NCBI GenBank assembly: GCA_025350325.1
Contig: JANXYB010000002.1
Location: 1 to 58,127 of the forward strand
DNA length: 58,127 bases
Direction of reading: 5' to 3'
Source: Acidobacteriaceae bacterium
GTDB taxonomy: Bacteria; Acidobacteriota; Terriglobia; Terriglobales; Acidobacteriaceae
Shown here: in pieces, positions 1 to 58,127 of the stretch
Numbering within the stretch: position 1 is the stretch's first letter
How the letters are laid out: every line of letters begins with the position of its first letter
Made by a program: the position numbers and the translations under genes
The notes under the pieces: model-generated
The model's input: the letters and a program-made list of their open reading frames with translations, nothing else
What the model was told of the DNA's origin: nothing
Databases searched by the model: none

Positions 1-534
1 GACGACGACTGACGAGTGAGAAGCGCCTAACCGGAGAAAGATACGGCGCGAAGTCCATGTGAATAGCTCCGCAATTTGGAAGGAAGTGATCGGAGACCAC
101 GCGTTGGGACGAACGCCGCCTGGTGCGTGGCGGACGGCACATACGATGCTTCGAAACCGCATCTGCTCGCGTTCAGTGAACGAGGAGCGCGTATGAATTT
201 ACAGAGATTAGCTTAGACACGATCACTGTAACGGACGCGGTGTTTCATCAGCCGCGACTGACTCGTCAGTTAATGAAGTGTGAGAGCGAAGTGGGGTCGA
301 CTCCGCCGTATGACGAGGACGCCCCCAAGGCCACATGCGGCCGACTTGATGTCCGAGAGTGGAGGCCGAGGTAGTTACCCAAGCACGCGACAAGCTAGTC
401 GGGGAGTCGTCACAAAGCTCGAGGCGCAGTGCTTTGTGCGGTTCGGACCAAGGCACAACAAAGCTCCGATAAGCGACCTATAAGTACATATTGGTGCGCC
501 GTCTCGACATGTTCAGCTAGACTTCACTGCAAAT
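1..534. other. Stretch with no supported gene
   Basis: Only short, overlapping open frames without protein-like composition are visible on both strands. It lies downstream of the molybdenum hydroxylase operon, which is read toward it. I see no RNA gene, repeat or clear terminator here. Confidence 0.5.
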
Positions 535-750
535 TCATTCACAAGTTTCCCAACAGGAGCGACCCTCCTGGCAAACGGAGCGATGTACGAAGTGGTCATC
601 GGGACCGGCTTTACTCATTGTCTTGAGGCACCAGTACGTGGTAGTGGAGCCGGTCAATTCAGCCATCTCTTCGTCAAAGTCACCGAACGCGCCATAGGAT
701 GACTTGCTGCGAAGGGAGTTGCAACGAATCTGCACAAGTTCTGCGGTCAT
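535..750 (-). CDS. Small Cys-containing protein, last gene of the molybdenum hydroxylase operon
   Basis: This 71-residue protein is of unknown function. The start is well supported: a purine-rich ribosome binding site (GAGGAGAAAT) overlaps the stop codon of the FAD subunit just upstream, and the ATG follows 11 bases after that stop, so the two are almost certainly co-transcribed and translationally coupled. The sequence is protein-like, with an acidic GDFDEEMAE stretch, a YWCLKTM segment and a C-terminal group of three cysteines (C-x6-C-x3-C). No signal peptide or membrane segment is visible. Operons for Pao/Xdh-type enzymes often carry a maturation factor at this place (an XdhC/PaoD type), but this protein is far too short and does not resemble one. 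It may be a small metal-binding or assembly partner; that is inference from position only. Confidence 0.65.
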   Translation of the reverse strand: MTAELVQIRCNSLRSKSSYGAFGDFDEEMAELTGSTTTYWCLKTMSKAGPDDHFVHRSVCQEGRSCWETCE

Positions 751-761
751 CTGATTTCTCC

Positions 762-1766
762 TCAGCCGATGGCACTCGGATCACGCTGCATTTGGCCTGC
801 GGCCAGCAGGATTGTGCGGTAGATCGCGGTTTGAAATAGTTGCACTTTAAATCCATTTTGCGACAGGGGGGTGGCGCCCTGCATCGCAGCCTTGGCCGCC
901 GCGCGCGCCGTGGCCTCATTGATGGTAGCGCCGGTAAGAACTGCTTCCGCAGCTTGCGAACGAATTGGCGTAGGCGCAGCGACACCCATCACTACTGCGG
1001 CTTTGCGACAGCGCTCTCCTTCCATCACGAGCACGATGCCGGCGTCAGCAAGCGGCCAGTCGAAGCTTTCCTTCTCGCCATATTTCTGATATGCAGAACG
1101 AGTGCCGCTTTCTGGTGCGGGGACAAAGATGCCGGTAATTATTTCGCCGGTCTGCAAAACTGTTTCGTTGATCAGGCTCTTTTCCGGAGGAACGTAGAAT
1201 TCGCTTATGGGCACTGAGCGTTTGCCCCGCTTGCTGGTGATCTCAACCTGGGCGTTCATCGCAAGTAGCGGAACCGCGGTTGAGGACGGATGAACCATCG
1301 CACAAGTGGAGTTGTTCATGACCGCGTGATATTGGTTTTCTCCTTCGTGTGCATGGCACTCATCACTTCCGGCACCCTTCTTCTTGCAGTCGAAATCGCT
1401 CGATCGGAAATACCAGCACCGAGGCCTCTGAGTAAGGTTGCCTCCCAGTGTTGCCATATTCCTAATTTGGGGTGTAGCAGCGTGGCCCGCCGCGTCGGCC
1501 AACGCAGAGTAGTCGCGCTGGATTTCAGGATGCGCGGCCAATTCGCTCAGAGTCGCCAATGGGCCGAGGTGCAGACCATCCTTTGAAGCGGTGATGCCAC
1601 GAAGGCTGCTGACGTTGCGAATATTGACCAGCTTGGGCGGAGTGACAATCCCGTCTTTCATCAGGTCAAGCAGATCAATGCCGCCAGCCTTGATGACCGC
1701 GCCATCTTTCAATTCAGCCAGTGCCTGATCGACTGTTGTGCAATCGACAAATGCAAACTTGTTCAT
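762..1766 (-). CDS. Molybdenum hydroxylase FAD-binding subunit (PaoB/YagS-like)
   Basis: This 334-residue protein is the FAD-binding (medium) subunit of a xanthine dehydrogenase-family enzyme. It passes electrons from the molybdenum and 2Fe-2S subunits to FAD. The N-terminal half carries the FAD-binding Gly-rich stretch (IKAGGIDLLDLM) and the TLGGNL segment near residues 106-111. An insertion holding C117, C127, C137 and C155, with a GENQYH motif, matches the [4Fe-4S]-binding insertion of E. coli PaoB rather than plain xanthine dehydrogenases. Its ATG overlaps the stop of the molybdopterin subunit by four bases (ATGA), indicating translational coupling. It has no signal peptide of its own and would be exported together with the Tat-tagged 2Fe-2S subunit, as is known for PaoABC. 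The substrate cannot be read from the sequence; aldehydes are likely by analogy. Confidence 0.9.
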   Translation of the reverse strand: MNKFAFVDCTTVDQALAELKDGAVIKAGGIDLLDLMKDGIVTPPKLVNIRNVSSLRGITASKDGLHLGPLATLSELAAHPEIQRDYSALADAAGHAATPQIRNMATLGGNLTQRPRCWYFRSSDFDCKKKGAGSDECHAHEGENQYHAVMNNSTCAMVHPSSTAVPLLAMNAQVEITSKRGKRSVPISEFYVPPEKSLINETVLQTGEIITGIFVPAPESGTRSAYQKYGEKESFDWPLADAGIVLVMEGERCRKAAVVMGVAAPTPIRSQAAEAVLTGATINEATARAAAKAAMQGATPLSQNGFKVQLFQTAIYRTILLAAGQMQRDPSAIG

Positions 1767-4243
1767 GCCGTTTCCTCCTGGCTGACCCTGCCGAGCGCCG
1801 CTAGTACGTTAGCCGGCGTCATCGGTATCTTTCGCATGCGTACGCCTGTTGCGTTATAAAAGGCATTTCCGATAGCGGCGGCCAGCGTGATGATGCCGGC
1901 GGACTCGCCGATTCCGGCGGCGTCCGTTGAACTTTGTGCAATGTAGTTCTCGACCAGCTCAATTTCAATCTCCGGCACCTCACGAGCGCCGATGATCTTG
2001 TAATTTTCAAGATTCGCATTGAGCATATAGCCCTGTTTGCGATCCATGACGCGATCTTCAAACAAGGCATAAGAAATACCCTGCAATATTCCGCCGTTAA
2101 TCTGGCTTATGACGCCCAGCGGATTGATGGGACGCCCGCAGTCGTGTGCGCCGAAGACTTTCTCAATGTGAACTCGTCCAGTCTCGGTGTCGACGGCGAG
2201 TTCCACGTAATCAACGCCGCCATAGGTGATGCGTTCCTTGGCATACTCAGGGCCGCGGGTGACGCGAGCCGAGATTTCGCTGGTCGGCATCTTTGCTGCG
2301 ATCTGTTTCAAGGAATACGACTTTGACTCGTCGTTTTTAAAGACGACCTTGCCGCCACGCATCTCAAGATTGTCGGCTGTCGTGCTCAGCTTGGGCGCGG
2401 CCGCGGCAAATAGTTTCTGCCTGGCCTGGTAGGACGCGTTGCGGACGGCGGGAGTAATGGAACCTGCTGTCACGCTACCGCCTGAATTTGGACCGATCGG
2501 GTAACGTGTGTCGCCGATGCGAATCACAACGTCCGCCGGTGAAATACCGAACTCCTCAGCAACCACGATGGCAAGCAACGTCTTGGTGCCAGTGCCGAGA
2601 TCCTGCACTGACGACATGATCTCCACCGAGCCGTCCCGCGAGACGCGTACTTCGCAGGATGAATCCATATTGATAAAGCGGTACCAGACCGACTGTGCGA
2701 TTCCCATGCCCCGCTTGACCGGGCCGGTATCGACTCCGGCGGCTTTGCGAGTTTTCCAGTTAGTGCGTTCGCGGATGATCTTTCTCTCAACTCTGCGCGT
2801 TGGGCTCTCATCGATCTTGTCTCTGAGATCCATAGGATCCATGTCGAGTTTCACGGCCAGTTCATCAATGGCCTGCTCGAAAGCAAAGCATCCTTGAGGA
2901 TGTCCCGGAGCGCGGAAGGCTGCGCCCGGGCCAGCGTTGATGAATACGTCGTACTCCTCGGTCAGGAGGTTGGGGCACTTATAAAGGTTGGTGGCGGGGC
3001 CGGCGGTTCCTGCGCCGGTGCCGACACCTGCCGTGCCATAGCTCGTTAGCGAAATCGCGGTGAGAGTCCCGTCTTTTTTCGCGCCAATCTTCAACTTCTG
3101 ATGAGAGTCGGGACGATTGCAAACAATGTGCTCCTGCTTGCGATCAAGCATCAGCTTCACGGGCAACTTCGCCTTGCGGGACAGGTGGGCAGCTACAACG
3201 CCTTCATTGCCTGCGCCAAACTTCGCGCCAAATCCGCCGCCCATGAATTCTGTAATCACGCGCACTTGGCTCTTGGGCAGCTTGAATACCTCTGCAAATT
3301 CATCTCGCACGCTTGCGGTGCCTTGCGTCGAGGCATACACAGTTACTTCTTCCGGCTTCCAATCGACGACGAAGCCGTGCGTCTCAAGGGCCGAATGAGT
3401 CTGCACTTGTGTGAAGTACTCGCCTTCGACAACTGCATCTGCCTCTGAGAACCCTTTGTCGACATCGCCGACTTTCTTCCTCTCGGGGCCGTGCACATTG
3501 CCAACTTGCGGCACATTCTTTGGACCTCCGCCGCCCCCGGCGCTTCCTTCGGCATCGGCTGGACCAGGGAACACCGTGGGTGCGTCCGGGGCGCGCGCGT
3601 CCTGCTTGTCGACGACGAATGGCATCCGATCATAAGTCACCTTGATTAGTGCTGCAGCATCGCTGGCAATCTGAGGAGAAGTTGCTGCTACAGCCGCGAT
3701 CGGCTGACCGGCGTAGCGAATCACTGGATATTTTGATGGCGCTTCCTGTTTGGGATCGCGAAGTGCGGCGATTCCAAAAGTATGTTCGATAACATGAATG
3801 GCCTTTACACCGGGGAGAGCTTCAGCCGCGCTGGTATCGACCGAAGTGATACGCCCGTGGGGGATAGTCGCGTCAACCATGCGGGCGTAGAGCATGCCGG
3901 GCAGCTGGATGTCTGCGGTGTACTTGCCGCGTCCCGTTGCCTTAGCCATGCCGTCATAGCGGGGAGTGGGCTTGCCGATGTACTTGAGCTCCGAGTTCTG
4001 AGCCAGTGGCGGCGGCTCATCCAACGGAACCTGACGCTCCTTCTTGGTCAGACCATTCTGCGGAATGCCAAAAACGAAAGTCTCAGTTCGGGTTGCAGTT
4101 GACTTGGCAGCCGTCGGTGTTTGCTCATCCTTTTTTTCCGCTTCACGGGTCGGCTTGGCTTCGCCTTCAACACCCTTCTTGACCGACTTCGGCTGGGTTG
4201 ACTGTTGCTGCTCTTGTGCGGCGAGAACAATCTCGGGTGCCAT
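1763..4243 (-). CDS. Molybdenum hydroxylase molybdopterin-binding subunit (PaoC/YagR-like)
   Basis: This 826-residue protein is the large catalytic subunit of a xanthine dehydrogenase/aldehyde oxidoreductase-family enzyme, which hydroxylates aldehydes or N-heterocycles at a molybdenum centre. The aldehyde oxidase hammerhead domain starts near residue 85 (YIGKPTPRYDGMAKATG). Cofactor-binding stretches include FMGGGFGAK, GAAFRAPGHPQG, the QDLGTGT motif, and GIGESAG near residue 785, where the family's catalytic Glu lies. The first 80 residues are an unusual Lys/Glu/Thr/Ala-rich low-complexity extension before the conserved fold; no Tat or Sec signal is seen in it. The gene starts one base after the 2Fe-2S gene stop and overlaps the FAD gene, so all three form one operon. 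The subunit order (2Fe-2S, Mo, FAD) differs from E. coli paoABC. Confidence 0.92.
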   Translation of the reverse strand: MAPEIVLAAQEQQQSTQPKSVKKGVEGEAKPTREAEKKDEQTPTAAKSTATRTETFVFGIPQNGLTKKERQVPLDEPPPLAQNSELKYIGKPTPRYDGMAKATGRGKYTADIQLPGMLYARMVDATIPHGRITSVDTSAAEALPGVKAIHVIEHTFGIAALRDPKQEAPSKYPVIRYAGQPIAAVAATSPQIASDAAALIKVTYDRMPFVVDKQDARAPDAPTVFPGPADAEGSAGGGGGPKNVPQVGNVHGPERKKVGDVDKGFSEADAVVEGEYFTQVQTHSALETHGFVVDWKPEEVTVYASTQGTASVRDEFAEVFKLPKSQVRVITEFMGGGFGAKFGAGNEGVVAAHLSRKAKLPVKLMLDRKQEHIVCNRPDSHQKLKIGAKKDGTLTAISLTSYGTAGVGTGAGTAGPATNLYKCPNLLTEEYDVFINAGPGAAFRAPGHPQGCFAFEQAIDELAVKLDMDPMDLRDKIDESPTRRVERKIIRERTNWKTRKAAGVDTGPVKRGMGIAQSVWYRFINMDSSCEVRVSRDGSVEIMSSVQDLGTGTKTLLAIVVAEEFGISPADVVIRIGDTRYPIGPNSGGSVTAGSITPAVRNASYQARQKLFAAAAPKLSTTADNLEMRGGKVVFKNDESKSYSLKQIAAKMPTSEISARVTRGPEYAKERITYGGVDYVELAVDTETGRVHIEKVFGAHDCGRPINPLGVISQINGGILQGISYALFEDRVMDRKQGYMLNANLENYKIIGAREVPEIEIELVENYIAQSSTDAAGIGESAGIITLAAAIGNAFYNATGVRMRKIPMTPANVLAALGRVSQEETA

Positions 4244-4244
4244 G

Positions 4245-4901
4245 CTATGCCTCCTTTGCCGGGTTGAGGGTCAACAAGTAGGCAGCCCGCTGGTGTTGTT
4301 GTGCGACGTCAAGGGTGGCCGCGAAGACTTTGGGGTAGGTTCCGCAACGACACAGATTTCCGCTGACCGCATGCTTTACGTCGGCAAGTTTCGGATCATG
4401 ATTTCGCTCGAGCAGTGCCGCGCAAGTCATCACCATTCCGGGTGTGCAGAAGCCGCACTGCATGGCATCGTGCTTCACAAAGGCCACCTGCACGGGGTGC
4501 ATCTCGGCCCCTTGAGTTAAGCCTTCAATAGTCGTGATCTTTCGCCCCACAGCGTCGATGCCCAAGGTCATGCAAGCAAGGGCCGGGGTTCCGTCGAGCC
4601 ACACAGTGCAGGCCGAGCACGATCCCCGATCGCAGACTACTTTGGTTCCAGTCAGACCAAGGTGATCGCGAAGCGTTTCGGCAAGCGTGTACCGTGGCTC
4701 AATAGTCACGGTGTGTTCCTGTCCGTTGACATGTAACTTGACCGGGACCGCGTCGGGACCGACGCTGCGGTCGGGCTGCATTGCTTCCTTCGCGTCGCGC
4801 GCAAGCGCAGAGGCCGACTCAATCACCGTGGTGGCGGCAGTCAAGCCTGCCCCCTTCAGAAATCCGCGGCGGGATACCTCAATCTTGGGAGTGTCTGACA
4901 T
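4245..4901 (-). CDS. Molybdenum hydroxylase [2Fe-2S] subunit with Tat signal (PaoA/YagT-like)
   Basis: This 218-residue protein is the small iron-sulfur subunit and first gene of the operon. A twin-arginine signal is plain at residues 10-16 (SRRGFLK) followed by an Ala/Thr-rich hydrophobic stretch, so the folded, cofactor-loaded complex is expected in the periplasm. The plant-type ferredoxin domain supplies C90, C95, C98 and C110 for the first [2Fe-2S] cluster. The four-helix domain supplies C149, C152, C184 and C186 (QCGFCTPG and LCRCG motifs) for the second. The ligand set is complete, which argues for an active enzyme. It leads the operon into the molybdopterin subunit with no spacer. The upstream 740 bases hold no gene and should contain the promoter. 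Confidence 0.93.
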   Translation of the reverse strand: MSDTPKIEVSRRGFLKGAGLTAATTVIESASALARDAKEAMQPDRSVGPDAVPVKLHVNGQEHTVTIEPRYTLAETLRDHLGLTGTKVVCDRGSCSACTVWLDGTPALACMTLGIDAVGRKITTIEGLTQGAEMHPVQVAFVKHDAMQCGFCTPGMVMTCAALLERNHDPKLADVKHAVSGNLCRCGTYPKVFAATLDVAQQHQRAAYLLTLNPAKEA

Positions 4902-5642
4902 AGGGGAAACCTCTGAACAAAATGGTTGACGATGTGCGGCAGCTTTGGAAGGAAGTAGCTAGCCGTCTTTCGATCTTTACTAAATTCACGATGTAGAGAG
5001 CGTACGGGGAAGACATCGAATCAATAGATATTAGCTCTACCACTGTCATCCCGCCAAGTCTTGTTTCGGAAGTTTTCAACGGGATCAACGCCACTTTGGA
5101 ACCACTCGGACTGGCAACAAAAGAGGATCTCTTCGAAGGTTGAGATAATGCTCGCCACGCCAGGTGTCATTTTTCTTCAACGGCGTCCCTGTCCTTGAGT
5201 GGTCGAGCGGTCGGTAGCGGCGAAACGGCCGATAACGTAGGCTATTTTTCGCACATTTGATTCTGAGTTTGTTTGGGGGCTGATACCAGCGGAGAAGCGA
5301 GACCTCTGGAGCGAGAGAGATGAGCCAACCATTGAACCGGGAAGGTATGCGGATGGCGGCGCGAGGCAGCCGTGGGGGCCGGTAGTTCAGATCGATGAAG
5401 GGCGCATTCAGGCGCATTGGACGAGGTAGTGGCATCGAAAAAGCTCATGCCTACGTTCTCTGCTGGAAGGGATCCGATCGAGCGAGAAGTGATTGCGCTG
5501 TAAGCGGGATGATTTCTTGTCAACGGCCATGATATGAGAAGAATGCCTCGGATTCTAGGCTGCTCATCGCCGGAATACGAGAAAGGCGTTATCGAACAGT
5601 CCACGAAAGCGCTTATAGTCTTCACGTTCTGAATCCGAAATA
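4902..5642. other. Divergent intergenic region without supported gene
   Basis: About 740 bases separate the divergent molybdenum hydroxylase operon and the SpoIIE-type phosphatase gene. Open frames here are short and not protein-like. It should hold both promoters, but I could not pick out convincing -35/-10 pairs or a clear operator. Confidence 0.4.
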
Positions 5643-7796
5643 TTGCACTCGCTGCAAGCGGGCTCAATCGGCGGTCGATCTTTCGGGCAACGGCGCCGAC
5701 GTCGGTGGTATTCTTTGCGGGTGCGCTGCCGCCTTATTCTCAAGGCTTTAATGATCATAGTGGTATTTAGAGCTGCCGCCGTGCAGCCTGCACAGACTTT
5801 TGCCCAATCATCGAAATCTGACCTAAATAAGACCAAGGTGATCCTCGGAGTGGGCCGGGGCGCGGCCGACATTGATGGTGGTTGGCAGTTTCACGAAGGG
5901 GACGATCTACGCTGGGCACAGCCGACCTTCGATGATTCCAACTGGGAGTCGGTAACCGCAGATGCACCGTGGGGCTCACAGGGTCATGCTTCTTACGCTG
6001 GGTTTGCGTGGTATCGGCGGCATGTGGACATCGTTCCGTCCGCGGGCACCACTTTTCAGTATCGAATTCTGATTCCTCACGTCGAAGACGCCTATGAGGT
6101 GTATTGGAACGGGAAGTTGATGGGGAGATACGGCAGGCTTCCACCCCATCCCGACTGGTACTACAGCGTCTTTCCTCGCTCTTTTCCTCTGCTCGGATCG
6201 GCGGTGGGCGTTCTCGCGATCCGGGTTTGGAAGGCGCCGCTCGAGGCCTTTTCGTTGTCAGAATCGGGTGGCCTGTATTTTCCGCCGCTGGTCGGCGAGC
6301 CAGACACCATCTCTCTCTATGAAGATTCGATTATCTGGAGTTACGTGCGGGGAGACCTATTCGACTATTCGCTGATTCTTCTGCGGACGTTCATTGCCGT
6401 TCTCTGCGTCTTCCTTTGGACTCGGAACCGCCGCGAGAAGCTTTTCATCTGGGTTGCCATCTTTATCGTCACGCCGGTTGCACTTGATATTCTTCAGCAT
6501 CTCTTCCTGATTCCCTTTTCCTACGCGTTCGCGCGCTGCGTCAACCAACCGTTATACGCGCTGTCGAACATTTCATTGTGGTTCTTGCTGATATGGGTAT
6601 TACAGCTCAACAAGAACTACCGGGTAGTCAAATGGACAAGAATATTCGCATGGGTGGCCTTTGGCGCGGGTTTGGCGGATGGACTGCTCGCCTACGCCTG
6701 GGGTTCGGCGACGCCTTCCATGCAATGGGCGGATGGAGTTCTCGCTGCGCTGATCCTGCTGGTTGAGGTGCTTCCATTTGCACTCATCTTTGTTGGCATG
6801 CGCCGTAAGCTCGATGAGTCGCGTTTAGCTGTGGCGATGGCTGCGTTCCTCTTGCAGGTACTGCACACGATTGCCGACACTAGCGCGCTGGGCCAGCGAT
6901 TTACACATTGGAGTGTCTATGCCAACCTTGCCGACAGACCACTCTTCACTATTCAGGGTGTCAATTTTCAGGCTGAACGCGTGGTGTCATTGGCTTTGTT
7001 TGCCTCAATCGTTTTTGCCGTCTATCGCCACGTTATCGACCAGCAGGCACGGCGCACTGCGTTAGAGCAAGAACTGCAGAGTGCCAGGGAAATTCAGCGC
7101 GTCCTCATCCCTGAGACGCTGCCTTCACTGGAGGGCTATGCCATAACCAGCGCCTACACACCAGCGCAGGAGGTCGGCGGGGACTTCTTCCAGATCCTCT
7201 CAAACCTCGACGGTTCAACCATCGTGGCTTTGGGCGATGTGAGCGGCAAGGGCCTCAAGGCTGCGATGAATGTCTCCATGATCGTGGGTTCGATGCGCAC
7301 CGAGGCAGGCAACACGCGTAGCCCTGCGCTCATATTGGGAGCCATCAATCGCTGCCTAACCGGTCGGATGCAAGGCGGATTCGCCACCGGCATCGTCCTG
7401 CGCCTTGACCTGGACGGAACCGTTACGTTTGCCAACGCAGGCCACCTTCCCCCGTTCTTGAACGGCCGGGAATTCATGCTTGACCCGTCGCTTCCTCTGG
7501 GCCTGATCAGCAAGTCGGATTACGGCGAAGTCGCAGTCAAGCTCCAGATCGGTGACCGGTTGAGTCTCTATACCGACGGGCTTTTAGAAGCGCGCAATTC
7601 TGATGGCGACCTGTATGGGTTTGATCGACTTCATTCGCTGTTTGCCACAGGGCCGACGGCGCAACAGGCCAGTGAAGCGGCGGTCAAGTTTGGCCAGGAT
7701 GACGACATCACGGTGTTGACACTTACCAGGCTTGCAGCCGGCGAAGAATCCACCACGCTTCTTGTTGCACCCATCCTCGATAGTGTCAACGACTAA
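5643..7796 (+). CDS. Membrane sensor with SpoIIE/PP2C-type serine phosphatase domain
   Basis: This is a signalling protein of up to 717 residues in three parts. After an N-terminal hydrophobic segment ending in an A-Q-A-like region (likely signal peptide or anchor), residues about 75-215 form a periplasmic jelly-roll resembling carbohydrate-binding domains of glycosidases (WQFHEGDD, FAWYRRHVDI). Residues about 240-460 hold a run of membrane helices like 7TMR-DISM sensors. From about residue 473 an AREIQ linker leads into a PP2C domain with VGGDFFQ, GDVSGKGLKAAM, FANAGHLPP, LYTDGL and GQDDDITVLTL, so all metal-binding aspartates appear present. It probably dephosphorylates an anti-sigma-factor antagonist, as is known for SpoIIE and RsbU, but no STAS or anti-sigma gene is nearby. 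The TTG at 5643 is the longest start; GTG 5721 or ATG 5751 are better placed before the hydrophobic segment. Confidence 0.88.
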   Translation: MHSLQAGSIGGRSFGQRRRRRWYSLRVRCRLILKALMIIVVFRAAAVQPAQTFAQSSKSDLNKTKVILGVGRGAADIDGGWQFHEGDDLRWAQPTFDDSNWESVTADAPWGSQGHASYAGFAWYRRHVDIVPSAGTTFQYRILIPHVEDAYEVYWNGKLMGRYGRLPPHPDWYYSVFPRSFPLLGSAVGVLAIRVWKAPLEAFSLSESGGLYFPPLVGEPDTISLYEDSIIWSYVRGDLFDYSLILLRTFIAVLCVFLWTRNRREKLFIWVAIFIVTPVALDILQHLFLIPFSYAFARCVNQPLYALSNISLWFLLIWVLQLNKNYRVVKWTRIFAWVAFGAGLADGLLAYAWGSATPSMQWADGVLAALILLVEVLPFALIFVGMRRKLDESRLAVAMAAFLLQVLHTIADTSALGQRFTHWSVYANLADRPLFTIQGVNFQAERVVSLALFASIVFAVYRHVIDQQARRTALEQELQSAREIQRVLIPETLPSLEGYAITSAYTPAQEVGGDFFQILSNLDGSTIVALGDVSGKGLKAAMNVSMIVGSMRTEAGNTRSPALILGAINRCLTGRMQGGFATGIVLRLDLDGTVTFANAGHLPPFLNGREFMLDPSLPLGLISKSDYGEVAVKLQIGDRLSLYTDGLLEARNSDGDLYGFDRLHSLFATGPTAQQASEAAVKFGQDDDITVLTLTRLAAGEESTTLLVAPILDSVND

Positions 7797-7892
7797 GTTC
7801 AATTAGGGCGGCTGAGATTTGACACAAAGGGCAGCGATGATGCCCCTCCGCCACGCCGGTTCCCTCGTCGTTGCATTTCCGCAAAAAGTAAA

Positions 7893-7934
7893 ACGGAAAG
7901 GTACCCACCGAATGCATGGGCACCTTTCCCGTTC
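7893..7934. terminator. Hairpin between convergent genes
   Basis: A 16-base arm (7893-7908) pairs with a 17-base arm (7918-7934) with one bulge and one mismatch around a 9-base loop. It lies between the ends of the phosphatase gene and the Ig-like protein gene, so it can serve both strands. A clean T-tract is lacking on the plus side. Confidence 0.55.
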
Positions 7935-7971
7935 ACGTGTCAGCCGGAATGGTCTTCCGGTGGTTTAATCC

Positions 7972-10746
7972 TTAGTGCGCCACTTGCACCGAGATCGACG
8001 TGCTCCCGGTTCCGTAGTTAGTTCCTCCGCTATAGGCCGCCTTGAGCGTGTGATTGCCGTTGGTCAGCGAAGAAGCTGCGACAGTTGTGGTTGCCACTCC
8101 GGCGGCATTCACAGTGACTGTAGCGAGCGTATTTGTTCCATCTGTGAAAGTGACTTGACCGGTCGCGTTCGGTGGGCCCGCGCTCCACGATTGGATTGAT
8201 GCGGTCAGTGTAAGGGTTCCGCCCGTAAGGTACCACGACGACGGATTGAATTGGACGATAACCGGAGCCGGAGTGACGCTGAATTGTTGGGTTTTGGGAC
8301 CGGCGGCAGCGTAGTTAGTCTGCGCCGCATAGTTCACAACAATCGTGTGATTGCCAACCGGTGGCTTGGGAATGATGAGGTTCACCGTACCCGAAGACAG
8401 AGCAAGCGTTACTGGAGCCTGACCGTCGTAGGTATAGGTGATCGAACCCAGCGGCGCGCCGGCATTTGAACTTGCATACACGCCACAGTGGAAGTCCGCA
8501 CCGTACGGGTACGGGGTGTTCCAGCAGGAGAGCGATAGGGTTACCGGCACCGGCAGCACGTTTAGCGAAACCGCTGCTGAAACGCCGCCGGCATTGAAGG
8601 GATCCCCTGAATAAACCGCCGAAAGCGAGTGCAATCCGGCAGGCAGACCCTTCAAATAGTAGAAGGCAGCTCCGCTGTTCAGGTTAAGAGTGATTAGCGT
8701 TGAGCCTCTTTCGGTGATTTGCACGGTACCGGTTGGCACATGGCCCTTTACGCCTGTCACCTTGACCGTAAGATTAGTGCCGAGGGGATAGGTAACGGTG
8801 CCTGATGAAAGACTTAGAGCAATATTGCCGTCGATCTGCACCTGGTAGTTGACCACCTGAGAAGACTGGTTTCCAGCCGCATCGATGGCCACGATGGTGA
8901 AGGTTTTCGCGCCGCTAGAGGAAGTGTCCAGCGTGGCCGTCACTGTTCCCGTGTTGGCAGTGCCGGCGGGGTAGGCGTGATTTCCGCAAGAAACAATGCC
9001 CGACCCGGTGTCACTGCAACTGAAGCTGACTTGTACCGGCTGGCCCTGGTAATACGGTCCGTTAGCTGTAAGTGTGGGATTTGAAACCGTGGGCATTGTG
9101 GTGTCGACGTTGATAGCAAACGTGTAGAAGTGGGTCGACCAACTGCCGCTGTTATCCTGCGTGAACAGAAATTCGTTGGTGCCGGCACAATCCTGCGAAT
9201 AATAGTGCAGCAGATAATTACCGTCACTAAGACCGCTCAGGGTCTGCACATCCGGGGTAAAAGTTGGTGCGAGCGGCCCGCTTGGCACTCCCGGAACAGG
9301 GCATGCCTGGCTGTTGGTCAAGGTTTTGTCGGTCGCAATGGGATCACCCGGTGCAGGCACGCTATTTGCCGGCGAGATGCCGTAGGTGAGCGTGCTGATA
9401 GGCGAAGGCGTAAAGCCTACCGCATTCGGCACAGGCGACCCGACCAGATAAGGTGGCTGAGTTGAGAGCGTTACCTTCGCGGTACTTGAATTGATCCAGT
9501 TGCCCGGTTGCATCCCGTCTACCGAGACGGTGGTTAGCGCCTCAGGAACTTGCGCAACCATGATAAAGCTTGAGTTGGGGTGGGTGGTAAGGCCTCCCCC
9601 AATATACAGTCCGGGGCCGGTGAAACTGGTGAGGAGATTCTGCGGGCAGTCCGTTTGCTGCAGGCCGGCGGCCGGATCAAATACACATGTGCCCCCAATC
9701 CAGCCCTCGGTGGCCATTAGAAATCCGATACCCTCGTGGTACGTAGTTCCGCCGGGCGTATGAATGTCCGGTAAGGTGAACGGTGGTCCGTCAAAGGTGT
9801 CTTTGAAGACTTCGTTTGCTTGGGTCGATACGGGGCATTGAGCACCCGATGCATTGCTGCCTGTGCCGGTCGTGCATTCGAGCGTGTAGAGCTTGCAAGC
9901 CGAGCCGCCATTGGGCAGCGATTCACCGCTATGTATCAAACAGATTGAGGTCGCAAACGGTGTTCCTGTGCCCCAGAGAGTTCCGAAGTTGGTCGGGTCA
10001 ATAAAAGAATCTCCCACCCGAGGATTCACACCGCTCGGATCAATGTTCAGTGTTCCGGCGTTTTGCGCTCCAGTCAGATCGAACTGAAAATCGACCATAT
10101 TGCTGCTACTCGGATTGAAAATAAAATCTTGCTTCAGTTGTTGTGGGCTCGGCCCGGTTGGCGGAATCGTGTTGCCAGAAATCAGAGCTGGGCCGCTCAC
10201 TCCTCCTGACGTGCAGTTGGTAACTAAATAGAGCGTCGAATTGGTGACGTATCCGCCCTCGTCTACTAAATCTATCTTTAGCTTCTGCTGCGTATTCGCA
10301 CTCAGATAAGAACTGATATCGATTGGAGCTACGCCGCCCGTGGCGAGGAAATGATCCGGGCTTTGCCCTGCGTCGGCCGCCGCCGTGTTCTCGTAGTTCT
10401 TCGTAAAGCAACTTGCGGAAGGAAGCCCTGGGTCCACGCCGGTAGTACAGACGTTGACAGGGTTGCCGTTGGCCGTGAGGTTCGTAATGAATATGTTGTT
10501 GTCGACAAGAACATTTCCCGAGCCGTCCGACGATGAAGACAGTACCGCAGTAGGCACTGCAGGACAACTCAGATTCAACGTATTGCTATTAAAAGTGTCG
10601 GGGTTTGCGAAACTGGCGCCATCATTCGATACGCGAATATTGATGGGTCCAAATAATTCAGTGCCGCTCTGTGCGACCAGATGCGGTGGGCACATTGTAA
10701 GGCAAATCGCAAAGGGGAAAAACAACAAGTGTAGGCGGGACTTCAT
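7972..10746 (-). CDS. Secreted protein with C-terminal bacterial Ig-like repeats
   Basis: This 924-residue exported protein has no recognised enzyme domain. I chose the ATG at 10746 because a signal peptide follows directly (basic MKSR, a long hydrophobic core, LVAQS cleavage-like site) and a GGAGAT binding site precedes it; the open frame extends 36 codons further upstream without such support. The last 290 residues or so hold three Ig-like beta-sandwich repeats of the Big_3 type, seen as repeated TVTYPLG/LTGGTLTLT openings and HSLSAVYSG/NHTIVVNY/HTLKAAYSG endings. The preceding 600 residues are Cys-, Gly- and Ser-rich, with a segment resembling bacterial Ig or cadherin-like folds (SFSCSDTGSGIVSCGN). 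Such proteins are typically surface adhesins or structural proteins. It stands alone, convergent with the phosphatase gene. Confidence 0.8.
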   Translation of the reverse strand: MKSRLHLLFFPFAICLTMCPPHLVAQSGTELFGPINIRVSNDGASFANPDTFNSNTLNLSCPAVPTAVLSSSSDGSGNVLVDNNIFITNLTANGNPVNVCTTGVDPGLPSASCFTKNYENTAAADAGQSPDHFLATGGVAPIDISSYLSANTQQKLKIDLVDEGGYVTNSTLYLVTNCTSGGVSGPALISGNTIPPTGPSPQQLKQDFIFNPSSSNMVDFQFDLTGAQNAGTLNIDPSGVNPRVGDSFIDPTNFGTLWGTGTPFATSICLIHSGESLPNGGSACKLYTLECTTGTGSNASGAQCPVSTQANEVFKDTFDGPPFTLPDIHTPGGTTYHEGIGFLMATEGWIGGTCVFDPAAGLQQTDCPQNLLTSFTGPGLYIGGGLTTHPNSSFIMVAQVPEALTTVSVDGMQPGNWINSSTAKVTLSTQPPYLVGSPVPNAVGFTPSPISTLTYGISPANSVPAPGDPIATDKTLTNSQACPVPGVPSGPLAPTFTPDVQTLSGLSDGNYLLHYYSQDCAGTNEFLFTQDNSGSWSTHFYTFAINVDTTMPTVSNPTLTANGPYYQGQPVQVSFSCSDTGSGIVSCGNHAYPAGTANTGTVTATLDTSSSGAKTFTIVAIDAAGNQSSQVVNYQVQIDGNIALSLSSGTVTYPLGTNLTVKVTGVKGHVPTGTVQITERGSTLITLNLNSGAAFYYLKGLPAGLHSLSAVYSGDPFNAGGVSAAVSLNVLPVPVTLSLSCWNTPYPYGADFHCGVYASSNAGAPLGSITYTYDGQAPVTLALSSGTVNLIIPKPPVGNHTIVVNYAAQTNYAAAGPKTQQFSVTPAPVIVQFNPSSWYLTGGTLTLTASIQSWSAGPPNATGQVTFTDGTNTLATVTVNAAGVATTTVAASSLTNGNHTLKAAYSGGTNYGTGSTSISVQVAH

Positions 10747-11353
10747 GTGTCGATCTCCGTGTTTCTTTGGCAGGAATTGAATGGGGACTGTCCCGCAGTA
10801 CCGATCCACGAGTCCGGTACTGCGAACTTGGGCTACAACCAGCGCTGCAAGCAACTATGACGGGGAAATCTCGTTGTAAGTCTGACCATAAATAGGCGGG
10901 CTGTCAATAGAATGTTTTGTGAATAGATTGATGACAAGCGACGACGATCAAAGCAGCCCCCTGACCTCGATTGCAATTTATTAGTGGGCCCAGTAGACAA
11001 TGCCGCCGGTGTCAATTAATTGTCGACGTACAGGGTCCTCGGGAAGCCTTGTTCGAACTGTGCGGAGTGACTCTCTCTGAATCCTCTCATGAGTCGAATT
11101 AGTCGCGCTATAACCCAAACGGCCCACAATCCTGTTGCTGAAAGTAACTAATGGGATGGTTCGCCGCTTTTGCCCCTCCCGGGGGTGGTGCGATCCGGAG
11201 GTTCAGGCAACGAATATAGATCCGCGTGCGTTGTTAATCGACAGTCTTTTTTTGGATCTCCGAGTATGAAAAATACATTGCCCTTCCGACAAATCCGTAC
11301 TTATACTCGCCACACGGTTCAGGCTTTCCAAAGATGACCTTGAGGATGTCTAC
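10747..11353. other. Divergent intergenic region
   Basis: About 600 bases lie between two divergently read secreted-protein genes. No protein-like frame or RNA gene was seen. A short AT-rich palindrome (CAATTAATTG, near 11013-11022) is the only symmetrical element noticed. Promoters for both flanking genes are expected here. Confidence 0.4.
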
Positions 11354-12967
11354 ATGAATCTGCACCATATTGAACTTCAAAACAAAGTCACAAGCGCCAC
11401 GGCTTTGGGGATTCTTGCAACCGCGTCCCTCGCGTGCCTGGCTTGGCCCGGTCTTGTCGGCGCGCAGTCCTCGCGCCACCATCACCATCCTTTGCCCCAA
11501 CCACAGACGAACGCGACTACCGTTTCGACCCCTACGCAAACGGTAACTTCCGGGGGAACCTGGCAGCCCCTGCCAAATCTGGCCCCCGAAGGGTTTGGCC
11601 CGATGATGCTGCTTTCTGACGGTACTGTGGCAGCCAACGGGTATTCCGACAACACCTGGTACCGGTTAAGTCCCGACAGCAAAGGTGCGTATCGCAACGG
11701 TGCGTGGAGCCAGCTAGCATCAATGAATTATCAGCGCCTTTACTTTCAATCAGACATACTCCCCAGTGGCAAGATTTTCGTATCCGGCGGCGAATACGGC
11801 AACGCCCCCGCGGGTTCCACCGAGACCTATGACCCGGTCGCTAATACCTGGACCGAGCGTGAAAGCGCTACAACTGTATACCCCGACATGAATTTCGTAG
11901 ACGGATCAAGCATGGTGCTGCCAAATGGCTCGGTGTTGGCCTACTCAGTAGAGGGGACGGAATGCATAGACCACAACTTAGGCATTTATGTAGGAGCTAT
12001 GCTGACTTACCACACTGCTTCTGGCACTTGGTCAAAGGCGGGCTGCCCGATCGGCGATCTGGACGAAACTAGTTGGGTCAAACTGCCCGATAACAGCATT
12101 CTTGCGCTCGACTTATACAGCCGCACCTCAGAGCGTTACATCCCCTCCATAAAGAAGTGGATTGCGGACGCACCGCCGCCTGTAAATCTGTTTAATCAAA
12201 ACGGTGAGTTAGGCGGCGGGTTCCTGTTGCCAAATGGAAAGGTTTTTTACATTGGTGGCACCAGCCAAACCCTGATTTACACCCCCAGCGGCAACACGCA
12301 TCCGGGTACGTGGGTTGAGGGACCCAGTTTTCCAATGAAGGCAGGCGTCGCGATCGGTGCGAACGACGCGCCTGCCGCTATGATGGCCGACGGCAAGGTC
12401 CTCCTGGCAGCTGATCCCTATGCGTGCGGTTACTGCGGTCCTACTTACTTTTTCGTTTACGACTATCGTAGCAACACTTTAACCGAGATCGCCGCTCCGG
12501 GGGGCGGGACATCCCTGCCGGGGGTGGCGTATGTCATGGGCATGCTTGACCTGCCGGATGGGTCAGTACTGTTCTCGCAGGATGATTCACAGCTTTATAC
12601 ATTCAGGCCCGCGGGAAAGCAGGTTGAGGCCGGCGAACCCCGCGTCCACCGCGCCAGTAGAAATAGAGACGGTTCCTATCATGTGACCGGTGCCGGGTTC
12701 AACGGCATTTCCGCTGGTACTAACTACGGCGACGAAAATCAGAACAGCACTAACTACCCCATTGCGCGCCTCACTGATTTCAAGGGAGACGTCTACTTCG
12801 CACGCACCTTCAACTGGAGTAGCACCGGGGTTGCGACCGGCAACCTGGAGGTGAGCACCGAGATGGCTCTACCCGAAGGCCTGCCGCATGGGATATATCT
12901 ACTGACTATCAGTGCGAATGGCATCAGCTCAGACGAATCGTGGGAATCGCGGATCTATTATTTCTAA
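11354..12967 (+). CDS. Secreted kelch-repeat protein of galactose-oxidase-like fold
   Basis: This 537-residue protein has an N-terminal signal peptide (hydrophobic residues about 15-37, ending VGAQS) followed by a His/Pro-rich linker. Kelch-type beta-propeller blades follow, each with a paired Gly and a downstream Trp or Tyr (ILPSGKIFVSGGE..., YDPVANTWTE, LLPNGKVFYIGG). The last 110 residues resemble the C-terminal all-beta domain of galactose-oxidase-like proteins (GAGFNGIS, NYPIARLTD, FNWSSTGVATG). The Cys/Tyr cofactor pair of true galactose or glyoxal oxidases is not obvious, so oxidase activity is not claimed. A GAGGA binding site precedes the ATG. It is monocistronic and reads toward the envelope trio, from which it is separated by 223 bases. 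Confidence 0.8.
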   Translation: MNLHHIELQNKVTSATALGILATASLACLAWPGLVGAQSSRHHHHPLPQPQTNATTVSTPTQTVTSGGTWQPLPNLAPEGFGPMMLLSDGTVAANGYSDNTWYRLSPDSKGAYRNGAWSQLASMNYQRLYFQSDILPSGKIFVSGGEYGNAPAGSTETYDPVANTWTERESATTVYPDMNFVDGSSMVLPNGSVLAYSVEGTECIDHNLGIYVGAMLTYHTASGTWSKAGCPIGDLDETSWVKLPDNSILALDLYSRTSERYIPSIKKWIADAPPPVNLFNQNGELGGGFLLPNGKVFYIGGTSQTLIYTPSGNTHPGTWVEGPSFPMKAGVAIGANDAPAAMMADGKVLLAADPYACGYCGPTYFFVYDYRSNTLTEIAAPGGGTSLPGVAYVMGMLDLPDGSVLFSQDDSQLYTFRPAGKQVEAGEPRVHRASRNRDGSYHVTGAGFNGISAGTNYGDENQNSTNYPIARLTDFKGDVYFARTFNWSSTGVATGNLEVSTEMALPEGLPHGIYLLTISANGISSDESWESRIYYF

Positions 12968-13190
12968 CAATCCTGCGATCGCTTCGCAGTAACAAGGACA
13001 CTGGTCGGCGGTTACCATGTCAGCTAAATGTCATGAAACTTAATCGGCCCGCAAAAAACGTCCGGCTCAATTGCCAAGGCGGGTGTATGGATCCCATTTC
13101 CACCTGACCGCACGGTATTGCAACGGGACGGCCCCCGGTCCGGGAACCAAAATGTTAGTGCGTCAGAACTAGACCAACGGAGAGAACATT

Positions 13191-14087
13191 ATGATTGCAG
13201 GGCTTTCTACCAGTGCCGTGCGCTCCACGGTCGTCATCGCCTGTACGGTGGCGGTGCTTACGCTGTTGTCCACGAGCGTTGCGAGCTCGCAGGGTGTTTC
13301 CGGAACCGAACAGCAACTCAGCGCGCTCCGGCAGCAGTTGAGCGCCCTGGACCATCGCGTCAAGGAGCTCGAGAAGACGGCGATAAACGTGGGTGGCCAG
13401 CCGGAAGCCGCGACGCCGGACCCCCGAATTGCGCGACTCGAAGCCGAGGTGCGCAGCCTGCAGAGCGAGATGAAGGCCGAGGCAGCGAGCCGCGAAAATC
13501 AGCCTGCGCAGATCGTTGCACCGTTCGTCGTGGTCGACAGTGCCGGCAAACCGATCCTGCGTGTTACCGAGGAAGGAAATGGCTTTAGCCGCGGTATTTA
13601 CGTGTACGACAGCAATACCTTGATAGCGGGCCACCTGGGCGTGATGCAGGATGGGACCGGACGGGTCTATGTGACGAGGAAAGGCGTCTTGCCCGTCGTG
13701 GTGGCGGCGGCGACCTCGGACGGCGGTACGCTCGCGCTAACCAGTGCGGCTGGTGGAAGCAATAGTGCTCTGAAGCTCTCGGTTGACGCCTCCGGCGGGA
13801 AGGTGCAAGTGTTCCCCAGGGGAGGCGGTTCTGCACAGGCCGAGTTGAAGGCCACGCCGAACGGCGGGGAGTTCGATGTCTACAACAAGCAAGGAGAAGC
13901 CGTTGGCTGGTTAGAGGCGACCAGTGGGGGAAACGGTAAATTCACGATAGGTCGAGCCGGCAAGATCTATGTCGAAGCTGCGGTCCTGCAAAACGGCAAG
14001 GGCATGATAATCGCGGGTCCGGATGTGGGCGGAGCGCCTCCTGGCCTGGTGATCCCGTATTACCTCGAGGGGAGGACCGGGCATTAG
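13191..14087 (+). CDS. Exported coiled-coil/beta-repeat protein, first gene of an envelope trio
   Basis: I do not recognise a family for this 298-residue protein. Residues about 10-32 form a signal peptide or membrane anchor (STVVIACTVAVLTLLSTSVAS). Residues about 38-105 are predicted coiled coil with heptad-like Leu/Ala spacing (EQQLSALRQQLSALDHRVKELE; LEAEVRSLQSEMKAE). From residue 110 the protein becomes Gly-, Val- and Ser-rich with short repeated beta-like units (FVVVDSAGKPILRV, VVAAATSDGGTLALTSA, GGKVQVFPRGGG), the sort of pattern seen in trimeric fibres. This suggests an oligomeric stalk-and-fibre protein at the cell surface; that is inference. A GGAGAG site precedes the ATG. The next gene starts 55 bases downstream. 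Confidence 0.75.
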   Translation: MIAGLSTSAVRSTVVIACTVAVLTLLSTSVASSQGVSGTEQQLSALRQQLSALDHRVKELEKTAINVGGQPEAATPDPRIARLEAEVRSLQSEMKAEAASRENQPAQIVAPFVVVDSAGKPILRVTEEGNGFSRGIYVYDSNTLIAGHLGVMQDGTGRVYVTRKGVLPVVVAAATSDGGTLALTSAAGGSNSALKLSVDASGGKVQVFPRGGGSAQAELKATPNGGEFDVYNKQGEAVGWLEATSGGNGKFTIGRAGKIYVEAAVLQNGKGMIIAGPDVGGAPPGLVIPYYLEGRTGH

Positions 14088-14142
14088 CGAGTGGAGATCA
14101 ATTGCACCGCTCGACCAACTGCGCGCGAAGGAAGAACACAGT

Positions 14143-15642
14143 ATGAGCTACTGCACACAATGCGGATCGCCACAAGCCGAAGGAGAGGCCTTCTGCGCCA
14201 CTTGCGGCACAGCACGCTCGCCAGCGTCGGGGACGCAAAGCGAGGGAGCATTTCACCCGGTGCCACCTGTTCAGCCGGTCGCGGTGCGGAACACCCCGCC
14301 TGTCGCCTCGACGGGACATGGCTTGCGGACCGTCCTGATCGTGGCGGCGGTGGCACTCTTCTTTGTACTGGGATTGGGCATCGGCGGGGCGTGGTACGTG
14401 GGGCACAAGCTGAAGGAAAAGGCTGAAGCTTTGCTGCATCCGCAAGCAGCGCATCCGGCTACTGCCTCTGCCTTGCCCGCGGCCGCAACGCCAGTAGCAA
14501 GCGTACATGGACGTCAACCACTCTCGAACAGTAGCAACGGCGCATCTTCATTTCCGCCGTGGACGCCGGGCGCGAACGCCACCACTGATCCGGCTGGCCC
14601 TGCTCCCCTCAAGGAGGGAATGCTGGTCGTCACCGCTGTTGCGGATGAGCAGGGTGACTACGAGTCGATGAAGCAGGTCACTCACATAGAGCCAAGCGGA
14701 ACCACGCTCTCCTATCACGCTGATCTTCCCAGCAACTCACCGCGGAAACAGGTGGACGGCAGCCGCACCGTTCTGGCGCAGGATCTGCTGTCTGCGCACG
14801 ACTATGCCGAACACTTCGGTACAAATGATCCGCTCAGCTTTCCGGGGACGACAGCGATCAGCGCATCCCGTGACGTTCTGGCTGAGTTGAAGACTAACGG
14901 ACATACCAATTTCAGATTTCAGCGGGTCGGCGGCGCGAGCGACGTTTCTTCGCTGATCGGCGGACTTGCTGGAATCGCACGGATGAGTTCGAAGGATCTC
15001 GGCAGCGATGCTCTTGAGCAAACCGGCAAGCAGGAGTGCATTCTGCAGCGGGCGAGCGACGGCCTCTTCGCTTTCCCCGTTCTGCTGAACGAAGAGCGCA
15101 CCGTGTTGCCAGCCCTGCACGCACGCTGCAACGCAGACGATGGCGCGGATGATTTTTACATCCTGGATCAGGCCGCCTACCCGCTGATGCTCTCGTTTAA
15201 GCTCGGCAACGGCCCACGACTACAAGTCATCAAGATCACTTACCCGGCACAGACTAAACAGACAGCGGCGCCGGACAAGCTGGAACAGGACCTGCAGGAA
15301 AAAAAGAAGGTCGAGATCTACGGCATCTATTTTGACTTCGCCAGCGATCGGTTGAAGGCGGAATCGACGCCGGTGCTGCAGGAGATCGCGCGCGTGATGC
15401 AGGCCCATCCCGACTGGAAGCTCTCGGTCAGCGGCCACACCGACAATATCGGTGGGGACGTCTACAATCTCGATCTGTCGAAGCGTCGCACTGCCGCAGT
15501 CAAACAGGCGCTCGTAACCGAATACAGCATCGCACCGGAACGCCTCGCCACCGATGGCTACGGCGCCTCTCGTCCCGTTGACACTAACGAAACTCTCGAA
15601 GGCCGGGCACGCAATCGGCGCGTGGAGCTCGTGCGCGAATAG
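14143..15642 (+). CDS. Zinc-ribbon, single-TM, OmpA-domain protein
   Basis: This 499-residue protein joins domains normally found apart. Residues 4-21 are a zinc ribbon (C4, C7, C18, C21). Residues about 61-86 are one membrane helix. A Pro/Ala-rich linker and a domain of about 230 residues of unknown fold follow. Residues about 389-499 are an OmpA-type peptidoglycan-binding domain with IYFDFASDRL, SGHTDN and the final GRARNRRVEL. With the TM helix as signal-anchor, the zinc ribbon would be cytoplasmic and the OmpA domain periplasmic, gripping peptidoglycan. The ATG is preceded by AAGGAAG. It is flanked at 55 and 38 bases by the other two exported proteins of the cluster, so a joint envelope role is likely. 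Confidence 0.85.
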   Translation: MSYCTQCGSPQAEGEAFCATCGTARSPASGTQSEGAFHPVPPVQPVAVRNTPPVASTGHGLRTVLIVAAVALFFVLGLGIGGAWYVGHKLKEKAEALLHPQAAHPATASALPAAATPVASVHGRQPLSNSSNGASSFPPWTPGANATTDPAGPAPLKEGMLVVTAVADEQGDYESMKQVTHIEPSGTTLSYHADLPSNSPRKQVDGSRTVLAQDLLSAHDYAEHFGTNDPLSFPGTTAISASRDVLAELKTNGHTNFRFQRVGGASDVSSLIGGLAGIARMSSKDLGSDALEQTGKQECILQRASDGLFAFPVLLNEERTVLPALHARCNADDGADDFYILDQAAYPLMLSFKLGNGPRLQVIKITYPAQTKQTAAPDKLEQDLQEKKKVEIYGIYFDFASDRLKAESTPVLQEIARVMQAHPDWKLSVSGHTDNIGGDVYNLDLSKRRTAAVKQALVTEYSIAPERLATDGYGASRPVDTNETLEGRARNRRVELVRE

Positions 15643-15680
15643 ACCACCGATCGAACGCCGTACCAAGGAGATGACCTCCC

Positions 15681-16427
15681 ATGAAGAAACACCCGGAACT
15701 TCTAACTCACCAAGAAATTTCTGACTTATCAGGGGGAACCATGACTGTATCGAATGATCACACGCGCCGCCGCATCTATGGTCTCCTGATGCTCGTCCTG
15801 GTCACCGTCACCAGCCTTGCGGGAGCTCAGGCCGCATCCACGCAGAAGAGCAGCGATACCGCCCACGCGACCAAGCTCGGAATCCTGCCGTTTGCCGATG
15901 CCACGGCGTCCGGCAACAACACTGCCGGCAGCGACGTCGGTCGCACGATGCTGTCGGAGGTGGTGCACTCGACGAACCTGCAGCCCCGGATGCTGGCGAC
16001 TGACGCAGGGGCAAAGGCCGACCAACTCGATGCCCAAAAAGCGATCGCCCTGGGCCGCGAGCAGCACGTCGATCTTGTCTTTATGGGTACCGTCCTCGAA
16101 GCGAAGACTCAGGAGTCAAACAAAAGCGGCTGGATCCCCTCGATCAAAGGTCAGTCAGCCAACGTCACCGTGCATCGAGTCAAGGCCACGGTGACTTTGC
16201 AGGGTGAGCTCTACGATGTGGCGAATGGACAGCGGATCTTCAGCGTTCGCGTAACCGGCAACAGCGCTAATAACGCGCTCGGCGGATCGACCTACACGAC
16301 TTTCGGAGCGTGGGGGAGTGACAACTATCGAAACTTTCTTGACTCACCTATGGGAAAAGCACTCCAGACGGCCCTTGCCGACATGACGAAGAAGATCGCA
16401 GCCACGCGAAAAGATGCACACGACTGA
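15681..16427 (+). CDS. Exported CsgG/FlgO-like protein, third gene of the envelope trio
   Basis: This 248-residue protein has the alpha/beta pattern of CsgG- or FlgO-type periplasmic/outer-membrane proteins: KLGILPFADAT, GSDVGRTMLSEVV, LDAQKAIALGREQHVDLVFMGTVLE, then VKATVTLQGELYDVANGQRIFSV and a C-terminal helix (GKALQTALADMTKKIA). Two starts are possible. ATG 15681 has a good AAGGAG site ten bases upstream; ATG 15741 gives a cleaner signal peptide (HTRRR, hydrophobic core, AGAQA) and has a G-rich site close by. There is no lipobox Cys, unlike CsgG itself. CsgG relatives form secretion pores or complex components at the outer membrane. It follows the OmpA-domain gene by 38 bases. Confidence 0.78.
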   Translation: MKKHPELLTHQEISDLSGGTMTVSNDHTRRRIYGLLMLVLVTVTSLAGAQAASTQKSSDTAHATKLGILPFADATASGNNTAGSDVGRTMLSEVVHSTNLQPRMLATDAGAKADQLDAQKAIALGREQHVDLVFMGTVLEAKTQESNKSGWIPSIKGQSANVTVHRVKATVTLQGELYDVANGQRIFSVRVTGNSANNALGGSTYTTFGAWGSDNYRNFLDSPMGKALQTALADMTKKIAATRKDAHD

Positions 16428-16628
16428 CTCTTCTCGCGACCCGATGACCGGCTAGTAGCCACATGCGATCGAAAAGCTTCATCAGCACCAAAAAACAAGA
16501 GCGTTTTTTAACAATCCGTCACGTCGAAGGCGGATCTGCTCTCGGACCACCCAACCCTAAGAACCAGTGCCGAAAAAACAGACCGATCATTCGCGCAATA
16601 ATCTTCAGACCCAGCCGGATGCTACAGC

Positions 16629-17903
16629 TCAGTTCAACGAAGTAAACTCGCGCAGGGCGGTGAGCAGGCGGTCCACCTCTTCCATCGTGTTGTAATGCAC
16701 CAGGCCGATTCGCAGCATGCCGCCTTTCTGTTCCACTTGAAGGCGCTCCGTCAAATTGAGGGCGTAGTAATTGCCCTCCCATGTGAAGATGCCTTGTGCG
16801 GCGAGAGATTCGGCAATCATCTTCGGGGAGTGATCCCCCATGCGGAGTGAGACTGTTGAGCAGCGTTCCTCAAATCGCTTAGGGTCAGTGATTCCGTAGA
16901 TGCGAACACTCGGAATTGTCTGCAAGCCCTCGATCAGCTTCGCGAGCAGACGTCGCTCGTAGGCGACCGTGGTGCGATAGGCTGCTGCCAGCGCTTCCCG
17001 CCGCGTCTTCGCGGTTCGGTCACTGTGACGGCCCACGCCTGCGATGTATTCAATTGCCGCACCGACCCCGGCGATCAACTCGTGTGCCTGGGTGCCGGTT
17101 TCCCACCGATCCGGACTCTCATCGGTAGACGGCCGTACCTTGTAGGGCTGAAGTCGCTCTAAATGTTCTCGCTTTCCGTAGAGCGTGCCCATGTGCGGCC
17201 CGAAGAATTTGTACGGGGAGCAAACCAGGAAATCGCAATCGAGCTCTTTGACGTCGATCAGACCATGAGGGGCATAGTGCACCGCGTCAATAAATATCAT
17301 TGCGCCGGTAGCATGGGCGAGACGCGTGATCTCTCCAACCGGATTAATGGTTCCCACCGCGTTGGACGCATAGCCTACGGCCACGAGCCGCGTTCGGTGG
17401 TTCAATTTGCTTTTCAGGTCATCGAGGTCGAGCGTGCAGTCCTCCTCGCGAATATCCGCTACCCTAATGACCACTCCCTTTTCCTCAAGCGCTTTCCAGG
17501 GCGAGAAATTGGCGTCATGATCGAGAGTGGTCAGGAGAATTTCATCGCCCGGCCCCAACTCTCGTCCAATCGACCGTGACAACGCAAGGGTAAGGGTAGT
17601 CATGTTCTGACCAAAAACAACCTCGCACGCCTCACAATGGAAAAAATCCGCCATTGCCGCACGCGTGTTAGCGATCATCTCGTCGCTGCGCCGACTGGTC
17701 AAGAAAGTTCCGTGCGTATTGGCGTTGGAGTTCATTAGGTAATTTTGGATTGCGGCAATGACCTGGTTGGGCACCTGGGTACCCGCAGGGCCGTCTAAAA
17801 AGGCTGCGGTCTGCCCGTTTATGCGCGATTCGAGCGATGGAAACTGCGAACGCACCCACGCCAGATCCAGCATCTGGTCCAGATCCGAGCCCGCTTTGGT
17901 CAT
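16629..17903 (-). CDS. Cysteine desulfurase-like class V aminotransferase
   Basis: This 424-residue PLP enzyme belongs to the class V group annotated as cysteine-desulfurase-like (the VC1184-type family). I place the start at ATG 17903, preceded by AGGAGA; the frame extends 61 codons upstream without support. Visible features are FLDGPAGTQVP near the N-terminus, the H-D-A-N segment (LDHDANFSPW), the D-A-V-H-Y-A-P-H-G segment, and SPYKFFGPHMG, whose Lys would bind PLP. The C-terminal region (FEERCSTVSLRMG, LRIGLVHYNT) is typical of the family. No active-site Cys loop of NifS/SufS type is evident, so true desulfurase activity is uncertain. It stands alone between the envelope trio and tRNA-Lys. 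Confidence 0.88.
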   Translation of the reverse strand: MTKAGSDLDQMLDLAWVRSQFPSLESRINGQTAAFLDGPAGTQVPNQVIAAIQNYLMNSNANTHGTFLTSRRSDEMIANTRAAMADFFHCEACEVVFGQNMTTLTLALSRSIGRELGPGDEILLTTLDHDANFSPWKALEEKGVVIRVADIREEDCTLDLDDLKSKLNHRTRLVAVGYASNAVGTINPVGEITRLAHATGAMIFIDAVHYAPHGLIDVKELDCDFLVCSPYKFFGPHMGTLYGKREHLERLQPYKVRPSTDESPDRWETGTQAHELIAGVGAAIEYIAGVGRHSDRTAKTRREALAAAYRTTVAYERRLLAKLIEGLQTIPSVRIYGITDPKRFEERCSTVSLRMGDHSPKMIAESLAAQGIFTWEGNYYALNLTERLQVEQKGGMLRIGLVHYNTMEEVDRLLTALREFTSLN

Positions 17904-18253
17904 TGCCGATGTCTCCTGTAATGAACACGGCTCAGTGTACATTGCACCGCTTGCAAAAGTTACTTTTCCGTAAAACGATCTAGCGGAAAAGAAGACATAG
18001 CAAGGAAGCGAATGGTGCCGGCGAAAACATTGCTGATGTGCGGCCACCATCCGAGCGGAGTACAGCTGTCGCCGAAGTAATTGCATCGGCCTTCCATATC
18101 TTCTGGTGAAGCCTGGTCGCTATGAATCATGAAAGAAAGGCTCGCGAGAGCTTAAGTGGACGGCGTGAGAGTTGCCTTGATCAAGGTGTGCTGATTAATT
18201 GGTAGCTGCTAGCTTTGAGTAGAAGGCATCGGATTATCCATACAAACTGCATT
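17904..18253. other. Stretch with no supported gene
   Basis: This 350-base stretch between the aminotransferase start and the recombinase remnant holds no convincing frame. The part next to 17903 should contain the aminotransferase promoter. The rest looks like decayed DNA continuous with the recombinase scar. Confidence 0.4.
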
Positions 18254-18456
18254 TCAACCCAGCGCCGTGTACAACGTCTGTCGCGACACGCGATATTTAG
18301 CGGCATCGTCGTCTTCATCTCCCCTGACTTAACGCGTCTTCGAATCTCCAAGATTTGTACCGGTGAAAGCGACTGCTTCCGGCCTTTGTAAAGGCACGTG
18401 TATCGAAAGCCGCTGGAATCGGCCATACCAGTTCGCACGCTTTCCGGCACACCCAT
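18254..18456 (-). pseudogene. Remnant of a serine recombinase (resolvase family) C-terminus
   Basis: On the minus strand one frame reads YKGRKQSLSPVQILEIRRR then VKSGEMKT, the hallmark junction of the catalytic domain to the C-terminal helix-turn-helix of Tn3/Hin-type resolvases. After a single-base shift the next frame continues DDAAKYRVSRQTLYTALG and stops at 18254, which is the expected end of the helix-turn-helix (SRQTLY). No catalytic-domain sequence (Ser nucleophile, R-x-R motif) survives upstream. The fragment lies 200 bases from the 3' end of tRNA-Lys, suggesting the scar of a lost mobile element. I see no matching inverted repeats. Confidence 0.6.
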
Positions 18457-18656
18457 CGCTCTTGGCTAGACGCTGTGAAGACTCCGATGCACTACTACAG
18501 AAGATGATGCGGCGCGGGGACATCCGCACGACCATGAACATATAGGGTGATGTGGTCACGCATGAGATGAACACGGCCGCCTTAAGGTGGCTGAGCTTGC
18601 GTTCCCGAGCAACGGAGCGCAAGCAGAGCGCGAATCTAGTTAAGTTGTTGATTAGA

Positions 18657-18732
18657 TGGTGGACGCGGCTGGAATCGAACCAGCAACCTGTCGGTTAAGA
18701 GCCGAATGCTCTGCCAGTTGAGCTACGCGTCC
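18657..18732 (-). tRNA. tRNA-Lys, anticodon CTT
   Basis: A 76-base cloverleaf folds on the minus strand: 7-bp acceptor (GGACGCG/CGCGTCC), D-stem GCTC/GAGC, anticodon loop CTCTTAA with anticodon CTT, variable loop AGGTT, T-stem GCTGG/CCAGC with loop TTCGATT, discriminator A and encoded CCA. The outermost anticodon-stem pair (T27-C43) is a mismatch; the other four pairs hold. The anticodon reads AAG, so it is charged with lysine. Confidence 0.95.
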
Positions 18733-18918
18733 GGATGGTCTCGATGCGCCATGCAGTGGAGGGTGTGCACGGCTTGGGAGGGTAGAGACTACACTACGGC
18801 CCGAAGAAAAATATAACACAATGCAAGGCGATTCTAAAGTGCTGCAAAACATGGGTTGCGCTTCGCTACACCTCGACTGACACGGCTTTCGTCTGAAAGG
18901 TCGTCCAAACAGGAAACG

Positions 18919-19176
18919 GCCGCCGGGTGGGCTCAAACAGAGAGCCTACGCCGGACAGTGGTGGGCCTTCGCAGACAGCCGACCTGGAAGGTGACAGCTA
19001 GACCGCCGTAGGGCAGGCTAAATAGAGAGTGCACGCCGGACATTGGTGGGCTTACGCCGGACAGTCGAGCTAGAAGGTGAAAGCTGGACCGCCGCCGGGT
19101 CGGCTCAAATAGAGTCCACGTCGAACATTGGTGGGCCTACGCCGGACAGTCCGAGCTAGAAGGTGAAAGCTAGACC
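18919..19176. repeat. Three tandem copies of an 86-bp repeat reaching into a gene end
   Basis: Units run 18919-19004, 19005-19090 and 19091-19176, each exactly 86 bases, with point differences between copies. Each starts near GCCGCCGGG and ends near AGGTGAAAGCTAGACC. The last unit includes the final 21 bases, with stop codon, of the outer-membrane-like gene on the minus strand, so each copy carries a duplicated gene end. Copies two and three look more alike than copy one, which has diverged most. The array fills most of the gap between tRNA-Lys and that gene; the remaining 18733-18918 shows nothing else. Confidence 0.85.
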
Positions 19177-20838
19177 GCCGCCGATGCTGCGCTGGTCCTG
19201 AGAGAAGACCAGGAGCGAGCCGTCATTAAGTACGAAAGGTGTGTAGCCCTCTGCCAACAGATTCTGTATGTCGAGCATTGCCTCGACACCAATAACGTTG
19301 CGGCGCAGTCGGATGGGCTGACGAATGTGCATATTCAAATAGGGTTCAATTGGGCCAACCGCGTTAGAGGCAACTGCCGTAACGGTGTCCGCAGGCTGCC
19401 ATCGATAACTAGCTCGCCAACGCGTTCCCGATCCCTCGAGCGTTCCCGAGAGCGCGATCGAGTACATCTGCGTGTGGCGCGGCCTTGCTGCGCTGAACAA
19501 TTGCGCAAGCGAGGTGGGATGAGTTGAAGCCGGCATCACCAGTGCACTGCCGTTGGCATAGCTGACACGAACATTGTTTCCACGCGGCAGAGCGTGCCCT
19601 ACTGAGGCCACAAGTCCTGCGGACGAGAAGTCAGGGCCCGGAGCGCGCATTAAGCCGCTGGAGCGATCGAATAGTACATTTCCTGTGAGCGGACTGCCCC
19701 AGAGCTGTGTGGGTCTGGCGGCCTCAATGATCGGACTCTGTATGCGGTCGGAGTAAACGAGCAACGCCATGCCGGAATTGTCAGTGCGCCGTTCCCATCC
19801 GATCTCTTGATGCAGACCACGTTCCAGGGTCAGTTCCCCGTTGCGCATGGAGAGTCGGGGCAGCCAAAAGATTGGTTGGGAATCATCGCTACTCTGCCGG
19901 TTTTGGGGAGCGGTACTCATACGGTAGCGGACGGTAGAGTTGCCGCCCTGCCAAGCCATGCTGGCGAACGGCAAAGCAGCCATGACGATATTTGAGGAGT
20001 TGTGGCCCAACCGTGACATCACCTGCTGCGAACCGGCTTCGATCTCAAATTCATCGCCCAGGTCCATCGTTTCCCAGGTGCGCATTGCGGCTTCTTCGAG
20101 ACCCTCCGCATTTGCGGACACAATCTCGGGGTGAAGCGAAATAGCAGCCATCGACTGGACTGATCCGGCAAAGCCCAGTTCCTGGCGGAAGCCGAGCATC
20201 GATTCCATACCGGCATCGGTGTTGGGTGCGAAGTCGACGCGGGCCAGCAGTTCACGGCTGTCTGAAGGAGTTTCCTCGACAGTGGCGCTGAAGCGTTCGC
20301 CGCTTTCACCGAACGTGCCCTCCTGGCCGGTAGCCATCAGCCGCGCTTTGAGTTTAGGACGAGAACCGGGACGGTCTGAAACCACTACCAAAGGACCGTC
20401 CTCAAGCCAGCGCAGCAGCGGTCGATTTGCTGCCGAACGCAATGTCCATTCCCAATCATCGCTCTGCGCATTGGCAGCCCGCGGCTCGGTCGGTAACCAC
20501 TGCATTACCTCAAATAAGGTGTTCAGAGTCAGGTTTACAACCGTGCTTGCGTGAACGCGAATATTTTCTCTGAGAGATGGCAGGAAGGAGGTGCCCATAG
20601 CTTTGACCGCATAACGGCCCGGCAATACATTGGGAAAATTGAAGGTGCCTTTGCCGCTGGTGTAAACGACCGTGATCACGCTCTGGTCCGGGCGGAGCAG
20701 TTGTACAACCGCCCCAATCTGCGGCACGCCTGCTGAATCGCGCACTACTCCAGAGACCGAGCCTGGGGTTGCTCCGTTAAGCGAAGCGCTTCCCATTGCG
20801 ATCAGGGCGACATACAGCACGAATTGGAGCCTGCGCAT
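19156..20838 (-). CDS. Outer-membrane-like protein with carboxypeptidase-regulatory-like domain
   Basis: This 560-residue protein starts best at ATG 20838, where a signal peptide follows (MRRLQF, hydrophobic core, ASLNGA). The frame extends 55 codons upstream without a signal. Residues about 27-110 form a carboxypeptidase-regulatory-like beta domain (GSVSGVVRDSAGVPQIGAVV, FNFPNVLPGRYAVKA), as on acidobacterial TonB receptors. The rest is beta-rich with alternating hydrophobic residues, ending in GGGLAFTF with terminal Phe, consistent with a barrel recognised by the BAM machinery. No TonB box or full plug is evident, so it is shorter than true TonB receptors (700-1100 residues). It lies 109 bases after the GWxTD gene in the same direction, a likely operon. 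Its 3' end is part of the 86-bp repeat array. Confidence 0.75.
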   Translation of the reverse strand: MRRLQFVLYVALIAMGSASLNGATPGSVSGVVRDSAGVPQIGAVVQLLRPDQSVITVVYTSGKGTFNFPNVLPGRYAVKAMGTSFLPSLRENIRVHASTVVNLTLNTLFEVMQWLPTEPRAANAQSDDWEWTLRSAANRPLLRWLEDGPLVVVSDRPGSRPKLKARLMATGQEGTFGESGERFSATVEETPSDSRELLARVDFAPNTDAGMESMLGFRQELGFAGSVQSMAAISLHPEIVSANAEGLEEAAMRTWETMDLGDEFEIEAGSQQVMSRLGHNSSNIVMAALPFASMAWQGGNSTVRYRMSTAPQNRQSSDDSQPIFWLPRLSMRNGELTLERGLHQEIGWERRTDNSGMALLVYSDRIQSPIIEAARPTQLWGSPLTGNVLFDRSSGLMRAPGPDFSSAGLVASVGHALPRGNNVRVSYANGSALVMPASTHPTSLAQLFSAARPRHTQMYSIALSGTLEGSGTRWRASYRWQPADTVTAVASNAVGPIEPYLNMHIRQPIRLRRNVIGVEAMLDIQNLLAEGYTPFVLNDGSLLVFSQDQRSIGGGLAFTF

Positions 20839-20947
20839 TATCACTCGTATCGGTGATCCGGCGGCGTCCTGGCAAAGTCCCTGGGAATTAAGTGCCTCGC
20901 AGGTTTTTCGATCTAGCGTCGAATAACCATATCGCGCGGTACACACC

Positions 20948-22678
20948 CTATTCCACAACAAAGGGCGCCGACTGTGCAATCTCTTGTTTTGAGACCGTGT
21001 CATTTATTTTGATCGTCACCTTGTATTTGCCTGGCTGAAGACCAGCAATCGGTAGAGATTTTTCTACCGTCATCTGGTCGCTGTGTACGCCGAGGTCTTT
21101 AGGATCAATCTGTTTCTCAAGAACTACAGTGTTCGTAGCCGAATCGATGATCTGATAAGTGACCTTAGCGTCGTTGCTTTTGGTTGAGTCATTGATTCCC
21201 AGGTTGTAAACCTGCATCCAGAAATTGAGTTCCTGACCACGCTTATAATTCACTGGCGTGGCCGCGTTGGCAGTGACTCGGGGACAGATGTGTGTGTTCC
21301 CGATCACGCAACTGCCTGCACCGATGTCGTGCGAACTTACGGCGTACATCTGGTCCGCGAGAATCAGAGATGAGGTAGCCAACTTTTCGTCGCGGTAGGT
21401 GGGGACGTTCAACCCAGCTCCGTAAATGCCTACATGTTCTGAGTTATTGACGTCTTTAATTGCGATGTCGAGGCGATAAAGTCCAGGCAATAACGGAATG
21501 GCCTTCCAGTAGATTGACCTGCGATCCAGCGACTTTTCAAGCAATTCCGCTGGCTGTTCGATCTCAACCGTGTCTTCAAACGTTTGCACGGTTTTATGGG
21601 TAATGGTGGTGACTTTACCCAGAATGTTTACAACTCCCTTCGAAACTCCGTCTTTGGTCACAAAGGTAACATCGCGGTTCTTGATCTGAACGGTGACAGG
21701 GACCAATACCGTGCTCGTAGTTACCTTCACAAAGTCGGTGCGCACGTCGAACGGAAAGACGGGGCCGGTCAGCAACTTGTGTTCGCTGATGAAGTTCTCG
21801 AGGTCCTTGAACTTGACCGGTGGCGGAGCGAAAATCTTGGCTGCCAGCTCGATACGGTCAAACTGCTTAGCTTGGCTAGATGAAGCTAGCGGCCCGTTAC
21901 CCAGGTTCTCTAGACCTCCCTTGTTGCGCTCGCCCTTCTTTGACTGACCCATCTGCTCCCACTGGGTCTGCCCCATGCCAGGGGTATGTGCCAAGGCGTC
22001 CTTTTCACCGCGATCGATGGTGAAGTGGTAGTCGCCGCACTGGCAAGTGTCAACGAACTCGAGATCGATGTTTTCGCCGATGCTTTCAAGATAGCGATAG
22101 TGCCAGGTCTCAAAGGGGAACGTCGATGTCTCCCCGCCGCCTTCGTCGACAGGCCGCTGGTAAGCGCCACCGGAGGGGTGCGATTCGACCGAGTCGGGTG
22201 CGCCAAAGGCTATATAGATATGGCCGCGATCGGTCTTCCACCCTGGTTTGCCGGCGGCGTAATGATCGTTGGCGTATTGAATGCGCCTGTAATGTTCTTC
22301 GCGGAATTCATTATCTGAGGAATCGGGATTGGGATTGCGGCGAAGCCAGAAATTCTCGATGAATGACTCGCGCTCTTCATCATTACTTAGGTTTTTAAAG
22401 GCTTTACGCTCTTCGTCCGAAATGATGTAAACCACGTCTTGATCAAGCCAGGACTTGTAGGCGGTCTTCAACTCTTGCCGAACTGCTTTTTGAGAAGCGA
22501 ACTTTTCCTTGTCGGAGCGCTCCCTTTTCAATGGATCTTGCTCTTGATCCTGGCCGCTCGACGGTCGCGCCTGTGCTGAAGGGCTAGCAGAATCCTGGGC
22601 CTGAAGGCCAGTCGCGGAAGTGTAAGCGAGGCCGCAACCCAGTGCGACTAAAAGGAACGTACGTCCGTTAAAAATCAT
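20948..22678 (-). CDS. GWxTD-domain exported protein
   Basis: This 576-residue protein carries the GWxTD motif (G146-W-K-T-D150, followed by RGHIYIAFG) that names a domain common in Acidobacteriota and Bacteroidota; its molecular role is not known. A signal peptide is present (residues about 5-27, ending LQAQDS). Residues 30-65 are charged and Gln-rich, and residues 68-145 hold the upstream helical half of the domain (FIENFWLRRNPNPDS). The C-terminal half is beta-rich with a Cys pair near the 440s (GAGSCVIGNTHICPRV) and ends in Ig-like strands (LQPGKYKVTIKI). It is the first gene of a probable two-gene operon with the outer-membrane-like protein, suggesting that the pair act together at the cell surface. 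Confidence 0.9.
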   Translation of the reverse strand: MIFNGRTFLLVALGCGLAYTSATGLQAQDSASPSAQARPSSGQDQEQDPLKRERSDKEKFASQKAVRQELKTAYKSWLDQDVVYIISDEERKAFKNLSNDEERESFIENFWLRRNPNPDSSDNEFREEHYRRIQYANDHYAAGKPGWKTDRGHIYIAFGAPDSVESHPSGGAYQRPVDEGGGETSTFPFETWHYRYLESIGENIDLEFVDTCQCGDYHFTIDRGEKDALAHTPGMGQTQWEQMGQSKKGERNKGGLENLGNGPLASSSQAKQFDRIELAAKIFAPPPVKFKDLENFISEHKLLTGPVFPFDVRTDFVKVTTSTVLVPVTVQIKNRDVTFVTKDGVSKGVVNILGKVTTITHKTVQTFEDTVEIEQPAELLEKSLDRRSIYWKAIPLLPGLYRLDIAIKDVNNSEHVGIYGAGLNVPTYRDEKLATSSLILADQMYAVSSHDIGAGSCVIGNTHICPRVTANAATPVNYKRGQELNFWMQVYNLGINDSTKSNDAKVTYQIIDSATNTVVLEKQIDPKDLGVHSDQMTVEKSLPIAGLQPGKYKVTIKINDTVSKQEIAQSAPFVVE

Positions 22679-23110
22679 TATGTTGAGAAACTCCTACAAT
22701 CCCTTATTCTACGGGTCCCGAGATGGCTGGGCAAGGCACTGTACACACTTCTCTGGCCATTGGACGAAATGGTACTCAGGATGTAACCCGCGCATGCTGC
22801 GTTCTATCCTGGAAAATTAAGGCTCGGTTAAGGGATAGAAGAAGTCGTCTGAGACAATATCAGGAAGTCAAACGTCTGAACAAGCAGTCGTGGCTTAGAC
22901 AATCACCCTATGCGGGACGCCGTTGCGACATCAAGTTTAGCGACCCGGCTTAGCGACCCAGCTCAAACACTTAGCGGTCTTCCGCGGTGAATTACCAGGG
23001 TGTTTTAGCTCTGACTCAGATGAGACCATTAAGAATTCAACCAAGTTAGGGAACCGCACAAGCTGCAATTGCGTAAAATAGTTTTGGAACCTCTTGGAGT
23101 TCGTACGCAC
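22679..23110. other. Divergent intergenic region
   Basis: About 430 bases separate the divergent GWxTD and MacA-like genes. No protein-like frame, RNA gene or repeat was seen. Promoters for both operons are expected. Confidence 0.4.
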
Positions 23111-24481
23111 ATGAAAAAGATATTGTTAATCGTTCTTGTCGTGATTGTGGCCTCGGGTCTCGTTGCCTTTTTCGTATACAAGCAGCAGTCCGGTTATACC
23201 AAGGTCCTGACGGCAAAACTAGTACGCCAGGACTTGGCTACGGTCGTGAGCGGAACAGGCCAGATCAAGCCAAAAACCTTTGCAAATCTCGGAGCCACGG
23301 CGATGGGCCGGGTCACCCACCTGTTTGTGAAGGAGGGAGATCATGTAAAGAGAGGCCAACTTGTCGCCACCGTCGAAAACGTGCAACAGCAGGCGCAGGT
23401 TTCAGGCCAACAAGCGACCATCTCCGCATCCAGAACCGACATCTCCTCATACACCGCTGCGGAAAAGACGGCCGAAGCCAATGTCCAGCATGCAGAAGCC
23501 GATCTTGAGCAAAAGAAGCTCGATTTTGATCGAGCACAAAACTTGTTCAAGGCCGGCATTATGGCCAAGCAGGATTTCGACGCCAAGAAAGCGGCCTACG
23601 ACACCGATGTAGCGTCAGTGGCACAAGCCGTGGCACAGGTAAATCAGGCTAAAGCTAACACTGACTCGGCCCGCGGACATATGCACACCGCCGAAGCCAA
23701 TCTGCGCGTCAACCAGAATGCTCTCGACCTTACCAAGGCCGTCGCCCCGTTTGACGGAATCGTAACCAATGAGCCAGTCCGCGAAGGCGAGACAGTGGTT
23801 GTAGGCATCCAGAATACTGAAGGCTCAACGTTCATGACGATTGCGGACATGAGCGTTGTTACTGCAGAAGTTAAAGTCGACGAAACAGACATTGTGAACG
23901 TGAAGATAGGTCAGCCAGCTGAAGTCAGCATTGATGCACTGCCCGGCAAGACTTTTAAGGGTCATGTGACACTGGTCGGCGATCAGGCTCTGCTGCGCTC
24001 GACGGGTGTCGCCACTTCGCAGTCGACCACCGGGACTGAAGAGGCAAAGGACTTCAAGGTCGTTGTAACCATAGACGAAGCTTCCGATGAATTGCGTCCC
24101 GGCCTTTCAACCACAGCGAAGATTACGACGGCCCACAAACCGAACGTGCTGGCGCTTCCTATCCAAGCACTGACTGTGTACACGCCCCCCCCACCTGCTA
24201 ACAATGGCAATGTGCAAGCGGCGTCCGTATCGAATGCCGCAAAAGCCCCACCCGTGCAAGGCGTCTACGTCATTGAGAAAGATGCTCACGGCAAGCAGCG
24301 AGCCAAGTTCGTTGCGGTAAAAACAGGCATCACCGGCTCGACCGACATTGAGGTGCTTACTGGCCTCAAAGAGGGCCAGGAGATCGTCATAGGACCTTAC
24401 AAGACGCTGCGTAGTCTCAAAGACGGTGCACTGCTCAAGAAGGATACGGAAAAACCGGTGACACCGACCTCTACCACGTAG
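23111..24481 (+). CDS. Periplasmic adaptor (membrane fusion protein), MacA/HlyD-like
   Basis: This 456-residue protein links an inner-membrane ABC pump to an outer-membrane channel. ATG 23111 starts a short basic N-terminus and one membrane helix (LLIVLVVIVASGLVAFFVY); the frame continues 14 codons upstream. Next come the split biotinyl-lipoyl domain (GRVTHLFVKEGDHVKRGQLVATV and its partner PFDGIVTNEPVREGETVV), a long alpha hairpin of about 130 residues rich in Ala, Gln and Lys, a beta-barrel domain (VKVDETDIVNVKIGQPAEVSIDA) and a membrane-proximal domain. A Pro/Ala/Asn-rich insert near residue 370 is unusual. The ATPase gene follows 93 bases later, as in macAB operons, but no permease gene follows. 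Confidence 0.88.
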   Translation: MKKILLIVLVVIVASGLVAFFVYKQQSGYTKVLTAKLVRQDLATVVSGTGQIKPKTFANLGATAMGRVTHLFVKEGDHVKRGQLVATVENVQQQAQVSGQQATISASRTDISSYTAAEKTAEANVQHAEADLEQKKLDFDRAQNLFKAGIMAKQDFDAKKAAYDTDVASVAQAVAQVNQAKANTDSARGHMHTAEANLRVNQNALDLTKAVAPFDGIVTNEPVREGETVVVGIQNTEGSTFMTIADMSVVTAEVKVDETDIVNVKIGQPAEVSIDALPGKTFKGHVTLVGDQALLRSTGVATSQSTTGTEEAKDFKVVVTIDEASDELRPGLSTTAKITTAHKPNVLALPIQALTVYTPPPPANNGNVQAASVSNAAKAPPVQGVYVIEKDAHGKQRAKFVAVKTGITGSTDIEVLTGLKEGQEIVIGPYKTLRSLKDGALLKKDTEKPVTPTSTT

Positions 24482-24574
24482 CGTCTAGGTGGGCTGCAGG
24501 GCCGCGGCTCGCGATGAAATGCTGAACATGCGGATAATGCGGACAAGCAACGACGAGCAAAGGATGAGACTCGG

Positions 24575-25327
24575 ATGGCTCTAGACAGCACCAGCACCGT
24601 AATCGACACCGAAACATCGGCCGCGTCCCACAACGACATGATCGTCGTTGAAGACCTTTGGCGAACCTACGACATGGGTTTGGAGCAGCAGGTGCATGCT
24701 TTGCGCGGCGTCAACCTGCGCATGAAGGTCAACGAATACGTAGCCATCATGGGGCCATCCGGCTCTGGCAAGTCGACACTGATGAACCTGATCGGCTGTC
24801 TCGACACGCCGTCAAAGGGCAAATACTGGCTCAATGGCCAGCTCGTCAGCGAATTGGACGATGACCAACTTGCTCGCATTCGCAACAAGGAAATCGGCTT
24901 TGTATTTCAGACTTTTAACCTGTTGTCCCGCGCCACTTCCCTGCACAACGTAGAACTGCCGCTGATTTACAATGGCACGCCAGCGGCCGCGCGAATAGAG
25001 CGCGCCAAGCAATCCTTGATTAACGTTGGCCTTGAATCGCGAATGAATCACAAGCCCAACGAGCTATCGGGCGGCCAGAGGCAACGCGTTGCAATCGCAC
25101 GAGCGCTGGTCAACAGCCCGTCGATCATCCTGGCTGACGAGCCTACCGGCAATCTGGATTCTAAAACCGGCGTTGAAATCATGGCGCTGTTTGATACGCT
25201 GCACGCGAAGGGCAACACTATCGTTCTCGTCACGCACGAGCCCGACATCGCTGAATATGCACATCGCGTCGTTCATATTCGCGACGGACAGATTTACTCG
25301 GATGAGCCTTCAAAGCGTTTTAGATAA
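24575..25327 (+). CDS. ABC transporter ATPase, MacB/LolD-like
   Basis: This 250-residue nucleotide-binding protein belongs to the MacB/LolD/FtsE group of mechanotransmission transporters. Walker A is at residues 60-68 (GPSGSGKST), followed by the Q-loop (FVFQTFNLL), the signature LSGGQRQR, Walker B with catalytic Glu ([10 protein letters not shown]), the D-loop (NLDS) and the H-loop His (LVTHEPDIA). All catalytic residues are present. The first 20 residues are a Ser/Thr-rich extension. It should work with a MacB-type four-TM permease and the adaptor encoded just upstream; that permease is missing here, since the next gene encodes a DUF885 peptidase. The partner must be encoded elsewhere or has been lost. 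Confidence 0.92.
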
Positions 25328-25571
25328 CGCACCGGTCCGTCACCCGCACGTGATTCGCGGCGACATGCTGGGACAGCCTGTCACCTCGAGATGGACCGTT
25401 TGATGGACCAAGGCATACTTCGCAATAGGTCGATTCTCTCGTCCTGCACGCCGGAATGCGGGCACCTGATCTGCAGTTCAGACTGGCTGACCCCCGCGTA
25501 CTCTACACTCAACGGGAAGGCATGTGCTGCCTTCGGATTGTTCCCGATCCCACTCCCAAGGACCCGCCACG

Positions 25572-27368
25572 TTGAAAGCCTTCATCCTTAAATCTCTATC
25601 ATCGCTTCTGCTGTTCCCCTTCTTCGTCGCCATATTGCACCCGCAGGCGCCCGCTGCGTCGGCATCTACCGCAGGTCCTGTTGAAGACCGACGCAAAGCC
25701 CTCAATGGCCTCTTCCACGACTATTGGGAACAGTACTTGAAGATCTTGCCGGAATTTGCTTCCTCGATTGGTGACGACCGATATAACGACCAGATCTCCG
25801 ACTACTCCCTAAAAGCGCACAAAGACTGGCTTGCCCGCGAACAGAACCTCATGATTCAGCTTGCGTCAATCGACCCAACCGGCTTCACCGATCAAGAGAA
25901 GACCAGCCGCGACCTGCTGGTGCGCTCTTTCGCCGACGATCTCGAGGGCGACCAGTTCAAACAGTGGGAGATGCCAATCAACCAGATGGGCGGCATTCAC
26001 ACCTCTTATCCACGCCTGGTGACGCAACTTAGCTTTACTAAAGTCAAGGACTATGACGACTGGATCGCTCGTCTTCACGCCATCCCCAAAGCCTTTGACC
26101 AAGTCACCACCAACATGTCGATTGGCATGGAGGACAAGCGTGTTCCGCCCAAATACCTTCTTGAGAAGGCGCTGGAACAGGTAAAGCAACTAGCCCATCA
26201 AAAACCAGAGGACTCACCGCTGGCTCTGCCGCTCAAGAAATTCCCTGCCTCAATATCTGCGTCTGAGCAAGCTCGCATCAAGGAAGAGACGCTGGCTGCC
26301 ATCGGCAAACAAGTGCTGCCGGCCTATTTGCGTTTTGAGCGATTCCTTGAGGTCAGCTATGTTCCCGCCGGCCGGGTAGAGCCTGGCATTTCGGCGCTGC
26401 CCGACGGCGCAAAGTACTATCAGTACCTCATTCGCCAAACAACGACAACTGATTTTACTGCGGAGCAGATTCACCAGGTCGGTCTCGATGAGGTCAAAAA
26501 GGATCAGGCCGAGATGCTTGTCATCGCGCAAAGACTTGGCTTCAAGGATTTGAAGAGCTTCGAGGCGAGTCTCAAGACCAATCCCAAGCTCAAGCCCGTT
26601 TCGCGTGATGCACTGCTCGACGCCTATCGGGGATATTTGACCCCCATGCAGGCAAAACTTCCATCGCTGTTTGGGCGGCTGCCCAAAGCCCCGTTTGAGG
26701 TCGTCCCTGTGCCGGACTATATGGAGAAGACCTCGGCAACCGCATACTACGAAGCCGGCACGCCCGATGGGAGCCGCCCCGGTCGCCTCTTCATTGACAC
26801 CTACAACGCCTCTGATCGCAACCTGTATAACGTCGAGTCGATCGCTTACCACGAAGGACTTCCCGGCCATCACCTGCAGATCTCAATATCACAGGAACTG
26901 CAAGGGGTGCCAGAGTTCCGCAAATTTGAGGACTACACAGCCTACAGCGAAGGCTGGGGCCTCTATGCCGAGCGACTCGGCAAAGACGTGGGGCTATATC
27001 AGGATCCGTATTCCGATTACGGCCGTCTTGAGGGCGACATCTGGCGCGCCATTCGCCTGGTCGTCGATACCGGCGTGCACTCGAAGCATTGGACCCGCGC
27101 GCAGATGGTCGATTTCTTTCATGACCACTCGGCCATCGACGAGACCGACGTTCAAGCTGAAGTGGATCGCTACATCGCCTGGCCGAGTCAGGCGTTGGCC
27201 TACAAAATCGGTCAGCTCAAGATACTGGAGTTACGCGATAAAGCCAGGAAGGCTCTAGGCAACAAGTTCGATATTCGCGCCTTCCACGACCAGGTGCTCG
27301 ATGGGGGAGCAATGCCATTGGACGTCCTCGATCAGCGCATCACCGCATGGATCGCAAGTCAGAAATAG
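25572..27368 (+). CDS. Exported DUF885-family metallopeptidase-like protein
   Basis: This 598-residue protein belongs to the DUF885 family, predicted zinc peptidases. I prefer the TTG start at 25572: AAGGA lies nine bases upstream and a signal peptide follows at once (KAFILKSLSSLLLFPFFVAIL). A GTG 48 bases further upstream is the longest frame start but would put 16 odd residues before the signal. The family's metal site appears as YHEGLPGHHLQ near residues 425-436 with a downstream Glu-rich helix (YTAYSEGWGLYAERLG). It is read in the same direction as the MacA-like and ATPase genes but 244 bases away, so it may have its own promoter. Confidence 0.88.
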   Translation: MKAFILKSLSSLLLFPFFVAILHPQAPAASASTAGPVEDRRKALNGLFHDYWEQYLKILPEFASSIGDDRYNDQISDYSLKAHKDWLAREQNLMIQLASIDPTGFTDQEKTSRDLLVRSFADDLEGDQFKQWEMPINQMGGIHTSYPRLVTQLSFTKVKDYDDWIARLHAIPKAFDQVTTNMSIGMEDKRVPPKYLLEKALEQVKQLAHQKPEDSPLALPLKKFPASISASEQARIKEETLAAIGKQVLPAYLRFERFLEVSYVPAGRVEPGISALPDGAKYYQYLIRQTTTTDFTAEQIHQVGLDEVKKDQAEMLVIAQRLGFKDLKSFEASLKTNPKLKPVSRDALLDAYRGYLTPMQAKLPSLFGRLPKAPFEVVPVPDYMEKTSATAYYEAGTPDGSRPGRLFIDTYNASDRNLYNVESIAYHEGLPGHHLQISISQELQGVPEFRKFEDYTAYSEGWGLYAERLGKDVGLYQDPYSDYGRLEGDIWRAIRLVVDTGVHSKHWTRAQMVDFFHDHSAIDETDVQAEVDRYIAWPSQALAYKIGQLKILELRDKARKALGNKFDIRAFHDQVLDGGAMPLDVLDQRITAWIASQK

Positions 27369-27395
27369 TTCACCTGTTGCGCCCAGGTGGCGGCC

Positions 27396-27794
27396 TCAGA
27401 CCTGCGCGGCGGCACTCACGAATGAGCAAGCTTCCCGCGTCAGTGCGGGCCACTCTCGCTCGTGCACGCGAAGCATAATCCATTCCTTCATGAGCCGGCC
27501 GTGCCCGGGATTGAAGAATTCTCCCTTGCCCGCGTCCACCAGCGCGGAAACTCGCTGCTTTGGCAATTTAACAACCAGGGTTCCCTGGGTGCCGAGCGCA
27601 AACAGCTTCCCTTTTACCTTCAGACCATTCGAACCGAACTTGCCGCTAACAGTTACTTTTCTCGCGCGATACTCGGCTACAACTGCGGCGAATGCCGGGT
27701 CAAGCGCCAAACCCTCGACCAGGCTCTCAAACCTGCAATCCACCCTCCTTTCGTCGCTTTCCGAAACGGGCGAAGGTTTTCGTGTTTTGGCCAT
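27396..27794 (-). CDS. TfoX/Sxy N-terminal-domain-like protein
   Basis: This 132-residue cytoplasmic protein resembles the TfoX N-terminal domain: a central antiparallel sheet (GSNGLKVKGKLFALGTQGTLVVKLP) then the F-N-P-G-H-G-R-L-M-K-E-W-I signature. In gamma-proteobacteria TfoX/Sxy activates competence genes, but stand-alone domains of this size are widespread and of unknown function. It is convergent with the DUF885 gene (27 bases apart, with a small CACCTG/CAGGTG hairpin between them) and divergent from proC. Confidence 0.72.
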   Translation of the reverse strand: MAKTRKPSPVSESDERRVDCRFESLVEGLALDPAFAAVVAEYRARKVTVSGKFGSNGLKVKGKLFALGTQGTLVVKLPKQRVSALVDAGKGEFFNPGHGRLMKEWIMLRVHEREWPALTREACSFVSAAAQV

Positions 27795-27894
27795 GTCCGT
27801 GATGCCCTCCGAATTGCGCTGAGTTCAGCAGCGGCGTGGCAATGCGAGTATCCTTGATAATAGAACTATCACTCCATTCAAGACGAGGAACAAC

Positions 27895-28749
27895 ATGGCG
27901 GAGATTGCCGTTGAGGCCACCGAAGTACCCGCGCAACTGCCCCACATCCGCGTCGCTGTTCTAGGCGCAGGCAAGATGGGCGGCATTTTGCTGCAGGCCT
28001 TCCTCAAGCAAAACCTGTTCGCTCCCGACCAGATCCACGCGACAGTCGCCCACGCCGAGCGAGCCGTTGCTCTGAGTACGCAGTGGGGCGTCGATGTGAG
28101 CACCGACAACCTTGCAGCGGCGCGGCAGGCAGACTTGATTCTGCTCGGCGTCAAGCCTTTCCAGGTTCCGGATCTCGTCGCCGAAATTCGCCCTGCATTG
28201 ACCATGGCAAAGACCATCGTGTCGTTCGCAGCGTCGGTTAAGACCAGCGCCATCGAAGATGCGGCAGGCATTGACATCTCCGTCATCCGCGCCATGCCCA
28301 ACACACCCTCCGCCCTCGGCGCCGGCGCCGCCGGCTTGTGCCGCGGTCGATTCGTCAAGGCCGAACAGATGGAACTGGCGCAGCGTATCTTCGAAACCGT
28401 CGGCCGCACAGTGGTCGTCGACGAGAAGCACATGGACGCTGTTACCGGCCTCTCCGCATCAGGGCCGGCCTACATTTACATCATCATCGAGGCTCTGGCT
28501 GAAGCGGGAGTTAAAGTCGGCCTGCCTCGCGACACGGCCACGCAGCTCGCCGCACAAACTACATTCGGCGCCGCCAAAATGGTGCTTGAAACCGGCTATC
28601 ATCCCGCCCTGCTCAAGGATGCTGTCACCACCCCCGCCGGATGCACCATCGACGGCATTCTCGAGCTTGAAAAAGGCGGCCTCCGCGTGACTCTCATCAA
28701 GGCTGTGATGCGTGCCACGGAGCGCGCTAAACAATTAGCCGCCGGATAA
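27895..28749 (+). CDS. proC: Pyrroline-5-carboxylate reductase
   Basis: This 284-residue enzyme reduces 1-pyrroline-5-carboxylate to proline with NAD(P)H, the last step of proline synthesis, in the cytoplasm. A Rossmann nucleotide-binding motif (VAVLGAGKMGG) lies near residues 20-30 after a slightly long N-terminus. The family signature region SGPAYIYIIIEALAEAGVKVGLPRD and the C-terminal TTPAGCTIDGI segment are intact. Length and domain order match the family. It is probably transcribed alone; the acyltransferase gene begins about 100 bases later in the same direction. Confidence 0.95.
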   Translation: MAEIAVEATEVPAQLPHIRVAVLGAGKMGGILLQAFLKQNLFAPDQIHATVAHAERAVALSTQWGVDVSTDNLAAARQADLILLGVKPFQVPDLVAEIRPALTMAKTIVSFAASVKTSAIEDAAGIDISVIRAMPNTPSALGAGAAGLCRGRFVKAEQMELAQRIFETVGRTVVVDEKHMDAVTGLSASGPAYIYIIIEALAEAGVKVGLPRDTATQLAAQTTFGAAKMVLETGYHPALLKDAVTTPAGCTIDGILELEKGGLRVTLIKAVMRATERAKQLAAG

Positions 28750-28852
28750 TTCACCACTTGGCAACACGACATTGAAGAGCACCAATCGCGTCACTTCTAA
28801 CTCGCTGAAGAAATTAATGCGTAAACATTGCTAGCCCGCTAACTCATCCATC

Positions 28853-29905
28853 TTGCTAATCCAGCGTCCATCCTGGCTGCCCTCCTACATCCCCGAACTT
28901 CAGGGATTGCGAGGGCTTGCCGTCCTATCCGTCGTTGTCTATCACTGCCACCCGCGTCTCATCGGCACGCGCGTTTATTACGCTTCTCTCTGGGGATGGG
29001 CGGGTGTCAACCTCTTCTTTGTGCTCTCAGGATTTCTCATCACCTCGATCCTGCTTGAGGTGCGCAACCAGCCCCATTACTTTCGCAATTTTTATGGCCG
29101 CCGCGCTCTGCGCATCTGGCCCGTCTACGTACTGGTTCTGACGCTCTGCTATCTGAACGCACCATGGTTCATCGGGCCCTCTGTTCAGGACGCAATCAAA
29201 ACCGCGCCCTGGTGGGCCTATGTCCTTTTTATGCAAAACCTTTTTCATCTCGCTCTCCCGCCTGTCATAGGCCCAACGTGGTCACTGGCCATCGAGGAGC
29301 AGTACTACTTCCTTTGGGCTCCGCTGGTGCGATTTCTGCGCAAGCCGTGGATGCTGGCAACCTTATTATTCTGCGCGCTTATCATTGCTCCCCTGTTTCG
29401 CCGCAGCCACTTCGCGTGGATCACACCGACGCACACGCTTACGCACATCGATGGCATCGCTATGGGCAGCCTGCTTGCGCTCGGTCTATACACCCTGCCG
29501 ATCAGCCGCCGCACGTTCGCCATCCTCGGCCTGGCCGCCATGCCCATCGGGTTTGGGCTCGCCGCCACCCTGGCGGGCGGAACCGCGTTTTTAGATTCGG
29601 TGCTCACTATCGGATTTGCAGGCGCAGTGCTGGCTTCTATCGCGTCGACCGGTGCACGCAATCCTCTGAATGCTGTCCTCCGCCGCGGGCCGCTGGCTTT
29701 CTATGGGCGCATCAGCTACGGCCTCTACATGATTCACATCATGGTTTTTGTCTACTTCGGCTGGTTTGACGCGCGCATGGATCGCTACGCCATCGCCGGC
29801 AATCTTGCCGTCGTTGCATTTCGATTGGCAGTTTCGACTCTGTTTGCTACCGCCCTTTGGTATGGATTTGAGGCGCGCATTCTAAAACTCAAGCGCTACT
29901 TTTAA
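28853..29905 (+). CDS. Membrane acyltransferase family 3 (OafA/YrhL-like)
   Basis: This 350-residue integral membrane protein belongs to acyltransferase family 3, which O-acetylates or otherwise acylates surface sugars, peptidoglycan or antibiotics. The family start is visible: ELQGLRGLAVLSVVVYHC with the catalytic-type His, then GWAGVNLFFVLSGFLIT and the FYGRRALRIWPVY motif, followed by about ten hydrophobic helices. The best start is TTG at 28853, without a clear ribosome binding site, so the N-terminus is uncertain. There is no C-terminal SGNH domain. The substrate cannot be told from neighbours. Confidence 0.88.
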   Translation: MLIQRPSWLPSYIPELQGLRGLAVLSVVVYHCHPRLIGTRVYYASLWGWAGVNLFFVLSGFLITSILLEVRNQPHYFRNFYGRRALRIWPVYVLVLTLCYLNAPWFIGPSVQDAIKTAPWWAYVLFMQNLFHLALPPVIGPTWSLAIEEQYYFLWAPLVRFLRKPWMLATLLFCALIIAPLFRRSHFAWITPTHTLTHIDGIAMGSLLALGLYTLPISRRTFAILGLAAMPIGFGLAATLAGGTAFLDSVLTIGFAGAVLASIASTGARNPLNAVLRRGPLAFYGRISYGLYMIHIMVFVYFGWFDARMDRYAIAGNLAVVAFRLAVSTLFATALWYGFEARILKLKRYF

Positions 29906-30096
29906 CACAATGCGCACGCTCTGGGTTCAGAATAGGAATACGAGCAGACTTTGCAAGAGGCTCCGCAGCAGAGCCGAGGCGTGTTTCTAAATTGCGTTCC
30001 TTGTCTAGACCAAATGGAACGGCGCGCGATCGAGAATCGGGCTCATAATCATGCTGCGCTGCAGCAGGTCAATTGTATGACCCCGACAACCCTCCC

Positions 30097-30112
30097 TGTG
30101 ACATCAGTCACG
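30097..30112. promoter_or_regulatory. CRP-type operator upstream of phosphoketolase
   Basis: TGTGACATCAGTCACG matches the E. coli CRP half-sites TGTGA-N6-TCACA at 9 of 10 positions. It ends 61 bases before the phosphoketolase ATG. It shares the extended core TGTGAC-N4-GTCAC with the site at 53113. The Crp/Fnr protein at 50456-51169 is the natural candidate to bind it. Confidence 0.65.
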
Positions 30113-30173
30113 CAAGACGGTAACCATCACCTGCTAGGCTGAAAATTCCCGCAATTTCCATCCGAGGTTCACT

Positions 30174-32579
30174 ATGAGCGACGTAACGGCGATCGAATCG
30201 ACAAAAACAGTGGATGCACCTACTGGGCCGCTTAGCACCGAAGAACTTGAGAAAATGAACGCTTACTGGCGTGCAGCCAATTACCTCTCCGTCGGACAGA
30301 TTTATCTCAAGGACAATCCTCTGCTTGAGCGCCCGCTTACCATCGACGACGTCAAACCGCGCCTGCTCGGCCATTGGGGTACGACGCCCGGCCTCAATTT
30401 TCTCTATGTGCACTGGAATCGAATCATTCGCACACGCAATATCGACATGCTTTACATCATTGGCCCCGGCCACGGCGGTCCGGGTCTGGTGGCGAACACC
30501 TATCTCGAAGGTTCCTATAGCGAGATGTACCCGCACATCGAGCAGAATAAGGACGGCATCAAACGCCTCTTCCGCCAATTCAGTTGGCCTTATGGAATTC
30601 CCAGCCACGTCGCGCCGGAAACTCCGGGCTCAATCCACGAAGGCGGCGAGCTGGGCTACTCGCTGGTGCACGCGTACGGCGCTGCATTCGACAACCCCAA
30701 TCTGATAGTGGCTTGCGTAGTCGGCGATGGCGAAGCTGAAACAGGTCCTCTCGCCACCAGTTGGCACTCCAACAAATTTCTAAACCCCGCGACTGATGGC
30801 GCAGTGCTTCCTATTCTTCATTTAAATGGCTACAAGATCGCCAACCCTACAGTGCTCGCGCGCATCCCGCATGCGGAACTGGAGGACTTGATGCGCGGCT
30901 ACGGCTACGAGCCCTTCACGCTCGAGGGCGATAATCCCGCCACCATGCATCAGCAGGCGGCCGCGATATTCGAGACTATTTTCGATCGCATCGCAGCCAT
31001 CCAAAAAGCAGCGCGCGAGGAAGGCTCGACCCAGCGACCCGCCTGGCCAATGCTCATCATGCGCACGCCCAAGGGTTGGACTGGACCTAAATTTGTCGAT
31101 GGCAAGCCGGTTGAAAATACCTGGCGCGCCCACCAGGTACCGTTCGCTGAACTGCGCGAAAAGCCGGAACACCTGCGCCTGCTCGAAGAGTGGATGCGCA
31201 GCTACAAACCCGAAGAGCTATTCGATGAGAAAGGTGGATTCCGCGCCGAACTCGCTGCGATTGCACCTAAAGGCCGGCGACGCATGGGTATGAATGCGCA
31301 TGCCAACGGCGGCCTGTTACTACAGCCGCTCAAAATACCGAACTTCCGTGATTTTGCGGTGAAGATTGAAGGGCGCGGTCAAGTGCAGGCTGAGTCGGCT
31401 CGATTCCTAGGCCAGTTGCTGCACGCGGTGATGGAAGCCAACAAGGCAGAGAAAAATTTCCGCGTGTTCGGTCCAGATGAGACTGCCAGCAATCGACTCG
31501 GGGATGTGATTACGGGAACCGGCAAGACCTGGATGGAATCCACGCTCCCGATCGACGAAAACCTCTCGCAGACCGGCCGCGTGATGGAGATTTTGAGCGA
31601 GCACATGTGCCAGGGCTGGCTTGAGGGTTACCTGCTCACTGGCCGTCATGGCTTTTTTAGTTGCTACGAGGCGTTCATTCACATCATCGATTCCATGGTC
31701 AATCAGCACGCCAAGTGGCTCAAGGTTACGCGACAGATTCCATGGCGCAAGCCTATCGCATCGCTTAACTATCTCCTGAGTTCACTGGTATGGCGGCAGG
31801 ATCACAATGGATTTTCGCATCAGGACCCCGGCTTCATCGACCACTTGCTCAACAAGAAAGCCGATGTGGTGCGCATCTATCTTCCGCCCGACGCCAACAC
31901 ACTCTTGTCGGTCAGCGACCACTGCCTGCGCAGCAAGAACTACATCAACCTCATCGTTGCCGGCAAGCAGCCCGCGCCGCAATGGCTGACAATCGACGAG
32001 GCGGTCGCTCACTGCACTACCGGCCTTGGCGTGTGGACGTGGGCGTCGAACGACGACGGCAATCCAGATGTGGTGATGGCCTGCTGTGGCGACGTGCCCA
32101 CGATGGAAACGCTGGCCGCCGTAAACCTGCTGCATGAGCAGGCTCCTGACCTGCGCATTCGCGTCGTCAACGTTGTCGACCTCATGGCCCTGCAGCCGCA
32201 ATCTGAACATCCGCACGGTCTGCCGGACGAGGACTTCGATAGCATTTTCCCGGTCGGCGTACCCGTGATCTTCGCGTTCCACGGATATCCATGGTGCATT
32301 CACCGCCTCACGTATAGGCGTCATAACCACGACAACATTCATGTGCGCGGGTACAAGGAAGAGGGCACAACAACTACGCCCTTTGACATGTGCGTACTCA
32401 ATAACATTGACCGTTTCCAACTGACGCTCGACGCGATTACCCGCGTGCCGCGATTGGCTGCGCAAGTCGATGGCACCCAGCAGTGGTACTCAGAAGCGAT
32501 CCAGCGCCACCACATTTATGTTGCCGAAAACGGCGACGATCTTCCTGAAATCCGCGATTGGCGCTGGACGCAGAACTAA
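30174..32579 (+). CDS. xfp: Phosphoketolase
   Basis: This 801-residue thiamine-diphosphate enzyme cleaves xylulose-5-phosphate or fructose-6-phosphate with inorganic phosphate into acetyl phosphate and glyceraldehyde-3-phosphate or erythrose-4-phosphate. The N-terminal signature [18 protein letters not shown], the TPP-binding stretch near residue 184 ([19 protein letters not shown]) and the family motif [10 protein letters not shown] are intact, and length fits the family. The ATG is preceded by GAGGTT. Acetate kinase follows 76 bases later, giving a complete acetyl-phosphate to acetate plus ATP route. A CRP-type operator lies just upstream, so expression may respond to the Crp/Fnr regulator of this window. 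Confidence 0.96.
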
Positions 32580-32655
32580 CTGGCCTCACTCGCTGACTTA
32601 TCAACTAGTACACATTAACTTGCAGTCTTTATGAAACTCAGGAGCTTTTGTACTC

Positions 32656-33852
32656 ATGTCTTCTTTGCCTATTTTGGTTTTGAACAGCGGCTCTTCTTCC
32701 ATCAAATTTTCTGTGTATGAAGCGGCCGATGGACAGCGCCTCAAGCTTCACGAGGGCGCGGTGGACGGCATCGGCACCGATCTTGGAACATTCTGGATCA
32801 AGGATGCAGCAGGCAAAAAGCTTGTCGATCAAACTCCTGCTCTGCCCACGCGTGCCGTGGCTTTTGCACTTGTAGCAGACGCTTTGCACTCGGGGGACTT
32901 CCCTGCACCTGTCGCCATTGGCCATCGTATGGTCTCTGGCGGCCCGACCGTGCAAGACAACCAGCGCATCACGCCCGAGTTGATAGACGAAATGGAGAAA
33001 TATACAGCCTTTGCGCCGCTGCACACCCCCATCGCTGTCTACATCATGCGTGAGGCACTGCGTCTTTTTCCCAGCATTCCAAACTTCGTTATTCTCGACA
33101 CCTATTTTCATCGCACCATGCCTGAAGTGGCCCGGCACATGCCAATCCCCTCTGAATATGCCGAGATGGGAGTGCGGCGTTATGGGGCCCACGGTATTTC
33201 TTATGAATCGATCGTTTACCAGTTGCAGCCAGACGTCCCTCAGAAGCTGATCGTCGCGCATCTTGGTAATGGCGCTTCCATTTCCGCCATCCGCAATAGC
33301 GAGTGTCTTGATACATCGATGGGTCTCACGCCCACGGGCGGCATCATCAGCGGTACCCGCACCGGCGACATCGATCCCGGGGTTCTGCTTTTCATCCTGC
33401 GCAAAATTGCCGAGACGACACCGAACTCGACAGAAGCAGCCGATAAGCTTGAAACTGTGGCCAGCAAGAAGGCTGGACTACTTGGCGTCAGCGAACTCTC
33501 AAACGACATGCGCGATCTGCGCGACGCAATCAAGACGGGCAACGCCAAGGCTCGGCTGGCTGTCGACAAATTCACTTGGACCATCGCCAAGTGGATCGGA
33601 AGTTTTGTAGCCGAATTGAATGGTCTCGACATGCTGGTATTCACCGGCGGCATCGGCGAGAATGATATGGACTCGCGCGCGGAAATCTGCGCAGGGCTGG
33701 GCGCGCTCGGCATCGTACTCGACGCGACGCGCAATAACGTTCGCGGCAAGGCTGTCATCTCTGCGGAAAACTCCCAGGTCAAAGTGCGCGTGATTCCGCC
33801 CGCCGAAGACCTGATTATTGTGAATCATGTTGTGCGTTTGTTGAGCAAATAA
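32656..33852 (+). CDS. ackA: Acetate kinase
   Basis: This 398-residue enzyme of the ASKHA fold moves phosphate between acetyl phosphate and ADP, forming acetate and ATP. The N-terminal phosphate loop (VLNSGSSSIKFSVY), the DTYFHRTMP segment with the conserved catalytic-type Asp, HLGNGAS, the family TPTGGIISGTRTGDIDPG stretch and FTGGIGEN are all present and in order. AGGAG precedes the ATG. Placement directly behind phosphoketolase shows its role in energy recovery from acetyl phosphate. No phosphotransacetylase gene is nearby. Confidence 0.96.
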   Translation: MSSLPILVLNSGSSSIKFSVYEAADGQRLKLHEGAVDGIGTDLGTFWIKDAAGKKLVDQTPALPTRAVAFALVADALHSGDFPAPVAIGHRMVSGGPTVQDNQRITPELIDEMEKYTAFAPLHTPIAVYIMREALRLFPSIPNFVILDTYFHRTMPEVARHMPIPSEYAEMGVRRYGAHGISYESIVYQLQPDVPQKLIVAHLGNGASISAIRNSECLDTSMGLTPTGGIISGTRTGDIDPGVLLFILRKIAETTPNSTEAADKLETVASKKAGLLGVSELSNDMRDLRDAIKTGNAKARLAVDKFTWTIAKWIGSFVAELNGLDMLVFTGGIGENDMDSRAEICAGLGALGIVLDATRNNVRGKAVISAENSQVKVRVIPPAEDLIIVNHVVRLLSK

Positions 33853-33944
33853 CTTGGCCAATATAGGAAAATAGCCTCGCGCTTGCAACCGCGCGCCTGA
33901 GCCGCATGCTTTACACTGAATAGTTCGCAATGGAGTTTTGATTC

Positions 33945-34910
33945 ATGCATGCCGCGACCACTCAAGTTGATTTGCAACGCTTGCCCTCCCCTGCTTTGCG
34001 CCGCTTTGCCTGGGCCATCCTTGTCTACTTCATCGCGGTAATTTTGTGGGGCACGCTGGTGCGCGCTACGGGCGCGGGCGCCGGATGCGGCAACCACTGG
34101 CCCCTGTGCAACGGCACAGTCTTGCAGCACTCTGCCAACGCCAACACGATGATCGAGTTCACCCACCGCATCACCAGCGGCATTTCATTCTTCTCGGCCG
34201 TTGGCTTGCTGGTGTGGACGTTTGCCGGAACTGTGCGCGGGCACCTGGCGCGCGCAGCCGCCGCAGCCACGGTCGGTTTCACGCTGATCGAGGCCATTCT
34301 AGGCGCCTTGCTCGTCAAGCTTGGCCTCACCGCTCAAAGCCAATCGCCGTTGCGCGCACCATATCTCGCGCTGCATCTGACCAACACATTGCTGCTGCTG
34401 GCCGCACTCACGCTCACCGCACATCTTCTGAGCCGCAAGCATGGATATCTGGGAAGCACGATTCGCCTCGTTACACCCCTGGGAGCATTGGTCAGCGTAG
34501 TCGTTGTTCTAATTGTAGGCGTGACCGGCTCCCTCGCCGCACTCGGCGACACGCTCTTTCCTGCGACCTCGCTCGGTTCAGCGCTTCAAGAGGATTTCTC
34601 GGCGACAAGCGGGTGGCTGGTGCGCTGGCGCTGGACGCATCCGACCATTGCATTCTTCGCCAGCATCATTCTCATCTGGCTTCTGGTGCGTGCCGCACGA
34701 CGTACAGCAATTTGGGACAATCGAAACCTCTCAGCCCTGATCCTGCTGCTGCTCGCGGCACAGTATGTGCTCGGCGTTCTCGATGTCGTGCTGCTCGCGC
34801 CGCTATGGCTTCAAGTTGCGCATCTGCTCGGCGCCGATGTGTTGTGGGCCGCCCTGGTCGTGCTGACCGCGCGCCTGACCCTGCAGCCGACAGACGTTCT
34901 TGAGCCCTAG
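33945..34910 (+). CDS. ctaA: Heme A synthase, COX15/CtaA family
   Basis: This 321-residue inner-membrane protein oxidises heme O to heme A for aa3-type terminal oxidases. Eight hydrophobic helices alternate with the family's haem-ligating histidines (EFTHRITSG and RWTHPTIAF). An extracytoplasmic Cys pair (AGCGNHWPLCN) follows the first helix, as in the CtaA types that need a disulfide. GGAG precedes the ATG. It lies 92 bases after ackA in the same direction, so it could be read from the same transcript. No oxidase structural genes are in the window. Confidence 0.9.
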   Translation: MHAATTQVDLQRLPSPALRRFAWAILVYFIAVILWGTLVRATGAGAGCGNHWPLCNGTVLQHSANANTMIEFTHRITSGISFFSAVGLLVWTFAGTVRGHLARAAAAATVGFTLIEAILGALLVKLGLTAQSQSPLRAPYLALHLTNTLLLLAALTLTAHLLSRKHGYLGSTIRLVTPLGALVSVVVVLIVGVTGSLAALGDTLFPATSLGSALQEDFSATSGWLVRWRWTHPTIAFFASIILIWLLVRAARRTAIWDNRNLSALILLLLAAQYVLGVLDVVLLAPLWLQVAHLLGADVLWAALVVLTARLTLQPTDVLEP

Positions 34911-34924
34911 TCAAGGTCCCTCCT

Positions 34925-36082
34925 TTAGCTTTTCACCAGTACATCTGCCGCTGGATACGTTTTACCACCGACTACGGCGTTGATTACGGGAAGCTCGGGC
35001 GTAGCGGTAAGCCACTCGATTACGCCATCCCGCAGCAGCACGGTATCCTCTGCCTTGCCTCCGCGAATGCTGGGGTTCCAAGCGAACGCTTGGTTGTTCA
35101 CGACCACCTCCGTGCCGTTAGGCGTGGCCAACCATTCGCGTTCACCATAGCCGGTGGCACCGCCTTGGTGGTGAAACCGTTCTTCGCCTGGAAACCCTTC
35201 GGCCGCATACGCCTCCTTTGCTGCACGAAACAGTTCCGCTGAAGTAGCGCCCGTCCGAGTTGCATCGAGAAGGGTCGCATTGACTTGCGCAGCTGATTTG
35301 AAGCGCCCTGCAAGCTCTGTCGGCACCTCGCCGAAATGGACAAAGCGAGTGATTGAAATTGCGAGTCCCCATTTGCGCGAACAAAGATTTAACATGCCGT
35401 ACTGCTTCAGCCTTGCGCCGCGCGCGACTGCGTGTTTGTATTTCATGATGCGCTCGTCCACCGCGAAAAGATAAACCGATGGCAAAATTCCGCGGCGCAA
35501 CAGGTTAGCTGCAGTGATCGCTTCAAGGTCGTACTCGCTCAACCCGGGCTCAACCTCATGCAGCGACTCCACCGTCGCAGCAGCGGTTTGCTCGCCCAGC
35601 CAGCGATAACGTGCAATCTCGCTTTCACTCAGCGCCGCCCGCAGCGGATAAAGATTCTTGACTTTGAAATCTGCAACCGGCGTGTCCGATCCCATTGCAC
35701 CGCCAGCCAGCCTCGAAGCCATTGCCGCAGTCTCATCGGCATGCCACGGAAACAATACTGGCTCAAAATCCAACAATCGGAATTCCTCATCATGTAGTCG
35801 TGGCGCCTCGTTCTCCGTAGTAAGGTAGTAGCGCTTGCCCGATGCAGTCACCAGCAGCGACGCCACTCCTGTCTCCCCAGGAGTCAGCACGCGCAACTCC
35901 ACCGCTCCGCCTGTCAGCCAGGCTACATTCTCATTGCGGCGAATCAGTATACCGGCCAGTTTGTCTGCATGAAGCCATTCCACCAGTTTCTGATGCTTGG
36001 TTTCCAACTCCGCATTCCATGCGGCCTCTGTCACCAGTGTGGCCCCACCCACTATCAGGCTTTTGCCTATTCTCCTGCTCAT
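34925..36082 (-). CDS. M24 (aminopeptidase P-fold) protein lacking canonical metal ligands
   Basis: This 385-residue protein has the creatinase/prolidase N-terminal domain (residues about 25-135) and the pita-bread C-terminal domain. The usual five metal ligands (Asp, Asp, His, Glu, Glu) are mostly replaced. The DfG region reads LNLCSRKWG (231-239), the second Asp position reads AISITRF (241-247), and the first Glu region reads WNPSIRG (345-351). HHQGGATGYGERE (304-316) and the last Glu (355) remain. It is therefore unlikely to be an ordinary Xaa-Pro peptidase and may bind another substrate or be a pseudo-enzyme. GAAGGAA precedes the ATG. It lies last in the symporter-isomerase operon, after a hairpin. 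Confidence 0.82.
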   Translation of the reverse strand: MSRRIGKSLIVGGATLVTEAAWNAELETKHQKLVEWLHADKLAGILIRRNENVAWLTGGAVELRVLTPGETGVASLLVTASGKRYYLTTENEAPRLHDEEFRLLDFEPVLFPWHADETAAMASRLAGGAMGSDTPVADFKVKNLYPLRAALSESEIARYRWLGEQTAAATVESLHEVEPGLSEYDLEAITAANLLRRGILPSVYLFAVDERIMKYKHAVARGARLKQYGMLNLCSRKWGLAISITRFVHFGEVPTELAGRFKSAAQVNATLLDATRTGATSAELFRAAKEAYAAEGFPGEERFHHQGGATGYGEREWLATPNGTEVVVNNQAFAWNPSIRGGKAEDTVLLRDGVIEWLTATPELPVINAVVGGKTYPAADVLVKS

Positions 36083-36118
36083 GATTACGATTCCTTCAGA
36101 TCAAGTAATGCAAAGTAA

Positions 36119-36150
36119 TTCGGGCGTCGACGCATTCGTCAACGCCCGAA
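36119..36150. terminator. Hairpin between isomerase and M24 genes
   Basis: Fourteen-base arms (36119-36132 and 36137-36150) pair around a four-base loop with a single G-T mismatch. It lies 16 bases past the isomerase stop and about 37 bases before the M24 start on the minus strand. No strong T-tract follows, so it may attenuate or stabilise the mRNA rather than terminate fully. Confidence 0.5.
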
Positions 36151-36166
36151 GATGACCCATACGCGC

Positions 36167-37591
36167 CTAGTCCTCGAGCGTAGGGTGATAGTGACTTTCC
36201 CATCCCTGGTAGCGCGCAGCCTCGTGAATGGCCCTTGAGACGTCGCTGAAGTTTGCCGCCACGTGGTGTTCAAATCCCTCGCGGCAGATAAACTTCAACA
36301 GCTTTTGCAGTTGCGGAATCTCCGCTACCCCCGCGCCGCCAAATGTATCGAGCGGATCGTCGGTGAATTTCCCCGCACCGGTATAACCGCGCACCACGCC
36401 GCGCCGGTCGTCGGTGGAGTAGCGCGCATAACTCATCGGGCCAGCCTTCACGCGCCCTACGCAGGTACCAAATGTATTGAGCTTGCCGACGGTCCCAGCG
36501 ATGATTTCCTGGTAGTCCATCTTTACTTCTTTGAAGAAATGCTTGGGCAAATTTGAGCAGTGAAAACAAACACACTTGTCAGGATGAGTGCCGTAGTTGT
36601 TATTCCAGTCGAGCAGCGCTGAGGGCGTGCCGCTGGCGAGGGCCAGCATGTACATGCTCAAGGTTCCGGGCACGTCCACTTCGCATGCCGATGGAATCAG
36701 GTCGTTGCTCATCATGCTCATGACAGTGCACGGCACCACGCCGAAGTATTCTTCCATCGAAGTCCAGCACTGCACGGCACTGATCGTGACGTGGGTCTGT
36801 TTCATCCATGTGTCGATCACTGCGCCCAGCTTCGACATCTTAAGCAAGGCTTCCTCAGGAATACCTACCGTTGTCACATACTTTTTGATCGATGCGAGCT
36901 TCGCCTGCGCGGCATCGTCTGTGTCTTTCATGCGATTGATCCGACCGAAGATCTCCGACAGGTCGATCGTCTCAATGGAGATGCCGGCGGTCTCAAATAT
37001 CCGTTCGGAATAACGGACTGTGTTGAACGCAGTCGGCCGCGCGCCAATCGCGCCGATGCGCAGATTCTTCAAGCCCTTGACGATTCGGCAGACCGCAGAA
37101 AACCATTCCAAATCGGCTTTGAATTCATCGGACTTCAAGCTCTCGGTATGCAGTGTCGTCAGAGAGTAATTAATGCCGTACTGCATCATGTTGTTACATG
37201 CGCTCATCTTGCCGCAAAAGCTGTCGCGGCGCGTGGCAATGGTCATCGCGTCAGCGCGGTCAGGCGTCGCCTGCACGAGCACTGGCACCTTGAGCCCTGA
37301 GAGCCGGATGGCATCGACAATGCCGCGCTCTTCGCCAAAGTTAGGCAGCGTCACGATAATGCCGTCGATCTCTTCCGCATGCTTCTTGAAAAGCTCAGCG
37401 CAGCGCATCGATTCGTCGTAGGTTTCTACTGCGCCATATTTTGACTCTTCTGGGCTCAGCACGATCGCACGTGCGCCCGCTGCCTCAAGCACGGAAATGA
37501 TTTCTTCACGGCCAGTCTTGGCCAAGTGATCGGGAAAAAAGCCGCGATTCCCTACTACTACTCCAAATGTCATCGTTCGTTGTGCAGCCAT
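36167..37591 (-). CDS. L-fucose/L-arabinose isomerase-like protein
   Basis: This 474-residue protein belongs to the L-fucose/L-arabinose isomerase superfamily, metal-dependent aldose-ketose isomerases. An N-terminal Rossmann-like domain (FGVVVGNRGFFPDHL, GIIVTLPNFGEERG) leads to a central domain (CWTSMEEYFGVVPC, ACEVDVPG) with the Glu/Asp/His type residues used by the family for Mn binding, then a C-terminal beta domain (TGAGKFTDDP). It is not a close match to AraA or FucI, so the sugar is unknown; related proteins include isomerases for unusual sugars such as sulfoquinovose. AAGGAG precedes the ATG. It follows the small membrane protein by 33 bases within the symporter operon, which points to use of the imported sugar. 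Confidence 0.82.
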   Translation of the reverse strand: MAAQRTMTFGVVVGNRGFFPDHLAKTGREEIISVLEAAGARAIVLSPEESKYGAVETYDESMRCAELFKKHAEEIDGIIVTLPNFGEERGIVDAIRLSGLKVPVLVQATPDRADAMTIATRRDSFCGKMSACNNMMQYGINYSLTTLHTESLKSDEFKADLEWFSAVCRIVKGLKNLRIGAIGARPTAFNTVRYSERIFETAGISIETIDLSEIFGRINRMKDTDDAAQAKLASIKKYVTTVGIPEEALLKMSKLGAVIDTWMKQTHVTISAVQCWTSMEEYFGVVPCTVMSMMSNDLIPSACEVDVPGTLSMYMLALASGTPSALLDWNNNYGTHPDKCVCFHCSNLPKHFFKEVKMDYQEIIAGTVGKLNTFGTCVGRVKAGPMSYARYSTDDRRGVVRGYTGAGKFTDDPLDTFGGAGVAEIPQLQKLLKFICREGFEHHVAANFSDVSRAIHEAARYQGWESHYHPTLED

Positions 37592-37624
37592 TGATTCATG
37601 CTCCTTGTAACTGCGTGCAAAAAC

Positions 37625-37840
37625 TTAATCGTTGCGTCCCGGGCGGAATCGCAAGCCGTAAAAAAGGCCGAGTGCCAGCATAATTGCGCCCCACCAGACG
37701 GGGGCATGCAGGTTGGCCAGGATCACATTGGCGGTATGCCCCGTAATCAGTTCGAACAAGCCATAGCCAAAAATCATCGCACCATAAATAGTGAGAAGAA
37801 CACCAATGAAAAACCAGATAGAAATGCTCGAGGAATGCAT
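37625..37840 (-). CDS. Two-TM small membrane protein between symporter and isomerase
   Basis: This 71-residue protein has two hydrophobic helices (residues about 8-30 and 44-63) joined by a short loop and a basic end (RFRPGRND). A strong GGGAGGT site precedes the ATG, and it starts 12 bases after the symporter stop, so it is co-translated with it. I know no function. Its place suggests a small accessory subunit of the symporter, as DUF485/DUF4212-type proteins accompany other SSS transporters, but it does not show their motifs. An alternative ATG lies four bases upstream in another frame and is not supported. Confidence 0.75.
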   Translation of the reverse strand: MHSSSISIWFFIGVLLTIYGAMIFGYGLFELITGHTANVILANLHAPVWWGAIMLALGLFYGLRFRPGRND

Positions 37841-37852
37841 GCATGACCTCCC

Positions 37853-39646
37853 TTACCAGAACATGATGTTGAGCCCGAGAAAGCCGATGATGGCGATCAC
37901 CAGCCAGAAATATTCGTTTTTATAGAGCGGCACCGGCTCTTCCACAGGAATCTTGGTAGCGCCGTAGACCAACCCGTCCAATTCCTCGATGGGGCGGGCC
38001 TTGCCAAACATGCTGACCACGAATACGACGATGACGGATACGCTGACCGACCACAGGGCGCGGTACATGTTCTCTGCCATGTCTTTTGCGTCTGGAGAAA
38101 TCGCCACATAGCGCAGCGCGGATGGATCAATCTTGACCCACGCCCACAACCCTATCGACGTCAACGTGCCCATGAGTAAACCCCAGAATCCGCCGGCCTT
38201 GGTGGCGCGCTTCCAGAACATACCCATCAGCACAGCGCCCAGCAGCGGCGAGATAAAGAAGCTGAACAGCGCCTGCACATAGTCCATAATGCCTTTGGCA
38301 TTCATGACCAGGTACGCGGCGCCAATCGAGATCACTACGCCTAAGATCGTTGCCCAGCGACCTACCGCGACATAGTGCTCATCGCGCGCCTTTTTCACAA
38401 TCAGCGGCTGATAAATGTCGTACGTCCACACCGCAGAGAAAGCGCTGACGTTGCCGGCCATGCCACTCATAAATCCCGCGATTAAAGCGGTAATGCCCAA
38501 CCCTAGTAGACCAGGACTGCAATAGCGAACCAGCATCAGCGGCTGCACTTCGTTGTAGCTGTGTAAGCCCGCGCCAGGATGCGCCGCGACTACGTTCTCG
38601 CCCACCAGCTTCATCAGGCTACCGTCGGCATTTTGCAGCACTACCAGTCCCAGCAAACCAGGCAAAATGACGATGAACGGAACTGCCATTTTAAAGAAAG
38701 ATCCAATCACCGGAGCCATGCGCGCAGATCGCAGGCTGTTCGCGGCTAGTACCCTCTGCACAACCAGGAAGTCCGTTGTCCAATACCCAAAGCTGATTGC
38801 AAATCCAAGACCAAACACGATACCGGTCCAGTGAATGCCCATTGGGTTGTCGGAGAAGTGGCCCATGCTTCGCCACATATGTGTATAGTCACCGGCTGGA
38901 ATCGCGCCGTTAGCAATGTTATGGGCGATTTTCGCCTTGAGACCTGTCCAGCCGCCAGCCTCAATCAATCCGAGAATTGGCACCAGCAAGGCGCCTCCCC
39001 AGATAAGCACAAACTGCAAAACTTCATTGAAGATTGCCGAACGCAACCCGCCCAGTGCCACGTACGCAGCAACCGCCAGCGACGAAACAATGATGGAGAA
39101 GTTCAGGTCCCAACCCAACACCACCTTCATCACTTCCGCCATCGCAAACATGTTCACGCCGCTCATCAGCACGGTCATAAACGCAAACGAAAATGCCGCC
39201 ACCACGCTGGCGCCCTGTCCGTAACGAAGCTTGAGATACCCCGGCACGGAGTGCGTCTTACAAACGTAATAGAAGGGCATCATCACCATGCCCAGGAAAA
39301 GCATCGCCGGAATCGCGCCAATCCAGTACCAATGTGCCGCCAGAATGCCGTACTGATATGCAGAACCAGCCCAGCCCATCAGTTCCAGCGAACCCAGGTT
39401 TGCGGAGACGAAGCTCAGACCCGCGATCCAAGCCGTCATTTCGCGCCCGGCCATGAAAAACTCTTCGCTCGTATTCGCCTGCCCTTTGAGGTAGAAGCCG
39501 ATCCAGATCACCATCACGAAATAGATCGCGATGACAGCGATGTCGAGCGGGCTCAAGTGCGCCAGCGATGGAGAACTGAGGGCGAGGAAAGTTGCGGCCG
39601 AGTTTCTTAAACCGGCCACCATTAACGCTGGTATCAAACCAAGCAT
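37853..39646 (-). CDS. Sodium:solute symporter (SSS family, SGLT-like)
   Basis: This 597-residue inner-membrane protein imports a solute, probably a sugar, with sodium. The start is ATG 39646; the frame extends 74 codons upstream without support. About 14 hydrophobic helices are visible. The family hallmark G-R-E-M-T-A-W in the first loop and the LeuT-fold helices follow (GQANTSEEFFMAGREMTAW, SFVSANLGSLELMGWAG, AYVALGGLRSAIFNEVLQF, GMAGNVSAFSAVWTYDIYQP). It leads an operon with a small two-TM protein and a sugar isomerase-like protein, which together suggest monosaccharide uptake and isomerisation. The 250 bases upstream (39647-39895) show no gene. Confidence 0.92.
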   Translation of the reverse strand: MLGLIPALMVAGLRNSAATFLALSSPSLAHLSPLDIAVIAIYFVMVIWIGFYLKGQANTSEEFFMAGREMTAWIAGLSFVSANLGSLELMGWAGSAYQYGILAAHWYWIGAIPAMLFLGMVMMPFYYVCKTHSVPGYLKLRYGQGASVVAAFSFAFMTVLMSGVNMFAMAEVMKVVLGWDLNFSIIVSSLAVAAYVALGGLRSAIFNEVLQFVLIWGGALLVPILGLIEAGGWTGLKAKIAHNIANGAIPAGDYTHMWRSMGHFSDNPMGIHWTGIVFGLGFAISFGYWTTDFLVVQRVLAANSLRSARMAPVIGSFFKMAVPFIVILPGLLGLVVLQNADGSLMKLVGENVVAAHPGAGLHSYNEVQPLMLVRYCSPGLLGLGITALIAGFMSGMAGNVSAFSAVWTYDIYQPLIVKKARDEHYVAVGRWATILGVVISIGAAYLVMNAKGIMDYVQALFSFFISPLLGAVLMGMFWKRATKAGGFWGLLMGTLTSIGLWAWVKIDPSALRYVAISPDAKDMAENMYRALWSVSVSVIVVFVVSMFGKARPIEELDGLVYGATKIPVEEPVPLYKNEYFWLVIAIIGFLGLNIMFW

Positions 39647-39895
39647 CGAGTCACCTTGAATTGGGGTTGATACATCCGCAAGTTGTATGGACGTTCGCCC
39701 TAAGTAAATGGGTTTACTGCACAAGTTGTCAAGCGTCTTGGGTGAAAAAGCTGTAGGCTGTACATCAACCATCAAGCAGCAACCGCGACCAGCGTTTCGC
39801 GCACAGAGAAGCGAAGAATATGTAACCTTTTTCCGCACGGAGTCTAACACAAGCTGCAACGCCCGCAATACGCACGCGTTCCTGCTTTACGCTGG

Positions 39896-41119
39896 CTACG
39901 AGGGAGCACCCAAACTTCTCAGCAACGAAATCGTTTTACTTGGTCCGCCGGGAAACATCTCCGCATACCCCAGCGCCGTACACTCCACCAATTCATCAGG
40001 GCGCTCATAATGTCCGGGTAATTTGGCGCGGATGGAGAGATCTGCGCCGCGCTGCACTAGAAACTCAAGCACCGGCAAGCCATAGTCGTACAATTGCGAC
40101 GCTGCATGAAAGACGGCTGTCTGCCCGCCCACGCCCGCCTCATCCAGTTCGGCGCGTGCGTTGATGTCGGCCCCCTTCTCCAGCAGGATTCTTGCCGCCT
40201 CGACATTTCCATATTCCGCGGCGACGTGCAGCAGAGTCGATTCACGCAGCAGCATCCTCCGGTAAGCGGTGTTGCCAAAATCCAACTCGCCAAAACGCCT
40301 GCTCATCAACGACGCGTCCCGATCAAGATGTTCGACAAACCGATCGAGCCGCCCGCGCAGTAGCTCAAGTACAGCAGGCAGGTCGCGCTTTGTTGTGCAA
40401 CCAGCATTCATTAGCAGATCGATGCATTCGCCAAGCTCCGCAGAGCGCGAGTAAGTGCCAATCACATAATCGAGAGCCGTCTCGGGATGTTTGCGCCCCG
40501 GCTTTGAGCAGTTGGGATCTGCTCCGTGTTCGAGCAGCCACTGCAGCGCCCTCGGCTGCACTGTTTCGCACGGCGCAAAAATAATGGGGAAATGTCCATT
40601 CCATTCCGCGTTCACATTGGCCCCATTCCGGACGAGTAGCTCCATCATGGGAATACGATCGGCAACCAGCGCCGCACGCATCAGCGGGCCATCGCCGCCC
40701 TGGTGCAGATCCGAACCGTGGTCGATCATCCACTGCGCCATCGCCAATCGCACCGCACTGGGAGCCTCCCACGGCACGCGGCATTCGGCCACCCAAGTCA
40801 GAGGGCCGTTCTTGTTGTAGCCGATGGGCGCATGATGAAGCGCGGGGTTGCGTGTCATCAAGAGCTTCACACCAACGAGATCATTGCTGTCGATCGCCTG
40901 CTTCAGTGCTGCAATTTCATTCATCGCCCCGTGCGCCTCAATGTACGCCTTCAGCTTGGGCCAGTTGGCAAAGCCGTAAAAGCGTGCGACCGTACGTTGA
41001 GCCTCGCTCACTGATGCGGCTCTGCCGGCCTTCAACAAGCCTTTCGCTTGGTCCTTCAAGTAACGCAGGTTAGGGCGTTCGGGGAGTTGTCGCGGAGAGT
41101 CCGATGATTCGCGAGCCAT
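39896..41119 (-). CDS. Ankyrin-repeat protein
   Basis: This 407-residue cytoplasmic protein has an N-terminal conserved helical stretch (LRYLKDQAKGLLKAG, TVARFYGFANWPKLKAYIE) often found before bacterial ankyrin repeats. At least five ankyrin units follow, for example ALVADRIPMMELLVRNGANVN and HVAAEYGNVEAARILLEKGA. No signal peptide is visible. The start is ATG 41119 because AAAGGAGG lies seven bases upstream; the ATG 15 bases earlier overlaps that site. Ankyrin repeats mediate protein binding, but the partner is unknown. Confidence 0.85.
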   Translation of the reverse strand: MARESSDSPRQLPERPNLRYLKDQAKGLLKAGRAASVSEAQRTVARFYGFANWPKLKAYIEAHGAMNEIAALKQAIDSNDLVGVKLLMTRNPALHHAPIGYNKNGPLTWVAECRVPWEAPSAVRLAMAQWMIDHGSDLHQGGDGPLMRAALVADRIPMMELLVRNGANVNAEWNGHFPIIFAPCETVQPRALQWLLEHGADPNCSKPGRKHPETALDYVIGTYSRSAELGECIDLLMNAGCTTKRDLPAVLELLRGRLDRFVEHLDRDASLMSRRFGELDFGNTAYRRMLLRESTLLHVAAEYGNVEAARILLEKGADINARAELDEAGVGGQTAVFHAASQLYDYGLPVLEFLVQRGADLSIRAKLPGHYERPDELVECTALGYAEMFPGGPSKTISLLRSLGAPS

Positions 41120-41248
41120 GCGGCCTCCTTTCATTGCTGCGCCCGCTGTCCGCGATTCGGGCTGAAAGAAGGTGTAAATGGAGATCTACCTTGAGGTGGG
41201 CTTTGAGCCCTTTCCGCGGACCGGATGCGCCCCTGACGCTTGCTGGAA

Positions 41249-41317
41249 GCGTATCAAAGAAAGTGCTGCAAGCGTAGCAGAGAAAGCGCTGCAGGCGTAT
41301 CAGCGAAAGCGCACATG
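41249..41317. repeat. Short 23-bp tandem repeat before the aminotransferase gene
   Basis: Three 23-base units (41249-41271, 41272-41294, 41295-41317) share GCGTA-C-GAAAG-GC; the last one decays at its end and a partial unit precedes the first. They lie in the 381-base non-coding stretch 41120-41500 between the divergent ankyrin and aminotransferase genes. That stretch shows no gene. Confidence 0.65.
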
Positions 41318-41500
41318 CCGATCCAACAAGTAAACCTGCCAAGGCTGCATTTCGTGCTTGTTTCCATACCATTTCAGCGATACCTTGAAGCATGGAACCA
41401 TTCCTCCCCTCTTCTGGTTCGCGTAAGTCCCGGGCATTTCCCAAGTCCGCTTTCGCTACAGATATTCCTCGCTCAATCACCACCTAAAGGAGTCGTGCCG

Positions 41501-42718
41501 ATGTATCCGACTGTCGATCCTATAGCTCCTACAGGCTTTTCGCGCCGCAACTTCTTTCGCCTCGCTGCCGGCGCGTCCGCGTTGGCCACCATGCCCATTC
41601 TGACCGAGGCGCATCTGGCCTTCGCCGACCGTCCCAAGTTCGCCGACCCCAACAAAGGCATTCACATCGACGCGAATGAGAATCCGCTTGGACCGTCGGA
41701 AGGTGCGCGCCAGGCGATGACTGACATTCTTCCCCGGGGCGGACGCTATCTGTTCAATCTTGAGCAAGACCTGGCCGAGACCTTCGCCAAAATAGAAGGG
41801 CTGGACCCCGCCTCGGTGATGCCGTACGCAGGTTCCAGTGAGCCTTTGCATTACACCGTGCTCGCGTTCACCGATCAGAGCAAGCCCTTGGTCATCGCCG
41901 ACCCGGGCTATGAAGCGCCCATGTGGGCAGCGAAAATATCGGGCTCCTCGGTGCTCAAAGTTCCTCTCGCCGACCCCAAGGGCGCGGCCACGCATGACAT
42001 CAAGGCAATGCTTGCCGCCTCATCCAACGCCGGCGTGATTTACATCTGCAATCCCAACAACCCCACCGGCACGCTCACCACGCGCAGCGATATTGAATAC
42101 GCCGTAGCCAATGCCCCCAAGGGAACAATCCTGCTGATCGATGAAGCCTACATTCATCTCTCCGACGCCCCCTCGTCTCTCGACTTTGTGAAGGAAGGCA
42201 AAGACGTCATCGTGTTGCGCACCTTCTCTAAGCTCTACGGCATGGCCGGCATTCGCATGGGTTTGGCCGTCGGCCGTCCTGAGTTGCTCGAAAAAATAAG
42301 TAAGTTCGGCGGCCAAAACTCTCTTCCCATCACCGCCCTGGCCGCAGCCAAAGCCAGCTTGCTCGACAAAGATCTGGTGCCCACACGCAAGAAACACATC
42401 GGCGACATCCGCCGCGAAAATCTTGCATGGCTCAAGAGCCAGGGCTTCGGCGTCACGCCGTCCGAGAGCAATTGCTTCATGCTGGATGTGAAACGACCCG
42501 GCAGAGAGGTAATGGCCGGCATGGCGGCGAAGGACATTTACATCGGCCGTATCTGGCCGGCGTGGCCGACGCAGGTGCGCATCACCGTTGGGACACCGGA
42601 AGAGATGATGGCGTTCCGCAAAGCTTTTAAGGAAGTCATCAGCAGCAATACCGCTGGCCTTGTGCTTCCACCATTGCCGCGCAAGCTTCGGGAGCGACCT
42701 TTTACGCATCTTTCCTAA
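41501..42718 (+). CDS. Tat-exported histidinol-phosphate aminotransferase-like enzyme
   Basis: This 405-residue fold-type I PLP aminotransferase resembles HisC. ATG 41501 is chosen because AAAGGAG lies nine bases upstream and a twin-arginine signal follows at once (FSRRNFFRLAAGASALATMP); the open frame starts 87 codons earlier without support. Motifs are HIDANENPLGPS at the mature N-terminus, CNPNNPTGT, IDEAYIHL and RTFSKLYGMAGIRMG with the PLP Lys. Export of a folded, PLP-loaded enzyme to the periplasm is unusual for a biosynthetic transaminase, so a role in periplasmic amino compounds is more likely than histidine synthesis. No his genes are nearby. A strong terminator follows at 42743. Confidence 0.9.
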   Translation: MYPTVDPIAPTGFSRRNFFRLAAGASALATMPILTEAHLAFADRPKFADPNKGIHIDANENPLGPSEGARQAMTDILPRGGRYLFNLEQDLAETFAKIEGLDPASVMPYAGSSEPLHYTVLAFTDQSKPLVIADPGYEAPMWAAKISGSSVLKVPLADPKGAATHDIKAMLAASSNAGVIYICNPNNPTGTLTTRSDIEYAVANAPKGTILLIDEAYIHLSDAPSSLDFVKEGKDVIVLRTFSKLYGMAGIRMGLAVGRPELLEKISKFGGQNSLPITALAAAKASLLDKDLVPTRKKHIGDIRRENLAWLKSQGFGVTPSESNCFMLDVKRPGREVMAGMAAKDIYIGRIWPAWPTQVRITVGTPEEMMAFRKAFKEVISSNTAGLVLPPLPRKLRERPFTHLS

Positions 42719-42742
42719 CGTACATACCCATCGCAAACAGCG

Positions 42743-42771
42743 AAAGCCTCGACAGACCGTCGAGGCTTTTT
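42743..42771 (+). terminator. Rho-independent terminator of the aminotransferase gene
   Basis: An eight-base perfect stem (GCCTCGAC/GTCGAGGC) with a five-base loop is followed by a run of five T on the plus strand, 25 bases after the stop codon. Confidence 0.9.
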
Positions 42772-42806
42772 GCTGTTGGCTAGCCGAGTTCGCGATGCCC
42801 AAAACA

Positions 42807-42840
42807 AACGACGGCGCCCGCTTGTTCGGACGCCGTCGTT
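42807..42840 (-). terminator. Rho-independent terminator of the TonB receptor gene
   Basis: A ten-base perfect stem (AACGACGGCG/CGCCGTCGTT) with a 14-base loop is followed on the minus strand by TTTGTTTT, 27 bases after the receptor stop codon. Confidence 0.85.
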
Positions 42841-42866
42841 GTCGTGTAGGCCTAGTTGCTTGATGG

Positions 42867-45800
42867 TTAGAACGTGACCTTCAAAGCCAATTGCGTATTG
42901 AAGGGTTCACCCGACCCAATCCCAGGCGCGCCGTTGAAATCGCCGATGGTGTCATAGAGTTGCATCGTACTAATGGTGGCGGTGTTGGGGTTGTAGGCAC
43001 CATTGCCTCCGCCAAGCGGCGGAGCGAAGTTTGTCCGATTGTAGATGTTGTAGAACTCCACACGGAATTGTGTGTTGATGCGTTCGCCGATCTTAGTGTT
43101 TTTGAAGACTGAGAAGTCAACATCGCCAAATCCTGGAGCGGTGTACCCATTGCGACGTGACGTGCCCCACGTCCCGGCGGGAGGATCGGCAAAGGCTGCT
43201 GGATTAAGCCAGTTGGCTCCAACCTTTTGCTGCTTGAACCCGGCGTAGGGATTGGGGAGGACTTGATTAGCCCGCTGATTGCCTTCGCTAGTGTTGTCGG
43301 TTTGATCATCGGTGAGAACTGTAAACGGCATGCCCGTATGGAAGGCCATCACGCTGTTGAACTGCCAACCTCCGGTGATTGCCTTGTGTCCTTCGAGCCC
43401 GGGCACTTCGTAAGACAATTCGCCAACCAGCGTATGACGATTGTCGAAATCGCTTTGACCGTAATCTCCCTTGAAGTTTCTGCTGTCCTGCGGAAGAGCG
43501 CCTCGATAAGCAGTCACATTGTCGAAAGAGTGGGACCACGTGTAAGCAGCCTGCGCCGTGACGTGGTGATAGTTGCTGGCGCGTAGAGTGGCCTGAAGCG
43601 AATTGTAGTTTGAGTTTCCGATGCTCTGAATCTCGTTGATGTTGCCGTACTGCGGGAAAGCGCCGTAGTATGGGCGGGAAGTCTGATCCACGCCGATTGC
43701 GTTCGGTTGGCTTTGATTAAGGTCGATGATGGAAAGCAGGTGGCGACCTTCGCTGCCCACATATCCAAGTTGAGTAATCACTTTGGGTCCGAACGACTGC
43801 TCAATCTGCATGTTGTAGTTGATATTGTTCGACGGCTGAAAACTCTTCTGGACAGAAAACACCCCGCACGGGTTGGTCGGATTGCAGGAAGGCGCCGACG
43901 CTGAGCCAAAAATATCGACTCCAGGCTGCCATGTCAGAAGTTGACCCGGCTGCGGGGCGGCGGTAATTGAGAACACCGGGCTTGGGCCAGCCGGATTTCC
44001 TTCCAATCCGTTAGGCGCATTGTTGCCCGGACGATTGTCCAGGAATGGGTTGATATTGGGCGTGTCGTAATAAATTCCTGCTCCGGCGCGCACAACTGTA
44101 TGAGCTGTTGCCTGGTAAGACAATCCGACGCGAGGGGAGAAATCCGTGTAAGTCGGATCGTATACCGAGGAGACTCCTGCGCCCTGAAACACTATCCCGC
44201 CGAGAGCCGGACGAAAGACCGAAAGGTCCTTCTTGCCATCGTGCAGCGGTCCCTCAAAATCCCAACGTACTCCCAGGTTCACATTAAGTTTTGGCGTGAA
44301 TTGATATGAATCCTGCGCGAATCCCGAAAAAGTATGGACATAGACGAGACGCTCAGGGTTGCCCAGGGTAATCTGCGACGTGAATACGTCGCCCGCAAGG
44401 TAGTCTGACAACGACTGAATACGAGCGATGATTGCGGGGTCCGTAATAGAGCTGGTGAGAGGAGATTTGGAGAGATCCCAGCCTCCTTGCGTGCCGTTGA
44501 ATTTGAAGTCGCCTTGCCCCTTCCGATGATAGAACTCGTTTAGCTGGACCTGACGGAATTCCACGCCGAATCGCGTCTGATGTTTACCTTTCACCCAGGA
44601 GAGGTTATCTGAGATCTGACCTGTGATGTCGTTTCGACCCTCAGGCGGCGTACGTCCAGTTGAGTCGAATCCTGAGATTTGCAATTCCGGCGCGTCCTTG
44701 AATGGTGAACCATCCACCAACCCGACCGAGGCCACATCGAACCCGGTCTTGTCGTCGTTGAATACCTGGTTGAAGTAGTTCACACCTGCAACAACCTGGT
44801 TCGTCAAGGACGGAGAGAAGTTGTGGTTGTATGTCAGTTGGTAATTCTGCACGTGAATCGGCGCCACTTCGTAATAGGGCAAGAGTGCCGAACCGACAGG
44901 TGCGACCTGGTTTCCCTGCCCGCCAAACCAATGCGCAGACATTGAATTGTTGCTATTCATCGTGTAGTCGATCTTGCCCACTCCGTTGTAGCTGTAACCA
45001 AATTCGGGATCAGGGCTCACGTAATTTCCAATCACCGGGCCAGAAGATTCAGAAGCCGGTGATTTCAATGCGTAGGAAGGCCACAGCAGATTCAACAAGC
45101 CCGAAGAGATTGGGCTAACGCTCTGTCCATTCGATGTAACAACGCTGGCAGCGTAGGCTTGCCAGGCTGTGGTGGGTTCCGTGGCCTGCTCGGGTACGCC
45201 GATAACGAACCTTTGCTGTTCATAGTTCAAAAAATAGAAGAGCCGATCTTTGATGATCGGGCCACCTACCGAAGCGCCGGCGTTATAATCGCGAACTTTC
45301 TGCTTCACGGCAGTGAACGGACTCTTCTTTCCAAAGGCTTCATTGCGATTGAAGTAATAGGCCGAACCGTGCAGTTGGTTGGTGCCGCCCTTCAAACCGA
45401 GTGTCGCCGTTCCCCCGGGGTTGCGGCCAGAGTCCGCGGAAGCATTGGTTTGAACCGAAAATTGCTCGACCGAATCAATGGGCAGAATGATGCCCGCTAT
45501 GCCCGACACGCCGCCTTGGTTTATGGCCGGAATGTTGTGCCAGATGTCGTTGTTATCAACGCCATCGATCTGCCAATTGATCTGGTTAGCGCGCGTACCA
45601 TTGAGTGCGCCGTAACCACCTGCGCCGGAGTTCACAAAGCCAGGGGTAAGCGTGGTTAGCTGCGTAAAATCGCGCCCGTTGAGGGGGGCGTTATCAACCG
45701 ATTGTGCATCGATAATCGTCGTCTGCGTGGTGGTCGTCGTATCCAGCGTGTAAGCATCTGCCGCAACTTCAACCGTCTCTGCATAGCTGGCAACAGCCAA

Positions 45801-46139
45801 CTTCATCGGCTGAGTAAAAATCACGCCGGCTGAGACGGGTACCCCAACCACTTTTTCGCTTCTGAACCCCTGGGCCGTCGCGACGATGTCATACTTGCCC
45901 AGGTTCAACTCAGGGAATGAGTACTCACCGGCTGAGCTCGAAAGCGTACTCAATATCACGTTCGTCGCCACGTTTGTGGCATCGACCTTTGCCCCGGGAA
46001 CGACGGCGCCCGACTGGTCAGTGACGACACCATTGATCCCGCCGCGGAAGGTATGTTGGGACCAGCTCGGAATCGTTAACACCGTAACAAATACGAACGC
46101 AGCGATTGCAAATACACTTCGGGTATTTGGATGAAGCAT
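42867..46139 (-). CDS. TonB-dependent receptor with carboxypeptidase-regulatory-like domain
   Basis: This 1090-residue outer-membrane protein is typical of acidobacterial TonB-dependent transporters, which import large substrates such as glycans or chelates. A signal peptide (residues about 8-27, ending SWSQ) leads to a carboxypeptidase-regulatory-like domain (GVVTDQSGAVVPGAKV...FPELNLGKYDIVATAQGF), then the plug with the P-L-N-G-R-D-F motif at residues 152-158 and IDGVDNND, then the beta-barrel. The last residue is Phe (LALKVTF), as expected for BAM-assembled barrels. GGAGGT precedes the ATG. It stands alone, so the ligand cannot be inferred from neighbours. Confidence 0.93.
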   Translation of the reverse strand: MLHPNTRSVFAIAAFVFVTVLTIPSWSQHTFRGGINGVVTDQSGAVVPGAKVDATNVATNVILSTLSSSAGEYSFPELNLGKYDIVATAQGFRSEKVVGVPVSAGVIFTQPMKLAVASYAETVEVAADAYTLDTTTTTQTTIIDAQSVDNAPLNGRDFTQLTTLTPGFVNSGAGGYGALNGTRANQINWQIDGVDNNDIWHNIPAINQGGVSGIAGIILPIDSVEQFSVQTNASADSGRNPGGTATLGLKGGTNQLHGSAYYFNRNEAFGKKSPFTAVKQKVRDYNAGASVGGPIIKDRLFYFLNYEQQRFVIGVPEQATEPTTAWQAYAASVVTSNGQSVSPISSGLLNLLWPSYALKSPASESSGPVIGNYVSPDPEFGYSYNGVGKIDYTMNSNNSMSAHWFGGQGNQVAPVGSALLPYYEVAPIHVQNYQLTYNHNFSPSLTNQVVAGVNYFNQVFNDDKTGFDVASVGLVDGSPFKDAPELQISGFDSTGRTPPEGRNDITGQISDNLSWVKGKHQTRFGVEFRQVQLNEFYHRKGQGDFKFNGTQGGWDLSKSPLTSSITDPAIIARIQSLSDYLAGDVFTSQITLGNPERLVYVHTFSGFAQDSYQFTPKLNVNLGVRWDFEGPLHDGKKDLSVFRPALGGIVFQGAGVSSVYDPTYTDFSPRVGLSYQATAHTVVRAGAGIYYDTPNINPFLDNRPGNNAPNGLEGNPAGPSPVFSITAAPQPGQLLTWQPGVDIFGSASAPSCNPTNPCGVFSVQKSFQPSNNINYNMQIEQSFGPKVITQLGYVGSEGRHLLSIIDLNQSQPNAIGVDQTSRPYYGAFPQYGNINEIQSIGNSNYNSLQATLRASNYHHVTAQAAYTWSHSFDNVTAYRGALPQDSRNFKGDYGQSDFDNRHTLVGELSYEVPGLEGHKAITGGWQFNSVMAFHTGMPFTVLTDDQTDNTSEGNQRANQVLPNPYAGFKQQKVGANWLNPAAFADPPAGTWGTSRRNGYTAPGFGDVDFSVFKNTKIGERINTQFRVEFYNIYNRTNFAPPLGGGNGAYNPNTATISTMQLYDTIGDFNGAPGIGSGEPFNTQLALKVTF

Positions 46140-46504
46140 AGCGCTTGACCTCCAGTAAAGTGGGTGAGATTTCGATCTCTACGCCCTGTAAATTGCAAAT
46201 AGATCTGCGGAGACGCGGGCGTTTAAGGAACGCGCAAGGGAGCTATCTCTTCTCGGGATAATTACAAGGACTCGGATGGCGGGGTGTGGATTCCATTACC
46301 AACAATAGTTTGAAAGCGAATAAGGAAGCAATAAAGAAACCGATAAAAGTCTGTGGGAACACCATCAATATGGCCTGTTGCTCTTCGATTGCGTAAGCGG
46401 CTTTCTCAGCACCATCAACAATGTGATCTGGCTTACTCGCGGCTGTGCGCGCCGGCACATCCAAGCCCCGATTTTGCTGCCAGTCTCCGAAACGAGGTCG
46501 TAAC
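46140..46504. other. Divergent intergenic region
   Basis: The 365 bases between the TonB receptor and usp genes contain no convincing gene. One minus-strand frame (46243-46506) has a hydrophobic segment but no binding site. A weak CRP-type half-site lies at 46422. Confidence 0.4.
46422..46437. promoter_or_regulatory. Degenerate CRP-type site upstream of the first usp gene
   Basis: TGTGATCTGGCTTACT keeps the left half-site TGTGA exactly but only three of five bases on the right. It ends 67 bases before the usp ATG, close to the spacing of the phosphoketolase site. It may be chance. Confidence 0.25.
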
Positions 46505-47473
46505 ATGCCGGATTGGGACTTGGAAAAATGGATTCATCCGGCGGTGATACTGGTCGCAACTGACCTCAGCGATCTTGATAGGCTGATGCCGTTTGCCCTG
46601 CAGCAAGCGCATGAGACTGGGGCTCGCCTTGTCTTACTAAATGTGCTGAGCGCGGGCACCGGTATTGCCCTCGATGCTGCCGGAATTTTTGATTCATCTT
46701 CGGCCGTCGAATATGCGACGAGCACCCTGAAGCCGTGGTGCGATCTTGCTCGCGCACAAGACTTGACCTGCACTGCCGCGGTTCGCGAGGGAAATGCGGC
46801 TCATCAGATTCTTGCGTCGCTCGTCACCCTGCAGGCAGATCGCCTTATCCTAGGAACTCGGAGCCGGAGCAAAATGAGCAAATTGCTCTTGGGCTCCGTG
46901 GCAGAACAAGTGCTGCGCTCGGCAAATCTCCCGGTCATCACCGTGGGGCCCGAGGCTTATCTTACGGAGTTGTGCAGCGGCCAGATCAGGGTGGTGTTGC
47001 ACGCCGCCGAACTTAAAGAGACCTCCTCCTCGAGTGCAGCACTTGCCTGCCAAATCGCCGCCAGTCAGAGAGCCAAGCTGGTTCTGCTTCACGTACGGCC
47101 GCCCATCGATGCACGGCAACCGCAAGGCCAGTCAATTGACTATGACTCAACCGCGAAAGAGGACTTGCGGGTGCTGGCTGCGAAGAGCCTTTTAATTGCT
47201 GAGGCGGGTGCGACCCACGCTGCAAGCTGCGTGCCAGTTGAAACAGAGATCGTTCATGGGCACCCTTCCATCGAAATCCTGGCTGCCTCGGTGGAGCAAC
47301 ATGCCAGCCTTATCGTGCTCGGCAACACGCTAAGGCCTGCGCTGCAAACACTCACTCGCGATCGCACCATCTATCGGGTGGTGGCCCACGCGCGCTGCCC
47401 AGTTCTTACGTTGCGTGATCCACTCGCTACGCCCACCCCGCATGAAGAAGAGCAATTAGCCCGCCACATTTGA
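46505..47473 (+). CDS. Tandem-domain universal stress protein
   Basis: This 322-residue protein consists of two UspA-like alpha/beta domains (starting ILVATDLSDLDRLMPFALQQA and IRVVLHAAELKETSSSSAALA). The first ends in LILGTRSRSKMSKLLLGSVAEQVLRSANLPVITVGP, with the G-x2-G-x9-G-S/T type ATP-binding motif partly kept. In the second this region is degenerate (IVLGNTLRPALQ). ATG 46505 follows GAGGT at seven bases; the frame continues 20 codons upstream. Universal stress proteins aid survival under hypoxia, starvation or damage. A second tandem-domain usp is encoded at 52080, and a weak CRP-type site precedes this gene. Confidence 0.85.
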   Translation: MPDWDLEKWIHPAVILVATDLSDLDRLMPFALQQAHETGARLVLLNVLSAGTGIALDAAGIFDSSSAVEYATSTLKPWCDLARAQDLTCTAAVREGNAAHQILASLVTLQADRLILGTRSRSKMSKLLLGSVAEQVLRSANLPVITVGPEAYLTELCSGQIRVVLHAAELKETSSSSAALACQIAASQRAKLVLLHVRPPIDARQPQGQSIDYDSTAKEDLRVLAAKSLLIAEAGATHAASCVPVETEIVHGHPSIEILAASVEQHASLIVLGNTLRPALQTLTRDRTIYRVVAHARCPVLTLRDPLATPTPHEEEQLARHI

Positions 47474-47553
47474 TCGCTACGCCCACCGTCGATATGCTGC
47501 GACCGACTTCGCGCGAAAGACCAGCAAGCATTCACGCGCGAACTAAGCGCGGT

Positions 47554-50176
47554 TCACTCCTCGCGCAGCAGGATTAAAGGATCGACCGACAAAGCGCGCT
47601 GGGCTGGAATCCACGTAGCCACAACACCTAAGAGCGCCATCGCCACAACTACGCCAGCTAGCACCAGCGGATCACGCGGTGTCGCTTGATACACAATGAA
47701 AGCCAGCACCCTCGTGGCCAATAATCCGAAGAACAATCCTGCAGCGGAACCATAGGCCAGCAACCTTAATGGCCGCCCCAATGCTGCCTGTAACACCTCT
47801 TTCCGTTGCGCACCGAGGGCGATACGAATTCCTAACTCGCGCAATCGCTTGCTGACGGAGTAGGCCGCCATTCCAAAAATACCGGTGATCGCCAGCATTG
47901 CGCCCATCACGCCCATCACGCCCAGCGCCATGGTCGCCATTCGCGAAGGAAAGAGAACCACCTCGAGCAAACTGCTCCAGCTTTGAATGTCAACCGGCAG
48001 TGCCGCATCCACCGTGCGAACTGTATTTCGCATGGCCGCGGAAAGTTGTTGCGGATCGCGGTGGGAGCGGATTATCAGGTAGGCTGAGGCCATCGGCGAT
48101 CTAAGAAATGAGAGGAACATCGCCGGCTGCTGGTTTTCAGTTAGGCTCATATACTTTCCGTCTTCAACTACGCCCACAACCTGGACAAGCGTTCCGTCCT
48201 GCTGCTTCAAATTCTTGCCCATTGCATTGGAGACCGAGCCAAAAATCTTATTGGCAAACGCACGGTTGATTACGACGACGGCAGGCGCGTTTTTGTCGTC
48301 ATGCCATGAGAAACTCCTGCCCGCCAGCAACGTTGTGCCCGCCGCAGCAAAGTATCCCGGCGATACGCCGTACGAGTAAGGCATGATAGCGGCGTTTGCC
48401 GGTTTCATATCGGTGGTTTCTTCCTTGAATACATTTTTTCTTTCGCTGGCTGTATATACCAACTGAGGGTAACCATTCACCAATCCCACTGACTCTACGC
48501 CAGGAATGGTTTGCATTGCGTCGATGATGCGCCGTTGCATGGCGGGCACTTTATCGATGCTGTAACCGGCCATGACCAGATTGACCCCTGCCGTCATCGC
48601 GTTGCGCGGCTCGAAACCGAAGTTACTATGCAACGAATTTACCAGTCCGCGCACGGCCACCATTGAAGACGTGACCAGGACAGCACAGATAGCTATCTGC
48701 ACTACGAGGAGCACGTCGCGCACGGTCAACCGCATTCCGGTCCGGCCGCTCGATCCCGCCTTGACGATCTCATATGGATTGGCCCTGAGCACCTGGCGTA
48801 CGGGAACGATGCCAAAAAGGAATCCGCTCACCAAGGCCAGAATCAAAGCAACCACGTAGAGTTTGGCATCCGGCGCAACAGGCAGGTGGATGGGGGCGCT
48901 AGGAATAACCTGCCATGTGCTCAAGCGGCGCAACAGCATTGAGCTGCCCAGCAGTCCCAGAGCGCCGCCCGTGAGGGAGAGGAGCACGGCTTCAGTCAAT
49001 AACTGACGCAGGATGCGTTTGCGGCTCGAACCAAGCGCAAGGCGCAGAGCCATTTCCCGAGAACGGTCGGCGGCGCGCGCGGCAAACAAGCTGCCCAGGT
49101 TGGCGCAGGCGGCCAGCAGAATCAAGCCGGCTAATAGCGTTAGTCCTGCAACGAAATCGCGCACTGCGGGGCCAAAAGAAGTGAGGCCCTCGCGTGAAAG
49201 GACAGTGCTCCTGTGGCCAACCACTTTTGGATAGGTTTTTTCAAGGTACGCGCTCACACCGTCTACATCGGCCATGGCCTGGGCGGGAGTCACTCCCGGT
49301 TTGAGATGTCCAAACGACTCAAAGACCCCGCGTTCGGTGCCGCGCGTGTTCACGCTCGGGGCGCCCATCTGTTCTTCATTGACGATGGGCATGAAGAAAT
49401 CGGTAGAGATGAACAACAACGTCCCCTGAAACCCCGGCGGCGCTACACCGAGGATGGTGAAAGGATGTTGGTCGAGCCGGACGACACGGCCGACCACCCC
49501 TCGATCGTCCTGGAAGCGGCTGTGCCAATATGCGTATGTGAGCACGATATAGGGTGCGCTGTTGGGGCCGTGCTCATCCGATGCCTGGTAGAAGCGACCG
49601 AGATATGGATGAAGTTGCAGTACGTCGAAGTAGTTCCCCGTGGTGGCAAAGCCGTTTGCGACAGTTGGATTTCGGCCCGTATCCAGGCCCACACCTAAAA
49701 CCATGCCAAAAGCTGCCAGATCTTCGAAGCTGTGGTTACGATCGCGCAAATCGAGATAGTTGGGATACGATTGCCACGCAGGATTGTCTTCCATACACGC
49801 TTTTGTAACGAGGAATATTGAGCGGGCGCAGCAGCAGACCGTCCATCAATCCGAACACTACGGCGTTTGCGCCAATGGCCAATGCCAGCGTCGAAACGGC
49901 AGCGATTGTAAAGCCGGGCGAGCGGCGCATCTGGCGAAGAGCGAATCGCACGTCGGCCCAGATCGATTCCAGCGTGGGCCACTGCCACACTTCACGGCTG
50001 CATCCCTCGAGCAGTGTTCGGTTCCCGAAGGCTCGACGGGCTTGCTGTCCGGCCTCTTTTGGGCTCATGCCTTGGCCCATCAACTGCTCGGCGCGCTCCT
50101 CAATATGCAATTGAATTTCTTCTGAGAGATCTTCATAGAGTTTGCGGCGACGGAAGACTTGCGGTATCCAGTTCAT
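47554..50176 (-). pseudogene. ADOP-type MacB/FtsX permease, frameshifted
   Basis: Two frames together spell one acidobacterial duplicated orphan permease. The first (from ATG 50176) gives the cytoplasmic ADOP N-terminus (EEIQLHIEERAEQLMGQGMS, ARRAFGN), the DVRFALRQMRRSPGFT linker, the first TM helix and LLLRPLNIP. The second frame (from about 49794 to 47554) continues with DNPAWQSYPNYLDLRDRNHSFEDLAAF, the periplasmic core domain, three FtsX helices, a second core domain and the last helices ending ALSVDPLILLREE. The switch near 49790-49800 needs a one-base (mod 3) change, and the segment between P-L-N-I-P and D-N-P-A-W looks a few residues short. Either a true inactivating mutation or a sequencing error is possible. 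The padR gene just upstream is also damaged, favouring real decay. Confidence 0.85.
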
Positions 50177-50189
50177 GGGCAGCTCCCTC

Positions 50190-50455
50190 CTAGTTGGCTG
50201 GAGATTTGCTTGGATTTAGAACGAGCGTGATGCCTTCAAACATGCGTTCGAAGCTGGAGATCTGCTGCTCAAGATGGCGAAGCCCTGAAGCCGTAATCTG
50301 GTAGGTTCGCACACGTCGGTTAGTTGACGAGACACCCCACTCAGCCTTGACCAGCTTTGCTTTGAGCAGCCGCTGGAGCGCCGGATAGAGCGAACCTTCT
50401 TCCACCTGCGTCCGCGCTTGCAGGGGCAGTTTCGACTCAAATGTGCGTGAAAAGT
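50190..50455 (-). pseudogene. PadR-family regulator, 5'-truncated
   Basis: The frame reads QVEEGSLYPALQRLL then KAEWGVSSTNRRVRTYQITASG, the second half of the PadR winged helix and wing, followed by the C-terminal helix (LRHLEQQISSFERMF). The expected first 35-45 residues (the LDLLIL...GPMHGY helices) are absent from all frames. Upstream the sequence runs straight into the end of the crp/fnr gene at 50456. No ATG, GTG or TTG with a binding site allows a normal start; GTG 50405 would begin mid-domain. PadR repressors normally precede and control ADOP genes, and this one sits 13 bases before the permease. Confidence 0.75.
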
Positions 50456-51169
50456 CTAGGCGGTGAGGCGTTCGAGTTGGTCAGGCATAACAATGGTCAT
50501 GCTTGACCCTTTGATCGTGATCCAGTGGTCGCGGCGAAACTGATTAAGCAGCCGGGTGACTGTCTCGCGCGAAGTGCCCGCCATGTTGGCGATTTCTTCA
50601 TGGGTGAGAGCCATGGTGAACCGGATTTCTGGCTTGCCATTGGCGGATGAGCGACCCCAGTCTAGTAGCAAACGAGCCAGCCGACCGGCCGCCGATCCAG
50701 AGAGCGCCAAGCGCTTGGCGTCGTGAAAAACCGTGAGGTACTCGCCTGAAAGCGATTGCGCCGCATGCATACTGGCAATTCCATGACGGCCTAGGAAGTC
50801 GATAAATTCCTGCTTCCGCACCGTCTTCACCTGGCATGGCTCGATAGCTTCCGCTGTGACCTCATGGGGAACGTTGGCAAGCACGGCGCTGAGTCCCATC
50901 ACATCGCCGGGGGCGGCGATCTTTAAAATCATGGTCTTGCCATCGCGGGATGTTGACGAAATCTTTACTTGGCCGAAACAGATAATGAAGACATTGCGTG
51001 CCGCATCCCCTTCAATAAACAGCTTGGCGCCGCGAGCATGGCTCATCATGATGCCGATGCTGTCGTAGTCCCCGAGCGCTTCAGGTGTGAGATTGCAAAA
51101 CATCCGCAGATGGCGATGCTCACAATTAAGACAATCTTCCGGTGGGTGATGGGAATGCAGTCCAGCCAT
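50456..51169 (-). CDS. Crp/Fnr-family regulator with FNR-like cysteines and CRP-like recognition helix
   Basis: This 237-residue transcription factor has an N-terminal Cys group (C13-x2-C16-x8-C25), a cyclic-nucleotide-binding-fold domain (residues about 30-145) with a further Cys at 112, and a C-terminal winged helix (about 170-235). In E. coli FNR three N-terminal cysteines plus C122 hold an oxygen-sensitive [4Fe-4S] cluster, so this arrangement suggests oxygen or NO sensing, though spacing differs. The recognition helix reads S200-R-E-T-V-T-R206, matching CRP residues R180, E181 and R185 that read TGTGA, unlike FNR's V-E-T-I-S-R. Two TGTGA-N6-TCACA-type sites in this window fit that prediction. 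A palindrome 42 bases upstream may be its own operator. Confidence 0.9.
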   Translation of the reverse strand: MAGLHSHHPPEDCLNCEHRHLRMFCNLTPEALGDYDSIGIMMSHARGAKLFIEGDAARNVFIICFGQVKISSTSRDGKTMILKIAAPGDVMGLSAVLANVPHEVTAEAIEPCQVKTVRKQEFIDFLGRHGIASMHAAQSLSGEYLTVFHDAKRLALSGSAAGRLARLLLDWGRSSANGKPEIRFTMALTHEEIANMAGTSRETVTRLLNQFRRDHWITIKGSSMTIVMPDQLERLTA

Positions 51170-51210
51170 AGGTTTTCCGGGTCTACAAACAAGTATAGCG
51201 CGCTTTGACT

Positions 51211-51229
51211 AAACCTTTGGGTAAGGTTT
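51211..51229. promoter_or_regulatory. Inverted repeat upstream of the crp/fnr gene
   Basis: Perfect 7-base arms AAACCTT (51211-51217) and AAGGTTT (51223-51229) flank five bases, 42 bases upstream of the ATG at 51169. The sequence differs from the TGTGA-type sites, so it would serve another regulator or be part of the promoter. Confidence 0.45.
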
Positions 51230-51299
51230 GCGCCCTATTATGTTCGCCCAGTGAATAAACCAAGTCCTGCCAATCGACCAGATGCGAGACCGGCCACTC

Positions 51300-51797
51300 T
51301 CAGCCGGTTGCTGGTAGTATCGCCCGACGCCGCGTTACCGCTGTGCGGGTGACGCAGCAGGTGCCGTAAGCACGCGACACCTCGCGCGCTAACTCTTCTA
51401 GAAGCTTCATCCGAAGTAGCGGGTAGGCCTCAAACGCTCGTTGCAACGCGTCTATCGGCAGGAGCATAACTGCCCCTGCTATCTGAGCAGACAGCGTGTA
51501 GGTGTGGTTTCCATCCCCTAAAGCGGCAGCCATTTCTACCAGATCCCCGGCTCGCGCCATACCCAATGTGACCCGTGTGCTCAATCTTTCCGCTTTGCGT
51601 ATGAATTGCCCGGAAACCACGACGTACAACCCACGACAAGGAGTGGACTGGCGAAAAATTATCTCCCCCGCCTCCACTTGAATGCACTCCGCGGCGGCGT
51701 TGAGGAGATTTCCAACCGCTGCGGGACATGCCAGTAATTCAGCAAGCGGGTGCGCTCCGACGCCATCGGTATGTCTCTCTCTTTCCTCTCTTTGCAA
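51300..51797 (-). CDS. Stand-alone cyclic-nucleotide-binding-fold protein without DNA-binding domain
   Basis: This 165-residue protein is a single Crp-type beta-roll domain: LACPAAVGNLLNAAAECIQVEAGEIIFRQ, then RGLYVVVSGQF and RAGDLVEMAAALGDGNHTYTLSAQIAGAVMLLPIDAL, then the dimerisation helix. The family's cyclic-nucleotide phosphate-binding R-S/T pair is not obvious. It ends after about 25 polar residues with no helix-turn-helix, so it cannot bind DNA as Crp does. I choose TTG 51797 as start because AAAGGAGGT lies ideally upstream; the frame itself opens at 51836. It may be a partner or competitor of the Crp/Fnr protein encoded 130 bases downstream on the same strand. Confidence 0.75.
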   Translation of the reverse strand: MQREERERHTDGVGAHPLAELLACPAAVGNLLNAAAECIQVEAGEIIFRQSTPCRGLYVVVSGQFIRKAERLSTRVTLGMARAGDLVEMAAALGDGNHTYTLSAQIAGAVMLLPIDALQRAFEAYPLLRMKLLEELAREVSRAYGTCCVTRTAVTRRRAILPATG

Positions 51798-52079
51798 GGT
51801 CCCACCTCCTTTAGGCTGCACGCGCCCGCCAACCAAGTGAATCTGTTGCGAAACCCACTGGCTGGCAATCTATCCGCGACAACCTCCGCTACCCGGAATT
51901 GCGATGAACCAAATCGCCCATGGACATCGACCAAACTTGAAACTGCGAGTGAACGTGAGGTGCTGGCGGAATTGCCTGATCCTGTTCACGACATTTGATT
52001 GCTGGACGACAACGTTTTTCCTCGATGGCTTACAGCATTTGCTTGGAGGCATACATCCCCAGCTTGTATATCCCCAACT

Positions 52080-52997
52080 TCAAACTTTGGCCGCGCTGCC
52101 AATTGCAGCCGCCTCCAGGATCGATTCATCCGTGCCCACTTGAACTAACTCGCCGGGTGGCACACACAGGACGGGTACACGGGACCTGGCCAGCAGACTG
52201 AATGCGGTCCCGTGAGGTCCGGGCGTACCACTAGTTCTCTTGACCCCGACAACGAGCACGCTTGGGTGGTATTGATCGATTGCTTCGGTGAGTGCGTCTT
52301 CCGGTTTGCCGTCCTTTACGATGCACCGAATCGGAAATTTGCCGTTGTCGTGAATGCCAAATTGGCCTAGTGTCGTCGCACCCGGGTTCAAAAATGCAGC
52401 CGCCTCGGCAGCACTTCGCGCATGAATCACCAGCAGGGTGCGATGAAAAGTCTCAGCTAGAGAACACGCCGTGGCTGCCGCTGCCGTCGTCGCTTCGTTG
52501 CGCTCCATGGCCAGCATGATGGGGCCACCCGGGGCCGGTCGAAACTCTCCAGCGTTGTAGTCCGCTGCCACGGCCAGAACCGGGCAAGGCGCCAGTCGAA
52601 CCAACTGCTCCGCCACGGCTCCTACTACGACTGGACCAGCCCCTTGCCGGCCTTCCGTTCCGATAACGATGAGTCCTGCTTGATATTGGCGAATCACATC
52701 GACCAGCATCTGCACCACCGCACCTTGGCGAATCACGGAGTGTGTGGGAATGCCCTCCCGCAGAAGTTCAGCGGCCATCTCGTCAAGGACCGCTCTCGCC
52801 TGATCAGGCAGAGTCTTGAGCACCCGACCCGGAAAAGCTGTTGCAGATGCATAATCCAACGGATCAAGTCCGTGCGCCAGCACAATTCGCGAACCATATG
52901 CCGCCGCAATCTTGCGTGCGTATTCGAGGGCGGCTTGTGACTTTCCGACAAGGTCGGTCGCAACCACAATGGTTTTCAAACCCGATTCAAAATTCAT
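52080..52997 (-). CDS. Tandem-domain universal stress protein
   Basis: This 305-residue protein has two UspA-like domains. The first (TIVVATDLVGKSQAALEYARKIA to LIVIGTEGRQGAGPVVVGAVAEQLVRLAPCPVLAV) keeps the G-x2-G-x9-G-S/A type ATP motif. The second ends LVVGVKRTSGTPGPHGTAFSLLARSRVPVLCVP, also near-complete. ATG 52997 follows GGGAGGTAAGG; the frame extends 36 codons upstream without support. It is divergent from the GH3 gene, and a perfect CRP-type palindrome lies 116 bases upstream. The preceding gap to the solitary cyclic-nucleotide-fold gene (51798-52079) holds nothing recognisable. Confidence 0.9.
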   Translation of the reverse strand: MNFESGLKTIVVATDLVGKSQAALEYARKIAAAYGSRIVLAHGLDPLDYASATAFPGRVLKTLPDQARAVLDEMAAELLREGIPTHSVIRQGAVVQMLVDVIRQYQAGLIVIGTEGRQGAGPVVVGAVAEQLVRLAPCPVLAVAADYNAGEFRPAPGGPIMLAMERNEATTAAAATACSLAETFHRTLLVIHARSAAEAAAFLNPGATTLGQFGIHDNGKFPIRCIVKDGKPEDALTEAIDQYHPSVLVVGVKRTSGTPGPHGTAFSLLARSRVPVLCVPPGELVQVGTDESILEAAAIGSAAKV

Positions 52998-53112
52998 CCT
53001 TACCTCCCGCCCACCGCACGCTTGCGGCGCATGCGCGCCTTCGCTGTTACCTATTGGATATTGAGTCTCTTCCAGCCCACATAGCAAAGCAGTGACCGTA
53101 TTCACTCCGCAC

Positions 53113-53128
53113 TGTGACTGCGGTCACA
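53113..53128. promoter_or_regulatory. Perfect CRP-type operator between divergent usp and GH3 genes
   Basis: TGTGACTGCGGTCACA matches TGTGA-N6-TCACA at all ten half-site positions. It sits 116 bases from the usp ATG and 112 bases from the GH3 ATG, almost centred, so it can act on both. It shares the core TGTGAC-N4-GTCAC with the site before phosphoketolase. Confidence 0.75.
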
Positions 53129-53239
53129 AATCCCTTAAACCAAAATACTTACGGGCGAGGCTGGCGGCATATTGACGTTCTTCAGATGAGATAACCGCAT
53201 ATACAGGGCCGGGCCTGATGCGATAGCCTTCTCCGCGTC

Positions 53240-55813
53240 ATGAAAAAACAATCCGATCAACGTGCTCAATCGATTTATCCGCACGCCTGTCACCTATCCG
53301 CGATTCTGGCAGGTTGCCTACTTTGTGTGTCATTATCTGCGGTAGCGCAAGCCCCGGTTCCCGATTCGCCTGCGATCGAATCCAAAGCGCATGCACTTCT
53401 AGCTAAACTGACCCTCGAGCAGAAAATCGAGTTGATCGGCGGCGTCGACAGCATGTTTACGCACGCCGAGTCGAACATCAATCTGCCGCGACTCAAAATG
53501 TCCGACGCCTCAGTCGGCGTGCGCACCTGGGGGCCGACCACCGCCTACGCGGGCGGGGTCGCACTGGCCGCCACCTGGGACCCAAATTTCGCGCGCGAAT
53601 TAGGTCAAAGTCTGGGCCGCGATGCCCGCGCACGCAGCGTCAATTTCCTGCTTGGTCCGGGCGTCAACATCGCTCGCTCTCCTGTGAATGGCCGCAACTT
53701 TGAATACCTCTCTGAAGATCCGTTTCTGAATTCCGCGCTGGTCGTTCCTTATATCGAGGGTGTGCAGTCGCAAGGAGTGGTCGCGACCGTAAAGCATTAC
53801 GCCTTGAACAATCAGGAATACGACCGACACAATGTCAACGTCGAAGCAGATGAGCGCACCATGCGCGAACTTTATCTTCCTGCCTTTGAAGCTGCCGTCA
53901 ACAAGGGCCACGTCGATGCGGTTATGGATTCCTACAATTTGGTCAACGGAACTCACGCCACCCAGAACGAGTTCCTCAATCTGAAAGTCCTGAAAGGTGA
54001 TTGGGCTTTTAAAGGCGTGCTGATGTCAGACTGGGACGCCACCTACGACGGCGTCGCGGCGGCCAACAACGGCCTCGATCTCGAAATGCCTTCGCCGCGA
54101 TTTATGAATGCAAAGACCCTGCTGGTAGCGGTGAAAGACGGCAAGGTCAAGGAATCAACCATCGATGACAAGGTGATGCGCCTGCTGCGCGTCGCACTAC
54201 GTTACGGCTTTCTCGATCGCCCGCAGTTCGACGCGGCCCATTCAACCTATTCCATCGCCGATCGCGCAGTGGCCCTTAAAGGAGCACGCGAGAGCCTGAC
54301 GTTACTCAAAAATGACGGTCATATCTTGCCCCTCGACGCGGGAAAGATCAAGACCATCGCCGTTATCGGTCCGGACGCGTGGCCTGCCGTGACCGGCGGA
54401 GGCGGCTCTTCCGAGGCGCAGGCTTTCGAGCCGGTCAGTATCCTCACTGGAGTTGCCAACCTCGCCGGCCCCAACGTCCATGTGCTCTATGCGCGCGGTC
54501 TGCCGGAGATGAACGATGTATTCTCGCGTACACATTGGGAAGGGCCCGTTAAGGCGAGCACCTACCCAAACAAGGACTTCACCGGAAATCCTGAAAGCGA
54601 CACGTCTGAAAACATCGGTAATTACAAACAGGAATGGGGGGGACCGGCCGACAAATCTCCACGCAGCATTCGGTATACCGGGTCTTTCAAGGCGCCCAAA
54701 CAAGGCAAATATCTGGTGCTCGCCGCAGCCTCGGGCAGCGATCGCTACAAGGTTATGGTCGACGGCAAACAGGTGATCGAGCAGTCGCAGATTGAGGGCC
54801 AGCACCCCGAATCCGCCTCGATCGACTTGAACGCGGGTCAAACAGCAAAAGTCGTCGCTGACTATCGGCCTGGCTTTGCTGGAAATCGTTTTGGGCTCGG
54901 TATGGCCTCAGAAACTGACTTGATCTCAGAGGATGTGAAGAAGTACGCAGCGGCCGCCGACGTAGTGGTGCTCAGTGTCGGCTTCAACAACGCAACTGAG
55001 AGCGAAGGCCTCGATCGTACCTTCAATCTGCCTTGGGGTCAGGACGCACTCATCGACGCGGTGATTGCGGCCAACCCCCATATTGTCGTCACCCTCACGG
55101 GCGGCGGCGCAGTCGATACGCATCGCTGGCTCGATAAGGTTCCTGCGCTGCTGCACACCTGGTATCCAGGCCAGGAAGGCGGCACAGCCGTTGCCGACGT
55201 TCTGTTCGGCAAGCAGAACCCTGAAGGCAAGCTGCCCGTAAGCTTCGATCGAAGTTGGGAAGAGAACCCATCCGCGAAGTTTTACTATCCCATCAAGGGC
55301 GCGGATACTACGCTGCACGTCACAGAAAACGACCATCCCGCCATCGACTACGTCATTCCGAAGGTGAAGTATGAAGACGCTCTCATGGTTGGCTACCGCT
55401 ACTGGACCACGACCGGAAAGCACCCCCTTTATCCTTTCGGCTTCGGGCTGAGCTACACGACTTTCAGTTTCTCGAAACTTGAAGCGCCTTCTCTAGCGGT
55501 CCGGGGATCTAATGTTCCGGTCAGCTTCGACGTAACCAATACCGGAAGGGTCGCAGGCGCCGATGTGGCCCAACTTTATGTCTCGGATCCGTCATCGAAA
55601 GCCAAGAGACCTGAGCGGGAACTCAAAGGTTTTGAGAAAATTCATCTTGCTCCTGGCGAGACAAAGCATGTAACTCTCGACCTCGATGCGCGCTCCTTCA
55701 GCTACTGGAATGAAGCGGCACACAAGTGGACGATCGATCCCGGCAAGTTCATTCTTCTGGTGGGCGACTCCAGTGAGAACACCCCGCTGCACGCCGAGTT
55801 GACGCTTAATTAG
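53240..55813 (+). CDS. Secreted GH3 beta-glucosidase-like enzyme with PA14 insert
   Basis: This 857-residue enzyme hydrolyses beta-linked sugars, probably from oligosaccharides in the periplasm or outside. A signal peptide (residues about 18-38, ending AVAQA) precedes the GH3 N-terminal barrel: SDASVGVRTWG, the LGPGVNIARSPVNGRNFEYLSEDP stretch, VKHYALNNQE and MSDWDAT, whose Asp264 is the catalytic nucleophile. The C-terminal alpha/beta sandwich (GARESLTLLKNDGHILPLD) is interrupted near residues 470-550 by a PA14-type domain (GKYLVLAAASGSDRYKVMVDGKQVI). It ends in a fibronectin-III-like domain (ERELKGFEKIHLAPGE). This layout is that of BglX-like enzymes. It stands alone, with a CRP-type operator upstream. 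Confidence 0.95.
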   Translation: MKKQSDQRAQSIYPHACHLSAILAGCLLCVSLSAVAQAPVPDSPAIESKAHALLAKLTLEQKIELIGGVDSMFTHAESNINLPRLKMSDASVGVRTWGPTTAYAGGVALAATWDPNFARELGQSLGRDARARSVNFLLGPGVNIARSPVNGRNFEYLSEDPFLNSALVVPYIEGVQSQGVVATVKHYALNNQEYDRHNVNVEADERTMRELYLPAFEAAVNKGHVDAVMDSYNLVNGTHATQNEFLNLKVLKGDWAFKGVLMSDWDATYDGVAAANNGLDLEMPSPRFMNAKTLLVAVKDGKVKESTIDDKVMRLLRVALRYGFLDRPQFDAAHSTYSIADRAVALKGARESLTLLKNDGHILPLDAGKIKTIAVIGPDAWPAVTGGGGSSEAQAFEPVSILTGVANLAGPNVHVLYARGLPEMNDVFSRTHWEGPVKASTYPNKDFTGNPESDTSENIGNYKQEWGGPADKSPRSIRYTGSFKAPKQGKYLVLAAASGSDRYKVMVDGKQVIEQSQIEGQHPESASIDLNAGQTAKVVADYRPGFAGNRFGLGMASETDLISEDVKKYAAAADVVVLSVGFNNATESEGLDRTFNLPWGQDALIDAVIAANPHIVVTLTGGGAVDTHRWLDKVPALLHTWYPGQEGGTAVADVLFGKQNPEGKLPVSFDRSWEENPSAKFYYPIKGADTTLHVTENDHPAIDYVIPKVKYEDALMVGYRYWTTTGKHPLYPFGFGLSYTTFSFSKLEAPSLAVRGSNVPVSFDVTNTGRVAGADVAQLYVSDPSSKAKRPERELKGFEKIHLAPGETKHVTLDLDARSFSYWNEAAHKWTIDPGKFILLVGDSSENTPLHAELTLN

Positions 55814-55825
55814 TTCGTTATGGAA

Positions 55826-55868
55826 AGAGAAAACGGCCGAAGGCTTAGGAGCCCAGGCCGTTTTCTCT
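55826..55868. terminator. Bidirectional terminator between convergent genes
   Basis: Thirteen-base perfect arms (55826-55838 and 55856-55868) surround a 17-base loop. The arm ends are A-rich on one side and T-rich on the other, so a T-rich tail forms on either strand. It serves the GH3 gene and the beta-helix gene. Confidence 0.9.
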
Positions 55869-55897
55869 TCCGTCAAGCATGCGAACATAGTCGCGGA

Positions 55898-57268
55898 TTA
55901 GTCTTCGTCCCCTTGCACACCTGCATCGTCATCATCTGCGGCCGGTTTTGACAGCCACGGATTAGACGTGATGTGGGCACCGCTCACCGTCGAGCAACCT
56001 GACCGACCTGGGCCACCGGCGCAACCCCAGTAATTCTGAGTTGCATTGCTGGCGCCGGTACACACAGACGCCTTATCGAACGCACAAACATTCCCTACGC
56101 CAATATGACCTCCCAACAGGTCGTTTAGATGAATATTGACCGTTCCGGGAGTATTAAAGGCAATATCGATATCCTCATCGCGAATTACATTTTGCGAGAT
56201 GACCGTGCCCCAGATTGGCGTGCCTCCGCCACCGCTATTGATGTTGATACCTACGCGTCCTGGAGTCGCGGTATCGCCCCCATCGGCGAGGTTGCTGGCG
56301 ATGTAATTGCCGACGATCATGTTGCCGTTCATGTTATCTGGGGGCGCGCCAAACGCGGGACCAACATGCGAGTGCATCGATAAGCCACCAATTCCATTGC
56401 CGATCATGGAGTTGTGCACGATTACGTTTTCTGAAACGCGCCCCGGGCCTGCGCCATCAGAAAACAAACCGATGCCTGCACCTCCGACTGTCACACCATT
56501 GTAAGAGGCAACATTTCCCGTCACGGTGTTGTGATCGATCCCATGGTGAGGCGCGAAATGAGGAGGAGTTGAGCCCGCGGGCGAATGCGAAGCAAGGGTG
56601 ATGCCGCAGTCCGCAGGATTGTTTCTGACGACGTTGTGAACGATCAGATTATCGTGTGCTTCCGCGGTCTCGTCGCTGATAAGCAGTCCGTCTGCATTCC
56701 CAACAATCACATTCCCAGAAGCAATTGAATTGTAAACACCGATAAAATGCAACCCGCCCCCGCAGTCGCCTGTTTCATCTGTTTCAAACGCAGGCTGGCC
56801 GGGGCAAGCGCCAGGATTCGGCGAGAATTTGGGACCAAACTTGTCGTTGTCATTTATGTGATTGTCGCGAATCGTCACGTCTGAAGCGCTTACCACGAGG
56901 ATGCCTTCGTACTGCGCATACTCAACAGTGAATCCAGCCACCGTGACGTGATCGAGCCCGGGGTGGTCGTAGCCGTCAACGTAAATGCCATTGGGAAGCC
57001 CGGTCGCGTTAATCCAAGTGGAACTCGCACCTGCGCCGATGAGCGAGAGCGGAATGCCAATCACTACGTCTTCTTTGTAGGTACCGGCTGCGACGTTAAT
57101 CACGTCGTTGGGTGAAGAATGATCGACAGCCATCTGAATTTTTGAGTAGCATCCACCGGTTCCACCGGAATTGACGCAATGCGTTGCGGCTGCGGCATTC
57201 TGAGACGATACTGCGAACAGAACGGCGCAACAAGTGGCTAACAGAAAGGGGAAACGAGCAGCGTGCAT
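55898..57268 (-). CDS. Secreted right-handed beta-helix protein (NosD/pectate-lyase-like fold)
   Basis: This 456-residue exported protein has a signal peptide (residues about 5-28, ending NAAAAT) and then a right-handed parallel beta-helix. The repeats are plain as successive coils: VTIRDNHINDNDK, SIASGNVIVGNADGLLISDET, AHDNLIVHNVVRNNPADCG, GRVSENVIVHNSMIGNGIGG and NMNGNMIVGNYIASNLADGG. It resembles NosD/CASH-domain proteins. Six or more Cys are present and may form disulfides. The end is acidic (ADDDDAGVQGDED), a possible calcium-binding tail. A GGAGGT site precedes the ATG. Polysaccharide binding or cleavage is plausible, but no lyase catalytic set is evident. Confidence 0.85.
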   Translation of the reverse strand: MHAARFPFLLATCCAVLFAVSSQNAAAATHCVNSGGTGGCYSKIQMAVDHSSPNDVINVAAGTYKEDVVIGIPLSLIGAGASSTWINATGLPNGIYVDGYDHPGLDHVTVAGFTVEYAQYEGILVVSASDVTIRDNHINDNDKFGPKFSPNPGACPGQPAFETDETGDCGGGLHFIGVYNSIASGNVIVGNADGLLISDETAEAHDNLIVHNVVRNNPADCGITLASHSPAGSTPPHFAPHHGIDHNTVTGNVASYNGVTVGGAGIGLFSDGAGPGRVSENVIVHNSMIGNGIGGLSMHSHVGPAFGAPPDNMNGNMIVGNYIASNLADGGDTATPGRVGININSGGGGTPIWGTVISQNVIRDEDIDIAFNTPGTVNIHLNDLLGGHIGVGNVCAFDKASVCTGASNATQNYWGCAGGPGRSGCSTVSGAHITSNPWLSKPAADDDDAGVQGDED

Positions 57269-57430
57269 ACGACCTCCGACCTTTGGGAAGTCAATTGTTA
57301 TGCGTTTTTTTGTGCATCGTCAAGTAGAAATTTGAATGTGTGCTGGCAATCCCGCGAGGAACAATCTGGCTTCCTTTTCAAGCGAAGAAGAGGATACACG
57401 AATACAGTACGTCGCGCATTTGCTGAGCGT

Positions 57431-57458
57431 TGCGAATGACAAATATTTGTCATTCGCA
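57431..57458. repeat. Perfect 28-bp palindrome
   Basis: The arm TGCGAATGACAAAT (57431-57444) is followed directly by its reverse complement ATTTGTCATTCGCA. As RNA it would fold into a 12-base stem with a four-base loop. It lies three bases past the stop codon of the truncated gene at 57462 on the minus strand, where a terminator would be, but no T-tract follows. A dimeric regulator site is the other possibility. Confidence 0.7.
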
Positions 57459-57461
57459 GAC

Positions 57462-58127
57462 TTACTTTGAAGGTGTTGTTCCCTCTGGTGCGGCTGTTGA
57501 GGGCAGTCCCATCGTAGCGGCTGGAGCCAGCGTGTGCGTGTCGCTCCAATGTTGCGCGACAAGGTCCCAGTCATCCCCGCGCCCTACCCATAGTTGTGCT
57601 GCGCGGTCGTAGCGCGCCTGGTTGTTTGCCAACCAATAGGGCCGATAGTCGCGCAACCACGCTTGACGATAAAGCTCGCCAAGCTGGGTATAGCCATCGC
57701 GAATATCCTGGATACGGCCATTGTTTGAGCCGATCGTCTCAATCATGTTTTCCACTTCGCTCCAGCGTGTCTTGTCACCGGCAAGAGCTTGAGCGCGGCT
57801 ATAGAGTGTCGCGCATTCGTTCGCTGACTCGAATTTGAGTCCGACAAAATCGATGCGGCGTGCGCCTAGTTGCATCGCATCGAGAGCCTCGGCGTTCGTG
57901 AGTTTGCCCGTGGCCCGCGCCTCCGCCAGCAAGGTATGGCTTTCTCAGCATGCAGGCGCATCGCGCCGGCGACTGGCAGCAGTTTCGCCGACACGCGTTG
58001 GCCCTCTGCCGAGAAAGGGTCAACCCAGAACAGGCTGTCCTCAGCGTCCTCAAGGCCGGCTTTCTTCAGCACTGCGTGCGCGGCCATCAATTCCTGCTGC
58101 GCGCGACTAATGTTTCCCGTCTGATCA
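57462..58127 (-). pseudogene. C-terminal part of a glycosidase-like gene, frameshifted and cut by the window edge
   Basis: Two frames join into one protein. The first enters at the window edge (DQTGNISRAQQELMAAHAVLKKAGLEDAEDS read from 58127 downward) and runs to RLHAEKAI. The second continues from LLAEARATGKLTNAEALDAM to the stop at 57462. The switch is near 57930-57940 and needs one missing base. The sequence is helical, with YRQAWLRDYRPYWLANNQARYD, reminiscent of the C-terminal helical part of GH20-type beta-hexosaminidase-like proteins; that assignment is tentative. A sequencing error is as likely as true inactivation. The start lies outside the window. Confidence 0.55.

Follow-up and report, generated by a model that had tools for sequence, protein, structure and literature searches.

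Two palindromes in the genome of an Acidobacteriaceae bacterium are best read as operators of a conserved Crp/Fnr-type activator, with the regulator P0001 as their reader under low oxygen (probability of roughly 0.7 for the explanation as a whole). An FNR-like regulon with CRP-type boxes is real, and both boxes are themselves real and strongly conserved across dozens of related soil bacteria. The first palindrome, TGTGACTGCGGTCACA, occupies positions 53113-53128 of the window (the whole stretch of DNA analysed, 58,127 nucleotides) and, read directly from the sequence, has no mismatch to TGTGA-N6-TCACA. The second, TGTGACATCAGTCACG at 30097-30112 on the forward strand, has one mismatch, and 61 bases separate it from the ATG of the phosphoketolase gene xfp at 30174. 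The two palindromes, their positions and the gap before phosphoketolase had been named in the original prediction and are all borne out by the sequence.

The window alone shows no enrichment of TGTGA-N6-TCACA (22 sites at up to two mismatches versus 21.35 expected), and in-window enrichment was therefore dropped as evidence. Across the 4.49 Mb genome, TGTGAC-N4-GTCACR occurs in only two places, both inside the window; these yield three strand-wise matches, since the perfect site is matched on either strand, versus two for the reversed-pattern control. With up to one mismatch, TGTGA-N6-TCACA is found at 102 places genome-wide versus 46 for its reversed control, and the composite pattern gives 278 matches versus 28 in 59 genomes of the genus. 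Conservation across orthologues raises the boxes far above chance. When all 1024 palindromes of the form 5-N6-5 were ranked upstream of orthologue sets, TGTGA took first place for usp, which encodes a universal stress protein (30 of 30 loci, against an average of 0.36 over all palindromes), and shared first place for xfp (20 of 25, against an average of 0.23).

The xfp genes carry a single box at a constant distance from TGCTAGGCT. The 20 boxed orthologues within the genus have at most one mismatch, and the box recurs in 10 of 11 further orthologues. The anchored alignment has the consensus TGTGAC...aTCACC...ctgctag.ct, and in this genome a -10-like TAGGCT preceded by TGC (30135-30140, forward strand) lies 22 bp past the box. 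Such a layout suggests class II geometry, in which a box centred near -41.5 stands at a fixed distance from the -10 element, the distances here being read from the sequence. The target gene xfp (30174-32579, forward strand) matches PF09364, PF03894, PF09363 and the NCBIfam phosphoketolase model. The acetate kinase gene ackA (32656-33852, forward strand; PF00871 and TIGR00016) follows after 76 bp, probably within the same transcript. Phosphoketolases at 55-70% identity mostly lack the box (0 of 5 boxed in one set, 1 of 10 in another), so the link is to the xfp orthologue.

The perfect palindrome before usp belongs to a tandem operator, of which it forms the outer half; the second box lies exactly 22 bp nearer the gene. 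On the reverse strand, the distal box TGTGACCGCAGTCACA (53113-53128) is followed by the proximal box AGTGAATACGGTCACT (53091-53106) and, 21 bp further on, by a -10-like GAGACT (53064-53069) that is conserved in the alignment. The target gene usp (52080-52997, reverse strand) encodes a two-domain protein with two stretches of PF00582. A box with at most one mismatch precedes usp in 56 of 57 named loci, and a second box lies at exactly +22 in 55 of the 57. Among the usp and xfp boxes, an inner A occurs only in the proximal usp box.

A second usp gene (46505-47473, forward strand), convergent with the regulator gene fnr, has the same tandem arrangement. It matches NCBIfam Usp models below their cut-offs and has a conserved start region; within the open reading frame 46445-47473, the predicted start is instead the Met at codon 21. 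Its distal box, TGTGATCTGGCTTACT (46422-46437, forward strand; two mismatches), was located by motif scan and from relatives' loci. The proximal box, TGTGCGCGCCGGCACA (46444-46459, forward strand), lies 22 bp away with a consensus of gGTGC.....ggCACA at +22, and a -10-like CAGTCT (46481-46486, forward strand; consensus gGtG.CA..cT) follows. The tandem layout is found in 28 of 29 second usp loci of relatives (outer box with at most three mismatches, inner GTG..CAC exact), and the outer box has at most one mismatch in 23 of the 29. This gene, its pair of boxes and the proximal box at 53091-53106 were all absent from the original prediction. For xfp and both usp genes, the distance from the end of the box to the -10-like hexamer is fixed at 21-22 bp. 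Furthermore, box pairs with a spacing of 16-60 bp were counted over 976 kb, and every one of the 53 counts has a spacing of exactly 22 bp; pairs in which neither box exceeds one mismatch enter twice.

The likely, though not proven, reader of these boxes is P0001, the product of fnr (50456-51169, reverse strand), which lies 617-1221 bp from usp in 55 of 63 named loci. Matches above cut-off to PF00027 and PF13545 place it in the Crp/Fnr superfamily (a cNMP-type beta-roll plus a Crp helix-turn-helix). It passes neither the NCBIfam Fnr model NF008365 (58 bits, cut-off 228) nor the CRP model NF008732 (54.9 bits, cut-off 266). As predicted, it joins a CRP-type reading helix, SRETVTR, to FNR-like cysteines at positions 13, 16, 25 and 112, and these cysteines are highly conserved: they and R201, E202, V204 and R206 are invariant in 21 aligned homologues, and position 112 is V in one orthologue (G012). 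Regulator alignments, rather than a pattern-matching tally of orthologue motifs, underlie these counts. An orthologue is present in 31 of 33 genus genomes of at least 94% completeness, and full-length matches within the genus share 84-95% identity. The AF2 model of P0001 (mean pLDDT 69) matches GlxR, mycobacterial CRP and A. fischeri FNR; the N-terminal cysteines fall in its low-confidence part, and the model leaves the cysteine region unsettled. On sequence grounds, P0001 may carry an Fe-S cluster and sense O2.

In the proposed mechanism, shortage of oxygen, or some other reducing or energy-poor condition, would lead a P0001 dimer to bind TGTGA-N6-TCACA. At xfp, a single dimer would sit some 30 bp ahead of the -10 element, which is the class II position, and would activate phosphoketolase; acetate kinase would probably be switched on along with it. 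At usp and the second usp gene, two adjacent dimers 22 bp apart would bind, with the class II position taken by the inner dimer. Transcription of usp would probably continue through P0002 and fnr, so that the regulator would feed back on itself. Directly upstream of fnr (within 250 bp), a box was found at 1 of 30 loci, and TGTGA ranks 57th of 1024 there.

Between usp and fnr lies P0002 (51300-51836, reverse strand), a Crp-fold protein that has PF00027 only and no DNA-binding domain; it was found in 60 of 68 named loci. Its AF2 model consists of a beta-roll and a long C-terminal helix, then nothing. The three genes probably share one operon. A tentative proposal is that P0002 is a dedicated partner that has lost its head, has kept a dimerisation helix almost invariant and tunes or blocks the FNR-like activator via headless heterodimers. 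No description of a 22-bp tandem operator and headless partner as an FNR redox switch was found in the literature surveyed. An open reading frame beside the regulator in L214 does not align to P0002 and was therefore not called the same partner.

Boxes in this genome also precede genes for H+-pyrophosphatase, ferredoxin, cytochrome c and cytochrome maturation, which the same activator would serve, with the GH3 gene outside the regulon. These come from 20 chosen regions rather than an unbiased count: seven perfect sites outside the window, some one-mismatch sites chosen among the matches listed (about half of the 102 places), and the loci of paralogues. For relatives, recurrent boxed loci were selected among the matches listed, out of 278. 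Many boxed genes are respiratory, Fe-S or cytochrome-maturation genes. The low-oxygen programme originally predicted gains from this content, since the remaining boxed genes suit a cell short of oxygen or energy. Off-theme boxes among the loci examined stand before genes of three kinds (aspartyl-protease/TPR, DsbD-like and DUF1761), and one box (L265) has no clear gene behind it.

The assignment to P0001 is only likely because two paralogues in the same genome share its RETVTR helix. One of these, C78, has a Cx2Cx8C motif, and a CRP-like paralogue (L005) carries RELVSR; the capacity to read the box is thus not unique to P0001. C78, alone or in a cascade with P0001, might be the main reader of boxes that are real, a reading that appears unlikely. 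C78 resembles P0001 in helix and N-terminal cysteine triad, though it lacks the central Cys, and in several genomes a box with the -10 layout lies in the promoter of its own gene. It is P0001, however, that sits with usp and P0002 in the genus and is conserved there at the identity given above, and outside the genus both relatives with nearby tandem boxes are of the CCCC type. The six such CCCC relatives (L212-L214, L264, L274 and L275) split evenly: a nearby tandem box in two, one box no more than 100 bp ahead of the gene in two others, and no box in the examined stretch for the remaining pair. Two other Acidobacteria (L213 and L214) have a CCCC/RETVTR relative and, downstream of it, a 22-bp tandem box that precedes a gene with CxxCH haem motifs and has TAAAAT or TAAGGT at the expected distance.

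Joint loss of regulator and operator gives a mixed pattern as evidence for the P0001 assignment. No P0001 orthologue was found in G005, G016, G017, G021 or G084. Among the 33 genomes of at least 94% completeness it is missing from G005 and G084, and neither has an xfp box at up to one mismatch. Clear loss of one box arm is seen only in G005; the xfp genes of G084 and G021 keep the GTGA..TCAC core despite the missing orthologue. The xfp box is intact in G016 and G017, which, with the core in G021, favours C78; these three genomes are 88%, 87% and 92% complete (G016, G017 and G021, respectively), and the G016 contig ends where fnr would follow. In G020, P0001 is present and the xfp box has decayed.

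Returning to the activator's targets, the GH3 gene (53240-55813, forward strand; PF00933 and PF01915) is the divergent neighbour of usp and had been predicted as a regulon member. Divergent control from the shared operator is improbable. Next to usp, GH3 has the outer box as the nearer of the two, at a distance of 76-318 bp (often 103-132 bp), and among the 1024 palindromes TGTGA takes first place upstream of GH3 orthologues (13 of 22). All 13, however, come from copies that have their upstream gap in common with usp; the box is present in 29 of 29 cases where GH3 adjoins usp and in 0 of 10 where it stands elsewhere. Beyond the box, sequence on the GH3 side is conserved no better than background (mean 0.13 bits, n=29), whereas the usp side retains its -10-like element. 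GH3 is accordingly judged a bystander rather than a target. As the box follows usp and the GH3 side has no conserved promoter-like sequence, the predicted sugar-release arm of the regulon is lost with it. Motif conservation upstream of orthologues, the check proposed at the outset, thus holds for xfp and usp and fails for GH3, which is boxed only beside usp.

That a cAMP-CRP catabolite system reads the boxes, with a regulon following carbon supply, is very unlikely. The box is identical to the CRP consensus, P0001 has an R-E-x-x-x-R helix, the solved structures that match it best in both sequence and fold are actinobacterial cAMP receptor proteins, and the genome encodes the CRP-like L005. In the phosphate-binding cassette, Glu and Arg contact cAMP. 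P0001 has GLSAVL..PHEVTA aligned to GELSIF..PRTSSA of GlxR, without that Glu and Arg, and a profile against mycobacterial CRP agrees; the comparison covers P0001 alone. These changed residues, by which cAMP-CRP was set aside as main reader, agree with the earlier view that the signal is other than cAMP. P0001 also differs from CRP in its added N-terminal Cys triad, and the many respiratory, Fe-S and cytochrome-maturation targets argue against a carbon-supply regulon. Rex operators sensing NADH are nearly excluded: the Rex box TTGTGAAW4TTCACAA, in the excerpt of PMC2883068, contains TGTGA-N6-TCACA, Rex controls anaerobic genes and in relative G061 a box precedes a Rex-like gene, but a search for the Rex domain PF06971 found none in this genome and had matches in only 5 of 40 genus genomes (control genomes positive, 7 of 14), and the outer usp and xfp boxes have inner bases C/T..A/G, not A..T.

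An FNR-like activator with P0001 as reader shares with FNR, FixK and Anr of Proteobacteria the Crp/Fnr fold, the N-terminal cysteines and a regulator gene beside its targets. The FNR box is TTGAT-N4-ATCAA, the FNR reading helix is of the ExxSR type and the cysteine spacing of E. coli FNR is x2, x5. Here, by contrast, FNR-type box and ExxSR helix are absent, the conserved box is TGTGA-N6-TCACA, the helix is RETVTR and the spacing is x2, x8; the 22-bp tandem usp operators and the HTH-less partner gene between target and regulator are further differences. Bacillus Fnr reads a CRP-like TGTGA palindrome. It is also an FNR-type [4Fe-4S] sensor, with C-terminal ligands plus an aspartate according to the excerpt of PMC3520743, and so supplies a precedent for the pairing of CRP-type site and FNR-type sensor that had been thought less usual. 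P0001 would share both traits, its own cluster being predicted, and differs in having N-terminal cysteines with one central. In excerpts of published work, predicted FNR/FixK regulons of alphaproteobacteria include Usp and phosphoketolase (PMC2908626), the putative FixK targets of Rhodopseudomonas include phosphoketolase (PMC3050613), microoxia induces Usp in Bradyrhizobium (PMC6515984) and usp is one of the genes activated by Fnr in Herbaspirillum (PMC5934665).

Among the matches listed, literature titles and abstract openings held no description of an FNR-type regulon in Acidobacteria. As some of the most common bacteria in soil, Acidobacteria endure wet-dry and oxic-anoxic cycles. The analysis yields a candidate operator (a pair of boxes spaced by 22 bp), a candidate regulator accompanied by a conserved headless partner protein and a target list that spans acetate fermentation, stress proteins, a proton-pumping pyrophosphatase, ferredoxin, and cytochromes and their maturation. 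With these, the oxygen-limitation responses of uncultured peat and soil species could become readable from their genomes.

Two TGTGA-N6-TCACA palindromes (boxes) had been proposed, one in the gap between usp and GH3 (53113-53128) and one before the phosphoketolase gene xfp (30097-30112), and both were recovered with the same coordinates and letters when the sequence was re-read. Box matches are not enriched in the window (22 found, 21.35 expected), and the excess in the organism's own genome, 102 places with at most one mismatch versus 46 for the reversed pattern, is by itself a weak case. The case for the boxes comes from conservation across relatives. For each of four genes (usp, xfp, GH3 and the regulator gene), orthologues were drawn from 60 relatives, with at most 30 loci per gene, each oriented by gene. 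At 30/30 loci a box with one mismatch or none lies inside 400 bp of usp (52080-52997, minus strand), and in 27 of the 30 a second box (at most two mismatches) lies exactly 22 bp gene-ward. Same-genus orthologues of xfp (30174-32579, plus strand) have the box in 20/25 cases, a two-mismatch box in two more and a decayed one in three; further xfp orthologues have it in 10/11. When every palindrome of 5-N6-5 form (1024) serves as control, TGTGA ranks first before usp, joint first before xfp and 57th before the regulator gene. A second set, built from contigs and overlapping the genome set rather than independent of it, as many organisms are shared (G009 and locus L155 have identical coordinates), has the usp box in 56/57 loci and the second box in 55/57. 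Across 976 kb, box pairs spaced 16-60 bp gave 53/53 counts at 22 bp. The conservation foreseen by the original prediction before xfp and usp orthologues is thus borne out, and the probability that these are conserved operators is put at about 0.97. Separately, a distant phosphoketolase (57% identical) in G080 has a perfect TGTGA-N6-TCACA at -66, the sole boxed gene of ten such.

Box-anchored alignments define a composite promoter. Before xfp, TGTGAC-N4-RTCACC is followed after ∼22 bp by TGCTAG-N-CT. Before usp, TGTGAc-N4-RTCACA is followed at a 22-bp step by RGTGAAtgg-N-GTCACT and, 21-22 bp further, by a GCA-N-ACT-like element. The second usp gene, usp2, has GTGATc...aTCAC, a 22-bp step, GGTGC.....gGCACA, ∼21 bp and CA..cT; this layout is present in 28/29 loci, with 23/29 having an outer box of one mismatch or fewer. 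In the window the usp2 tandem operator occupies 46422-46437 and 46444-46459, and because the listed GTG start (46445) falls within it, the true start is probably 46505. The pattern of box, 22-23 bp and NAGNCT has 278 matches in 59 genus genomes versus 28 for a reversed control. Such a fixed box-to-element distance would be expected of a class II activator site.

GH3 (53240-55813, plus strand), originally predicted to be a target, is a passenger. TGTGA ranks first before GH3 orthologues too (13/22), because those copies share their gap with usp. When GH3 lies at most 450 bp from the usp start, a box is found within 350 bp of GH3 in 29/29 loci, whereas with GH3 farther away, or on a contig without usp, it is found in 0/10. 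In the 60-relative set usp retains its box even with GH3 distant or on a different contig, whereas a GH3 copy that does not adjoin usp lacks any box at one mismatch or fewer. Sequence conservation on the GH3 side of the box averages 0.13 bits per position, which is the background level. It is very probable that usp, usp2 and xfp are targets and GH3 is not.

The candidate reader is P0001, encoded by fnr (50456-51169, minus strand), a Crp/Fnr superfamily member that scores below the cut-offs of both curated Fnr and CRP models. Its cysteines and reading helix are present as claimed; Cys13, Cys16, Cys25 and Cys112 and helix residues Arg201, Glu202, Val204 and Arg206 are invariant in 21 aligned homologues, and an orthologue outside that alignment (G012) has Val112. 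P0001 is found in 31 of the 33 genus genomes that are at least 94% complete, 617-1221 bp from usp in 55/63 loci of the contig set. The helix RETVTR is common to three proteins of the own genome: P0001, a second that has the N-terminal cysteine triad but Ala at position 112, and a third that lacks the triad. Outside the genus, six relatives with all four cysteines were examined. Two, a Chloracidobacterium bin (L213) and LA_ACB_2 (L214), have tandem boxes spaced 22 bp apart, downstream of the regulator and ahead of a gene that encodes CxxCH haem motifs (seen by eye); TAAAAT or TAAGGT follows at the distance expected, and in LA_ACB_2 another small ORF intervenes. Two others (L212, L264) have a single box at most 100 bp before the regulator gene, and the remaining two (L274, L275) have none within the stretch examined. 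In G050, the genome of L264, one 8-kb stretch contains the FNR-like gene together with usp genes and a phosphoketolase (52% identical). These links favour the P0001 type, which is probably the main reader. Within the genus, regulator and xfp box are not consistently lost together: P0001 is missing from G005 and G084, whose xfp boxes are weakened, though G084 retains the core; G016 and G017 have a full xfp box despite no P0001 match; and G020 has P0001 with a decayed xfp box.

The second FNR-like gene has its own box (own-genome contig C78), and the box recurs in front of orthologues of this gene in several genomes, a hint that the regulators may form a cascade. The third RETVTR protein, which has lost the triad and retained the helix (L006, L278, L280, L273), is perhaps an oxygen-blind competitor. 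G025 has P0001 in two copies, at 92% and 91% identity to it, and both of the contigs concerned (C110 and C161) also have a usp orthologue. An ADOP-family permease and a prefix ORF (47554-50176, minus strand) sit between usp2 and fnr in the window, unlike in a relative such as G031, where the two are ∼390 bp apart.

A redox or oxygen signal had been proposed for P0001 instead of cAMP. The residues aligned with the cAMP-contacting cassette of GlxR and mycobacterial CRP differ from both, and the cysteine spacing differs from that of E. coli FNR. High conservation of all four cysteines is suggestive of a cluster or another thiol-based redox signal, but the AF2 model is poor in this region. A low-oxygen or redox signal is likely, and an Fe-S cluster is somewhat favoured. 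Oxygen sensing, which we infer, is strengthened by gene content.

P0002 (51300-51836, minus strand) is encoded between usp and fnr, in the same orientation as both. It is an HTH-less Crp-fold protein with PF00027 only, present in 60/68 loci of the contig set. Its longest near-invariant run, LRM.LLEELAREVSRaY, lies in the C-terminal (dimerisation) helix and precedes an Arg-rich tail. The AF2 model (mean pLDDT 81.5) displays a beta-roll plus a single long helix; no DNA-binding domain follows the helix. Foldseek matches DNR, CRP and FNR chains over roughly their first half. Given the order operator, usp, P0002, fnr, with intergenic distances of 243 and 130 bp here, and the absence of a box just before fnr in 29/30 loci, the three genes probably form one transcript with feedback. 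Excerpts of a Herbaspirillum study describe heterodimers between full-length Fnr proteins (PMC5934665); a literature search found no description of a headless partner for FNR. An active partnership of P0002 with the regulator is doubtful.

In own-genome regions chosen around listed box places rather than at random, boxes precede genes for H+-pyrophosphatase, a 4Fe-4S ferredoxin, two multihaem cytochromes c, CcmF, CcmE, FeoA, an Fe-S biogenesis protein, ATP synthase b subunit, acyl-CoA ligase, a polysaccharide-export protein and the second FNR-like paralogue. A perfect TGTGA-N6-TCACA on contig C22, starting 53 bp upstream of a polysaccharide export (SLBB) gene as listed, falls outside the respiratory theme. 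In relatives, composite matches recur before H+-pyrophosphatase, ferredoxin, the second FNR-like gene and a HoxE/NuoE-type subunit, with one before a Rex-like gene in one genome; a few other composite matches precede genes outside the low-oxygen theme.

Jointly, the boxed set resembles an oxygen-limitation programme. Terracidiphilus peat genomes have been described as well endowed with fermentative potential and with hydrogenases of the respiratory and bidirectional types, and the available part of that account does not treat regulation by these boxes (PMC9599518). As the original prediction held, co-regulation of usp and phosphoketolase under low oxygen is known elsewhere: the consulted portions of two papers between them place the two genes in predicted FNR or FixK regulons of alphaproteobacteria (PMC2908626, PMC3050613), and part of a third reports a Usp induced by microoxia in Bradyrhizobium (PMC6515984). 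Because these links exist, the programme itself is of a known kind; what makes it a variant is the pairing of this box type with such a sensor, together with operators in 22-bp tandem and a candidate partner that lacks the DNA-binding head.
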